Assembly (NCBI RefSeq): GCF_905475395.1
Contig: NC_058339.1
Coordinates: forward strand, 87,058,520 to 87,122,519
Length of the DNA: 64,000 bases
Direction: 5' to 3'
Source of the DNA: Chrysoperla carnea
Lineage: Eukaryota; Arthropoda; Insecta; Neuroptera; Chrysopidae
Shown here: one piece after another, positions 1 to 64,000 of the stretch
How the letters are laid out: every line of letters begins with the position of its first letter
Position numbering within the stretch: position 1 is the stretch's first letter
Notes under the pieces: model-generated
The model's database searches: none
Told to the model about the DNA's origin: nothing
What the model saw: the letters and a program-made list of their open reading frames with translations, nothing else
Made by a program: the position numbers and the translations under genes

Positions 1-209
1 CGCAAGATGTGGAAATGAAATTTCTTTAATAATTATGAATTGAAAAATCGTTTTTATGTACGTTTCCCTCAACTTATATATGTTATGGGCATGTTAAAGG
101 TTTTCATCTTTAATGAGCCTTTTTTTTAAATGGGCCGAAAAATTTTAAGTAGAAATGCCACTAAAGAAGTTTCACTTCAAAAACATAGAAAAGCTTTCAA
201 TGAATTTTA
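1..209. other. Sequence downstream of the chromodomain gene; no gene seen
   Basis: Lies 3' of the last recognised coding exon of the minus-strand chromodomain gene. I see no coding continuation here on either strand. If the stop at 210-212 is really a splice donor (it reads GGG then GTAATA), the next exon would lie beyond the left edge. Confidence 0.4.
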
Positions 210-2716
210 TTACCCAGCAATTGCCGAAACTACAGGAGGCGTTGGTGGTGTTTGTTTGACGGCAGCGGCTGCTGCTAATCGTTTATTTGCTTGTTCAGCA
301 GCGGCCTGTGCAGCCTTTTTCTCTTTTTGTTTAGCTAAATTTCTTTCGAATTCTTCTAGAAGATGTTTACAAGTATTCATATTTTCAGCTGGTTCCCAAG
401 TATTTTGTTCGCTAAAATAAATTGATATTTTAATGTATTTATAAATAGTTTTAATATTTCTGTGCACTTACTGTGGATAACCTTCCCATTTTAGAAGATA
501 TTCGTGTACTTTTTTTCTAGGGTTATATCTCTTAGCTAAAATTTTTTCAACAACATAGTCAGTGGTATCACCATTACTATCTAAAGGCGCTTTTCCAGTT
601 CGTTTTGCTATCCTAGAAGATCGATCAATAATAGGTGTTGACTTAGAAACCTTAAAAACAAAATTATTACTTTTACATATTTGGTGGGACATATATTTGT
701 ATTTAACGAAAAGGAAAAAAAGAAATTGTTCAATTCCATGACATTAGAATGATCATTACTTTGACCAAAAATGGCGATTATACGTCGTGTTCAAGCTCTA
801 ATTATAATATCCCCACTAGTAAGCTAACTGTTTGCATATTTTTAAACAAGTTTCGGCAATATTTGATTGAGTTCTAATAATAGGAATAGATTTTAGACTA
901 TCGAAAGAGTTAAAAGTGGACACAAAACTTCTAACTTACAATTGCAGCTGCATCAGTAGTTTTGGTTTGAGATATTGTAGTATTACTTGTTGATGTTACT
1001 ACAGAAGTTGTAATTTTAGCTTGTTGAGACTGTGAATTAATAACAGTTTTTTTATTATGTTGTCTCATTGCTTCACGTTCCATTTCAGCTAATTCGGCTT
1101 CCTCCTCAGTATCTAATTCACTTTCTGAATCAATATCGTCTTCTTCTTCGCTTTCATCCTCCAGATCGTCTTCTGTTTTATTCATATTTGATTTATTCAT
1201 ATCAGATTTAACAAAAGATCTAACTGTCGTTAATTTAGCTCCACCTTGAGTTTTAGATTGAGGTAAACGAATTTCACCTTCTTCTAATACTTCATCAGTT
1301 TTCCTTTTCTAAAAGAAGAAAATAATTCGAATAATTTATTGTAATTATAAAATGATGATTAAATCTTACATTTGTATTTGACGCCACTAGAGGGATTTTA
1401 GTTGTGCTCAATTTTGTGAATGTTTGAACATTCTTTCCTGCAGTAATCCATGTTTCCCTATCTTGTTGTTCCAATTTACACCATTTTTGATACATAATCC
1501 ATGAGTTATCTTTGTCGGGTGGTTTCCCTGGATTTTTATTTGCTTTGTTCTGTGTATTTTTCCACAGTAAAAATGCCCACACTTGGGGTTTGGGTTCATT
1601 CTAAAATATTAAATTTTATTTGTTTAGTTTTATTATAACCCAAAAATTTTCTAGCAAAAGCTACTTTCTAGTAAAATACTCGTATCCAACTTTTTTTTAA
1701 CGTTTCCCTTGAACTTCTTGCTAAGATTTGTTGTCACTCTATATGATGTGCTTATTGACACTATCCACGGACCAATCCTATCCTTCTAGTAATTGGTCGT
1801 CGGGGTTAACTATGGTTGCCCAGACTTAAATTTACGAACTTTCATTCACTGATCTACGGGTTGATCAAGCATTTAATGGGATCGAGTTGACACGGGTCTG
1901 CATTTTTTTGGCTTTTTGGTTAATCCTGTGATTGCGTTTATTCACTGATTTACGGGAATTAACAGGTTAGTTTCGAATTTTTTGGGGCTCTAATTACACC
2001 GTGGATAGTGTCAGTAACAGCAGCGAAAAGTATAAGCGTTTTTAAAAAATAAAAATCTATATTTACTGTATTATATATTTTAGTACAAATTAATTATTAT
2101 AGCCTTTGCCTGTTCTTTTTGTGTATTTAAAAGGTGTTGTTTGCTCAGAAAGATTTAATTTGATTTGCCAGTCATCAAAATTTTACTAATCTCTGAGTCT
2201 TACTCGGTGTGAATCATCAAAACCTATCAGAAAAGGTCTGATATCACTGTATACAAGCCCAGATTAGGTAATGTTTCGTTTTGAAGAAAAAAAAAATGAG
2301 GTTAGAAAATTTATTTTAGGTTAAAAAATCGAGCAAACTTTTAATTGAACTGGAACAAAGCTTAACCATATTGTTGCAAAGCATTTGAATTAATTTTGGT
2401 ACTAAAACTATATATAAAACTTACAACATTGCCATCTCTTATAGATGATTGTTCAGTACATTCGTTCTTTTGTCGATGATTTTGAAATTCTTGAATAAAA
2501 TGAAACACAGAATGGCATCCTCCACATACTAACACATCCATATGACCAACTTCTTTTTGGGATTCTACAGAATTTTAACTCCATAAATTATTTATTTCTT
2601 CGTACAATTTATTACAACTTACCTTTAATAATACTTGGATTCTTATTAATATCAGCTGTGACAGTGGTAACAGCAGCATTTGCCACATTTTCTGGCGTAT
2701 TATTGTCTGTTTCCAT
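210..2716 (-). CDS. Chromodomain protein with N-terminal C2HC zinc finger (Chromator-like candidate)
   Basis: Likely a nuclear chromatin protein that reads methylated histone tails. Six minus-strand exons join in phase: 2716-2623, 2564-2425, 1600-1370, 1308-940, 650-472 and 411-210, giving 404 aa. In order: a zinc-finger-like segment with C45, C48, H61 and C67; a basic, tryptophan-rich block at about 79-145 that recalls an HMG-type fold (weak); an acidic Glu/Asp tract at about 185-220; a chromodomain from about 310 to 360. The cage residues Y310, W333 and Y336 are present, followed by the typical NTWEPAENM ending, which is split across an intron. The C-terminus is Ala/Lys-rich and probably helical. 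The start is the ATG at 2716, the only one opening the zinc-finger exon frame. Insect Chromator/Chriz is a candidate identity, but I recognise only the domains. The protein may continue past the window if the final stop is a splice donor. Confidence 0.8.
1752..2017. mobile_element. Short terminal-inverted-repeat element (MITE-like) in a chromodomain-gene intron
   Basis: Ends 1752-1770 and 1999-2017 are inverted copies matching at 18 of 19 bases, with core TGACACTATCCACGG. The 266-bp element has no coding content and lies in the intron between exons 2 and 3 of the minus-strand gene. No target-site duplication is clear, so the superfamily is open. Confidence 0.6.
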
Positions 2717-3556
2717 ATTTATTTATTTATTATTTGATCAAAACACAATTTAAATAAAACACTTTTTGCCGGGTTTCCCGCCACTTAAAAATTAAGATAG
2801 GTTAAACACTATTGAACATACCTAAACTACACACTTTAATACATTTTTATTTAAAATTTATTCCAATTGCTGGGTAGTAATTTAAAAAAAAACACTATTA
2901 ATTAACTAATTAATTAAAATACATATGTTGCCTCATTTTTTTCTTAAATATATTATTGATGTCAAGTTATATTATAGGAATGTCTCATTTCTGTTCGAAT
3001 TTGGAGCTCACCTTAAAATGGCTTTGCATTGAACGGCTTACGGCATGTACACCTATTGTTTAATCACCATAACAATTATTAATTTAATATTTGATAAAAT
3101 TGTAGCACATTTCTTGTATTTACATTGTGCATTTATAAAAGTACAATTGTATTCGAAATATTTATTATTTAGATAATCGAAACGAAATCCACTGCACCAA
3201 AAATCTTTTTACTGTAGAAAAATGGTACCTCCAATTTACTTATGGCTGTCATAGCGTCTATCACTGGTGCTGCCTCTTGTACTGCTTAAAAATCCCCGGG
3301 AACTTTATTATTTTATATTTTATTTTCTTTACCAAAGGATTTTGTACAATTCAATTACTTTTTTAATAATTAATAAAAATTAAAAAAATTACGTAACAGG
3401 TTGTCAAAGCGATAATAAAATCCATTACCACAGAAATAGGCTAGCCGAAGTATTTATCCAAGTAATACTTGGAAACGCTTAGAAAATAACCAACAATTTT
3501 TATCTAGTGTGGTATAAATTAATTTTAATTAGTTTAATTAATTTTCAACTGTAAAA
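2717..3556. promoter_or_regulatory. 840-bp spacer between two divergent genes, probable shared promoter region
   Basis: The start codons of the minus-strand chromodomain gene (2716) and the plus-strand GTF2H2 gene (3557) face away from each other across this spacer. No further coding sequence is seen. I find no convincing TATA box at a suitable distance, which would suit housekeeping genes. The promoter role is inferred from position only. Confidence 0.45.
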
Positions 3557-6133
3557 ATGGGTGATGAAGAAGATGCTAAAGAATATCGCTGGGAAACTGG
3601 TTATGAAAAAACTTGGTAAATAAATAAATGACCATTTTTTTAAATATTTAACCTTAAAGTGTATTCAATTTTTATTTTTATTTTAAAGGGAAGATTTAAA
3701 AGAAAATGAAGATGGATTACTTGAAGCATCGGTCGCTGATATTATACAACGGGCCAAACGAAAACGACAAGCACAAAAGAAGGGGAATACGAAATTGGGC
3801 ATGATGCGGCATTTGTACATTCTTTTAGATTGTTCAGAATCTATGTCCAATCAAGATTTAAAACCAACTAGGCATTTGTGTACCTTAAAAGTACGATCCT
3901 TTTTAATTTCACATTCTTTTATATTCTGTCAACAAACGATATTAAATAGCCCCTTTCATTAGCTGCTAAAATCTAATATCCACCCTTCAATTTTTGTTTT
4001 CGAATAATTGCAAGTATTGTATTCGAATGATATTATATCGAAAGAGGAGAAATTTGGAAAGTTAATATATTTCATATACATATTTAAAAAATGATAGATT
4101 CGTTACCGGAATCAATGGGCGCGCTTGGCAGAACTGAACGCTCGGTTAATTTATTGAGCTATCTTCATATACATTACACCCTTAAATCTTAAAGAAAAAA
4201 TTGAATTGTTTATAAATGAGGTACATGCTGGTGCTAATTTATCGTACATGAGCGCTAAGTTCAACAAAACGCAACCAATTTAGAGAATTCGTGAACCGCT
4301 CGCCAAATTGCCAAAATATTTTAAGTGTTTAATAACACGTAAAATTTTTTTTTAGTTATTAGAAGGTTTCGTAGAAGAATTCTTCGATCAAAATCCAATT
4401 AGTCAATTAGGTGTAATAATTTTGCGTAATAAACGAGCAGAAAAAATAATAGATTTAGCTGGAAATAGTCGTAAACATGTAAAAATAATTCATGGTTTAA
4501 ATACAACTGCCTTGATTGGGGAACCATCGTTAAAGAATGGATTAGATCTTGCTTTAAAATCGTTAAAAGTCTTACCATCACATGCCAGTCGAGAAATATT
4601 AGTCATTCTAGGAAGTTTAACTACATGTGATCCTGGCGACATTACAGTGACTATCGATGTAAGATATATCTCATATAGATAGTCCATTTAAGGAGAGAGC
4701 ACCTCAAAATTTTCTGAAATACAAGCTCGATATCGAATTTCCCGAGAAATAAAATATCCAATATTAAGCTCTAATGGTTTCAGTCATTGACCTTTCTTTA
4801 TACTACAAAGTAAATTCACCTAATTGTGGTTTTTGAAAAAAGAAAAATGAGGGGATTAGACAAAAATCGAATTATCGGGACAATTTTTCAGGAAATATGA
4901 GGTCTCTTCGTAGGACAATATAATTAGATCTAAATAATATTTAAAATTTTTGTAGGTATTAAAAACTGAAGGTGTTAGATGTTCTGTTATCGGTTTAGCC
5001 GCAGATATTCTTGTTTGTCGACAACTAACACTTGAAACTGGTGGTTTATATGGCGTTATTTTGGATGATTGCCATTATAGAGATCAATTATTTCAACATA
5101 TTGACCCACCTGCAGCTGCAGTGTGTTTAGAATCGTCTTTAATTAAAATGGGATTTCCACATAATTTAGTTACAGAGAGAAAAGAAGAACCTTTGACCAT
5201 GTGCATGTGGTAATTATTTAACCTTTTTTGGAATTTATTTTATTTTAATTTACTAACATTAAATAATTCTTTCAATACCTTCAAGAATTAACTTTAATCT
5301 GGCGTAAAGTAAATTGGCATAAATGGAAAACCTTTGTTCTTTTTGTGTTGTTAGTTTTGTCATTCTATCTATCTTAGCCTTTGGTCTGTGTGACTTTTGA
5401 ATTCACTGCGTTTCTAAATATAATCCTCTTGCTTCCCCAAACCTTATCATTAATTCATTTGTCATTAAGGAATAAAAAGTAGGTTCTCTACCTAGTTTCT
5501 CTATTACTTTCTAGGTTCGCCTGAGGGTATTATCAATTAAATAATTTCAAAATTTATTTTAGCCACGTGGATAGTACAGATGAAGCAAGTAAATTAACCA
5601 CTGGTGGTTATTATTGCCCACAATGTTCAAGTAAATATTGTGAGTTGCCTGTTGAATGCCGTGCTTGCGGGCTAACGTTAGTATCGGCACCACATCTAGC
5701 CAGATCGTATCATCATTTATTCCCGGTTGATCCATTTACTGAAATTGATAATGAAAATCAAGTTGAAATTTGTTATGCTTGCCAGAAAAATTTTACAGAT
5801 ACAGATAAACACGTAAGTTTTTTAAGTTTCTCTTGCTTAAATTAATTGAAAGTGGCGAATCTACGCCGATGTTATTTTCAAACTAGTATCATAGATATCA
5901 TATTATCTGAGTGAGATAATCATAAATAAGTTTGAGTTTGAGAATCCAAATTATAGATTTTTGCATTGTATTTTTAGGTTTATCGATGTGAAATTTGTAA
6001 ACAAATATTTTGTATTGATTGTGATATATTTGTCCACGAAACATTACACACATGTCCAGGATGTGCGTCAAATCCAAAAACATTTCAACATAATACCACG
6101 GATCATTTAAGCAATTCCAATCATGGAAAATAA
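3557..6133 (+). CDS. GTF2H2: TFIIH core subunit p44 (general transcription factor IIH subunit 2, Ssl1)
   Basis: Structural subunit of the TFIIH core, needed for RNA polymerase II promoter opening and nucleotide excision repair; p44 binds and stimulates the XPD helicase. Exons 3557-3615, 3689-3890, 4356-4658, 4956-5209, 5563-5812 and 5978-6133 join in phase to 407 aa, close to the roughly 395 aa of the human protein. The N-terminus has the family's acidic, Trp-rich start, then a von Willebrand A/Ssl1-like domain from about residue 59 ([14 protein letters not shown], with D67, S69 and S71). The C-terminal zinc-binding region has C291/C294, C305/C308, C343/C346, C360/C363 and C368/C371, with C382/C385 closing the C4 RING-like finger. 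The start ATG has a clean AAAAATGGGT context. A polyadenylation signal AATAAA lies at 6181. It is divergent from the chromodomain gene. I see nothing broken. Confidence 0.96.
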
Positions 6134-7453
6134 ATAGATATTTTTGTACTATTGAATTTAATTACTTTGTATATTTTATAAATAAAAGATTATTAAAATC
6201 AAATGAATCGTGAATTTGCAAATTGTATCTTAAAGCATTAGTTCCTAAAATGTTCCTTGCGATTCTTTAATATCTTATTGGATTTTAATGCTAAGAAAGA
6301 CTCTGTCCAGCGATAGAAAAAAGAAGTATTGTCAGAACGCCCATAGATACATAAATCTAACGGAAATGTTTGTTTAAAATCTTGAAACTATACGCATATT
6401 TCATAAGCATATAATAAAGGTTTTAAATATAATGGCAAGAATAAGGCTAGGAAACTAGAATTGGGACAGTAACAGAGATAAAAAAGGGAACAAAATATGT
6501 CCATTATGTAGACAAGGAGAGAGAGTCTTGAGCATGTTTTTAATGAGTGCTACGGAATGATAGTGCTGAGAAACAATTTTTATGATATAGCATCGGCTAA
6601 GAGACAAAAATGCAGTGGAAATTTTAAATAGAAAAGACAAGTGTATGAGTGATGCAATCTGCTACTTCTGGAAAAAATATGAAGAACTTCTTCTTCAGAA
6701 GTCAGAAATAGATATTTGTAGTCAGTGTGGGTTGGGTTTGTTTGTTTGTTTTTTTTTTTTTTTAATAGAATATATTATAGTTTTAAGTTTAGCATCTCTT
6801 ATAGTACTATTTACTTTTTGTTTGAAAAGCATAGGTAAAATAGAGGAAAACAATATTACGAAATTTTAAGAGCTTAAATCTCGTTATTTGACTTATATTG
6901 TGAAAAAAATCACAGGTTAAGCTGGAAAAGCAAAACCCGGATCTAGAATAGAGAGTAGAAAGTGCTAAAGAAAAACAAGTAATGACTGAATTGGCAATTC
7001 ATGCATTGAAGAATGTACGCTCCTCATATTTCTAAAGATCTCGTAAGGTCCAATTATGCAATACACAGTTTGGGAACCTCTGTTACACAGTTGTACGTGC
7101 AATAAACAAATGTGTAAATAACATTAGATAAATCATCCTAGATTCAGTGACCCCGCTTATAGAAAAAAATTTCTTTACAATCGTTTTTACATAAATTAAA
7201 TATTTTTTACATGAAATACGAAGAAGAATCCGGATGCGAAATCATGCGAAACGAGAAAACAACTAATCTTGGCGGCTAAATAGGTACTATAAAAATTTTT
7301 ATTTGGAAAACTTATTCGGCCATGAGCGTGCCAGAGTACATACACGTGATAAGGTTCCGTAGCTATTCGACATGAACCCTTTTTTTTACTCTTAAAATTT
7401 GTCGATTAAAAAATTAAAAAATTTATCAATTAAAACTAACGCAACAAGAAAGA
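6134..7453. other. Intergenic region after GTF2H2
   Basis: Contains the GTF2H2 3' end (AATAAA at 6181-6186) and a LINE remnant described separately. Otherwise AT-rich with no gene seen on either strand. Confidence 0.5.
6425..6715 (+). pseudogene. Decayed C-terminal end of a non-LTR retrotransposon ORF2
   Basis: The plus strand reads KICPLC, then after a frame change LEHVFNECYGM, then after another change AVEILNRKDK. This is the CPLC...H...C knuckle plus helical tail typical of the C-terminus of jockey/R1-like LINE polyproteins. At least two frameshifts show it is dead. It is too short to name the clade. Confidence 0.5.
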
Positions 7454-7582
7454 TACTTACTTTGTGTGGAAAAGTGACTATATTTCTTTGCTTACATGAC
7501 GTAAAAAAACAAACGATTGCGTAATCAACACTGTCTATACATGGTATTTCAACAATTAACTCAGTCAATTGTTTGTTTTCAA
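7454..7582 (-). mobile_element. Head fragment of the HINE-like interspersed repeat, reversed
   Basis: On the minus strand it begins with AAAACAAACAATTGACTGAG and contains ATACCATGTATAGACAG, the constant head of the family seen in full at 9166-9930. Only the head survives. Confidence 0.7.
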
Positions 7583-9165
7583 TCATTTTTTGATTAAAAT
7601 AAAAAAACTCCCAGATTTAATGTACACCCCTTTATTGTGTACATTTATCTCAAACGAATTTATTTGATGATTGGTCCAGTAGTTTTCAAGATATTCTCTA
7701 AAATTCAAAGCGAGGCTGATATCTTGGATCTATTCTAGTCGATGTCACGAAAATTATTACCTATTATTCTAAATAAGAATGAACCAAATTTTTGTTTTTT
7801 TGGGTCGAAATTAAAATATTTAATGACAAACAAAAAAATTTAATTTTCTGCTTATTATTATTTTTTTTTTTCAAATAGAATTTATAAATTTATCAAAAAT
7901 TCTTAGAAAACGTTAGTTTACGATTTGGATAAAAACTAGTAGAATCATATAGCGATAAAAAGTTGAATCCAGCCTATTTTTGGAAATATATAGATTTAGA
8001 ACGTTTTTTAAGTTTCGATGTAATGTATTTTGAGCTAATCGGATCGAAAAATAATATCAATATCACACTTGAAGATAAGTTTTCCATAATTACAATTTTA
8101 TAGATGTTATCACTAGAACTAATAATTATGATTCTCCTCTATAAAACTATGATTCCTGCGAAGGACAAAATTATAATAAATGATTTCTGAGTATATTCTT
8201 TATTCAATAATTTCTTTAATTATTCATCAAAACATTATGAATACCTAAAGTTTTATGTGTAGGTAAGGAGCTTAGGAACTATTTGGCCAAAAATTTTCCC
8301 CACAATTCAATTTATACTGTAGGAAATGAAGCATTCGACCGAGCTGTAGCTGATGTAATTATCTGCACAAATTATTTTATTCTCGTCAATAATGAGTTTT
8401 CGGAGAATGCGGAAAATTCGCTTTTTTTAAATGCGTATGTCTCGAAAAAGATGAGGTAAGGTAAAAAATGCCAAGAATCAAAAAACGCAGGAAATTATCC
8501 AATTGTTTTTTAAAATATAAATAAAGAGAATGTGGTGTCCGAAAGTAGGAGACTTCTGTACCACCCTATGGGTGTAAATCGAAAAAAAAAACAAGTTCGC
8601 ATGAATATGACTTAGTTTGAGTACAAAAAAATTTTTGCACTCAGGCAAAAATTTTCAACCGGGTTGTATAAGAATCTACTCGAGAAGGAATCAATTCTTT
8701 GATTAGACTGTTTTTTCGGTTTTATTTCCTCGATTATTAGTACCATATGCTGCATGAAAGGTAATTATTAAATATTATTTTTTTACACGACATAATTTTT
8801 TGCATAGGCATTCTTGGAATATACACTTTTGTGTAATTATTATTTTTTTAGGTATTGAGTTTGAGTCCTACGAAATTCCGACATAGCTAACAAAAAATTT
8901 TAACTACTTACATTATAATTTTCTCTAACACCTTGATGTGATAAGCTAAGAGTGTATGTTATACCACAATACACAATAAACCCTGTAGTTCATAAAACCC
9001 TGTAATGCAATAAACTCCTGTTTATACGTAATTGAAGAAGGTAATATAGTAATATATTTGGACTCAGATTGAAAGTACAAGTTTTTTCGATAAATATATA
9101 TTAAAACATTAAAATTACGGAGAAACTACAAGAGGTAACGATGCCGCCGTAGATTATTTTTGTCT
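7583..9165. other. AT-rich intergenic sequence; no gene seen
   Basis: No open frame with coding character, RNA gene or clear repeat structure was recognised here. Confidence 0.4.
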
Positions 9166-9930
9166 AAAAACAAGTGAAAACAAACAATTGACTGATTTAA
9201 TTGTTGAAATACCATGTAGAGACAGTGTTGATGACGTAATCGTTTGTTTTTTGACGTCACGTAAATAAAAAAAGATATCCACTTTTAAATACCCACACAC
9301 ACACAACTGATATTTGCATATTAATCATACTATAAAATTTGCACGTAATTAGCGCCCTCGTGGGTAAACAGTGATGTTTACAAAAAAATGTTTTCAACAA
9401 AAGTTGTAAATTTTTTTATAAGCAATATTTTTTATATTTAAACTTTTGTTCTATCTCTAACGGTTTAAAAGATTGAGACCACGGACTATACAATTTACGC
9501 ATAATTTGCGCTCTCACGAGTAAACAGTGATGTTTACGAAAAAATGTTTCAAACAAAAGTTGTTTATTTTGTTATAAGGAACATTATAAATATATTTATT
9601 TTCTGTTATATCTCTAACGGCTTACAAGATGGGTTCTACGGACCCAAGACCCAATTGACCAATGTTGCTCATTTACGAACTTGACCTCACTTTTTACTTC
9701 CCAAACACGCTATATAAATTTCAGCTTGATATCTGTTTTCGTTTTTGAGTAATCGTGATGACAGACGGACAGACAGACGACAGACAGACAGATAACCGGA
9801 AAGGGACTAATTAGGTGATTTTATGAACACCTTTATCAAAATTTGGTTCATAGTATTAATATTTTTAAGCGTTACAAACTTGGGACTAAACTTAATATAC
9901 CATGTGTATTTCATATACATGGTATAAAAA
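9166..9930 (+). mobile_element. Complete HINE-like interspersed element, reference copy
   Basis: Starts with AAAACAAGTGAAAACAAACA and has ATACCATGTAGAGACAG near the head. It has a variable middle, a (CAGA)-rich stretch around 9770-9805, and ends in a palindrome (ACCATGTGTAT TTC ATATACATGGTATA). The motif near the head is inverted relative to the right arm of the 3' palindrome. This subterminal inverted-motif plan with a 3' stem-loop is typical of Helentron-associated rolling-circle elements. A stretch of about 156 bp in the middle (GTAAACAGTGATGTTTA at 9364 and again at 9520) is directly duplicated. There is no coding capacity, so the element is non-autonomous. Confidence 0.65.
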
Positions 9931-11862
9931 TAAGAGGCGTTCACTAAATTACGGTAGTTTTGTGACAGCCAGTATATCATATTTTAGGGATTCCCCTTAA
10001 ATGTCGCATTGTAGGAATGTAGAGATAAAGAACACATATCTCTGTGTTTGTATTCCTAATCTCTACATTCCATAATACAAACTAATGGAAATAACTATAT
10101 ATATCAACGTTTGTGGGAAATACCGTCAAACATAAACGGAAAACGAATACAAAGGGTTGCCAGTTCAGGAATGAAAAATCGGTAAAAAATTCGGGATAAT
10201 TTTTATGTTCTCAATTTAAAATTTATATTTATTGAAACATTTGGTTCGTTCTTTTCTATTTAGGGGAAGGTGTCCTATTATGATCCCCCTATAAAAAAAT
10301 TTAATTTATAGGCAAAATTTATCAAAAGGGATCGTTTTACTGGCCTTATAAGACCAGGTGGGTAAAATGATTTCAATGAATGTTTTACTAAACAGTTGAC
10401 ATAAATAAATTAATTGTTTTTTTTTTTCATTGCATCAACGATTAGCAAGAAAACAAAAATCACTGATAAAATCATCTAAATCAACACATTCACACATTCA
10501 AGATCCACCACATGATGGGGAATCATTTTATAATTTTACACACAAAATAGGGATCATTTTAACGTATATAAATGGGATCATTTTACTCGAAACGACATAT
10601 TTGAATATCGTCATAAAAACTGACCTTAAAATTTTTTATATGTCTATCAAAATGTGTTATAATATTAATAAAATTCAACAGAAGCCAAGAGTAAAACAAC
10701 CAGCAGGCGATAACTAAACTAAAAAAGAAATTTTACGTTGAAATTTGCAAACACAAAATAGCTCATACATCGCCATTAATCTTTGTTGCACGATTAATTA
10801 TTTGATCACGTGAAAGCCATTTATCGATAAATATACTAGATGGCTTTAATGGTTCGCTTAAAACAACGAGCAATCATTATATAGATCTTAGAATTTTCGT
10901 AGGAGACCGAATTAAAAAATTGGTTTCCAATTATGGTAATTTCAATAAGATTTTTCTTTCTTGAAAAAACTAATGACTCCGTGGAACTGTCCGGCGCACT
11001 CAATTTTGCCGCCCCTAATTTTTGTCGCTCCAGGCATTTGCTCGGCTGGCCTCCCCTTAGTTGGGCCCTGCTTTTGTTTTTATGGATACCCTGTATTAAA
11101 CGAAACATGCCACAATATTTTAATTTATAAAGAACTTGTATGGTTAGCACCCAAAGTATGTCGCCAACCCTCAGTGTACGGCTAACTATTGCTGAAATCG
11201 TGAGTAGAGTTAATCGTTAGCTGCTGTACTATAGCTAGGAAAATTAAATTTTAGTATTTATTATGACTTAATTAAAAAAAAAATGATAGTGCTTTCATAG
11301 TGAATAAAAATTAATATTAATATATTCTTGCTGCAGCTTTTTTTCAATTAAAAAATTTAATCGATAAAATTAGAATGTCGGATATTATCTTGCTCTATTA
11401 ATTAAATAAGCAGGCAATATAATTTTATGTTAATTGTGTAAAAAATATATAGGTGAGGCTTTTTATGTAATTTAAAAAGTTTTGCATTATTCATTGAAAA
11501 ACGTTACCTCTTGGTTATTGTAAAATCGGATGCTGTTTTACTGCGAGGACGAGTTGAGTTATTTTTGATGTAATCGATTGTTACATTGCAACATGAAATT
11601 GCATTTTAATAATCATAAATGTTTATTGTTAATTTAATTTGTTAATTTAAAATCAATGATTGTACTTTAAGGCGTCCAAAAATTAAATTAAACGTAATAT
11701 TATTGTTTTTGCACGTGATTTAATTATAAATCGACAATAATTAAATTTTTTATTTAAATTTAATTTAATTATTTATTAAAAATAATTTAAATCTAAATAA
11801 ATAAATATTCAATTGTAATTAATTTGTGTGTAAATAAAGTTGGATTTTTAATTTTTATTAAA
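9931..11862. other. Intergenic region upstream of the P450 gene
   Basis: No gene recognised. A short hairpin has arms near 10013-10026 and 10059-10072 (GGAATGTAGAGAT). A GC-richer patch at about 10985-11075 (GCCGCCCCTAAT ... GTTGGGCCCTGC) resembles the degenerate end of a hAT-type transposon but has no clean partner. The last 600 bp before the ATG is extremely AT-rich. Confidence 0.4.
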
Positions 11863-13165
11863 ATGATTGAAAATAAATTAAATGATATTAATAATAATGA
11901 TAATAGTTTATCAACTTATTTTTTATTAAAATATACATTATTGACAATTATTGTAATTAGTGTTATTAAATTTTATTGGGATCGACGTCGATTATATATA
12001 TGTGCATTGAAATTTTCTGGACCCACAGCTATACCGCTCCTTGGGAATGCTCTGCTTTTTGCTGTACAACCCGAAGGTAAGATTAATTCTTCTATAAATA
12101 ATTTAATTTATTTTTTCTTGTTGAAAATTAAAAGCTGAATTTTCTAGTCAGAGGTTACAAAATAGATACCCTCTACACAGAACACAGAAAAAGAGGTTTT
12201 CTTGGCTCAAGAATATTAAAAACTTAACGAAAAATTGCTTGATTTAAGCAATTATTTCCTGTGAAATCCTTTTTTTCTGCGTACGTTAAACAATATTAAA
12301 AAATGTGAAAAAAATTTTTTTTTGTGTCTTCTATGACGATTGACTCATTTTTAACACGCTTTTATTAGCTTCATACGTATGTTAGTATGTTAGTATGTAA
12401 CTTATAATCTTTGAATCTTTGACCATGATTTTCACACCCTACAAAACGTCGGATTAACTCGAAATTTGGCATACCTACTTAAGATTATTTGATTATCCTG
12501 ATCAGGATTTTCAAGATTAATGATTATTTGCGCTCTCACCATATTTTATACTGAATTTTTCATAAATAAATAAAAGTGTAAAAAACCAAAAAAAAACAAA
12601 ATAAATAATAGTTTAAAAAACTAAAAAATACGCTTTTGTGACAAGCTGAACTAAAAGGTAGAAAATAATTTCTTTCAATTAAAAAAAAATCATTTTATCG
12701 TAAAAAAGCGTGGAGTGCTTTTTAAGATATTTTAAAATGACTTTACTTTTACCAATATCTGTCTATAAAATAATTACAATAATTGAAATTTAGCACCTCC
12801 CGCTTTTTTACGATAAAATGATTTTTTTGAATTTGAAGAATTGATTTTCTATCTTTTAGTTCAGAGGAAAAGCGTGTTATTTAGGTTTTTAAACTTTCAT
12901 TTATTGGTATTGAACTCAGTAGATATAGGATCGTAGGGATTTCACAAAATAGACTTAAAAATGGAAGTTTTTTTAAATTTCTTAATTTAATTTAATTAGA
13001 GTTATAAAATTTTTTAATGGAATTGTCTATCATTAACCTTTCGTGCTTGATAAGACAATTTAATTATAATAAAGCAACCTACTTAGATAATTAAAAAAAT
13101 AATTAAACTGAAGTATTTTATAATTTTTTAATTTGTATTCTGCAATTTTCTTATTTGAACGTCAT

Positions 13166-13207
<42 letters not shown>

Positions 13208-16200
13208 GCATAGTGCATAATATTAATTATTGTGAAAAGTATAATCCTGTTGGTTTATTACGATTCGTTAAGATAATTTAACTACTGCGTGACTGTTTGG
13301 GAGAAATTAAGTAAAAAGAGCACTTGAAAAATTACGATTTCGTATTGGAATACGTATATTCAAACTTTTGCAATATTCATTGAAAAACTAAATTAAATTT
13401 AAAATATACTTATTTTTAGTAGTGCAATATTGAGCACGTAAAAACTTCATAAATATTACTTTTAGAAAAAAGATTTAAAGTAAAAGTTGTAGGAAATTTG
13501 TAGAATAAAAAGTTAGATTATTAGAATTTTATTGTTTAATAAATTTTAAGAATAGATATCGGTCAAGGATGTGCGAGAACGGTATTGGGGACAAAAATTA
13601 AAAAAAAAATATATTTTTTCAATTTTGATGCTGAATTATCATCAAGTTTTTCGATATCTGGAGTACTTTTCAAAATATTGAAAATTTTGTTTAATTATTT
13701 AGCTTTGGATAATTCGAAAACCCAAGCATATATCGAAAAATTTTATTCTTATATTTCGTCTACATTCATAAAGTTATAACAAAATTCATTATCAAAGTTG
13801 AAAGGTACAAATAATTTCAACCATATAAGTCTAAACTTGCATTGCCGCTTGTACTACCTTAAGATGATTAATTTCGTAAGAAAACTTTTGATATATTAAG
13901 AATAGGTTTTTGTTATAGATATATTAAATAGAATATATGAAATTGTTTGTAAATACTCATCACCATGTCGACTATGGTTTGGCCATAAATTAATGACCAT
14001 AATCTATGCACCAGAAGATTTAGAGGTAAACGTTCCTAGAAATAGAAAACCCTATTAATTATATGAATTGTTGATGACTAATTTACTTAATAATTTATGT
14101 ACAGGTAGTTCTTAGTGATACTGTGAATATTAAAAAAGATCACACATATAGTTTTATAGAACCATTTCTTGGACAAGGACTCATTAGTAATTCTGGTAAG
14201 CAACTTATTATCAAGGTGCGTGTATGTATGTGAGTATTATGTTTGACTCCCTTAAAAATATTTTTTTTTTATATCTAGATTTATTTTGTTATTGTGATAA
14301 TTATTCTACTTGCATATTATTAACTACAAAACAACTGTCATTATTACCTTACCTTCAGCCTTCGTCAGACACGAAGGTTAATACCATAGAAACTCTTATC
14401 CTCTACTTTACAGCATAGACGCAGAAGCGAAGCAATGTAGTTAGAAAAATTTGAATAGTAAGTCGGATTTGAATGCGTTTTTCGGCCTATTATATAACGA
14501 ATTTCCTGAAAACATCAGGGCGGGCGGAGATACCAATTACCCTGGGCACCAGTTATCTCGGGGGCCAATTCTGACGCAATATTCGTGTTCAGCGACCACA
14601 AGAATCCTCGGGTTACAAAATTGGAATTATTTTATAAAATGCATATTATTTCTGCAAATTGCGAACTTTTTACCAAATTTCTGGACACTCTTACGAATCG
14701 AATGCCAAAAACCACATCCAACAACAACATCCACAGCAAAAGAACAGAATTTCAATAAAATTTCGTTTCATCGTCTAATTTCCCTCCTTACGAATTTTTT
14801 AAGTTCCTTCCTTTTAGCATACTTTTACAGCTTCTAATAAGAGATACATATTTGAAATTTATAATTTTTTTCCAGTGGTTTAGTTTAGGGCGTGAGTGCC
14901 TGTTTTTCAGCTAGCCAGTTACCTACCACGTAGCACATGACAAAATAAAACTACGAATTAAGTGCATATTAGGTTTGGCAAAACCATTGAATATATTTGC
15001 AAAATATATTCTTAATTAAAAAAACTGGTGTGTAACTTCTTTGGCATAGCATATCGATATAAAACAAATGTTGTTAATATAGAAATACCGAAATTAGTGA
15101 TAAGGAAATTAGTCTAAGTCTTGTAGTCTTAGTCTTTATCTTGTGAAATTTTGCTAGACCAAGATCAAGACCAATATAGTATCACTACGATAAGACCAAT
15201 TCCAAGACCCTATCTCTACATATTAGTTAAGATCAGGTCCAAGATCCAACTTTACAAGACCAAGACCTAACTCTGCAAGATCAAAACTTATTTGTGCAAG
15301 ACCAAGACTCATAACAAGACTTTTACTTCTTGTTGAAAATGTGCTTCTTTATTATATCTCAGTAAATTCAAATATAATAAAATTAACTGAGGAATGAAGT
15401 CAACCCTAGTAACTCAGTTGGTTAAAACGTAACCAATTTCGTTCACGGTTATGCTTATTATGCTTAGTTTAGCGGGTTTGATTCCCGCCGTCACAAAAAA
15501 ATTAATTTAGTTAGTAGTTGTGATGGGCTGGTGTTGTGCATGGTATATGCATAAAGGAGATGCACTCAGTCTCTCAAAATAATTCGACCAAGACTCGATT
15601 CTGAAAGACCAAGACTTATTTATGCACGCCCAAGACCAAGACCAATACCTAAACTAACAATTCAAGACCAATATCAAGATACAATCCCCAAGACCAATAT
15701 CAAGACCAAGATAACTATGGCTTTGATCTTGGCTTCGCTCATCACTAATCGGAATAAATATCTTGAATATAGATATCACTTCATGCTATACTAAAAGGAG
15801 ATTTAGGGACTAACTTCATGGTGTTAATTTCCAATTTCTAATATCTTGTCTTGTCATACTTGAAGTATGCCTTTCCTTTAATATAGACCAGAAGAAAGAA
15901 TCTAATTGCCTTTTTATGAATGATGAATAATTGAGTTTTTGATAAAAAACGTATCCGAGTCATTTTTATACTTCGATAATTTATTTTAGGCTCACTTTGG
16001 AAAACACATCGAAGATTAATTATACCAACATTTACTTCGAAAACATTACGTTACTATGTCGAGTCATTTAATACACATGCGAAAACACTTGTCGAAAAAT
16101 TGCAACCGATAGCAGAACGTAAAGAAACAGTGAATATAATCGATCCATTAAATTTATGTACAGTTGATATAGTTTTATCAACAATATTAGGTATTGAAGC

Positions 16201-18155
16201 CGGTGCACAAGATCATAAAATCGATGAATTCGTTGAGCATGTTGAACTGGGTTATAAAATGGTCGCAGAACGAATGTTCAAAGGATGGTTACATTTAGAT
16301 GCGATTTTTCGTTTATCAAAATGTTATCGTAATACAATGAAAGCACAAAAGGTTATACATGATTTTGCAAGGAAACAATTAACAACCCTTAAAGCTGAAT
16401 TTAATCAAAAATATCAAGATGGTCTTATTGATGAGCACAATGTTCGTACAACGTTAGAACATTTGTTGCTAATTAATAAGAAGGGTGATGATTTTTTTAC
16501 GGATGTAGAATTACGAGATGAAACGTATACTTTATTTACAGCGAGTCAAGATACTGTTGCTACAGAATGTGCGTTTATTCTTTTGATGTTGGCCATGCAT
16601 CCAGAAATACAGGTATATTTTTTGCAATTTGATTTATCAAAGTGCGTATGCAAATGTTTAGCTAGGTTTTGAAAGTGTTAAGTGCTAGCGTATGTAGTCT
16701 ACACTAAGTACAGTGAAACTTGTTTAAGTGGGATCTGCATAAGTGAGAAATCTCCATAACTGGAACTCATGCTGAGATCCCAACACTTCGGCACTGAATT
16801 ACCTCTGTAAGTGGGACGAAGCAAGCCTTATATCTGGGATTCATTCTTTCGATTTTATCCTCGTAGATACCTCTATAACTGAGACAGCGAATTAATTTTA
16901 TGTGCGCTACCCTCTGTAACTGAGAATTGAGATAACATCGTTTTGTTTGTTTACTTACTTATGTTTATTTGAAAAATACCGAAATGAAGGCTCAAATCGT
17001 TATCACGGGAAAAATTGAAGTTAATATCCGTTTATGAAAGTGGGAAGACACGCGATGAAGTCTGTGTCGAATTTAATGTGCCAAAATCTACTCTTTGTAG
17101 AATAATTCAGAATCAAGATAAAATTCAATCACTATGTTCTGAAAGACAAGCAAAACTTGAAAAGTGTTTGTTAACATGGGTCAAGTAACTTCGTAACAAA
17201 AATGTTTCGGTAAGTGGACCGACGATTAAAGAAAAGACAGTAGATTACGCGCGAAGCCTCGGTATTTATAATTTTTGTTGCAACAATGGTTTGCTGGAAG
17301 GCGAAGGGTTTAAAAAAGGAACGGTATAGTTTTTACGTTATTTTCTTTAATCATCACACCTCTATAACTTAAATAACCTGTATTCTGGCCTCTATTAATG
17401 GAACCTTCTGTAAATGAGACAGAGTGACAGTATATCTTGTAGTTATAGATAGACTTGTGGTTGAACTTAAAAAGAAGCGAGAGTTGTTAAAATAATGCAA
17501 GTTTGTTAGTAACGATGTACCCTGGAGATTTACAAAAGTGATTTGTTGATGAATGTATTCATCCACTGATTTAACAAGGATATCTCGAACCGGAGATTAC
17601 TTATTTTTGAAACTGCCTACGGACGTAAAATTTCTTTATCCGCCGTCTTAAAAATAAAATTATTTTTCTAAAAATAAAATTATTTTTCTAAAAATAAAAT
17701 TTCTTTTTCCTAGCCTCTATAAGAGTCATTATTTCTAATGTTCTTAGTGGATTTTTCAATTATTAAATTTTTTGTAGGAAAAAGTGTATAAAGAAATATT
17801 AGAAGTAAGCGGCGAAACAAAAGATTATTATACTGAATGGGAAACATATCCAGAATTTAAATATTTAGAAATGGTAATAAAAGAATCATTACGATTGTTT
17901 CCCATTGGTCCAACAATCATGAGAGAAGTTATTCAAGATATTAAATTAAAAAATGATATTGTTATACCAAAAGGTGCAGGTGTGATGGTTGTTATGTATA
18001 GAACACATCGTTTACCTGAATATTGGACAGAGCCAGAAAAGTTTATACCAGAAAGATTTCTACCTGAATTATGTGAAAAACGGCATCCTTTTGCTTATGT
18101 ACCGTTTAGTTTCGGACCTAGGAGTTGCATTGGTACGTATCCCTAAAACATGATG

Positions 18156-18191
<36 letters not shown>

Positions 18192-18398
18192 ACATATATA
18201 TATATATAACATTTTATTTTTATTTACTTGTTTTCAGCTCCGAAATATGCCATGGCTGCTATGAAAACAATCGTAACCCACGTCATCAGAAGTTATAAAG
18301 TAACCAGTGAAGATAAATTTGAAGACTTACAGCTTTGTAGTGACATATCGACGCGTTCCCGAAATGGATATAAAATGAAAATAGAATTACGAAAATAA
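11863..18398 (+). CDS. Cytochrome P450, CYP4 clan
   Basis: A membrane-anchored haem mono-oxygenase; CYP4-clan enzymes act on fatty acids, hormones, pheromones or foreign chemicals, and the substrate here is unknown. Exons 11863-12076, 13919-14025, 14105-14195, 15990-16612, 17778-18132 and 18238-18398 join in phase to 516 aa, full family length. An N-terminal membrane helix lies at about 21-37, followed by basic WDRRR and the GPTAIPLLGN hinge. Helix C has W141xxxR145; helix I has ASQDT with D325 and T326; helix K has E381SLR384; then PERF. The haem loop FSFGPRSCIA carries the ligand C462, and the loop is split by the last intron. The start is the ATG at 11863. The ordinary Gly of the helix-I (A/G)Gx(D/E)T motif is Ser here. 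Intron 4 carries a dead transposon. A partial copy of exon 5 lies in the next gene. AATAAA is at 18448. Confidence 0.95.
12077..13918. other. P450 intron 1
   Basis: AT-rich, with a poly-T run of about 36 at 13168-13204. The segment 13560-13862 belongs to the AAGGTAGTAC repeat family listed separately. No gene is seen inside. Confidence 0.5.
13560..13862 (+). repeat. Copy of the AAGGTAGTAC interspersed repeat family
   Basis: Ends in CGCTTGTACTACCTTAAG and shares a long internal stretch (ATATCGAAAAATT...TTCGTCTACATTCAT...GGTACAAATAATTTCAA) with 41400-41835 and, reversed, with 59622-60190. No coding sequence; class unknown. Confidence 0.6.
15113..15735 (+). repeat. Degenerate CAAGAC minisatellite, split by a SINE-like insertion
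   Basis: Imperfect repeats of AAGACCAAGACC and TCAAGACCAATA run through both halves, with reversed copies (GTCTTAGTCTT) at the left edge. The middle (about 15340-15590) is a tRNA-like unit that lacks the repeat. Confidence 0.6.
15400..15590 (+). mobile_element. tRNA-derived SINE-like unit
   Basis: TAACTCAGTTGGTTAAAACG at about 15409-15429 matches a polymerase III A box. GCGGGTTTGATTCCCGC at about 15472-15488 matches a B box inside a perfect T-arm stem. The spacing is longer than in a tRNA and the anticodon region is not foldable, so this is a SINE head or tRNA relic. It is followed by a non-tRNA body. Confidence 0.5.
16709..17437 (+). mobile_element. Decayed pogo/Tigger-like DNA transposon in P450 intron 4
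   Basis: The left part has CAGTGAAACTTGTTTAAGTG and repeated CTCTATAACTGAGAC-like motifs typical of such ends. A reading frame from 17012 to about 17323 gives the CENP-B type N-terminal helix-turn-helix (YESGKTRDEVCVEFNVPKST) and part of the second DNA-binding domain. It has one internal stop (after LLTWVK) and no DDE catalytic domain. The right boundary is approximate. Confidence 0.65.
17645..17710 (+). repeat. Three tandem copies of a 23-bp unit
   Basis: TAAAAATAAAATTATTTTTC is repeated nearly three times, about 70 bp upstream of the acceptor of P450 exon 5. Confidence 0.7.
18158..18210. repeat. (TA)n microsatellite in P450 intron 5
   Basis: Two runs of TA separated by a short ATAATATAACA break, filling about half of the 105-bp intron. 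Length polymorphism is likely. Confidence 0.9.
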
Positions 18399-18784
18399 AT
18401 TTTATATTTTTAGATAATTTTTTGATTTATTGTACAAGAACAGGAACAATAAATGTACATTTTTGTATTTTATTTAATATACCATAGTTTTTTTTTATTA
18501 TCTATATGAATATCATGTAAGTGTTATACAGTCGAGTGGCTACTTGAGTTGGATACATATGAAAAACTTTTTTATTACAAGATTTAAGAAAAAAAGTTAT
18601 TCTCCAAAAAAATCTCTGCTTTCGAAAATATTTACATTCAGCTATTCACTTTTGACATCGATATAGGGTGTCCACAAATTGAGAAAGTTCGATAAGAATG
18701 TTTTCCATATGTATCCGACTTAATTAAACCCCTGTATATATAAAAAAAAAACTAATTCGAAGAATACTTAGTCACAAAATCATC

Positions 18785-19340
18785 TAGTGACTTTAAAGTA
18801 CTGGCCCGAATTGCAAGGAGTTATGGGCTCGATTCCCGGTCAAGGGCGTATTTACGGGGGGGGGATAGGTGTAACTACCCCCCAGAAATCAGGAAACAAA
18901 AACGAAAATCGGGTCTCAAATAAAATTTGAAGTTTGACAAAAACAATGGAATAGATGAATCTTAAAGAGAAAACAAAATCAAATCTTCGGTAGTAGTTAG
19001 TTCCCAGAGTCATAATTCAATTATTGTATCGAAAATCAGATTTAAATATCCTTCCAAGTCGAGAGTTTCGACGAGAATTCCGACTTTCCCATTCCGCGCA
19101 TTTAATTTTCCAAAATTCAGAGAACTTGGTATACCGGAAGCAAGTTTTTTTGACTCAAAAACGTTAAATTTTTTTCCTTTAACCCTCTCTTACAGTTACA
19201 AGGCGACTTCTTGAAGTTATTACCCCCCCTCCCCTAAGAAAATGTCGTAAAGACGCCACTGTTCCCGGTATATGTAGTTATGTGTTTCTCTACATCGGAT
19301 ATTGAGGGAAAAAATGTAGGCACTTATTAGAAATAGTAGA
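18785..19340 (+). mobile_element. tRNA-like SINE fragment interrupted by a hAT-like element
   Basis: Left of the insertion, TTATGGGCTCGATTCCCGGT matches a polymerase III B box with T-arm. After the insertion the sequence continues ATATGTAGTTATGTG. The upstream A box is degenerate. The interrupting element is the next entry. Confidence 0.45.
18841..19261. mobile_element. Non-autonomous hAT-like element with exact 8-bp target duplication
   Basis: The 421-bp element is flanked by TTCCCGGT at 18833-18840 and 19262-19269. Its ends CAAGGGCGTATTTACG and, reversed, CAGTGGCGTCTTTACG match at 13 of 16 bases, with a G-run just inside on each side. An 8-bp duplication and a CAGTGGCGT-type end fit the hAT superfamily. 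It has no open frame and was inserted into the B box of a tRNA-like repeat. Confidence 0.8.
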
Positions 19341-19634
19341 AGCGAAGAAAATATTAAAATTTTTGTTAGAAATATTAGCGGACTCAAACAAAGTTCGTCT
19401 ATAAGGTTTATATGACTGCAAAGCTGTATTCAAATTTCAGATGTAAATCATTTCTTGAAAAGATGTCAATCGACAATATGATGTTTTCTGTAGACCCCCC
19501 TCCTCATTTACATTTCTTGTTACGGCTTTGTATTAATGGTGAAGAGAAAATTCAATAATTAATAGTATTATAGACTTTCGTTTTTCGTGAAAGATTTAAT
19601 GTGCATTTTGTTCATAAGATGTAGGGTTTTTAAG

Positions 19635-20180
19635 AAAAAACAAGTGAAAACAAACAATTGACTGAGTTAATTGTTGAAATATCATGTATAGACAGTGTTG
19701 ATGACGCAATCGTTTGTCACGTTTCACATTTCACATATACCTATACATGTCACACAGACATAACTGATTATCCCATATTAATACATACTATAAAATTTGC
19801 ATCTAATGTGTGTACTCGCGAGTAAATAGTGATGTTTACAAAAAAATGTTTCAAATAAAAGTTCTTTATTTTTTGATAAGGAAATTTTTTACATTTAAAC
19901 TTTTGTTCTATATTTAACGGTTTACAATTGACCTATGTTGCTCATTTACGACCTCACTTTTTACGTCCTGAGTGCGTTGTAAAAATTTCAGCTTGATATC
20001 TTTTTTCGTTTTTGAGTTATCGTGTTCATAGACGGACGGACAGACAACTGAAAATGGACTAATTAAATGATTTTATGAACACCTATACCAAATTTTTTTT
20101 TCGTATCATCAATATTGTTAAGCGTTACGAACTTGAAATTAAATACTTATACCATGTATATTTCATATATACATGGTATA
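19635..20180 (+). mobile_element. HINE-like interspersed element, near-complete copy
   Basis: Head AAACAAGTGAAAACAAACA, subterminal ATCATGTATAGACAGTG, CAGACGGACGGACAGACA block near 20030, and 3' palindrome ATACCATGTATATTTC then ATATATACATGGTATA. It lies between the P450 and tektin genes. The middle is single copy. Confidence 0.7.
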
Positions 20181-20502
20181 AAAATATTTCTTTACTCTTT
20201 TTATTGTTATTCGTTAAAATGAAAAATTGTATTGATTAAGGTGGGACAAGTTTTCATTGTTTTACTTTGAAACCTTTTAAAAAATATATCGATTACTCTC
20301 TTGAAAGGGATGAATATATTCGAAACCGTTAAACGTAAAATTAGGTAAATTTGTTTCTCTAGCAATACCATGGAAATTATTGAAACATAATTATTGATCT
20401 AACAAAAATATTTTATATACTGTGTATTTTTGTATACAAAAATTATTTTATAAAAAAAATATTTTTCATTTTTTAAATATTTATTAGAAATATTCTTACC
20501 AA

Positions 20503-23500
20503 ATGTATGTTATGAGAAATTTAGCTCAATCAGCCCTTGAGGGCATGCCACCACCTCCGCCAAAATTTACGTTAGATGAATGGACAATCAGTAATTTGCG
20601 AAGATCGGGTATTGTTGAAGATCAACAACAATTAGCAGAACGGATTATAGCAGAATCTCAGAGGTAATTAAAATTTCTCATTTTGAAATCAAGAATGACA
20701 AAAATTTTATTTAAAAATGTTAAAATAGGTATTCAAATCTTGACCTTTTGCAATTTTAAATTTTAGATAGAGAACACTAATAGACCACCAGGAATCATGT
20801 TGAAAAAGATGTTCCTATATGTAACAGTAAGTTTAAGCACCATGGCGTCAGTTTTGCGCGATGGGTAGACGTGAGAATATAAATGCGGGAATGAGACACT
20901 CCTTGGTCTCATCCCCGCACCAGCAAATATGTACGGTGTTGCTGGAAACTAGCTCTGCATAAGTATTTTTTTAATCTTTCGGTACCGAAATTACCGGTTT
21001 TTTTCTGCATGACATTTATGTAATTCGCTTCGAATACTTATACAGATTTAGTATCCAGCAATGCCGTACATATTTGCTGGTGCAGGGGTTGCACACCAAG
21101 GGATGTGATATTCATATTCTTACTGGTACTCACCAGTATCGTGCAAAACTGACGCTATGGTGATTAGACTTACTTTTACATATGGAAACATATTTTTCAA
21201 AATGAATCCTGGTGTGTCATTTCTCCCAAAAATTTTTGCATGGGCTTGTATTCTACAACTCGATTTTCGGGCTTCACTTTTACATTGCCCGTTAGTGTTA
21301 ATAAATTTAATTAGTTAATAAATTTTTTTTGTGATATTTGTATTTTTATAGGGTTTACGATGAAGTTCTTGGCAAATCGAAACGTAGTAAGATGGAAAGT
21401 GATCATCGTTTACGTGAACGAGTGAATGATTTAAACTTTTACAAGAATGAAATTTTACTACAACGAAAAAAAATCTGTGTTGAATTGGACGCTTTGGAGG
21501 TTTATAAGGATCGGATTTACGATGGCATGGCTTCTGTAGATAAAAATGCAATGGCTGTTGTGAAAAAATGTTTATTATTAAGGTAAAATAAATACTAGCA
21601 GATAAGGTTTACAACTTTTTGAAGACCGTGATTCCAAGCTATAATGTCAAATTGGATCTATTAATTTTCCTGAAGGCGCAGGTGTGATGGTTGTTATGTA
21701 TATATAGAACACATACCTGAATATTGGACTGAGCCAGAAAACTTTATACCAGAAAGACTTCTACCTGAATTATGTGATAAACGGCATCTTTTTGCTTATG
21801 TACCGTTTTAGTAAAAAAAAAAGATAAATCCAGTCAGAAACTTTTTGTATTAATTTCAGAGAACAACGTGCTGGTATCGATTTAGCTCACGATGATGTGG
21901 AACTTGAATTACGTAAAGAGTACGAAGTGATTGAAAGCGTTCAACAAATGTTACGGCGTACATTAGAACAAACGCAAGAACAAATTCGTCGAATTAAATC
22001 AACATTCTATTTAATTGATCGTGATTTAGAAGATAAAGAAAATGCATTGAAAATTGATGAATTAAATACTAAATTAACTGAGAAAAGTACGAGTTTGCGC
22101 GTGTATCATGGAGTAACACCTTTAACACCATCGTAAGTATCCAACGAGTTTTTTTTTATTAAAAGAAATCGTAAATCGTAAGTTTGCTGTCAAACTGTCG
22201 GCGAATTCGAGCAGCAAATTTCAGGTAATTTCAACATCAAATTACCGTCAATATCAATTTAAAGTGGCTATAAGAGTTATAATTAAATAGACCAATCGCT
22301 TCATGTGATGGTGCTTCAAAAGCAATTTTTTTTATCTCAAACTAGGAACAAACAATTTAATTATAATAATTTATCTTAGTTTTGCTCTATTTTTAAAGGA
22401 GGGCATTGTGATTTAAAGGTAGGGCATTTCCCCACAGTACCCTCCCCATTCGCTACGACCGTGTATGAATGCGAACTTAAAATATACAAACGGAAATGAT
22501 ATTTTATGGAATTCATCAGATTAAAGTTATTTACCCTGCAGATGAAAAATATGCTGAGTATAAAGTTTTTCTTTACCTGAGGTCACTTAATGTTTATCCT
22601 AAGTGGTTTTTCCTTTGTGTATGTTTGCATTGTAAATGTTACATGTAATTAATATCAAAACACATTTATTACATGCAAATGTAATTATGATTGAATGTAT
22701 TAAGCTACTAAAACCAGGATTACATATGAATAATTTTTCATAAATTATCATTCATTATAAGAGAGTATAGTCTAGTCGACAAGTTGAAAAGGGTGAAAAA
22801 CATAGATACTGCTCTTAAATATATGTGCAATAGCTCTTTTTTAGTACATAAAAAATTGCAAAAGTTATAAACAATAAAAAGTATAAAACAAGAGAAAACA
22901 AACAATTGACTGAGTTAATTGTCGAAATACCATGTATGGACAGTGTTGATTACTCTGTCTGATACTATAACTGATATAACCATAACATACATACTATACA
23001 ATTTTGTGCTCTCACGGGTAAACAGTGATGTTTACGAAAAAATGTTGTTTAATATTTTATAAGGAACATTTTTTACATTTAAATTTTTGTTCTATCTCTA
23101 ACGGTTTACAAGATAGGTCCTACGCAGCAAAGACCCAAATGACCTTATGACTCCTTAGAAAAATTCGAAAAAATCGTAAAAAATTATTTGTTTCGGAATT
23201 TGATGAAACTCAGTTTATAAGGTAATTTTGACCCAAGAAATTCAAAAATCGAGTTTATTTGGCGATTGGCCGAGAAATTTTCGAAAAAAACGATATTTCG
23301 GATCGATTTCCGGTATTATCTCGAGAATTATTCGCCCAATCGTTAAATGAAACCGATTTTTGTATTTTGTGGGTCAAAATTACCTTATATACAGAGTTTT
23401 ATCGAAATTGGAGACGATAAATTTATATCGATTTTTTGCAATTTTTTCAAGGGGTACCCCTTAGAAAAATTCGAAAAAATCGTAAAAAATTATTTGTTTC

Positions 23501-26500
23501 GGAATTTGATGAAACTCAGTTTATAAGGTAATTTTGACCCAAGAAATTCAAAAATCGAGTTTATTTGGCGATTGGCCGAGAAATTTTCGAAAAAAACGAT
23601 ATTTCGGATCGATTTTCGGTATTATCTCGAGAATTATTCGCCCAATCGTTAAATGAAGCCGATTTTTGTATTTTTTGGGTCAAAATTACCTTATATACAG
23701 AGTTTTATCGAAATTGGAAACGATAAATTTATATCGATTTTTTGCAATTTTTTCAAGGGGTACCCCTTAGAAAAATTCGAAAAAATCGTAAAAAATTATT
23801 TGTTTCGGAATTTGATGAAACTCAGTTTATAAGGTAATTTTGACCCAAGAAATTCAAAAATCGAGTTTATTTGGCGATTGGTCGAGAAATTTTCGAAAAA
23901 AAACGATATTTCGGATCGATTTTCGGTATTATCTCGAGAATTATTCGCCCAATCGTTAAATGAAGCCGATTTTTGTATTTTTTGGGTCAAAATTACCTTA
24001 TATACAGAGTTTTATCGAAATTGGAAACGATAAATTTATATCGATTTTTTGCAATTTTTTCAAGGGGTACCCCTTAGAAAAATTCGAAAAAATCGTAAAA
24101 AATTATTTGTTTCGGAATTTGATGAAACTCAGTTTATAAGGTAATTTTGACCCAAGAAATTCAAAAATCGAGTTTATTTGGCGATTGGTCGAGAAATTTT
24201 CGAAAAAAACGATATTTCGGATCGATTTTCGGTATTATCTCGAGAATTATTCGCCCAATCGTTAAATGAAACCGATTTTTGTATTTTTTGGGTCAAAATT
24301 ACCTTATATACAGAGTTTTATCGAAATGGGAGACGATAAATTTGTATCGATTTTTTGCAATTTTTTCAAGGGGTACCCCTCAGAAAAATTCGAAAGAATC
24401 GTAAAAAATTATTTGTTTCGGAATTTGATGAAACTCAGTTTATAAGGTAATTTTGACCCAAGAAATTCAAAAATCGAGTTTATTTGGCGATTGGCCGAGA
24501 AATTTTCGAAAAAAACGATATTTCGGATCGATTTTCGGTATTATCTCGAGAATTATTCGCCCAATCGTTAAATGAAACCGATTTTTGTATTTTTTGGGTC
24601 AAAATTACCTTATATACAGAGTTTTATCGAAATGGGAGACGATAAATTTGTATCGATTTTTTGCAATTTTTTCAAGGGGTACCCCTTAAATTTTCTAGAA
24701 ATTTATAAATTGTATTGAGCCGTAATTTGTGGAATTCCATAATGATTAATAATAAAAACACAATTTTTATTTGCATTAATACATAATAAAAAAGCGGAAT
24801 TAATGCAAATAAAAATTGTGTTTTTATTATTAAAAATTATATATCTTTTTTTCCTTTTAATTGTTTATAACTTGTTCAATTTTTTATGTGTTAAAAAATG
24901 CTTTCGGCACATTTTTCTAAACATAGCAGTATCTCTATTTTTCATCATTTTCAACTTGTCGAATAGACTATAGTAGTGATTATGTATTTAGAAAAAATTG
25001 TGTAGGTATTACTCCAGTGCAGATTCATTTATAACTTTTATATCTATTAATAATTTACATACTCATCTTTTAAGAATAAACATTATTAGGACCGGATTTA
25101 ACATTAGCGCCGTCCCTGGGCAAAGTGAAAAATGTCACCTCATTATCGAAATTTTACTTAAAATGAATAAAATTACGATGTACAATTTTTAAATAAAATG
25201 ACTCATTTATAGCAGAGAATTTAAGGAGGCTATCATGTGTACTAAGGATTATGATTACTCATAAATTGCAATATACTGTTTATATTTTCATAGAGACAAA
25301 CGTGTCTGACTTTTTGATTTGGAAAGTGATCAATTAAATTTTCACTATCTGAGCGTTGAAGTACAGCCGATTCTATGCACAGAATAGCTAAGCCATTTAG
25401 TTTATTCCTACTCATTGAGGATTGTAAGCAATTTGATTCCTCTTTTCAAACATGAAAGCGAACGTTCTGCCCTACAGTGTGTTATAGCTAATGTGAAAAT
25501 ATTCGATATGCTATTTATACGATCAGAAACTCAGTGTAAAGTTTGTTCGTTTGCACTAAATTTGGGTCGTGTTTTCGTGTTAGTTACTCGCTTATATCAG
25601 TCCATGTGCCAAATTAATATTGAGACCATGAGGTTGCAATTTTGAAAAATACTGTAGTTACGTTAAATTTGAAAAGTATGACCCAAAATTAGAGGAATTA
25701 CATACTTGTTTTTTTAAGTTAAGATAAAATTTGGGTGAGATAGAGCAAAATCAAATTTTTTCATTTTAATGACGTCATAAAGTATAAAAAATCAACTTAA
25801 TTAAAAATATTTTGGCCAAATTTTATACGATTTTAATGAAATTTTTGTGGAAACCAATTTTTTTGCTTTTTTCTCATTTTTTGTAATAGTTATTCCCTTT
25901 TACCAGTCCTTTTGCCAAATTCAGAAACTGTGATGTTGAAATATTGAAAACATTGCAGTCTCGTTAGATTTAACCAAAAATTTGAAAATTATTTCTCAAA
26001 CTTAGCGGAATTACATGCTTTAATATTTAGGCGTTTAATCCTTAAGCCTTAGTTTAACAAATTAATGGTACGGAATACTGAATAGAAAAATCAAAGAAAA
26101 TGATATTTATATGACGATAATTTAATTAACGAACATGTTTAGCATATTTTCAAGGGTAATTATTAGCAAGGAATCTGCATTTTTTTTACTAAAAACACAT
26201 AAAACTTGTTTTCAATAATTAATCACCTATACACCTACTTGGAAATATTCTATGTGGTCAGATTTCTTAATAATTTCCTGGAGAATTGGAGATATTTTAT
26301 TGGTTTGGGAAAAATATCAATTAATAAATTAATAATTATATAATTTTGAATATCTCTTTTATAGTCGTATTACAAAAGCAAATCTCGATAATTCGATTTT
26401 CACAGGGAAATATAAAAGAGTTAGAGAATCTTTCAAATCAGTAATCGATGTTAAATTTATTGCGACCTAGAAGATTTTGAGCTATGAAGGTTCTAGGACA

Positions 26501-29500
26501 TTGGACATTTATACATTTCAAGTTGGTTTCGAAAGTTCAACTTATACGGGCTTGTTCTCCACATCTTGCCTACTTGCAAAACTTTTCAACTGTGAACGTA
26601 ATGAAATCAATCCTTCGAGTTTTAAAGGTTTTCAAAGTCTAATCATGTGTTTTTTTTACCTGACTGAGTGTCGCAAAAGCAGTGGTATTGTGTTTATCAG
26701 CCTATATATGAATTTATGTTTGCTCCTTAGTGGCACACTAGCGACAAAACGCGGGGGTAGATTTTGATGATTCTGAGATAAATCGCTTTGTCTTAATCTT
26801 GCGAAGGTCACTAAACAGCAGTAATGGAAACTCAATATGGCGACCACAAGACGCCATATTGTGAAAAAGAAAAAAATGAAAATCCACGAACCATGTTAAG
26901 TGGGGTTAAAAATAATTAGTATGTTTATTAGCAAATCGTTAGAATTCATCTTCAATAAGTGCATGGATAGTGGTATTATTGCCTGATGCTTTGAAATGTG
27001 CAGAAATCATACCAATCTATAAAGCTGGTGATAAGCATAAAACTACTAACTATCGTCCAATTTCCCTAATTTCTAACATAGCCAAAATTTTTGAAAAAAT
27101 TATACATGTACGAATTTATAACTTTATAACGGACTGAAATGTTATTGCTGATAATCAATATGGATTTTTAAAGAATAAAGGCACCAAGGATGCTGTTGAA
27201 GCCATCACTGATTTTATTTATACAAATCTAGACATAAACAAACCAACAGTAGTAGCTTTCTTGAATTTAGCGAAAGCTTTTGACACAGTAGATCACGTTT
27301 TTTTGTTGGATAAATTGTATTAATATGGAATCAGAGGTGTTGCTATTGACCTAATTCGTAATTATCTCACTAATAGGTATCAAGTAGTTAAACTTATGGG
27401 AGTAAAGAGCAAGTCACGTAAAGTTAAAATTGGCGTGCCACAAGACAAAATATTGGGACCGCTGCTTTTCTTTTTATACATGAATGATATTTTTAAAGAA
27501 CTTCCTGAAAATTGTTTTTCTGCCTATGCTGATGATACAAAAATAAAATGTTCGAGAAAAACCTGGGTTGAAGCTCAATTAAAAATGACTGAGCAAATAT
27601 ACTTTCCAGAAATATAATATAATAAAAATAAAAATTATTCATCAATTTTTTGTTTTGCGGACCATTTAGCGCCCTCCAACCCCATCCAACGGGTATATAA
27701 CATCTCAAAATGATGGATTGTATTAATTTTGCGATTTTATATACTGTTTGGTATCTGCCCATTTTCGTAGTTGTTGCTGCAACTTATAAACTGATTGTGA
27801 AGAAAGATTTATCTTAAGAATTTTTATTTCAGGGACATCTCATGGAGCGAATGGAGTCGTTTTACATTAAACAATTTAGAAGCAGTATCGAAAGAATTGA
27901 ATGGTGCCAGTCCTTTAAGAGCATATATTGATACTTTATTAACACAATGTGTGGAAGATTTACGTGAACAACGTGATGCTACAAACAATGCGTTTAAAAG
28001 ACGAATTGATGAAACTAAAGAAGCAAAAAATAAACTTGAATTACAACATGCTCAAGTAAGTATGTTAAACACATTTTATCATTCAAAATAAATCATATTT
28101 ATTTAATTACCGTTTATTTAATTACAATAATTTTTATGAATCACTTCTTAATCCGGAATAAGATAATTTTTACTGAAACTGAATAAGTTGATAATATAAG
28201 TGGAGCTGATGGAAGTTCGAAATTGTAATTACGGTAGTTGCTTGATGCCGAATTTGCCATATTACCCATAAAAATGTAAAACTAAACTTAATTCCATAAC
28301 AAAATTTTCAAGTGAAATTAGAATTGATAAAAAAACCAAGACGTTATAAGCATTCAAAGATTGTTGTCCCATCTCTTTTTAGCAAAAAGTTTCATATGTA
28401 ATCTCTATGGTGATACCGGTCAATGACATCACTAAGCTGTATCTCCCTCTTTGTTATAAGCATTCAAAGATTGTTGCCCATCTCCTTTTAACAAAAAGTT
28501 TTATATGTAATCTCTATATGGAGATACCGGTCAATGACATCACTAAACTAAATCATTCTCTTTGTTTAATTAGGAATTTTAATCGTTCATATGTTGCATA
28601 CTACTAAAGATTTTCAAAAATCGACTTCACTTTTCTGCCCATCCAGTGAGAATTCCTCACCTGAAGTGATAAAAATAATTTAGTAAAAACGCCTATTGGA
28701 TAACTAAAAAACCTAAGTCTTTTCGCCATCATATTTTATAAGCCTCCTTTGTTCTGAAATGGTATTCGAGGTAATAACCGAGGAGATTGAGATTTAATCT
28801 CTCGATTTGTTTTGTTAGAGAAATTGATGGTGGAAAGAACGAAAATAGATATCCAATTCCTTCTTATGTTTAATCACCTTCTTAGAGATAAAGAATAAAT
28901 AATAATGAAAGAGAAGCCCTAGTTAGATATTTACATATAAATTGGTTGATGGAGCTGCAATTTGATTACGTCCCGATTTAAACGACAGATGGCTATTGGA
29001 ACTAGCGGTTACTTTTAAGTTCAAAATTTGTACCAGATTCTATTTACCTCGTTCTTTGTAGGATTGTGTATCGCTTGCATTCTTATCGTAGGTTTAAGTG
29101 TCTGTAATACGAATAGAGCTTTCGCCGTTATTCAAGTCGGACTTAAAAACTGTCGAATATAATTATTATTAATTAAATTATATCTAATATTCTTATTTTA
29201 ATTACAATATTTTATCACGCCCAAAACGAAAAGTATATAAACAAATTAAATAACAGGGAAGTTGGATCTGTTGGCCATAATCGAAATTGGTATCAGAAGA
29301 AAGATAATTTAATTACAAAAATAATGGTATAGACTCGCTTGCAAAAAACTTTTATGAAAAAAAATTTTTTTTAAATCAATTAAAAATAGTCATGAATACT
29401 TTTCGATAGACAAACTACCAAACTGTCATAAAAATATGTCTCATCAGGTTACCAGATGAATGAAGTTCGATCTTATATCGCCTCCTGTACTGTTCTTCAA

Positions 29501-30387
29501 GAAACAGTAAATATCCTTGGAGGGAAATATATATGCTGCTCCCGTTTTAATATTTTGTTTTAACTTTTTTTTGCAGACCGTACGAAAAGCAAATGAAATG
29601 ATTAACAATATCAATAAATTAGAGACAGCGGTTATTGATATGGAAAACCATTTAGCTTTAGCACATACACGACTTGGTAATCGTGGTCAACGAAGTGGTG
29701 TTGAATTATGTCGTGATCATGCAGAAATTCAATTGGTTAATGAAATTAGTGAGATTGAAAGTAATGCTGATAAATTACGTCTTGCATTAGCAGAGGTAAT
29801 GTAGTACGATCCATTCGTTATGAATTGATATTAAAGTTGAATCATCCATGAAATTAAAATTGCATTATTTCAAATTTCTATGGCAAAATTTCAAAATATT
29901 GATGCTACCAACTAAATTTTGGTATAGGTGTTCATAAAATCACCTAATTAGTCCATTACCGACTGTCCATCTCTCTGTCTGCCTGTCTGCCTGTCCGTCT
30001 GTCACCACGATAACTCGAAAATGAACAGAAATAGATATTACGCTGAAATTTTAGGCATTTATAGGACGTAAAAAGTGAGATCGAGTTCCTAAATGAACAA
30101 CATAGGTGAATTGGGTGTTGTGTCCGTAGGACCAAACTTGTAAACCGTTAGAGATTGAACAAAAGATTCAATGAATATTTAATAGTGATTTTAAAATTAA
30201 AATAATCGGATTGGTTCTCTAATTCTAATTAATAACGATAAATTTTCAGGCTCAAGCTTCTTTACGTTATTTGATGCGTTGTCAAATTCAATTGGAAGAA
30301 GATATTAATGTTAAAATCACCGCATTGAAAATTGATGAAGTTGATTGTATGACTCTTCGTCAAGCTATGGATTATCATGCATATTGA
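20503..30387 (+). CDS. TEKT1: Tektin-1, ciliary/flagellar microtubule inner protein
   Basis: Tektins are coiled-coil filaments inside the doublet microtubules of cilia and flagella; in insects expression is expected in sperm and chordotonal neurons. Exons 20503-20663, 21352-21582, 21860-22132, 27833-28055, 29577-29795 and 30250-30387 join in phase to 414 aa, close to about 418 in vertebrate tektin-1. The N-terminus PPPPKFTLDEW matches the tektin-1 type. Long heptad-rich helices fill about 40-330. The signature nonapeptide reads RSGVELCRD (335-343) instead of RPNVELCRD. The tail has AQASLRYLMRCQIQLEEDI and a TALKIDEVDCM motif diagnostic of tektin-1. The chosen start is the first ATG of the exon; an in-frame ATG follows three codons later. 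A TTATTAG just upstream could be an acceptor from a 5' UTR exon. Intron 3 is 5.7 kb and repeat-filled. Confidence 0.95.
21670..21812 (+). pseudogene. Fragment of P450 exon 5 inserted in tektin intron 2
   Basis: About 140 bp aligns at roughly 90% with P450 exon 5 (about 17971-18110). It shares GGTGTGATGGTTGTTATGTA, the PERF-coding stretch and GCTTATGTACCG. It has a small insertion and a deletion that break the frame, and stops just before the haem-ligand codons. It carries no intron sequence and no poly-A, so retroposition and short DNA duplication are both possible. Confidence 0.9.
22886..24690 (+). mobile_element. HINE-like element carrying a 306-bp satellite array
   Basis: The head (AAACAAGAGAAAACAAACA, ATACCATGTATGGACAGTG, ACGGGTAAACAGTGATGTTT) runs to about 23150 and passes directly into the tandem array. 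No 3' palindrome is found after the array, so the copy is 3'-truncated or ends differently. It is a close sister of the copy at 35577. Confidence 0.65.
23155..24686 (+). repeat. 306-bp satellite, five units
   Basis: Unit starts at 23155, 23461, 23767, 24074 and 24380, ending at 24686; spacing is 306-307 bp. Units are nearly identical. Each later boundary carries the 10-bp palindrome GGGGTACCCC. Several internal stretches (AATTTTCGAAAAAAACGATA and others) recur in both polarities within a unit. The short minus-strand open frame found in units is not conserved as a gene. Confidence 0.95.
24746..24833. repeat. Long perfect hairpin, 35-bp arms
   Basis: Arms 24746-24780 and 24799-24833 are exact inverted copies around an 18-bp loop. 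The core CACAATTTTTATTTGCATTA is present in both. It lies just 3' of the satellite array and could be the end structure of a transposon or a small-RNA precursor. Function unknown. Confidence 0.9.
25415..26030 (-). repeat. Diverged relics of the 315-bp satellite, reversed
   Basis: On the minus strand it reads TTTGATTTTGCTCTAT, GTATGTAATTCCTCTAA and TTTGGGTCATACTTTTCAA with TGACGTCAT. These are the landmarks of the unit at 37407-40036. Two poorly matching units can be followed. Confidence 0.6.
26943..27617 (+). pseudogene. Dead non-LTR retrotransposon reverse transcriptase
   Basis: A single frame reads PIYKAGDKHKTTNYRPISLI, then AKAFDTVDH (motif A), GVPQDKILGPLLFFLYMNDI (motif B) and AYADDTKI (motif C). 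Two in-frame stops (27135 and 27321) kill it. The motif A region reads FLNLAKAFD where FLDL is usual, so a catalytic Asp is lost. GVPQG has become GVPQD. It is a jockey/CR1-type LINE, clade not resolved. Confidence 0.85.
28343..28562 (+). repeat. Two tandem copies of a 110-bp unit in tektin intron 4
   Basis: GTTATAAGCATTCAAAGATT starts at 28343 and again at 28453. Both copies contain GATACCGGTCAATGACATCA. The copies differ at a few bases and small indels. Confidence 0.85.
29918..30175 (-). mobile_element. Partial HINE-like element, reversed, in tektin intron 5
   Basis: On the minus strand it reads TCTAACGGTTTACAAG, TCATTTAGGAACTCGATC, then the CAGACGGACAGGCAGACAGG block and CTAATTAGGTGATTTTATGA. 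Both the head and the 3' palindrome are missing. Confidence 0.65.
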
Positions 30388-32490
30388 TTGTATTAATTTT
30401 CATGAATTAGTTGTTTATTTGGAAAAATAATTTAATCTAGAAATCGAAAATCGAATTGCACAAATTATTAAAATGATATTATAAATATCTGTTATACACA
30501 CAATTAAATTTTTTTTTTTTAAATGTAATATAATTTATAAAAGCATTGGAAAAATGGAAAAATATTTTTTTTTTTTGTGTTTTGTGTTTGCTTTTTGTTT
30601 TGTTTTGTTTTGTTTTTTTTTTTTTTTTTTGACTGAGAACTTAATGTTGTGGAGGCTCTGCAGAAAAACAACTTCAATAACTTAAAATTTTGAGAAATGG
30701 TTTTTAAACATGTTGAAGAAGTCAAAATTAAATTTTTTTAAAGATTGTTTGAGAATTACTTATGTATATTTTAGAAAATAAGTCACATGGGAAAGCCATT
30801 ATTTGCTATGAGTTTTAAAGATTAACATTGTTAAATTTTAGATTTAATTTTTTGTCCTCCTTACCGGCCCTATACAGGGAAGCATCAGACATCCTCCAAT
30901 TATGAAGGTGTTAGTTCAATCAACAGTATCCTGTCAAGAGCCCCACTGCTCTTCTTAATTGTGTTCTATTGATTTTATCTAGGAGCTCAGTTCAGCCAAG
31001 AATAGTTTTTATCCGAAAATCTTGAATATTTTAATTTTTTTGCAGCAATATTTTAGTATATTTTTTAGAAGCAATCAATAGTTTGCAGTTTTCGTTGCAC
31101 GAGCACGAATTTTTCTGAGTGTAGAAAATGTAAAGTTTTCAAGGACTTGAATTTGCATCTAAAGGCATCAAATTTTGGCAACGACCTAGGCACCCCATCC
31201 ATCTTTATCGAAACAGGAACTCAATAAAATCTGTCCCGTTGCCTGTAACCCATTCTTCCAACACAAATTTAGATTTTTTTTTATTCTTCTAACGTCAATC
31301 TGATTTATTATCTCATTCTCAGAGTGTTATGAATGGAAATTAATTTGCTATAAGTAACAATTTATACATCTGTTAAGTAACAGCCATAATTGATTTAGTA
31401 CACATGATTGATTTAGTACATATATATGATTGCAAAATAAATTTACATAAAGGGTGTTCTTTTTGCATAAACTTTTTACGTTTGGTGTAGTAGAAAATAA
31501 TAAGATGTTAAAACGTTAGATAGCACTATCCTTTTTTTTACACCGTGTGTAAAAAGTGTAAGCAAAAAGAACATCTAATAGATGAATTTATCGTGTTATT
31601 AATTATTCCAGGGTCGGTATTTAAAATCTACTTTCACATAATTATTTTGCACTTTCAGCTATTTTCAATAGTAGTTGTGCAAATTTTTATGTTTAGTTGA
31701 TGTAGATTATTTTCGTGCATATGAGTAACACGAAATATACGACACATTAGATAGCCTAAATCTAAAATTTACGGCTTTATGGATATAAGATTGACACTTT
31801 TCCATAATTCTTAAATGAGTTCTATGTAACTATACCTCGTAATTTATAAATTGGCATACGCTGAAAATGAAAATGTTAACAAATGGCATCATTTTAACTG
31901 GGTCCGAATTAGTCTAAAGCCAAGTTTTCATTAAAATGGGGTTCTAACTTTTTTAAGCGAATTTTTATGATTTTCTCACAATTGGTTTTGGAAGAAATGA
32001 GTAAAGATAGATCTTCAAATTAATCTAAAATAAAGTTTTTCTGAAAATTGGTTTCAAAAAACGCTTATCCATTTTTTTACGATTTGCTTAAAGGACAAAT
32101 TAGAAAAAAGTGAAAAATGATTTTCAAGATATGAGATTAGAAATTTTTAAGATTTTGATTTCGGGTAGGTATTGATTTTACGCTTTTAGGGCTTTACGTA
32201 GGTATTATACATTTTTATATGTTTTAATTCATTTTCGTACAAGAGATGATGAAATTGCTTTTCACGGTAAGTTTTCTTTCGTTTTATTATTCTATAATCC
32301 CGTATGCAGCACCAAAAAGATGAAGAATGACATTATTTCATAAACATTAAATGCTTATTACTTATTGTTGTTGTTTACATTTAATCATGCACACGATATT
32401 TACATCATGGTCTATTCGACTAATTTTGATATATAATATGTTACACATTCGTATACTAAATATTGACAAATATCTTGTCTAGTAATCTTA
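30388..32490. other. Intergenic sequence after tektin
   Basis: AT-rich, with poly-T runs at 30563-30576 and 30616-30630. An inverted-repeat element at 31454-31575 is listed separately. No gene seen on either strand. Confidence 0.45.
31454..31575. mobile_element. Small inverted-repeat (MITE-like) element
   Basis: Arms 31454-31479 and 31549-31575 are inverted copies matching at most positions (GTTCTTTTTGC...ACTTTTTAC). About 120 bp in total, no coding content. Confidence 0.65.
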
Positions 32491-32694
32491 ATTAAAAAGA
32501 ATTGAAAAAAATACACTCGAACCAGGACTCGAACCCGGACTTCTTTGATTCATGTCAAGCGCCCTACCAGAGTTGAAAAAATTGCATTCGTGTCTTGAAC
32601 TCGAATAGCCTAATTGTTAGGGCGCTTGACATGAATCCAAGAAGTCCGGGTTCAAGTCCTGGTTCGAGTATTTTTTTTCAATTCTCTTTAATTA
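32491..32694. repeat. Inverted repeat of about 80-bp arms, each containing tRNA-like sequence
   Basis: Left arm about 32491-32570 and right arm about 32612-32694 are inverted copies. Both contain GGCGCTTGACATGAAT and a polymerase III B box (GGGTTCAAGTCC or GGGTTCGAGTCC). The spacer of about 40 bp completes the tRNA-like fold of the right copy. Confidence 0.85.
32599..32669 (+). tRNA. tRNA-like cloverleaf, probably a tRNA pseudogene or SINE head
   Basis: Acceptor stem ACTCGAA/TTCGAGT pairs at all 7 positions. U8-A9 is present. The D arm is GCCT/GGGC with an 8-base loop, and the T arm CCGGG/CCTGG has loop TTCAAGT. A and B boxes are good. The anticodon stem CTTGA/CCAAG has one mismatch, and the loop CATGAAT has A instead of T at position 33, which a working tRNA needs. 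Total 71 nt. The reversed copy next to it lacks the 5' acceptor strand. A functional tRNA is unlikely. Confidence 0.4.
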
Positions 32695-35576
32695 ATAAAT
32701 GCTTATTAAAAAATTAATATTAATGTTTACAACTGCAATAAAAAATAAGGAAATCGTGAAATTCAAACTATAGAAAATATATTTATGTAAATACAATTGC
32801 ATATAAGTCAATTAAAATAAATTAAAATTGAAAAAAAAAACCAGTTCCCAACAATCAACATCAATAAATATAATTTTATTTAAAGTGTGTTAAAAATTTG
32901 TTTTTTAGGCCAAATAAAAATTATAGAAACTAAATATAACCAGTAATTAATTTAATAGTAATATTCATTTTGTTTCCACTTTCTCCGTTTATTTTTTTTG
33001 GATTTGTTTTTTGTGTGTTTTATATGTTCATAAAATTTGAAAATATTTAAAAAAATAATACTAGAATTGAAATAGTATATTATTCATACAAATAATTTTA
33101 AAATAATAGACCTTTTTCATGAAAAACAGAAATGCTTTTTGTTAATTTTTTATAAAAATATAGGTCGAGTAGAGCCTGTAACTCGAAAATTACACATTTT
33201 TAACAATAAAAACACTATGAAAAAAATTGTAAAAAAGTCTCAATATTTGAAATAATTTAAAACGATTTTTTTTCAGTTTTTTGGCTCTAAAACAGTGTCA
33301 ACAGTCGTATTAATATATCGTTGATAGCAACTTTAAAGGGGTATTGTCTATGTTATATCATTTCTTGAAAGTGAAGAATAAACTGTAACTAAAAATCGAC
33401 GGATTTTCAATGGCAGATCAAGGAAATCTAATAATTATTTTTATGGTATGGGAGTTTTTAGTGCAAGATAGCAGGTACAATGCACCCGAAGTTGTAAGTA
33501 GTAATTTTAATAAGAAAATGCGTAACATTTTAGAAAAAAAAGTGATTGATAAAATTTCATAAAAAAATTCTTAGGTCTTCGAGGGATAGCTATGGGGACT
33601 TTTGTAGCATGTTGAATTTTGGTAAATTTCATCATGTATAGTAAAAGAAAATGTTCATCATGACAATGATAATATTCGTACTGTACTTACTACAAAATGA
33701 TCTTTGCAACAATAATAATTAAATTTTTCAGTCGGACCATTGCGATGAGCACGATCAAACCACTTTTTTCTAATAGCCATATCCATTAGAAACGGAAAAA
33801 TTAAGTTTTTCTGGCTGTTTTGAAGTAGTATCTGGGCACATAGGCACAAAATACGCCCGATATATTTTTATTCGCGATTTTTAATCTTCAATATTGACCG
33901 ATTCATCTGTCATTGCCGGCTAATTTCATTCGCAATTCGTATATTTATGATAATTAATAAAAGTCAACTGTCGAACTGACGTCACAGTGACATTCGTATA
34001 GCTTCGTGTGTTTCCGGATCGTTTTCGCCATTTGAATTTTAATGATTTTCATTGTCTGTTTTCTCGGTCATATGGATCCAAAAAAATCGGGGCAAAAAAG
34101 AGCCAATTTATCAAGACATTTACTTTCATTTAAAAAAAAGAAACTACTTTTTCGTTATTATTTAACTTAATATTTAGCTTTATACTTGAAATTAAATAGC
34201 TTTATACACACACACACAATGTTAAGTAATAAACACATAAAATAATATTATAATGATAAAAATATATAAATAGAATTATTTAAATTTTAAAGCACTTTTT
34301 TATTATTACCTATTCATTTAAAATTTTTAATATGTTAGTCCGAAAGCCCATCCTTAAAACATTTATTGCTAACATTATTATAGGGTATAGAGACTTTGTT
34401 GGTATGTCCTGTGGGATAACTATATAAAAGAAAATTCTCGGTAACAGGGATTTATATTTCATGTAGCTTAGATTTATCCTGAGAGCTTCAAATTAATGAA
34501 TAGTCTTTTTATTGTTTTTTTAACAGGAAGATCATCGAACTATAAATAAAATCATTTTGCCTGACATTCAAAACAAACTTGTTGTAAGAGTAACAAAAAA
34601 GGACATCCATCAATTTGAGGTATAGGGGAGCAATAAAAAATTTTTCGAGTAACATGAAGTATGTTGACTCTCTACAGAGAATTTTCTTCTGTAAGAAGTT
34701 GCCCGACAGGACATAAAGAACACTTATCTCGGTAAATATTTTTTTGTAGATACACGGTAAGAAATTTTTTTTAGATATAACTATGCCAATATCGGAGTGA
34801 ATGCCATACTGATTTAACCATTGAGGGAATAGTAACATTAGCAATAGTTGTGGCGGACAAGTCAATGTAGTATGGGCGTCATGCCCATACTGGTTGGCTA
34901 TACACACAATACTTCTGGTGGATAGCCCTTCTGTAATATTACTTATACTAATATAGATACTAGAAGTATATGTCTCCATACCATATCAGCATTGTAGTAA
35001 AATGCGTTATCTTGTACAAAGCTTTAACGGTGATAATCAGTAATTTGCAAGTTTTCTGGTGTGGATTTGCAGTCTATGTTGTCTATATTTAATTTAGATA
35101 AAATTTTATATAACATTTTCATTTGACTTTTCATTCGGCGCTTTTCTTAATTAGTATACATTTAGCATTCTTAATTAGTAAACATTTTGCAGTAGTAAAT
35201 TTTAGGTAATTTGCGAAATCTATAGAGTTAAAAAAAAAATTTTTTTTTCAATTGAATAAAATAATTTTTATTTTAGTAATAATTAAATGCTAATCATTTT
35301 CAATGACACGAGGTATTATTTCACGTTATAAAATATTAAATTTTTGTGACGATATATGTTAGTGATATTTAAAGTAATAAAGTTTTCTATAAAAAAGAAG
35401 TTAATATTTTCTTGTAAGTATCTTGTATATTTAGAAAATTAAAAATTTTGGATTAGTATCTAAAAATGTACCGAAAAAGAAAAAATCATTTCTTTTTAAA
35501 ATTTACGTAATGCCAGAAATTAATAATCAGATAACTTGACGAAAATTTTTTAGCGAAGTCATGTTTTAATTTAAAA
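32695..35576. other. Intergenic region with a THAP-like relic
   Basis: AT-rich. Holds the THAP-like fragment at 33690-33850 and a weak exon-like stretch at 34527-34619 (see findings). Otherwise no gene seen. Confidence 0.45.
33690..33850 (-). pseudogene. THAP-domain-like fragment
   Basis: The minus strand reads IRKKWFDRAHRNGPTEKFNY followed by YCCKDHFV. This matches the second half of a THAP zinc finger: the RKKW helix, then CxxH in the form C-K-D-H-F. It ends at GTA then GTAAGT, a plausible donor. I find no convincing CxxC first half and no downstream exon, so it is a fragment of a THAP gene or of a P-element-like transposase. Confidence 0.45.
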
Positions 35577-36770
35577 ACAAGAGAAAACAAACAATTGACT
35601 GAGTTAATTGTAGAAATACCATGTATGGACAGTGTTGATTACTCTGTCTGATAGATACTATAACTGATATAACCATAACATACATACTATATAATTTTGT
35701 GCTCTCACGGGTAAACAGTGATGTTTACGAAAAAATGTTGTTTAATATCTTATAAGGAACATTTTTTACATTTAAATTTTTGTTCTTTCTCTAACGGTTT
35801 ACAAGATAGGTACTACGCAGCAAAGACCCAAATGACCTTACGACCCCTTAGAAAAATTCGAAAAAATCGTAAAAAATTATTTGTTTCGGAATTTGATGAA
35901 ACTCAGTTTATAAGGTAATTTTGACCCAAGAAATTCAAAAATCGAGTTTATTTGGCGATTGGTCGAGTAATTTTCGAAAAAAACGATATTTCGGATCGAT
36001 TTCCGGTATTATCTCGAGAATTATTCGCCCAATCGTTAAATGAAACCGATTTTTGTTTTTTTTGGGTCAAAATTACCTTATATAGAGAGTTTTATCGAAA
36101 TTGGAGACGATAAATTTGTATCGATTTTTTGCAATTTTTTCAAGGGGTACCCCTTAGAAAAATTCGAAAAAATCGTAAAAAATTATTTGTTTCGGAATTT
36201 GATGAAATTCAGTTTATAAGGTAATTTTGAACCAAGAAATTCAAAAATCGAGTTTATTTGGCGATTGGCCGAGAAGTTTTCGAAAAAAAACGATATTTCG
36301 GATCGATTTCCGGTATTATCTCGAGAATTATTCGCCCAATCGTTAAATGAAACCGATTTTTGTATTTTTTGGGTCAAAATTACCTTATATACAGAGTTTT
36401 ATCGAAATTGGAGACGATAAATTTGTATCGATTTTTTGCAATTTTTTCAAGGGGTACCCCTTAGAAAAATTCGAAAAAATCGTAAAAAATTATTTGTTTC
36501 GGAATTGGATGAAATTAAGTTTATAAGGTAATTTTGAACCAAGAAATTCAAAAATCGAGTTTATTTGGCGATTGGCCGAGAAATTTTCGAAAAAAATGAT
36601 ATTTCGGATCGATTTCCGGTATTATCTCGAGAATTATTCGCCCAATCGTTAAATGAAACCGATTTTTGTATTTTTTGGGTCAAAATTACCTTATATACAG
36701 AGTTTTATCGAAATTGGAGGGAAAAAATTAATTTTCGAAAAAAACGATATTTCGCCCTTAGGTCTAGTTA
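35577..36770 (+). mobile_element. Second HINE-like element with the 306-bp satellite
   Basis: The head is nearly identical to the copy at 22886, including GATTACTCTGTCTGATA and GCAGCAAAGACCCAAATGACC. It then runs into the array at 35848. It ends in rearranged unit sequence (AATTTTCGAAAAAAACGATA then CGCCCTTAGGTCTAG) without the palindrome. Confidence 0.65.
35848..36716 (+). repeat. 306-bp satellite, about 2.8 units
   Basis: Unit starts at 35848, 36154 and 36461; the third unit is cut short. GGGGTACCCC is at the boundaries. The sequence is the same family as 23155-24686, with slightly more divergence between units. Confidence 0.95.
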
Positions 36771-37278
36771 GTGAAAGGACTACCTTAATGTAAATATTTT
36801 GAAATAAAAATTTTGTTGGATAAACTCATTGAAGAGTTCATTAGTTTAATTAGTAACTTATTTTAAACATTAACTTAAGCGATATGTGGACAAATCACCT
36901 TACATTTAAATGGTGTAAAGTACAAATAAGTGTACTAATTTGAGTAATTTTATATTTTTATTAAATTGAAAATAAACACGAATTTATTCAAGGTTAAGTA
37001 ATTAGATAGTTTTATCTTATTTTACTTTAACAGGCCTCTCTATAAAGGTATTTCCAATGAAATGCATAAAATTTTTTTAAAAAGCCTTCATTAGTGTCAA
37101 TGGCTAGAAATAACGTAGATAGTTGATTTTTCAAGAAATTAATCCACTGATTTATTTACTAAAAGTGCTAAAATGTAAAAAAATTCAACTCGCAAGTCAA
37201 ACACTTTATTGAATTAATAGTTATAGAATTTTTTTTGAATTAATCATAAATTCGATATTGAATATAGTCAAATTAAAA
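36771..37278. other. Spacer between two HINE-like elements; no gene seen
   Basis: AT-rich unique-looking DNA with no recognisable features. Confidence 0.4.
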
Positions 37279-40072
37279 GAAAAAACAAGTGGGAACAAAC
37301 AATTTGCTGAGTTAATTGTTGAAATACCATGCATAGACAGTGTTGATGACGCAATAGTTTGTTTTTTGACGTCATGTAAATAAAGAAAGGTATCCACTCT
37401 TAAATAGCCTGTGTTTTTTAAAAAAATCGAATTTTTGAACTTGATGACGTCATTAAAATTCAAAATATTTAATTTTGCTCTATTACATCGAAATTTTATC
37501 CAATTTTGATAAACAAAGTATGTAATCCTACTAAATTTGGGCCATACTTTTCAAATTTTTGGTCAAAATTAACCTAGTAATAGGTTTCAAGAATGTGGAG
37601 GTCTGGTTTCGGAATTAAGCACATAAGTGATAACTAGCGAAAAACTGACATCACAGCTGGAAAGAATGACCCAAAATTAGTGGGTTTCAAAAAAAATTCC
37701 AATAAGATCGGATCAAAATTGCCTGTGTTATTAAAAAAATCGAATTTTTGAACTTGATGACGTCATCAAGATTCAAGATATTTAATTTTGCTCTATTACA
37801 TCGAAATATCCAATTTTGATAAACAAAGCATGAAATCCTACTAAATTTGGGCCATACTTTTCAAATTTGTGGTCAAAATTAACCTAGCAGTAATAGGTTT
37901 CAAGAATGTGGAGGTCTGGTCTCGGAATTAAGTACATAAGTGATAACTAGCGAAAAACTGACATAACAGCAGAAAAGAATGACCCAAAATTAGTGGGTTT
38001 CAAAAAAAATTCCAATAAGATCGGATCAAAATTGCCTGTGTTATTAAAAAAATCGAATTTTTGAACTTGATGACGTCATCAAAATTCAAAATATTTAATT
38101 TTGCTCTATTGCATCGAAATTTTATCCAATTTTGATAAACAAAGTATGTAATCCTACTAAATTTGGGACATACTTTTCAAATTTTTGGTCAAAATTAACC
38201 TAGCACTAATAGGTTTCCAGAATATGGAGGTCTGGTTTCGGAATTAAGCACATAAGTGATAACTAGCGAAAAACTGACATCATAGCAGAAAAGAATGACC
38301 CAAAATTAGTGGGTTTCAAAAACAATTCTTATAAGATCGGATCAAAATTGCCTGTGTTATTAAAAAAATCGAATTTTGAACTTGATGACGTCATCAAAAT
38401 TCAAAATATTTAATTTTGCTCTATTACATCGAAATTTTATCCAATTTTGATAAACAAAGTATGTAATCCTACTAAATTTGGGCCATACTTTTCAAATTTG
38501 TGGTCAAAATTAACCTAGCACTAATAGGTTTCAAGAATGTGGAGGTCTGGTTTCGGAATTAAGCACATAAGTGATAACTAGCGAAAAACTGACATCACAG
38601 CTGAAAAGAATGACCCAAAATTAGTGGGTTTCAAAAAAAATTCCAATAAGATCGGATCAACATTGCCTGTGTTATTAAAAAAATCGAATTTTTGAACTTG
38701 ATGACGTCATCAAAATTCAAAATATTTAATTTTGCTCTATTACATCGAAATTTTATCCAATTTTGATAAACAAAGTATGAAATCCTACTAAATTTGGGCC
38801 ATACTTTTCAAATTTTTGGTCAAAATTAACCTAGCACTAATAGGTTTCAAGAATATGGAGGTCTGGTTTCGGAATTAAGCACATAAGTGATAACTAGCGA
38901 AAAACTGACATCATAGCAGAAAAGAATGACCCAAAATTAGTGGGTTTCAAAAAAAATTTCAATAAGATCGGATCAAAATTGCCTGTGTTATTAAAAAAAT
39001 CGAATTTTGAACTTGATGACGTCATCAAAATTCAAAATATTTAATTTTGCTCTATTACATCGAAATTTTATCCAATTTTGATAAACAAAGTATGTAATCC
39101 TACTAAATTTGGGCCATACTTTTCAAATTTGTGGTCAAAATTAACCTAGCAATAATAGGTTTCAAGAATATGGAGGTCTGGTTTCGGAATTAAGCACATA
39201 AATGATAACTAGCGAAAAACTGACATCACAGCTGAAAAGAATGACCCAAAATTAGTGGGTTTCAAAAAAAATTCCAATAAGATCGGATCAAAATTGCCTG
39301 TGTTATTAAAAAAATCGAATTTTTGAACTTGATGACGTCATCAAAATTCAAAATATTTAATTTTGCTCTATTACATCGAAATTTTTTCCAATTTTGATAA
39401 ACAAACTATGAAATCCTACTAAATTTGGGCCATACTTTTCAAATTTTTGGTCAAAATTAACCTAGCACTCATAGGTTTCAAGAATGTGGAGGTCTGGTTT
39501 CGGAATTAAGCACATAAGTGATAACTAGCGAAAAACTGACATCACAGCTGAAAAGAATGACCCAAAATTAGTGGGTTTCAAAAAAAATTCCATTAGGATC
39601 GGATTAAAATTGCCTGTGTTATTTAAAAAAATCGAATTTTTGAACTTGATGACGTCATCAAAATTCAAAATATTTAATTTTGCTGTATTACATCGAAATT
39701 TTATCCAATTTGATAAACAAAGCATGAAATCCTACTAAATTTGGGCCATACTTTTCAAATATGTGGTCAAAATTAACCTAGCAGTAATAGGTTTCAAGAA
39801 TGTGGAGGTCTGGTCTCGGAATTAAGTACATTAGTGATAACTAGCGAAAAACTGACATCACAGCTGAAAAGAATGACCCAAAATTAGTGGGTTTCAAAAA
39901 AAATTCCAATAAGATCGGATCAAAATTGCCTGTGTTATTTAAAAAAATCGAATTTTTGAACTTGATGACGTCATCAAAATTCAGAATATTTAATTTTGCT
40001 CTATTACATCGAAATTTTATCCAATTTCGATAAACTAAGTAAGTATGTATACTACATATATACATGGTATAA
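37279..40072 (+). mobile_element. HINE-like element with both ends, enclosing a 315-bp satellite array
   Basis: The head (AAAAACAAGTGGGAACAAAC, ATACCATGCATAGACAGTG, TTTTTTGACGTCATG) at 37279-37406 joins the array. After the array the right arm of the family's 3' palindrome (ATATATACATGGTATAAT) closes the element at about 40055-40072. This is the only array-bearing copy here in which both ends can be seen. Confidence 0.7.
37407..40036 (+). repeat. 315-bp satellite, eight full units plus a partial
   Basis: Units start (GCCTGTGTTAT) at 37407, 37721, 38034, 38350, 38665, 38981, 39296, 39612 and 39928; spacing is 313-316 bp. Every full unit carries GATGACGTCAT, which contains the palindrome TGACGTCA (a CRE-type site). 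The motif TTTGGGCCATACTTTTCAAA is in most units. Small differences shared by alternate units hint at expansion by blocks of two. Confidence 0.95.
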
Positions 40073-41231
40073 TAAACTCCATCTTCAATAATTTTTTTTT
40101 TATTTAGATATAATTAAGTTAATTAATAAGAAGATATAGCAAATAAATAATTAAAAAGATAAAATAAGTAGTTAAAAAGATAGATAAAAATAAAATTAAA
40201 ATATTTTTAAATTTTGTAATTACTCTTTGAGATCTTATTGTCCCAGATTATAAAAATATAGCAATTTTTATTTATTAAAAAAATTAATAATTTAAAAAAA
40301 AAAAATAGATTCACAAAAATTGAGACTTTTTTACCGAAACTTGAACTAAGATCAACTAACTATGTAGAAGTCAGTCATCCTGTTGATCGTGTTAATTAAT
40401 TAGTATTAAGAATAAAGTTTTAAGTACATTAAAAAATAAAAATAAATTTTAGTTCCATACTCCATAATCTCTAGCGAGATTTGAACTACGGTCATCTAAA
40501 CGGAAGTCAAGTACATTGTTAACTGTCCTAATTCTTATCTTTGAGGAATGAATTCTATTAAAATCAAATCCATTACAAACTATAAAAATCAACTCGATTA
40601 AAAAAAAATTATTATTTGATTTTTATAAAAATAATAATTAATAAATGACCTATTTTGATTTTTCCTATTTTATTGAAAATGTTTACAAATAAACATCTTT
40701 TAAAAAATATTTTTATTGAAAATTTTGATAGACATTTCATCAGATTTAAATAAACAAAAAATTATATAAAAATTAAATGACTCAACGTAAAACTTTTAAT
40801 TGGTAATAAATCATTGAAAAATGTCATAAAATTAACGCATCCTTAAATCTTTTAATAATTCTTTGTGAAAATCTTATTATCCTAGACCATAAAAAAACAA
40901 TAATGCATGATAATTGACTTGATAAAAAATCATCATTAAGTAAGTATTGTTATTTATACAAAAATTTAAAAGAATTAGTTATATTAATAATTTATTTACC
41001 TACTAGATAATGATAGTGCTGGTAACGTCGCAAAACAGTTGATTTCACAGATTATAATTTATTACATACATAGATAGGCAACTCTACTGAACATGAAATG
41101 TTGTCCAAAAAGCTCCCTGGTACTTTCGAAAAGTTTCGAAAACCAAAACAAGAGCTTTATTAGGCTGAATTTTTTAAAACTTTTCTAATTTATAAAAATA
41201 AAGCAAGCACTGTTATTCATCACTTTTTATT

Positions 41232-41282
41232 CAAGGTATTTTAACAATTAACTCAGTCAATTGTTTGTTTTCACTTGTTTTA
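41232..41282 (-). mobile_element. Head fragment of the HINE-like family
   Basis: On the minus strand: AAAACAAGTGAAAACAAACA then ATTGACTGAGTTAATTGTTA. Only the first 50 bp or so is present. Confidence 0.7.
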
Positions 41283-41399
41283 ATATAATTTAGTTTTATG
41301 ATTAAAAGATAGATAGAAATTCGGTAAATTTCAGATAGAAATTATGTTGCTTTACTAATGCGTAACGCACTATAAATTACGCAACCGTTCTCAGGTGCA

Positions 41400-41835
41400 A
41401 GACATACTTGAGGATGGATATAAGAGCGTCAAGATAATTTTGGATAAAAGGCTTGATTTTTTTTTATATGAAGCTAGACTTAGTCTAGATCAATTCTGAA
41501 ATTTAAGGAGGGGTTGCCCGAGTATTTAAATAAATAAATGACTTCAAAAGTAGGCATATTTAACATTGGTCTTTTGGGAAAACGGTAGATGGATGATATT
41601 TTTTCATCTATTTATCCAAAACTTATATTTTCAGAATATCGAGAATTGAAAATTTTATTTAGTTATTTAGTTTTTGATATTTTGAAAATGAAGTCAGATA
41701 TCGAAAAATTGTATTCTTATTTTTCGTCTACATTCATGAAGTTATAATAAAATTTATCATCAAATTGAAAATATGGTACAAATAATTTCAATTACAAGTA
41801 TACACTTGCCTTGGCGCTCGTACTACCTTAATCCC
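41400..41835 (+). repeat. Longer copy of the AAGGTAGTAC repeat family
   Basis: Ends GCGCTCGTACTACCTTAA. It contains GTAGGCATATTTAACATTGG and AAACGGTAGATGGATGATAT, both found reversed at 59622-60190. The 3' half matches 13560-13862. Confidence 0.65.
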
Positions 41836-42576
41836 TATATCTTAGTTCAATAATGAAAAGAAATATTAGAAATTTACTCGTCTTAAAATAAACTCCAGAT
41901 AAAGTTGCCAGCTCTCGTACCATATTAATACCTATACACAGATTTAGATACAGAATTTCATAAATAATAAACCTCATGTCAGTCAGTGGAGGTGGTTAAT
42001 TATTATATCAAGGTAACTTACAACCAAACAGCGAGTCACAATAACCATTTGATGGTATACTTACTATAATTATTATTAGCTACTTTTACGCGGCTAAATG
42101 TTCTTGCCAACTTTTTAATTTGTTTATTAATCGGTAATATTGGATACGTATAGTTGTTGTTGTTTTTATTTAAATTTTAATACCTATGTGTTACGGTTGT
42201 TATTGATTTAAATAAAAAATAAAGGTGTTAAAAAAAATTTAATAGTTCGATAATTGTTGTAAAAAAAATCATTTTTCATATATAAATCAATTTTTAGTAA
42301 AAAATATCAAAATTTTTTTTAAGAAAATATTGTGTTTAGTGATAATGAAAAAATTTTAAGATTTTATTTTACCAAAAATTGATTTAAAAAAAACGTGTAA
42401 GTGTTTATTTTGTATTTTTTATAATTAGATGTATTTTACTTGTTAAAATATGATTTATTTTTTAAAATGAAAGGGCTATGAAAAATTTAAATTGTAAATT
42501 AGTGATTAAGTGTGAAGATTAGGTATATTTAATTTGAAATAAAATTGAAATTTATTATAATTATTTGAAAAAAATT

Positions 42577-42645
42577 AAAAACAAGTGAAAATAAACAATT
42601 GACTGAGTTAGATGTTGAAATATCCTGTTTAAAAAGTGTTGAATA
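42577..42645 (+). mobile_element. Head fragment of the HINE-like family
   Basis: AAAACAAGTGAAAATAAACA followed by ATTGACTGAGTTAGATG, then diverging from the family. Confidence 0.65.
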
Positions 42646-43052
42646 GCAGTGCTTGCATTAATATTGTATAAACTAGAAAAGTTCAAGAAACCAACACAAT
42701 TATGGCGGTCTTTCGGCCCCTGGATTTTTTTTGTTTTTCCAAAGACTGTTTCCAAAGACCACTAGTTGAAGTTACCTGCAAATTCTCAACTGCTTATCTT
42801 TTGTAGTTTCGGAGAGTCACCAAAGTTTGGTCCTAATTTACTATATAGTCTGCTTACACCTTCATTCTTCTGATGAGAAAAATTCTCAAAAAGTTGAAAG
42901 TTCTTTTTTTAAAATCTAGATAAGTTGGAAAAACCTGAAAAATTCATATTTCGAAAATAGATAAAATTATATGAAGATAGAAAAAGTTTCAATCACATAT
43001 ACCATTTGAAAAAAAAGCGGTCTAGGTGCGACCCGAAAGGTCCACACGACTA

Positions 43053-43546
43053 ACTTCCCAGTGGAAAGGATAAACAAATATCATATGTTTTAATATTTAT
43101 AATTTTTTTTTCATTTTTCCATGAAACCCCCATCGGGGGCTTTGCTCCATGCATCTCCCCAAGGGCTTCACCCCTTGGAACCCTAGCGTCCCTGCACCCC
43201 CATGACGTTAAAACTATATAAGTGATAATAGTAACAATTATACAATTTTTCATTCGGTAGGTACAAAAAACGGCTTGACCGATTTTGCTCAAAATCTAAT
43301 CAGGTTTAAGTTACATAATTATGCGTTAAATGAAACTGGTCCCATGTCAATATCATCATTTTTTCTCGAGATATGCGAGCGGAAAATTGAATCCGAACAT
43401 ACATACGTACATACAGACATGTGCACACGCGGACATTCTTTTAAAAACCATACTATTCGACTCTAAAGGCCTTGAAACGTGAAGATTTGTCTTAATTTTC
43501 AATTTGCAAAATCGGACCCATTACCATAGCTATCCCACTGGGAAGT
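43053..43546. mobile_element. TA-flanked terminal-inverted-repeat element with a GC-rich core
   Basis: Ends ACTTCCCAGTGG (43053-43064) and CCACTGGGAAGT (43535-43546) are perfect 12-bp inverted copies, flanked by TA on both sides as in mariner/Tc1-type insertion. The 494-bp core has an unusually GC-rich stretch (43128-43200: CCCCCATCGGGGGCTTTG). No open frame of note. Confidence 0.75.
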
Positions 43547-43548
43547 TA

Positions 43549-44434
43549 ATAAAGGTTATTTGTGTTTTAAATCGAGCTTGAGCAAACTGCTCATAACGCA
43601 AGTGCTTACGGGTTAAAATAAGTAGTTTTGGATCTTTTAGCTTTGAGAATCGTTTAACTACTTTTGTGACAAGTGTTGCTTCTAATTAGCTTTATTTTAT
43701 CTAGAAACAAAAAATTATTAGCCTGGCGAAAACTTTAGGCAAGCTCCAGAAACTTACATATTGCACTTAGAAGTTTTTAAATATAAACAATTTTTATTTT
43801 ATGCTAAGGTTTTTCTGATATCGAATACATTAATTGCATAATTACTTATAGATAAAACACAATCTTTTGTGTTTACAAAATGACTTAGTTTTAAGTAAAT
43901 TAATTTTCGGCTATAATAGGCAAAAAAAATAAAAAAATATTATGTCTTAACTTGTTGAATTAAGGTAAAGAAATCCACTAAAAAGAATTAAAAACAAACC
44001 AAATTTTTGTTTTTTTTTTTTATCAATTTAAAAACAAAATTTTAAATAATTTATATTTTACATAATAACTATTTCAATTAAATTCCAATGTAGATATCTA
44101 ATAAAGAGTAAAATGTGTTTTACGCAATTTATTATTTATTATTTGATAAATTATGATTATTAATTTTATTCAAGCGAATAAAATTTATGTATTGTTATTA
44201 AGAAAGAAATGCTGTAATTCCCTCCGTATTTGTACAGGCTGGCTAATTTATTTAGGAAATAAATTTTTACAACAAAAATCATTCTGAGAAAATCATAAAA
44301 GTCTTAAATTTGCATTAAGTACGCACGACAAGAGGACGAATAACTGAATACCACTTCAACCGATTTTGATTATTCTTTTTTTAGTGATAAATTACTTAGT
44401 GTACTTCAGATTCACTAAAAATCACAAAATAAAT
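43549..44434. other. AT-rich intergenic sequence; no gene seen
   Basis: No recognisable coding, RNA or repeat structure. Confidence 0.4.
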
Positions 44435-44750
44435 AAAAAAAACTCTTAACAAAAAGAAAACTGACTTCAAAAGAAAAACTTTTCCAAAACAAATTAATAT
44501 GAACTAAAAAGTAAAAAATAACGATAATATAACGTAGTTAAAATTATTGTTATTTTTGGAGTCGATGTCAGCCAAGCTAATATAGCAAACTGTTTTGTCA
44601 TAGTTGTTTCCTTGGCTGACACCGACTCCAAGAATAACAATTAATTATGCGACTCCGACTCCAAAAATAACAAATATTTTGTGCATATTAATTTGTTTTG
44701 GAAAAGTTTTTCTTTTGAAATCGGTTTTCTTTTCGTTAAAATTTTTTTTT
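44435..44750. mobile_element. Nested long-inverted-repeat (foldback) element
   Basis: Outer arms 44435-44501 and 44684-44750 are inverted copies (AAGAAAAACTTTTCCAAAAC in the left arm). Inside them, a second pair, 44547-44576 and 44611-44640, is inverted (GGAGTCGATGTCAGCCAAG). A third partial copy of the inner motif (CGACTCCGACTCCAAAAATA) follows. No coding sequence. Confidence 0.8.
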
Positions 44751-44754
44751 ATAC

Positions 44755-44822
44755 TATTATACCCTGTGTATATGTAATGTATAAAAAAGTATACTAAGTT
44801 TAGTCCTGAGTTTGTAACATCC
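44755..44822 (-). mobile_element. 3' end fragment of the HINE-like family
   Basis: On the minus strand: GTTACAAACTCAGGACTAAAC, then TTAGTATAC and a weakened palindrome with TATACACAGGGTATAA. Matches the last 70 bp of the copy at 9166-9930. Confidence 0.55.
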
Positions 44823-46569
44823 AAAACATTATACAATGTTGAACATTGTATATATAATTTTATTTCAATTAATTGCTGATTGAAGTAAACTTTTTACAAA
44901 TCATGTAGACAGACTCCCCATTGAATCCATGTTATTGTTAACAATAATTTGATATACTGGTTTTGTTTATAAATATAATACACCATAAAAAGGTGCAGTG
45001 TTCAATTATTATGTACAATTATAAATAATTTTTACTTCCGAATAGTTTTGATTCAAAGTTGTTGACCATGAAAAAAAATCATGATCAAATTATTTTTATT
45101 TATTTATCGATCGTTATTGTGTGAAACGTCAATATTGATTTAAATCTTTTATTTATCGATAACATAACTAATTATAGTAATTATAACTAAATAATATCAT
45201 TGAAAAATACCTAAATCAATGAAAATCAATATTGAGTTGTATTTTTGGACGTCCCATGCATAATATGGTACGAGAGCTGGCAACGTTGTTGAGAATTTAT
45301 TATAAAACGGTTGAATTTCGCAAATTTTTTTCCTTACTTAGGAATTAGTAGTGAAGAAGTACGTCTTGCATTTGAGTGCGGTTGTGTTAAGACAGGCTAT
45401 GACAGGCTATGGCCAAATTTCTTTTCTTTCTATTTGTATATTTAAATATTTCATAGTTTCGTAGTTATTGATGCTATTCAAAAATTGATTTCACACGATG
45501 TTTTGGCACAATTACGAACGTCGATTGAGGAAATAAAAAATTTTTGGGACAAAAGCCCATTATAAAATTAAATCCTATGAAAATTACATGGCCACCTAAT
45601 TGATTTCCATACGTTTTTTAAACGATTAGAATAATATCTGGCATTGTTTTAGCAACGGAAAAACTGTCTTAAAACGATTTTAAAATCAATAATTTTTACA
45701 GCTTTTTTCGGGAATGTGTACTATTTTAACGCAATTAACGCAACTGCTCTCTGGTGCCAAACGTACTTCATCTCTATAGGTACTAACATTAATTAATTTG
45801 CAGGGATTCGTTTCAAAATCAAAAATCAACATTCCTTGCATTTAAATTGCTGTGAAATTTCTATATTTTCTGTGCTGCTTTTTTAATATTTTTCTCTCAA
45901 GATGTTTGAATTTCTACTCTAAAATAAAATTTTTATTTGATACGTAGGAAAAATTTTAATTTTTATCTATACGTAAAGGTGAACTTTCACAATACTAAAT
46001 TATACCTACACAAGGAAATATTTAAAAAAAAATAATTTTTTACCCACATAAATCAGAAGTTCAACCAACTGTAATGAAATTTTCCAAACAACATTGTAGG
46101 TGAAACCCCGCGTCTATGTTAATCTAAATAATCTTAAGAATTGGTGTTGGATATGATCTTAAGACTAAAGACCTTTCATATTTAGTTTGAGTAAATTATT
46201 TTAATAATTAAGTAGTTTGATACCCGCCCGCTTCATTGGGTCTAAAAGTACAAACCGACACTTTATAGCCGCCACTTTTCTTGATCTGACTTATAACCCT
46301 TCCATAACACTTGAAGGGATTGTTTTACGCAGCTAAAAGATAAGCACAATTTTTAATTTTTTTCATTGTAAAATAGTCATAATTCATTGAGTATATCAGA
46401 AAAGGTGGCCATGGTTTGATATTTACTATTTTAAATTTTTACACAAATCTTTCATTTATGGTTCAAAATCATGATCATAGATCTGTTCTACCTATGATCT
46501 TCAATATGAACCATAAATTTAATTGATTGATTTTTTTTTTTTTTTAAATAAATCTTTCTAAATTATAGC

Positions 46570-46943
46570 TAGTGTCCGACCGAAGCTTCGGCTTTGGCTT
46601 CGGCCACCTTCGGGCAAAAAAACCACCTTCGGTCAAACATTCGAAGCTTTGGCCGAAGGTTCTTAGCAAACGTCGGATTTGAACAAATTGTTCTAAATGT
46701 TATTATTTTGAAATAAATTTCAAGGTAATTTTTTTAATCATCTTTAGATTGACTTCTAGATCAACTTCTCAAGATCATAACCTCTAAACCAACTTCTAGA
46801 GATCAACTTTAATATTAACGTTTTAATGTTTTTAAACCTTCGGCTTCGGCTCGGCTTCGGCTTCGGCCGAAGGTTGTGGCGATAGCCGATTAATCGGCTT
46901 CGGCTTCGGCCTCGGCCAAAAATCGACGTTCGGTCGGACAATT
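46570..46943. mobile_element. hAT-like MITE rich in GGCTTCGG repeats
   Basis: Flanked by the exact 8-bp duplication ATTATAGC (46562-46569 and 46944-46951). Ends TAGTGTCCGACCGAA and, reversed, AATTGTCCGACCGAA match at 13 of 15. The TAGTG start and 8-bp duplication fit hAT. The 374-bp body has clusters of CTTCGGCTTCGGC near both ends, so each end is a dense subterminal repeat field, as hAT transposases often bind. Confidence 0.85.
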
Positions 46944-46951
46944 ATTATAGC

Positions 46952-49792
46952 TCATGTGTTATTCTGATGTATGGGCTATATTGCTGTATACAGTTTCATT
47001 AAAAAATCAATCGCTAGTTTTTGCGTGAAAGTGTAACAAACAAACATCCCTACTTTCACATTTATAATATATAGGGATAAATTATACAAAATTAAACTTT
47101 CACCATGCCTGTCCATCCAAAATGAAAAATCGAGCTAAAATTTTTTAATTTAGGATGTGAAAATTGATTTTGAGTTCGTAAACGAGCAAAATAGGTTAAT
47201 CTTATAAAATATAACATGTAGCATAGATATATAGGTACCAAAAATGCCCCTTTGGAAAATAACAACTTTTGTTTAAAATATTTTTCGTAAACTTCATAGT
47301 TTTTCTGCAAGAGTTAATAGGAGCAAACCTTTAGTTTTCATTTTGTTCGAAACTAAACAAGATAGACGTTTAAAAATTGTAGATACAAAATTGAGACTAA
47401 ACTTAATATACTTATAGATAGATTCCAAATAGGTGGAGGGCATAAAAGTAAGGTCAGGTATTGAAAAGTGTGTATACAGAATATTTAAACAATTAACTCA
47501 ATTGTTCATTTGTTCAATTGTCAATAGATTATTTTAAATTGTTTTATTTCGATTTTTGGAGTGAATTTAATAACTTTTTCTGTCAGAAAGTAAAATCAGT
47601 TATTATTATTTTGTAAGCAGTAGATAAATAAAAGTATGCATATTGTATGATTGAATTTATAATGTTATATAAATAGCTATAAAATCAAAAATCCCCAATA
47701 GGGGTTTTCCTTATAGGTAGTTGAAATAATTTAGAAATTATTGAGGTAACAGTGTAACACAGTTTTTTTTTTTAAATTGTATTGCGCAGTTTAGTTAATT
47801 AAATATTTTTTAAATACCTAGTAGGTACTTATGATTTAATTATTAATAATGTCCAAAATTTTAACTCTTTTTACAAAATAAATGTGTTAAGGTAGTACCA
47901 GCATGAAATCACTTTTCGACAGATTTGGCCGAATTTTTTTTCTCGGGTTTATAATAGCTTTATTTATGAATTCCTGAAATTTCATAATTTTTGACCGTTT
48001 AGATCGCGAGATATTTAAAGACAAAGTTCGCGATTTTGAGGGTCATGTCCCATTTAAAGCATGTAAAATGTCCGGTCTCTCCAACTATTTTTTATGATAT
48101 TATTATATTTATATTGAAGAAAAAGTAGAAAAAAATGTTTATACAATAAAATTCTAAAAAAATTTAGAAATTAATTTTCACTTTCGAGATATTAATTTTG
48201 ACGTAAATTGATCGAAATTGGGACGTTGGCATAATTATTTCCCATTTTAAACAGTCAAAATTTCTGAAACTTTGGGAATTAATAGTAAGCATTATTAAAT
48301 TTTTAAATTTAATTTTTCGTTAAATTCTGTCGAAAAAAAAATTGTACCATTGCTTTAACATAGAAACTGCAAATACCATGCTGGAACATCGTTAATTACA
48401 TAAATAATATGTGCTACATTTTTAGGGGACCAATTTTGGGCATAATGGCTTAGACGAATTGAAAGGAAATTTTCTTTCTTGATTATCGTATGAGAAATTA
48501 CACTTCTAATTCGTTGCTATTGGAAAACTTTGTTCACTCGCTTATTTGAGCGCAAAAAAATCAACTACAATGACGTATATATTTCAAAATTTATTTCTAG
48601 GAAAAAATATTTTATTTGACTATAAAAATATTTTTAATTAACAGGTATAGCTATTAATTTTATAAGGAAAAAAAATTAATAGCTATACCTGTTAAAGAAC
48701 CGTTGGTTTATGACCTATCTGAATATAATTTTGTTGAGGCTATATTTAGAAAAGTTTACAGAGTGAACATCTAATTCTAAAAATTATCATGAAGAATAGT
48801 TTTACATAACCTTAAAAGCTTTTTCTAGAAAAGCTCAATATTCCCAACTTTTCCCTCCTTTTTGATTAAGTATTTTTGATAAAAAAACTATAAAAATATA
48901 AAATTAGTTTTATGAGATATCGAAATGTTTCAATTGGCGTGACAAAATCATGACTTAATATTCATCTAATCCGTAAAAATATTAAAAACACTTGTAAATA
49001 TCACTCTTGAATAAGTTGAATGACTAGAAAATTAGTTTAAGCAATAATATGAATTTTTTTTTCATAAATATTTATGTAGGTTTAGGTATTACAATTAATT
49101 AAATATTTAATTTTAAACTGCTTCAAACCAGTTAATAACTTTATAATGAAGTTTCAAATACTTTTTTTTAAAATTTGCTGTGGCCTTAAGCTATAGTTTG
49201 TGTTTATTATTATTTTTTTGGTTAATTTATTGAAATGTTATTTTTTATTGATTTAAAAAAATCTCATTGATTTAAAAACATCCTTATGATAATCAAGTTC
49301 ATATCAATGCATGTGTGCCGAAAAATGCCTAAAAATTTAAAAATTAACTGGTACTTTGCGTCTTCTGGTTTTCTTAAAATAAAAGCTTTCCTTTGATTAT
49401 GGCGGTCCATAACCTACATCATTTTTGAGAGGTAAAAACACTTTTCACCCAACCAATTCATAACTTAAACATGAACTGTATTTCTAAAGTGAATTCGAAA
49501 TTCTGGTGCTAGTGAGTGCTAGACTATAAATATCCATAACATTGACAAATATTTTTTAAAATTTTACCTTGTTTGTAAAAAAATAAAAAAATTTATTTTG
49601 TATAATTTATTTGTAAAATCACATTGAAATTATCATGAAAATTGATCGTAAATGTCCTTTCATTTCAATCCTTGCTTAAAGACGTTAATTTCAGTATTAT
49701 AATATCAAGAAGTTCAAACAGTTTTCACCGAATAATATTTCACTTCTCCATTATAAGGGTATTGAAGAACTAATTCAACTTTCGTTTTTAGC
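46952..49792. other. Intergenic region with repeat fragments
   Basis: About 47092-47420 is a strongly diverged reversed piece of the HINE-like family. About 47889-48350 starts with TTAAGGTAGTACCAGC, an end of the AAGGTAGTAC family. A long hairpin lies at 48638-48695. No gene seen. Confidence 0.45.
48638..48695. repeat. Perfect hairpin, 24-bp arms
   Basis: Arms 48638-48661 and 48672-48695 are exact inverted copies (TTAACAGGTATAGCTATTAA in both) around a 10-bp loop. Function unknown. Confidence 0.9.
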
Positions 49793-50366
49793 TAATAGTC
49801 TAAGATCCCAATTAGGATCGACCTTCACCCATCTGTTTACCGGATGAAAGTTATTTTTAATGAATTATAAAATGTTAACAAATATCCCTGCAATGGGTTG
49901 CCTAAAAAAATGTGGTCCAGACTACTTTTAGTGAAAATATCAAGAGTAAAATTTTTAGAAATTTTTCACTGACTTGCATATCTTACGAATTTTGATCTAC
50001 TCGAAAGTAAAAGCCATAAAGAATATGCAGCAGCTATGTTGTCTGCCTTTTTTCGTTCACTTTTATCGCATTTATACAAGTTGAAAATAGTAATTACGTG
50101 CATCTGTTAATTCATTGACTCGCATATCTAAATAAAGATAATTTTGTTACAATTACGGTGGCATATGATTGGCCACAAAATATTGGTCAAAAATAATGTT
50201 TACAAGCTTTCCAAGTTTTGATATTTATATTAAAAATGGTCTGGACCATATTTTTAAAGGCAACCCGTTACAGGAATATTTGTTAATATTTTACATTTCA
50301 TAAAAAATAACTTTCATTCGGTAAACAGATGGGTGAAGGTCGACCCTAATTCGGATCTTGTACTAT
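49793..50366. mobile_element. Foldback element with about 135-bp inverted arms
   Basis: Left arm about 49793-49928 and right arm about 50228-50366 are inverted copies with perhaps 85% identity. Landmarks are CGACCTTCACCCATCTGTTT, TGAAAGTTATTTTT and GGTCCAGAC in the left arm, all found reversed in the right. The 300-bp core is unrelated AT-rich sequence. The minus-strand open frame across 50314-50643 is only partly inside and is not a gene. Confidence 0.8.
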
Positions 50367-50899
50367 AACAAAATTCTACATTCAATGAGCCATAATGCCG
50401 AAAGTATTGTTTTAAACGGGATTGAATAAAACAAGCCATACATTTTTGCAAAAATCTATACATATTTTCAACTGCGATTAACTCAAAGAGTATGGGACTA
50501 TTGCGAGAAAACTTTACAAGGCAGTTTTTTCTATAAATAAAATTTATACCTACTTGATTTTCTGACACTATTGACATTAAAGCATTTTGAAAATATCTAT
50601 AATTTTTGTGAAATATTTTTATTATAATCCTTGAATATTCCACGACAAATTATTGCGTAAATATATTATTTCTAGTTAGACGCATTAAATATATTGCAAT
50701 AATTCCTATATTTTTGTTTTTAAAACTAATTAATAAATTGCTAAGTCTTAAAAGATTTAAATATCGAGTAAAAATTGCATTAAAGATTAGATAAAAACAT
50801 TCCTAGTGAATGAACTTTCAAGAATACGTCCTTAAAAGGATCAAAGATTCTATTTACAAGATTTAATTAGAAAAATTTTGTTTGAAACTTAAAAATAAA

Positions 50900-50966
50900 T
50901 TCTACACTTTCTATACAGGGTATTTCAACAATTCACTCAGTCAATTATTTGTTCACCCTTGTTTTA
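50900..50966 (-). mobile_element. Head of a second HINE-like unit abutting a full copy
   Basis: On the minus strand: AAAACAAGGGTGAACAAATA, ATTGACTGAGTGAATTGTTG, ATACCCTGTATAGAAAGTG. It starts immediately after the 3' palindrome of the copy at 50967-51476, giving a head-to-tail pair. Confidence 0.75.
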
Positions 50967-51476
50967 CTATGTATATGAAATATATCAAGGTATACTAAGT
51001 TTAGTTCCAATTTTGTAACGCTTAAAAATATTGATGCTATGAACAAAATTTTGCTATAGGTGTTCATAAAATCACCTAATTAGTCCATTTCGTTTTGTCT
51101 GTCTGTCTGCGCGTCTGTTATCACGATTACTCAAAAACGAAAAGAGATATCAAGGTGAAATTTTTATAGCGTGCTGAGGACGTAAAGAGTGAGGTAAAGT
51201 TCGTAAATGAGTAACATAGGTTAGTTGCATCTTGCGTCCGTAGGACCCATTTTCTTAACCGTTAGAGATAGAACAAAAGGTTAAATAACTTTTGTTTGAT
51301 ACATTTTTTCGTGAACATCACTGTTTACCCGTGAGAATTATGCGCAAATTGTATGTATTATATGGGTATATCAGGTATATGTGTGTGACATGTATGTATG
51401 TGTAATGTGACAGAGTAATCAACAGAGTCTATACATGGTATTTCAACAATTAACGCAGTCAATTTTTTGTTTACAG
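50967..51476 (-). mobile_element. Complete HINE-like element, reversed
   Basis: On the minus strand: head AAACAAAAAATTGACTGCG, ATACCATGTATAGACTCTG, ACGGGTAAACAGTGATGTTC, CAGACGCGCAGACAGACAG, and a 3' end with a decayed palindrome. No tandem array; single-copy middle. No coding capacity. Confidence 0.7.
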
Positions 51477-52529
51477 TTCTTTCTACCTAATTTCCATACG
51501 AAAAAAAATATCCAAAATTCAGTCGGGTTAAAATTCATTCTCGAAAACTTAACCCTCACTCGTATCAAGGTTCAAGGCATATTTAATTGTTTGTACATTT
51601 TGGTTTCAAAACAAAACAATTACCTTAATTATAAATTATTGTGACTGAATAATAGATAAATGATTATTTCATCTACGTGCGAAACAAATTTTTTTTTTTT
51701 TGATTCATGGTAATTAATTCATATTTTCTGTCATAAAATAAAAAATAATCACGTTTTATTAAATTTTATCTACCTACATTATTAGTTTTAATTGTAAAAT
51801 AATAATGAATAATTCATTGCTTGGCCTTCGGTGAAAAGTGGAAAAATCAACTTTCGTCCAATAGTTTAGAAAATAGCATTGGATTACATGAATAGCCCCA
51901 TAATAACACATAAATTAAAATTTACTTGTGCATCGCATGGATGATTTCCCTCGATTCTAATTTTTTGCTTGGTGGATAAGTTTAATCGAGAGTAAGCTTG
52001 CTATGTTTTAAAAAAATTTGCTTAGGTGTCGTCACTACATTTCTTAGCCTGTACTTGAAACATTGCTAAAAACACTCTCGATCAAATTACCTTTCAAACA
52101 AAAAGACAAAAAAAAAAATTCTAAATCAGTTTATTCGCTTACAAGCTACGATGCCACAGGCAAGCATACAGATACACAGATATGTTAAACTTTAAACAAC
52201 CTCTCCTTTTGCCTGTAGTTTAAAAATAAATAGTTTGTGTGTGTGTACGTTTTATTTCACGCCAACACCAAACGTTTTTAATCGCCCCCACAACTTTCAA
52301 TCTGACGAATATCCGCTTTATTGTGTTAATCAATGAAGGAAAATGCAAAAACCGGTTTGTCCGGCATTGAATTAAGGGATAGGTCCGTTGTCCATCAACT
52401 TGAAAATTGAGAAGATCGAAATGACAATGTATGCTGATGGACCACCAAGCCTAAAAAACCTTTAAAATTTCATAATTTTTATTTTGAAAATGTTGAAAAG
52501 TACCCAAAAATTTACAATTAACCTAGTAT
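51477..52529. other. AT-rich sequence with an interspersed repeat
   Basis: About 52018-52210 shares CTTGAAACATTGCTAAAAAC-type sequence and a GCCACAGGCAAGCATACAGA block with 56370-56540, so both are copies of a third interspersed repeat. No gene seen. Confidence 0.45.
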
Positions 52530-52815
52530 ATGGCTTTGCTCCCTAGTATATTTAGGGAGCAATAGTAAAGAATTATGTCATAGATTTCATGTTCATTGCC
52601 GAGGGTGACAAACATGAAAGCTGAGTCATTCTTTACTTCTCGTGGTGCGTATACTATTTTTCTGCTCGACGGAGGAGAAATACGGCTACTTTGTTTAGCA
52701 CAGTGGGGCGAAAGTTGAAACTTTCCCGAAAGGGGGAAAAAAATGACTGCTAGCCGAGAATCGAACCTCTGACTTCATGCTTCCGGAGTGATCGCTTTAA
52801 CCACAGGACCACGAT
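52530..52815 (-). mobile_element. tRNA-derived SINE
   Basis: The minus-strand head (about 52815-52745) has TGGTCCTGTGGTTAAAGCG as an A box and GAGGTTCGATTCTCGG as a B box. It is followed by a 200-bp non-tRNA body (TTTCGGGAAAGTTTCAACTT and onward). Acceptor-stem pairing is poor, so it is not a working tRNA. Confidence 0.6.
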
Positions 52816-53038
52816 TGCAAATGTTGGTTAATTGATAGTGTGGTCATCTATGAACTTGGTGAAGTCACATATTTGTAGGAACAAATATATTTAGAAAACT
52901 TAATAAAGTCACGTATAAACTTTTTGATATTCTTCTTTCATCAAGGTTTATAATAATTTACATTTTAATCTCTTAATTTGGAATTAAGCTATTTCGATTT
53001 ACTTATTTATTATTAAGTTTTTCTTTTTTTTCAGAGTG

Positions 53039-53264
53039 ATGGAAAAATTTTATTCGGCATTATCTCGAAAAAAAACCATCGATGTAACAGATACAGGAAC
53101 AAAATTAGCCAGAGTACTAACAATCACTGATTTAACGGCATTGGGTGTTGGTAGTACTCTAGGACTTGGAGTTTATGTTTTAGCTGGATCGGTTGCGAAA
53201 ACCGTAGCAGGACCAGCTGTATGTCTGTCGTTTTTAGTTGCTGCTATTGCTTCTGGCATAGCTG
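53039..53264 (+). CDS. First coding exon of an SLC7A-family cationic amino acid transporter (partial)
   Basis: Plasma-membrane uptake of arginine and lysine is the role of the CAT branch (slimfast-like in flies). The exon follows a pyrimidine-rich TTTTTTTTCAG acceptor at 53034, so a 5' UTR exon lies upstream. It has ATG at 53039 and ends at a GTAAGT donor after 53264 in phase 1. The 75 visible residues are a basic cytosolic start ([11 protein letters not shown]), then [20 protein letters not shown], a near-invariant CAT segment covering the first membrane helix, and the start of the second helix ([20 protein letters not shown]). The next exon should begin near CYAEFGARVP; I do not find it on the plus strand through 64000. 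The intron is therefore at least 10.7 kb and holds the IR genes. Confidence 0.9.
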
Positions 53265-53424
53265 GTAAGTATTTATCAAACGTATTATTTTAAATCTAAT
53301 GAAACTCTAAAAATATGTACCACAAAATTTATACATATTAATTCTAGATTAACTTAAAATTAAGTCGATAAGGAAAATGAATAAAATTCACACAAATAAT
53401 TTTCAAAATTGATAGTTTTTTTGT

Positions 53425-55242
53425 CTAAGAATTGAATAAATCAACAAATTGCCTTCTTTCAATTATAAATGCAAAAATTGCAAGAATATTACCACAAATC
53501 CAAAATGCGAATGGTATTGCTAATTGCTCTAATGATAAATCCTCAAATTGATTATCTGCTCTGGCCCGGTCAATAAATTTATAATCTTGTTCCCATTTAA
53601 AAACCAAACCACTTTGAACTAATTTACCCAAAATATTATTTAACCTTTCAAAAATTGGATGTCCTTTAATCACTAACATGTGCATACCATAAGAAAATAC
53701 ATCTTCATCTAATTTATAAACTAATTTACTTCCACCAGAGTTTTTGTAGTTGGTTTGTAAATAATAAATTGCTCCTCTGGCTGATTTTGCTAGCATTAAA
53801 TCTCCTTTAGTAATTAGTCGATTTATGCAATACATACCATTATCGCATATAATTTTATTTTCTACAATACGTTTACTAATTTCTGTCTTATCCAATACCA
53901 AAGATTTTGTTGTAGTTGGTAAAAATCCAAATACATATTTTCGCTCTAAGGCTTCTTTCAGCGATTTAACCTGTGACGTAAAAATCGGTTCAGTTAAAAT
54001 GCTAACTAATTCTCCTTGAAATGCTGTCAGCATTATAATACTAAAAAATAACCACATTATTCGAAGTGAACGTTTCATATATTTTTGAGAACGTGGAGCA
54101 CAAACTGCGAAAAACAATCCAAATATGTACAAAGATACTTCTCCAGGATCACGATTAAATATTTTACACTCCATAAAAACAAAAATGCTTCCAAAAGAAA
54201 TGAAGGTAATGGAAAAATATACCCATAATTCATTTGAAAAAACATAAACTATGTTTTGCCATTCCGCAATCGGATGTGCAACGGGTGCAAACCATTTTAA
54301 GTTATCTGATAAATAAGAAAAAGTACCATCAAAGTCTGAATCTTCTGTTTTGTTCCCATACCACGAACCAATTAATACATCGGCTTGTCTACGATATAAA
54401 ACTCCTAAAGGATCCGTATATTGGCCTCTTTGTTTATAGCCCCACGCCGCGTTTATTAATGGATTATTAACCCATTCGACGGACAAATTTAAAACACTTG
54501 TAACAGTTTTGATTATTTTTGCTTCAATTCCAATACATCCGCCCGTCGTTATGATCATATTTGGAGGGTAATTTACTGGTAATATCCGAAGTGATAAAAA
54601 ATTAAAATTTAAATAATTTTTCTCTTGAAAAACAAAACTTTCATTTATATTAAAAATTAGTTTATTTTCTTCATCACAGCGTCCAATATTATTTATAAAA
54701 GTTTCATATTTATTCAAATAAATTTCCGTCAAATCATTTTGCGTCCATTTTAAAATTTTAGTAATTTGTTCATTTTCCGGGATTAAATAAATAAAATTAT
54801 TAATATAATAACTTTTTAAAAACCGTTCAAAATTTATTAAATCAATTTCATGATTTTTTTCAAAAATAAATATAAATTTTGCACGTGGATTCCATGATGA
54901 ATTATAAATTAACAAATTCATTATTTTTAAATAATCATCACTAATTAAAATTAAATAAAAAGTTGCTCTTGAAATTATTTTATCTGAATTTATATATTTT
55001 TTTAAATTTTTATTAAATATTGCATTAAATTTGTAAATAATTTTAATATATTTCATATTAAATAAATTCTTATCAATGTAAATATAATCATATTTATTAT
55101 TTGAATACTTTTCTAATATTTTTGAAGCACATTTCCAAATATTATTAGATTCCATTTTTGTTGAATTTGGTAAAATAAAATTACATTGGATTATTCTAAT
55201 TAGAAATATTAATACAAATAAATTTATGAAAATTATGTTCAT
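53425..55242 (-). CDS. Divergent ionotropic receptor, gene 1 of 3
   Basis: A chemosensory ligand-gated cation channel related to ionotropic glutamate receptors, expected in the dendrite membrane of gustatory or olfactory neurons; the ligand is unknown. Intronless, 605 aa. The N-terminal hydrophobic stretch (about 3-18) is a signal peptide. The extracellular part is Asn/Ile/Lys-rich. Ligand-binding lobe S1 is at about 215-325 (INAAWGY, RRQADVLIGSW), M1 at about 335-357, the pore loop at about 365-382, M2 at about 393-418 (TAFQGELVSILTEP replaces the SYTANLAAFLT of iGluRs). S2 is at about 420-568 and M3 at about 570-595. It is antiparallel to and probably inside the transporter intron. The 5' third is almost base-identical to gene 2. 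Start is the ATG at 55242, just before the signal peptide. Confidence 0.92.
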   Translation of the reverse strand: MNIIFINLFVLIFLIRIIQCNFILPNSTKMESNNIWKCASKILEKYSNNKYDYIYIDKNLFNMKYIKIIYKFNAIFNKNLKKYINSDKIISRATFYLILISDDYLKIMNLLIYNSSWNPRAKFIFIFEKNHEIDLINFERFLKSYYINNFIYLIPENEQITKILKWTQNDLTEIYLNKYETFINNIGRCDEENKLIFNINESFVFQEKNYLNFNFLSLRILPVNYPPNMIITTGGCIGIEAKIIKTVTSVLNLSVEWVNNPLINAAWGYKQRGQYTDPLGVLYRRQADVLIGSWYGNKTEDSDFDGTFSYLSDNLKWFAPVAHPIAEWQNIVYVFSNELWVYFSITFISFGSIFVFMECKIFNRDPGEVSLYIFGLFFAVCAPRSQKYMKRSLRIMWLFFSIIMLTAFQGELVSILTEPIFTSQVKSLKEALERKYVFGFLPTTTKSLVLDKTEISKRIVENKIICDNGMYCINRLITKGDLMLAKSARGAIYYLQTNYKNSGGSKLVYKLDEDVFSYGMHMLVIKGHPIFERLNNILGKLVQSGLVFKWEQDYKFIDRARADNQFEDLSLEQLAIPFAFWICGNILAIFAFIIERRQFVDLFNS

Positions 55243-55454
55243 GATTTCATATGAAGTTTAAATAAACTATTTACATTTTTAATGTTTTAAAATGTATTAG
55301 TTCTATAATTGATGTCGTTTAAACCTAATATTGATGTAATGCTTTACGATAATTATGATATAGAGATAAACACATTTGATTTATATAAAAGCAGTTAAAA
55401 AGTTTTTATTTTTAAGTTAAATGAAATGAAAGCCCGTTAAAATACCTCACACTA

Positions 55455-55717
55455 ATGGTAGGTCCACACGATACCAACTTCACACAGACTTTTATCGAAA
55501 TTTGTCTGCGCAACAAATCAGTGCAAACAAAAGTCCGCATGATGGTAAAAAAGTCTGAGTTAAAAAAGTCTGAGCCCGAAAGTTGGAAGTATTCCCATAC
55601 TAATGATAAGTCTCCACACACATTTCGTCATCATATTTACATGAACATTTTTACTCAGAGTTTCACTCTGTACAGATATCTATACAAACAATAGTCTGTA
55701 TCGTGTGGACCCACCAT
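55455..55717. mobile_element. MITE-like element with 20-bp inverted ends
   Basis: Ends ATGGTAGGTCCACACGATAC (55455-55474) and its reversed partner at 55698-55717 match at 19 of 20. The 263-bp body has no coding content. No clear target duplication. Confidence 0.75.
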
Positions 55718-57127
55718 AACAACATAGGAATTAGGTTTCAACAATATGGGTCTAACTTTGAGATTCAACTCTATCACCTAAATCGCTTTTTAGTAATACA
55801 TACAAAAGTGTGTATCTGCATTACAGTGACCTAGTTTTTAACCCTAAGGAAGATATATTTGCTACAAAACTTAAATTTTTTTCTTAAATCAAAAATATAT
55901 GAGATCTATCATATTCATTTATAGTAAAATACAAAGAACAAGTGAAATTTACAAAATTTAAAAAACTCTTTTGGATTTTTGGAAACTTAGCTATAAAATG
56001 TTATCAATCGAGTCGGTTTGACCGTTTATGAGCTACGGGCTATGCCACTGAGAAACACTTAGACGTATAGATAAACACTTTAAACTTATAGCACTCCTTC
56101 TTAAATCATTATCAAAGTGATGGCCAAGGACATCAGGTGAGATGAAAAGGATACTTAGAGAGCTATCATTTTTTGGGACAAATTTTTGGAAATATTTTAA
56201 TTGTAATTGAAATATTTGAGTTGAGTTTGTTCTTTAAAATTATTGTTTCGAATTACTTAATTATTTTACCATTTCTATGTTAAAATTATATGTCATGCCT
56301 TTGCCAAACTGAATCGGTTTAGAAGATCATCGCCAATTTTTTAGATTCTTCGGGTACGAAATTTTAATCTCGCACTTGAAACATAGCTGAGAACATTCTC
56401 CGTTTAGATTAATTAAGAACTTTCAAATGAAACCAAAAAAATTAAAATCGATTGCCACAGACAGACAAACATACAGACACACACATATAGCGGTCAAACA
56501 TATAACACCCCTTTTTTTAGTTCGGGGGTTAAAAATTAGTTTTATCAGTGATTTATTTTCAGTCAAAATCATGTTTCATTGCTTGGAGGGCAATCACATA
56601 TAATATTCATAAGCTTAGAAAGGCCGGGCCTTCTTAGCAAACCACGTATTGGGACATCATACGAAACATTATTCAATTGTAATGAATTTCTGGTATAAAA
56701 AAGTAATTATCAAATAAAAAACAGAAATATTCCGGCCATTCAATGTAAAAATAGCCCGATCATCCTAGTCAAAAAAAGTGGCCAACCTCGGAATTTAACG
56801 GAATACGCTGAATTTTTTGTACAAACGTTTATTTTGATAATACAAATGCCTGAAAAGTCACATATCACGTGTGGGCGTCCTTAGATAGTCAAGGTCAAAG
56901 GTCGCGAAATATAATTTTTTGAGAATATTTCGTTTCCTTTGCTTTCAATCGTATTTTGTCTGGAAGTTTTTTATATACGTTGGGCCGTTTTTAAATAGGG
57001 GGCGCAGAAAATGGAGCGCTCAGCTATACGAACTTGAATGCAGGGTCAATATTTAAGTAGTATTTAATGAATAATTATTTAATACCTTATATAACGTACA
57101 AAAATAGTTTCAGCTAAATTTGCAGAT

Positions 57128-57385
57128 AATTTTATCTTGTACATTTTTTCGTAGACATCACTGGTTTACCCGTGAGGACGAAAATTAGGTCAGAAATATT
57201 ATATAGTATGAATATATTTAAGTATGATTTATTCGCTACCTATATTATGTATATGTTTGTTTGTTTATAGCATATACATGGTCCACTGAGGAAATGAGAT
57301 GAAAGATACTCTTATTACTTTGTGTGTAAGAGTGGCTTTCTTTCTTTACTTACATGATGTTAAAAAACAAATGTTTTCACTTGTT
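57128..57385 (-). mobile_element. HINE-like element fragment, reversed
   Basis: On the minus strand: AACAAGTGAAAACATTTG, ACATCATGTAAGTAAAGAAAG and, at the other end, ACGGGTAAACCAGTGATG then AAAAAATGTAC. Internal and 3' parts are missing. Confidence 0.6.
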
Positions 57386-57560
57386 AAATATAAGTCAGTT
57401 TTTTCGTTGAGGGTTTTAAAATTTCATTTAAAAACTAGATTAGAACTTCATTAAAACTACAGAAGTTGATTCTCATTGACGTTAATTTTTTTGAATGGCT
57501 TGGATTTAAGAGAGAAAATTAGGTGGATAACAAAAACGTGAATAAAAGATACTATATTTT

Positions 57561-59402
57561 TCAGAATTGTACTTTTTCTTTCCGAAAATTTAAGCAATCA
57601 AATAGATTTTTATTTCTTTCATAAATAAATAGAAATATGGCCAAAACATTTCCACCAATCCAAATTGTAAATGGTATTGCTAACTGCTCTAATGATAAAT
57701 CCTCTAATTGATTATCTGCTATGACCCGGTCAATAAATTTATAATCTTGTTCCCATTTAAAAACCAAACCACTTTGTACTAATTTACCCAAAATATTATT
57801 TAATCTTTCGAAAATCGGGTGACCTTTAATCACTAACATGTGCATACCATAAGAAAACACATCTTCATCTAATTTATAAACTAATTTACTTCCTCCAGAA
57901 TTTTTATATTTGGTTTGTAAAGAATAGATTGCTACTCTCGATGATTTTGCTAGCAATAAATCGCGTTTGGTAACAAGGCGATTTATGCAATATACGCTAT
58001 TATCGCAGATAATTTTATTTTGTATAACACGCCTACTAATTTCTGTATTGTCCATTAAGGATTGTGTTGTAATTTGTAAAAATCCAAATTTAAAATTCCG
58101 TTCTAAAGCTTCTTTAAGTGACTTAACTTGCGATGTAAAAATCGGTTTAGTTAAAATGCTAACTAATTCAGCTTGAAATGCTGTAATCATTATAAAACTA
58201 TAAAATACCCATAACATTCGTAACGAGCGTATTAAATGTCTTTGCGAAGGGGGCGGACAATCTTCTAGGAACAATCCAAATATATACAAAGTTACTGCTC
58301 CAGGATCACGATTAAACAACTTATATTCAATATAAATAAAAATGCCTCCAAAAGAAATGAATGTTATTAAAAAGTATAACCATAATTCTATGGAAAAAAC
58401 AAAAACCATATTTTTCCATTCTGGAATTTGATGCGCAACTGGGGCGAACCATTTTAATTCATCAGTTAAATATGAAACAGTACCATCGAAATCTGAATTT
58501 TCTGAATAGTTTCCATGCCATGAACCTAATAATATATCGGCTTCCCTACGATATAAGATTCCCAAAGGATCTGTATATTGACCATTTGTGTGTTTAAATC
58601 CCCACGCTGCATTTATTAATGGATTATTGACCCATTCGATGGTCAAATTTAAAATTCGTGAAACAGTTTTAATTAATTTTACTTCTATTCTATCATATCC
58701 ATCTTTTGTGATGATCATAGACGGAGGGTAATGTACCGGTAAAAGTCGAACTTGAAAAAAATTAAAATTTGAATAATTTTTTTCTTGAAAAACAAAACTT
58801 TCCTTTATATTAAAAATTAGTTTATTGTCTTCATCACAGTGTCCAATATTATTCATAAAAGTTTCATTTTTATTCAAATAAATTTCCGTCAAATCATTTT
58901 GCGTCCATTTTAAAATTTTAGTAATTTGTTCATTTTCCGGGATTAAATAAATAAAATTATTAATATAATAACTTTTTAAAAACCGTTCAAAATTTATTAA
59001 ATCAATTTCATGATTTTTTTCAAAAATAAATATAAATTTTGCACGTGGATTCCATGATGAATTATAAATTAACAAATTCATTATTTTTAAATAATCATCA
59101 CTGATTAAAATTAAATAGAAAGTTGCTCTTGAAATTATTTTATCTGAATTTATATATTTTTTTAAATTTTTATTAAATATTGCATTAAATTTGTAAATAA
59201 TTTTAATATATTTCATATTAAATAAATTCTTATCAATGTAAATATAATCATATTTATTATTTGAATACTTTTCTAATATTTTTGAAGCACATTTCCAAAT
59301 ATTATTAGATTCCATTTTTGTTGAATTTGGTAAAATAAAATTACATTGGATTATTCTAGTTAGAAATATTAATAAAAATAAATTTATGAAAATTATTTTC
59401 AT
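57561..59402 (-). CDS. Divergent ionotropic receptor, gene 2 of 3
   Basis: Same family and layout as gene 1: intronless, 613 aa with the ATG at 59402 (a GTG two codons earlier is not the start; the aligned gene 1 begins at the same Met). Signal peptide, S1, M1, pore loop (LYIFGLFLEDCPPPSQ), M2 (TAFQAELVSILTKP), S2 and M3 are all present and the frame is intact. Residues 1 to about 175 are nearly the same as gene 1, including silent sites. The middle (INAAWGFKHTNGQYTDPLGI and onward, RREADILLGSW) resembles gene 3 more. The 3' part around YKNSGGSKLVYKLDEDVFSY again matches gene 1. Upstream, a long hairpin sits at 59531-59585. Confidence 0.92.
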   Translation of the reverse strand: MKIIFINLFLLIFLTRIIQCNFILPNSTKMESNNIWKCASKILEKYSNNKYDYIYIDKNLFNMKYIKIIYKFNAIFNKNLKKYINSDKIISRATFYLILISDDYLKIMNLLIYNSSWNPRAKFIFIFEKNHEIDLINFERFLKSYYINNFIYLIPENEQITKILKWTQNDLTEIYLNKNETFMNNIGHCDEDNKLIFNIKESFVFQEKNYSNFNFFQVRLLPVHYPPSMIITKDGYDRIEVKLIKTVSRILNLTIEWVNNPLINAAWGFKHTNGQYTDPLGILYRREADILLGSWHGNYSENSDFDGTVSYLTDELKWFAPVAHQIPEWKNMVFVFSIELWLYFLITFISFGGIFIYIEYKLFNRDPGAVTLYIFGLFLEDCPPPSQRHLIRSLRMLWVFYSFIMITAFQAELVSILTKPIFTSQVKSLKEALERNFKFGFLQITTQSLMDNTEISRRVIQNKIICDNSVYCINRLVTKRDLLLAKSSRVAIYSLQTKYKNSGGSKLVYKLDEDVFSYGMHMLVIKGHPIFERLNNILGKLVQSGLVFKWEQDYKFIDRVIADNQLEDLSLEQLAIPFTIWIGGNVLAIFLFIYERNKNLFDCLNFRKEKVQF

Positions 59403-59530
59403 GATCACTTCATAAAGAAACTAAACTATCCGCATTTATACTCAAAACATATTATTTCTATAATTAATGCCATATAAATATAATATTTCTGAAATGCTTT
59501 TACCATAATTACAACATAAAAATAAACAGT

Positions 59531-59585
59531 TTTGATTTATAGGAAACCAGTTATAAAGTTTTTAACTGGTTTCCTATAAATCAAA
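59531..59585. repeat. Perfect hairpin, 23-bp arms, upstream of IR gene 2
   Basis: Arms 59531-59553 and 59563-59585 are exact inverted copies (TTTGATTTATAGGAAACCAG in the left) with a 9-bp loop. The corresponding place upstream of gene 1 (about 55375-55410) has only one arm-like TTTGATTTATATAAAAGCAG, so the second arm was gained after duplication. Confidence 0.9.
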
Positions 59586-59621
59586 ATATTTTTAATTATT
59601 TTTAACTTAAATTGAAAATTA

Positions 59622-60190
59622 AGGTAGTATTATTTGTACCTCATTTTCAACTTTGATGATGAATTTTGTTATAACTTCATGAACGTAGACATAAAATAAG
59701 ATTAGAATTTTTCGATATTTGCCTTAGTTTTCAAAATATTGAAAGCTAAAAAATTAAATAAAATTTTCAATTTTCGATATTTTGAAAAAATACTCCATAT
59801 AAAGAAAAAATTTATTTCCACTTTTCGTCTTGTATTGTCAAGTTATAAAATAATTCAGCATCAAAATTTAAAATATATATTTTTTTAAATTTGAGTCCCC
59901 CTTTCATGCTCATACATCCTTAGTTAGCGGGCACAACGGTTTTTTTTTTGTTTTCAATAATTTATTAAGGTTTTAACTTTAATTTAAATAGTTTTTTTTT
60001 AATTTCCACCAACTAGTTTTTGGAGAAATCTATGAAAACATATCATCCATCTACCGTTTTCCCATAAGACCAATGTTAAGTATGCCTACTTTTGAAGTCA
60101 TTTATTTAAATAATCGGGACCTCCCCTCTAATTATCAGAATTAATTTATACTTAGTCCAATTTTATATAAAAAATATCAAGTCTTGTATC
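59622..60190 (-). repeat. Copy of the AAGGTAGTAC repeat family
   Basis: Starts AATTAAGGTAGTATTATTTG and carries, reversed, the landmarks of 41400-41835 including GCATACTTAACATTGGTC and AAACGGTAGATGGATGATAT. A poly-T-rich segment (59940-60000) interrupts it. Confidence 0.65.
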
Positions 60191-61169
60191 CAAAATTGAC
60201 CTGGCCTTCGTACATCCGTAAAACCCGTTAAAATACTTCGCACAAACCTTATGAGAGCGAGCTTACAACTAGTGGTGATGCGAAACGATAATAGTCTTTT
60301 GTTGGTGTGATAATAGTCAGTGCCGCGTTTTTTTTTTCGAAAATTGTCTACTTCCTTCTATGTGTATTTTTTTTTTGTCTTCATAAATTTTTCTAAAAAA
60401 AACATATTTGTCGTTCCTTATTACCTGCCGCCTTTACTCCATGGTGTTGTTGGTGCAGGCCATAGTCCACCTTTGCTCTTGCATCTTGCCTCGATTTAAA
60501 AATGTTTTCTGCCGCCCGACCCAGCTATTTAACAGCTCCATGCTTGTTTCTATCATTAAATGAGCATAAATTGCCCATATCATATTGTTTAGTTCATTCG
60601 AATTTTTTTAAGAAAAAAAAAATTGCAAGAGACAAAGAAAAAAAATGTTTTGAGAAATCAGGAAAAATTTGAAGTAGCCATTTAAGGATGAATTTTTGTT
60701 GACTTCGAGTTGAGACATAGTTATTGAAATAAACACCATGATACTCGAAATAAAATTGTATATTAAGAAATTCTATTTAAAAAATGCAATTAAAAAACAT
60801 ACAACTGAATTTCATGTCACTAAAAATCGATATTTCAATTGCAACGCAATCATCGTCAGTAGCAAAATTTATTCATTTAACACATTACAAACATTTTACA
60901 CAAAATTAAAAATAAATAAGCAAAACATTACCAACAAAACAGTAACGATTTACAAAAATAAAAATACAAAAATTATCACAAATTTAAAGAAAAAATTTCT
61001 CAATACCACCAACATTTCGCAACAAATTATTTAGTGGGTTTGAAAAATTCTTTTACCGGCCTAAATTTATATCTAAAATTTGATATCGTTTGTGAAATGG
61101 GTGTGTCCAAGTTCGCTGTAATTGACGAGAATTGTTTTATGGCTTGACCTTTAACAGTTGCCCATTTTA
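60191..61169. other. Spacer 3' of the Penelope relic; no gene seen
   Basis: AT-rich. The Lys/Asn-rich plus-strand frame at 60738-61034 lacks any family motif. On the minus strand, GACGATGATTGCGTTGCAAT at about 60845-60870 looks like the 3' region of the Penelope-like element next door. Confidence 0.4.
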
Positions 61170-61615
61170 TCAATTCAGAGTCAGGTATAGGACCTTTATC
61201 CCTAAACCATTATCTAAACCATTGTGATGTCTAACAGATTTAATTAACTTGGCAGGTAAAATTTTGTGTTCTGTATTTAAAACATGGTCCGCAATGCAAG
61301 ATATCTCGATTCGATGATTTTTGACATCGCTTATATGTTCTTTTTCGCGGATTGACATCTGTCGCTTAGTCTGCCCCAAATAAATTTTAGAACAATTCGA
61401 GCAAAAAATTTGGTGGATACCCGATTTCTTTGCGTCTGGAATTGGATCCTTGATTTGACCCAAGGTGTGTTGTAATTTCTGAGATGTAAAACCAACTGAA
61501 ATTCCAGATTTGTTCAAAATTATATCTATCTTGTTATTACAATGATGGTTAAATATAACCCTAGCCCATTTATTCTTTTCGGAAACTTTCTCAAAGGCGG
61601 TTGTATCCCTAATTA
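61170..61615 (-). pseudogene. Penelope-like element, GIY-YIG endonuclease end
   Basis: The minus-strand frame from about 61615 reads KNKWARVIFNHHCNNKID, then KSGIHQIFCSNCSKIYLGQT, then KRQMSIREKEHISDVKN and ADHVLNTEH. This is the C-terminal CxxC linker and GIY-YIG nuclease of a Penelope-like retroelement. GIY has become GIH and YIG is YLG; the catalytic-region Arg and the E of KEH are kept. The reverse transcriptase part is absent upstream, so it is a 5'-truncated copy. Confidence 0.8.
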
Positions 61616-62371
61616 ATGTAGTTGAAAATTAATATACGGGAATGTATACAGTATGATATTACCACTTATATGATTGAATAGGGTATTATTGTTAGTCAAA
61701 AATAAATCATGAAATTTGAAAAAAGTTAAAATTTATGTAAAAACATATTTAAATATTCTGATTCTGAGTCATAAAAGTACATTTTTCTTTTAAAATATTA
61801 AAATTAAAAATCGTAATTTTTAAACTGTATATCACGAGACCTAAAATGCGGATAACCCCTGCTGTGATGTCATAGCGGTATGAGTCATAGACCATCAGTT
61901 AGTTCAGTGTAGACAGTTGGGTATAATATATGCATAGATAAGTATTTATATTTATATTATAATCAGATGTCTATGAATATATCTGTCAAACTTATTTGTG
62001 TTATTTCGTATAGTGATACCCATATTACGTCATCAAATTGGATGCCCGCGTTTTTGACAGTTTAAAAAAGGTATAAAATTTAATTTAAGTTTTTGGCAAG
62101 AAAGCGTGTGTATTTTTCCGAAACAAATTTTTGTTGGCTTTTTATTAGCAAAAACAACATTTTGGAGTACTTTTTCAAAAATAGTCGAATACTCTATTGG
62201 GAATGAATAGTCAAATACATATATCTTACTAAAATACATGGTATATTTTTTTTTACTTTACTATGTTATTTCTGAAACATGTATCTTTAAACCATGTTCC
62301 GATTTTTCCTACATTTTAAATCTTTGAACTTTAATGGATTTAAATAAATATTATACAAATTTTCAAAACTT
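61616..62371. other. Spacer 3' of IR gene 3; no gene seen
   Basis: AT-rich, no recognised feature. Confidence 0.4.
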
Positions 62372-64000
62372 TTATTTTTCTTTCCAAAAATTTAAAATAC
62401 GGCCAACAAACAGACTTTTATTTCTTTCAAAAATAATTACAAAAATTGCCAGAATATTTCCAATAATCCAAAGCATAAATGGTATTGCTAATTGCTCTAA
62501 TGAAAGCGTGATGAATTTTCCGCCTGCCCTGATATGATCAATAAATTTATACTCTTCTTCCCATTCGAAAACCAAACCACTTTGTACTAATATACCCAAA
62601 ATATTATTTAATCTATAAAAAATTGGGTGTCCTTTAATCACTAACATGTGAATACCATAATCCAAAACATCTTCATCTAATTTATAAACTAGTCTACTTC
62701 CTCCAGAATTTTTATATTTGGTTTGTAAAGCGTAAATTGCTCCTCTCGATGATTTTGCTAGCAATAAGTCACGTTTGGTTACAAGGCGATTTATGCAATA
62801 TAAACTATTATCGCAGATAATTTTATTTTGTACAACACGCCTACTAATTTCGGTCTTATCCATTAAGACTTGCGTTGTAATTTGTATAAATCCAAATTTA
62901 AATTTTCGTTCTAAAGCTTCTTTAAGTGACTTAACTTGTGATGTATAAATTGGTTTAGTTAAAATGCTAACTAATTCAGCTTGAAATGCTGTAATCATTA
63001 TAAAACTAAAAAATACCCATAACATTCGTAACGAACGTATTAAATATTTTTGTGAAGGGGGTGGACAATCTTCTAGGAACAATCCAAATATATACAAAGT
63101 TACTGCTCCAGGATCACGATTAAACAACTTATATTCAATAAAAATAAAAATACCTCCAAAAGAAATGAAAGTTATTAAAAAGTATATCCATAATTCTTTG
63201 GAAAAAACAAAAACCATATTTTTCCATTCTGGAATTGGATTCGCAATTGGGGCGAACCATTTTAATTCATCCGTTAAATATGAAACAGTACCATCGAAAT
63301 CAGAATTTTCTGTATAGTTTCCATACCAGGAACCTAATAAGATGTCGGCTTCCCTGCGATATAAAATTCCCAAAGGATCTGTGTATTGACCATTTTTCTG
63401 TTTAAATCCCCACGCTGCATTTATTAATGGATTATTGACCCATTCGATGGTCAAATTTAAAATTTGTGAAACAGTTTTAATTATTTTTGCTTCTATTCCA
63501 AAATATCCTTCTTTTCTAATGATCATAGACGGAGGGTTATTTACTGGTAATATTCGAAGCTTTAAAAAATTAAAATTTAAATAATTTTTCTCTTTAAATA
63601 AAAAGTTTTCTTTTATATTTAAAATAAGTTTATTTTCTCCATCACAGCGTCCAATATTATTTATGAAAGTTTCATTTTTATTCAAATAAATTTTAGTCAA
63701 ATCATTTATTGTCCATTTATATATATTAGTAATTTGTTTATTTTCTGGTATTAAATAAATAAAATTATTAATATAATAACTTTTTAAAAACTGTTCAAAA
63801 TTTAATAAATCAATTTTATGATTCATTTCAAAAATAAATATAAATTTTGCACGAGGATTCCATGATGAATTATAAATAAAATAATTCATTACTTTTAAAT
63901 AATCTTCAGTAATTAAAATTAAATAAAAAGTTGCCCTTGAAATTATTTTATCAGAGGTTATAAATTTCTTAAAATTTGTATTAAATATTGCATTATATTT
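62372..64000 (-). CDS. Divergent ionotropic receptor, gene 3 of 3 (5' end beyond window)
   Basis: Open from 64000 to the stop at 62372; 542 residues are visible. The first visible residues (KYNAIF, then SDKIISRATFYLILI) align with about residue 71 of genes 1 and 2, so roughly 70 codons are missing at the edge, not broken. S1 (INAAWGFKQKNGQYTDPLGI), M1, pore loop (GLFLEDCPPPSQ), M2 (TAFQAELVSILTKP), S2 and M3 are all intact. S1 to M2 is very close to gene 2. The N-terminal and C-terminal portions differ from both. Intronless, same strand and spacing (about 3 kb) as the other two. Confidence 0.92.
   Translation of the reverse strand, partial: KYNAIFNTNFKKFITSDKIISRATFYLILITEDYLKVMNYFIYNSSWNPRAKFIFIFEMNHKIDLLNFEQFLKSYYINNFIYLIPENKQITNIYKWTINDLTKIYLNKNETFINNIGRCDGENKLILNIKENFLFKEKNYLNFNFLKLRILPVNNPPSMIIRKEGYFGIEAKIIKTVSQILNLTIEWVNNPLINAAWGFKQKNGQYTDPLGILYRREADILLGSWYGNYTENSDFDGTVSYLTDELKWFAPIANPIPEWKNMVFVFSKELWIYFLITFISFGGIFIFIEYKLFNRDPGAVTLYIFGLFLEDCPPPSQKYLIRSLRMLWVFFSFIMITAFQAELVSILTKPIYTSQVKSLKEALERKFKFGFIQITTQVLMDKTEISRRVVQNKIICDNSLYCINRLVTKRDLLLAKSSRGAIYALQTKYKNSGGSRLVYKLDEDVLDYGIHMLVIKGHPIFYRLNNILGILVQSGLVFEWEEEYKFIDHIRAGGKFITLSLEQLAIPFMLWIIGNILAIFVIIFERNKSLFVGRILNFWKEK

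Follow-up and report, generated by a model that had tools for sequence, protein, structure and literature searches.

A 64,000-bp stretch of the Chrysoperla carnea genome (the whole of which is called the window here) holds numerous copies of one repeat family, some of them with tandem satellite arrays inside, and raises the question of what kind of element this is and whether it carries the satellites with it. The family is a HINE, that is, a non-autonomous Helentron; it is non-coding and very common, with 6763 exact matches to a 20-base family signature across the 559-Mb genome and none to the reversed control. We consider it very likely that the full explanation is a HINE family moved by a Helentron mechanism, in which a 306-bp satellite was acquired a single time.

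Anatomy and copies in the window

Read from its 5′ side, the element consists of a T-run, ATACCATGTATA-loop-TATACATGGTAT (the 5′ subTIR and its inverse, a hairpin with a folding z of -6.4), a body that contains either a GTCY microsatellite or a satellite array, TATACATGGTAT again as the 3′ subTIR, a short putative AACAATT..AATTGTT stem-loop, CACTTGT, and a final T-run. The first-pass annotation had it the other way round: its "head" is the actual 3′ terminus, and what it called the "3′ palindrome" corresponds to the subterminal repeat of the 5′ side with its inverse. That polarity is wrong, since the anatomy matches published HINE spacing solely in the reversed orientation; DINE-like elements are easy to read in the wrong direction. 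In published HINEs 2–4 nt separate the subTIR from the 5′ terminus, and the inverse and the palindrome lie 38–60 nt and 8–35 nt, respectively, from the 3′ terminus. The lacewing spacing agrees at both ends, with ATACC beginning 2–5 nt inside the T-run and the end of TATACATGGTAT lying 39 nt ahead of the end of CACTTGT. The putative 3′ stem-loop (stem 7 bp, loop 9 nt) stops 13 nt short of the terminus, and the folding of the 65-nt 3′ end is no better than that of its shuffles (z 0.28).

The shared "head" has 8 matches in the window at ≤3 mismatches, against 0.06 expected. A 51-nt terminal query finds 11 places, the last of them degenerate, and two body-only pieces bring the total to about a dozen. 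The features are as follows (L071 is the candidate autonomous Helentron described below).

7448–7589, + strand: HINE 3′-end remnant
9166–9930, - strand: complete simple HINE, 5′ hairpin at the high end and 3′ terminus at the low end, with a ~156-bp internal duplication (9329–9643)
19635–20186, - strand: complete simple HINE
22885–24690, - strand: HINE-306, 3′ terminus and 3′ body kept, 5′ terminus lost
23153–24688, - strand (the element's): 306-bp satellite array of 5.0 units inside the preceding HINE-306
29890–30196, + strand: HINE body fragment without termini
35574–36735, - strand: HINE-306, 5′ terminus lost, with a 2.9-unit array (35843–36719)
37282–40072, - strand: HINE termini enclosing an 8.4-unit 315/316-bp satellite array (37402–40045)
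41178–41281, + strand: Helentron-type 3′-terminus remnant, upstream sequence similar to that of L071
42578–42683, - strand: Helentron-type 3′-terminus remnant, 81% to L071 over 108 nt
47473–47521, + strand: degenerate 3′-terminus match (75%)
50900–50965, + strand: HINE 3′-terminus remnant, directly abutting the next copy
50966–51485, + strand: nearly complete simple HINE, degenerate 5′ subTIR and inverse, 3′ terminus 51430–51485
57126–57371, + strand: HINE body/3′ fragments

Three copies had been described as having a simple middle. Those at 9166 and 19635 are simple and bear the palindrome; the copy near 50967 is also simple, but its palindrome is degenerate (it was missed by a scan allowing ≤3 mismatches per arm) and it lies on the opposite strand to the other two, adjoining the 3′ end of the 50900–50965 copy. 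The tandem duplication noticed in the 9166 copy is real (9329–9486 versus 9485–9643, 79%). The two HINE-306 copies are 97% identical over 1146 bp, and on either side of the first lies a ~125-bp copy of an unrelated sequence, the two in inverted orientation; the palindrome end is absent from both HINE-306 copies.

Insertion site and candidate mover

Initially 39 end pairs were assembled, and 37 were analyzed after removal of L051 (a wrong 5′ pick) and the spurious window pair 44935–42581. T is present at -2 in all 37 copies, and positions -1, -4, and -5 each have it in 36; it occupies +1 and +2 in 31 of 37, or in 24 of 30 if the seven copies fetched with a probe containing Ts after CTTGT are omitted. 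There is no target duplication beyond chance in these 37 copies (flank similarity 2.35; re-pairing the flanks gives 2.28, and 73 of 200 re-pairings reach the observed value). Four matches were junction-spanning, of which two are the copies' own loci and one is only 40 bp; the sole convincing HINE empty site in the sequence examined is a paralog of the L006 site, 76% identical, in a T-run. The proposal that the family enters T-runs without duplicating the target is thus borne out by the 37 copies and this one paralogous site.

A cut-and-paste MITE, with inverted-repeat ends and a DDE transposase as its mover, would also have an inverted motif near both ends and short, numerous copies, and DINE-1 was itself formerly classed as a MITE. 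Here, however, the motif is terminal on one side and 39 nt inside on the other, the flanks are no more alike than re-paired flanks, and the 3′ terminus is held in common with a Rep/helicase element, so a MITE is very improbable. Equally improbable is a family that depends on the genome's canonical Helitrons and not on a Helentron. Those Helitrons seem recently active: 13 loci (L013–L023, L028, and L034) match L013 at 99.5% identity or more across the aligned portion, with open frames, some interrupted, that reach 1528 aa; but the HINE head and 17-nt subTIR motif are absent from the 30 Helitron_like_N loci fetched (which extend only ~1.5 kb beyond the Rep domain and do not all cover the full ends), where only two 12-mers with one mismatch were found, and canonical Helitrons were rejected as the mover. 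Canonical Helitrons begin with 5′-TC and end with CTRR-3′, and the HINE ends are instead T-run/ATACC and CTTGT/T-run.

A search for an autonomous Rep/helicase/endonuclease partner, as the first-pass annotation had advised, gave a candidate on contig C192 (L071) with a HINE-type 3′ terminus. Its open 2158-aa frame contains Helitron_like_N and PIF1 domains above the Pfam cut-off and a weak Exo_endo_phos_2 match (E 1.2e-4); as this last match falls below the cut-off, the endonuclease is the weakest part of the assignment, and phmmer with the last 250 aa of the protein retrieved no solved structure at E ≤ 1. By domain content, the frame appears to unite Rep, PIF1 helicase, and a putative C-terminal AP-type endonuclease, the Helentron combination. 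Its Rep motif is EFQQRGSAHVH, which has the S of the diagnostic Helentron motif ExQxRGS(P/L)HxH (not RGL) and A at the P/L position.

The 3′ end of L071 lies 2.3 kb beyond the stop codon, and its terminus is identical to that of HINE in 58 of 62 columns. Six further loci have 190–390 bp above an L071-type terminus in common and end there or ≤16 bases beyond. Empty copies of the insertion flank exist as well; on the 5′ side, 40 of 40 scored matches are identical empty units elsewhere. Ribosomal DNA was considered for this flanking repeat and dropped, as neither L071 nor L098 matches an Rfam family. HINE 5′ body sequence lies upstream of the L071 gene; because it is absent from the related 5′ UTR on contig C1, it is probably a nested HINE, and it was no longer taken to show that HINE and L071 have their 5′ ends in common. 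Sequence comparison shows the 3′ terminus to be common to HINE and L071, and any descent of the HINE body from the Helentron is hypothetical. Two other loci were set aside as partners, one whose single frame encodes Rep, PIF1, and also an OTU protease (L069) and one with Rep and OTU in separate frames (L070); neither has HINE termini in the fetched stretch.

Several features support the originally proposed HINE/Helentron class: the way the subTIRs are spaced, the 5′ hairpin, a microsatellite of GTCY type, duplication-free insertion into T-runs, and a Helentron with the same 3′ terminus. None of the contrary signs named in advance overturned it, whether duplicated target sites, genuine inverted repeats at the termini, or arrays confined to sequence outside the ends. 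The mover is probably a rolling-circle transposon of the same genome. We infer that a Helentron protein of the L071 type, encoded by the open-frame copy, would recognize the HINE termini and copy the element by rolling circle, and that the copy would enter a T-run whose sequence is not duplicated.

The satellite arrays

The 306-bp and 315/316-bp arrays reported in the window are all present, and the two satellites are indeed unrelated (alignment score 29 versus an average of ~25 for shuffles). The further claim that one family captures different satellites is supported for the 306-bp satellite only; the 315-bp satellite lies within a single HINE copy and also occurs without HINE termini beside it. 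Thirty 306-bp satellite loci were fetched, six of which repeat a neighbor; of the 24 distinct arrays, nine have both HINE ends, 13 others adjoin HINE sequence at one side, and two have none on the single visible side. Genome-wide, the HINE-306 junctions occur at ≤2 mismatches in 159 places on the 5′ side and 138 on the 3′ side. One base within the terminus reads T in 12 of the 13 satellite-bearing copies (one unreadable) and in none of the 32 others fetched (A in 23, C in one, eight unreadable). Because the junctions are common on both sides and this T is specific to the lineage, the 306-bp satellite looks to be carried by one founder lineage that acquired it once and was then amplified.

That the arrays are instead independent satellites, which HINEs entered or recombined with and do not carry as mobile cargo, is a reading somewhat more probable than not, and the two satellites speak differently to it. 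For the 315-bp satellite, HINE termini are absent beside the array in 6/6 arrays fetched (of 40 listed), array ends join unrelated DNA directly, and among 40 scored matches the HINE junction is found in the window only; its presence inside a HINE seems to be an isolated case. The two 306-bp arrays without visible HINE point the same way, but the fixed junctions, the lineage-specific base, and the 22 arrays with HINE on one or both sides argue against it for that satellite. The most probable history is that the 306-bp satellite, whose monomer is almost identical to its reverse complement, once took the place of the middle of one HINE lineage; HINE-306 then multiplied with its array, which varies in length and within which copies often break.

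The satellite lineage's genomic concentration and its monomer's near self-complementarity go beyond a filing of the family. Of 97 exact HINE-306 5′ junctions, 85 fall in two autosomal blocks that together account for 10% of the genome (the blocks were chosen after the positions were seen, so the p-values for them are descriptive only), and simple HINEs are without this concentration. An unlikely though specific joint reading is that the cargo alters its carrier's behavior: each repeat might form a hairpin with ~150-bp arms in the single-stranded rolling-circle intermediate, driving the array both to expand and to break internally, and HINE-306 and the unrelated 315-bp satellite might spread mainly within two autosomal domains, as if reintegration were confined to a nuclear neighborhood or a former single chromosome arm.

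Comparison with other HINEs

The partnership of HINE and satellite is already known from oysters and fruit flies, and the lacewing is an added case. DINE-TR1 of Drosophila is reportedly a DINE-1-like element with internal tandem repeats that spread along with it, and the 306-bp lacewing repeats likewise lie inside a mobile element and spread with it. Among the organisms whose non-autonomous Helentrons bear satellite arrays, the lacewing offers a candidate partner with an open frame in its own assembly, and HINE copies by the thousand as material for study. In the positions of the subTIRs and of the putative 3′ palindrome, insertion into T-runs with the target unmodified, and a candidate partner of the Rep/PIF1/AP-endonuclease type, the family resembles DINE-1, HINE-Mo, and the Helentrons (PMC4067079); the mite HINEs described there are simple deletion derivatives of their Helentrons, whereas the likeness demonstrated in the lacewing is in the 3′ terminus. 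Cg_HINE of the oyster Crassostrea gigas (PMC7492417) similarly has a 5′ subTIR with its inverse and a GTCY microsatellite, a central satellite-like array of fixed orientation, a 3′ subTIR and palindrome, a T-rich target without duplication, and some satellites that also occur outside elements. Host and sequences differ; the lacewing monomer is 306 bp and nearly self-complementary whereas the Cg_HINE units are 138–181 bp, the lacewing array replaces the microsatellite region, unlike that of Cg_HINE, and the satellite-bearing lacewing copies are concentrated in two chromosome blocks, whereas the oyster account reports no chromosomal preference (PMC7492417).

The HINE family, its polarity and its insertion sites

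The genome searched comprises 559,487,470 bases in 337 contigs; judged by size, C3 corresponds to autosome 3, C4 to autosome 4 and C6 to the X chromosome. The window is positions 87,058,520–87,122,519 of C3. The head motif that the first-pass annotation had described as common to many pieces of the window is indeed shared: it occurs eight times there at ≤3 mismatches (0.06 expected), a 51-nt query taken from the terminus has 11 hits within the window, and there are 6763 exact copies genome-wide (3418 + 3345; reversed control, 0). The three simple copies reported earlier all exist and the duplication in the one at 9166 is present, but the 5′ palindrome of the third is degenerate. Three tandem ligand-gated-channel genes, 82–89% identical in DNA, lie in the same window.

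Features of the window
9166–9930, simple HINE (non-autonomous Helentron), contains an ∼156-bp tandem duplication
15980–16669, Cytochrome P450 exon (Pfam p450, 1.9e-28)
19635–20186, simple HINE
50966–51485, simple HINE, 5′ palindrome degenerate, directly beside the T-run in which the 3′ terminus of another copy ends
53428–55257, minus strand, ligand-gated-channel (ionotropic-receptor-like) gene, Pfam Lig_chan
57564–59420, minus strand, ligand-gated-channel (ionotropic-receptor-like) gene, Pfam Lig_chan
62358–64000, minus strand, ligand-gated-channel (ionotropic-receptor-like) gene, DNA similarity only

In published HINEs one subterminal inverted motif (subTIR) lies 2–4 nt inside the 5′ end and another 38–60 nt inside the 3′ end, where a palindrome is also found at 8–35 nt (PMC4067079), and the window HINEs match this layout only when reversed. 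The orientation first assigned to them was thus backwards, as this spacing and the gene orientation of the Helentron discussed below indicate: the “head” is the 3′ terminus, consisting of the 3′ subTIR, a 7-bp stem-loop and terminal CACTTGT, and the “3′ palindrome” is the 5′ end. The latter, the 5′ subTIR with its inverse, forms a DNA hairpin of −12.2 kcal/mol (z −6.4). In oyster HINEs a subTIR inverse and a GTCY microsatellite are added on the 5′ side (PMC7492417), and the GACA repeat of the window HINEs is GTCY on the opposite strand. Counting against the reversed anatomy, the 65 nt of the 3′ end, taken in full, fold no better than shuffled sequences (z 0.28).

A script yielded 39 end pairs, of which 37 were retained for analysis of insertion. 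Upstream of the element T occupies position −2 in 37/37 copies and positions −1, −4 and −5 in 36/37; downstream of CTTGT, T is found at +1 and +2 in 31/37, or in 24/30 when the seven copies fetched with a probe that itself contained these Ts are omitted. With Ts stripped, the two flanks of a copy share a longest match of 2.35 on average, versus 2.28 for randomly re-paired flanks, which equal the observed value in 73/200 trials; the flanks of these 37 copies thus give no sign of target duplication, as had been anticipated for insertion between T and T. Among the fetched sequences, L065:3280–3201 spans the joined flanks of the copy at locus L006 with 76% identity and represents an unoccupied T-run site; the one other junction-spanning match outside the copies' own loci is 40 bp long.

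A candidate autonomous partner

The first-pass annotation suggested a search for a partner encoding Rep/helicase and an endonuclease. The genome has 64 matches to Helitron_like_N; the best-scoring are canonical Helitrons (RGLPH was seen in L021), and no HINE heads were found within the stretches fetched at these canonical loci. A candidate partner with the HINE 3′ terminus was found at locus L071 (C192, minus strand), where an open frame of 2158 aa has Helitron_like_N and PIF1 domains above cut-off and a C-terminal Exo_endo_phos_2 match that lies below the curated cut-off both for the whole protein (E 0.0018) and for its last 250 aa (1.2e-4). The 19 solved-structure entries that the protein matches by sequence are PIF1 helicases and Helraiser, and its last 250 aa match none. 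The Rep motif is EFQQRGSAHVH; its serine is the published Helentron sign, and its alanine is not among the residues given for that motif (PMC4067079).

About 2.3 kb beyond the stop codon lies a terminus identical to that of the HINEs in 58/62 columns. Searching the genome with 2.6 kb from the 3′ part of L071 gave 50 matches; among the 40 candidates scored, six other loci share 190–390 bp above this terminus and end at query positions 2457, 2467, 2469, 2470, 2477 and 2482 (CACTTGT ends at 2466). The C4 locus among these six additionally carries, beyond a 29-kb interruption, the end of the ORF and several pieces of the 3′ UTR arranged in order. The flank from position 2463 recurs at 99% at no fewer than 32 sites, most of them on C6 and C7 at intervals of ∼6.5 or 11.2 kb; one site that was fetched lacks the element and has a T-run. 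These common ends and empty flank copies identify the L071 terminus as the 3′ end of the Helentron when read in the direction of its gene, and the polarity of the HINEs is thereby settled. A HINE 5′ body, 93–95% identical to other HINEs, lies upstream of the gene; it is probably a nested HINE, since the related 5′ UTR found on C1 starts at a point downstream of this body. The flank itself recurs in tandem, with spacings of 6.5 and 11.2 kb (C6:5–271 kb and C7), and could correspond to the large X-associated repeat that the assembly paper mentions.

Other Helitron-like elements were also seen. The canonical Helitrons of L013–L023, L028 and L034 are at least 99.5% identical to L013, with open frames of up to 1528 aa, a few of them interrupted, so this Helitron appears to have been recently active. 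In L069 (C7:370500–380400) a single open frame, given as 2462 aa, encodes Rep, PIF1 and an OTU protease. A head-to-tail array of a Helitron-like element is found at L070 (C3:3765000–3774400) and across C3:3767553–3809352. Its seven units encode Rep and alternate in tandem with an OTU-protease frame; most repeat every 5,813 bp, and those compared show 99.97% identity.

Satellite arrays found inside HINEs

Thirty loci with the 306-bp satellite were fetched; six repeat a neighbor, leaving 24 distinct arrays. Nine have both HINE ends, four only the 3′ end (one of them, L040, has an inverted piece extending beyond the locus) and eight only the 5′ end (in L068 the array continues past the edge of the locus). 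L043 has only its HINE-side junction visible, and in L041 and L067 no HINE sequence adjoins the array on the single visible side (L067 has a distant 23-bp partial match in unexpected orientation). The nine complete copies contain ∼2 to 6.5 monomers in a single orientation, usually with the same junctions; where an end is lost, the break is usually inside the array, which is joined to unrelated DNA. Genome-wide, the junction patterns occur 159 (5′) and 138 (3′) times at ≤2 mismatches (controls, 0). One position of the terminus holds T in 12 of 13 satellite copies (one unreadable), and in 32 other fetched termini this position is A in 23, C in one and T in none (eight unreadable). These shared junctions and the lineage-specific T suggest that the HINEs with the 306-bp satellite (HINE-306) descend from one founder. 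The unit is strongly self-complementary, aligning with its own reverse complement at 246/294 bases (score 240; best of 50 shuffles, 38) and folding as DNA at −71.1 kcal/mol (z −10.6); the symmetry of the 315-bp unit is far weaker (score 60; best shuffle, 39). On either side of the window HINE-306 copy at 22885 stand inverted copies, ∼125 bp long and 81% identical, of another sequence (22766–22888 and 24847–24972), and a further palindrome lies beside the array end.

The proposal that one family captures and amplifies different satellites is supported for the 306-bp satellite only. The 315-bp one replaces the middle of the window HINE at 37282–40072. A 151-base query across its junction with this HINE matches at full length only in the window among the 40 scored of 2991 candidates, the other 39 matching over 81–103 bases on the HINE side, and no HINE terminus adjoins any of six other 315-bp arrays chosen by size from 40 listed; its presence in a HINE therefore looks like a single event. 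In L092 a 76% HINE 5′ fragment lies ∼950 bp from the array; L093 and L095 start and end in the same phase, and the other arrays differ. The 315-bp satellite thus spreads in the absence of this HINE as well. At 25572–26021 lies a remnant of this satellite, old and inverted, that is 70–80% identical to the array at 37402.

Exact HINE-306 5′ junctions lie in C3:62–94 Mb or C4:0–24 Mb (10% of the genome) in 85/97 cases, and 3′ junctions in 92/100 of those listed. The two unrelated satellites are both concentrated in these autosomal blocks (34/40 scored 306-bp and 28/40 scored 315-bp arrays) and simple HINEs are not (6/40), although the blocks were drawn after the lists were seen and best-match lists favor close kin of a query from C3. 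The concentration is therefore a provisional observation.

Among the papers searched, none dealt with Helitrons and satellites in Chrysoperla. HINEs with internal satellite arrays have been described in oyster (PMC7492417) and reviewed (PMC12628747).
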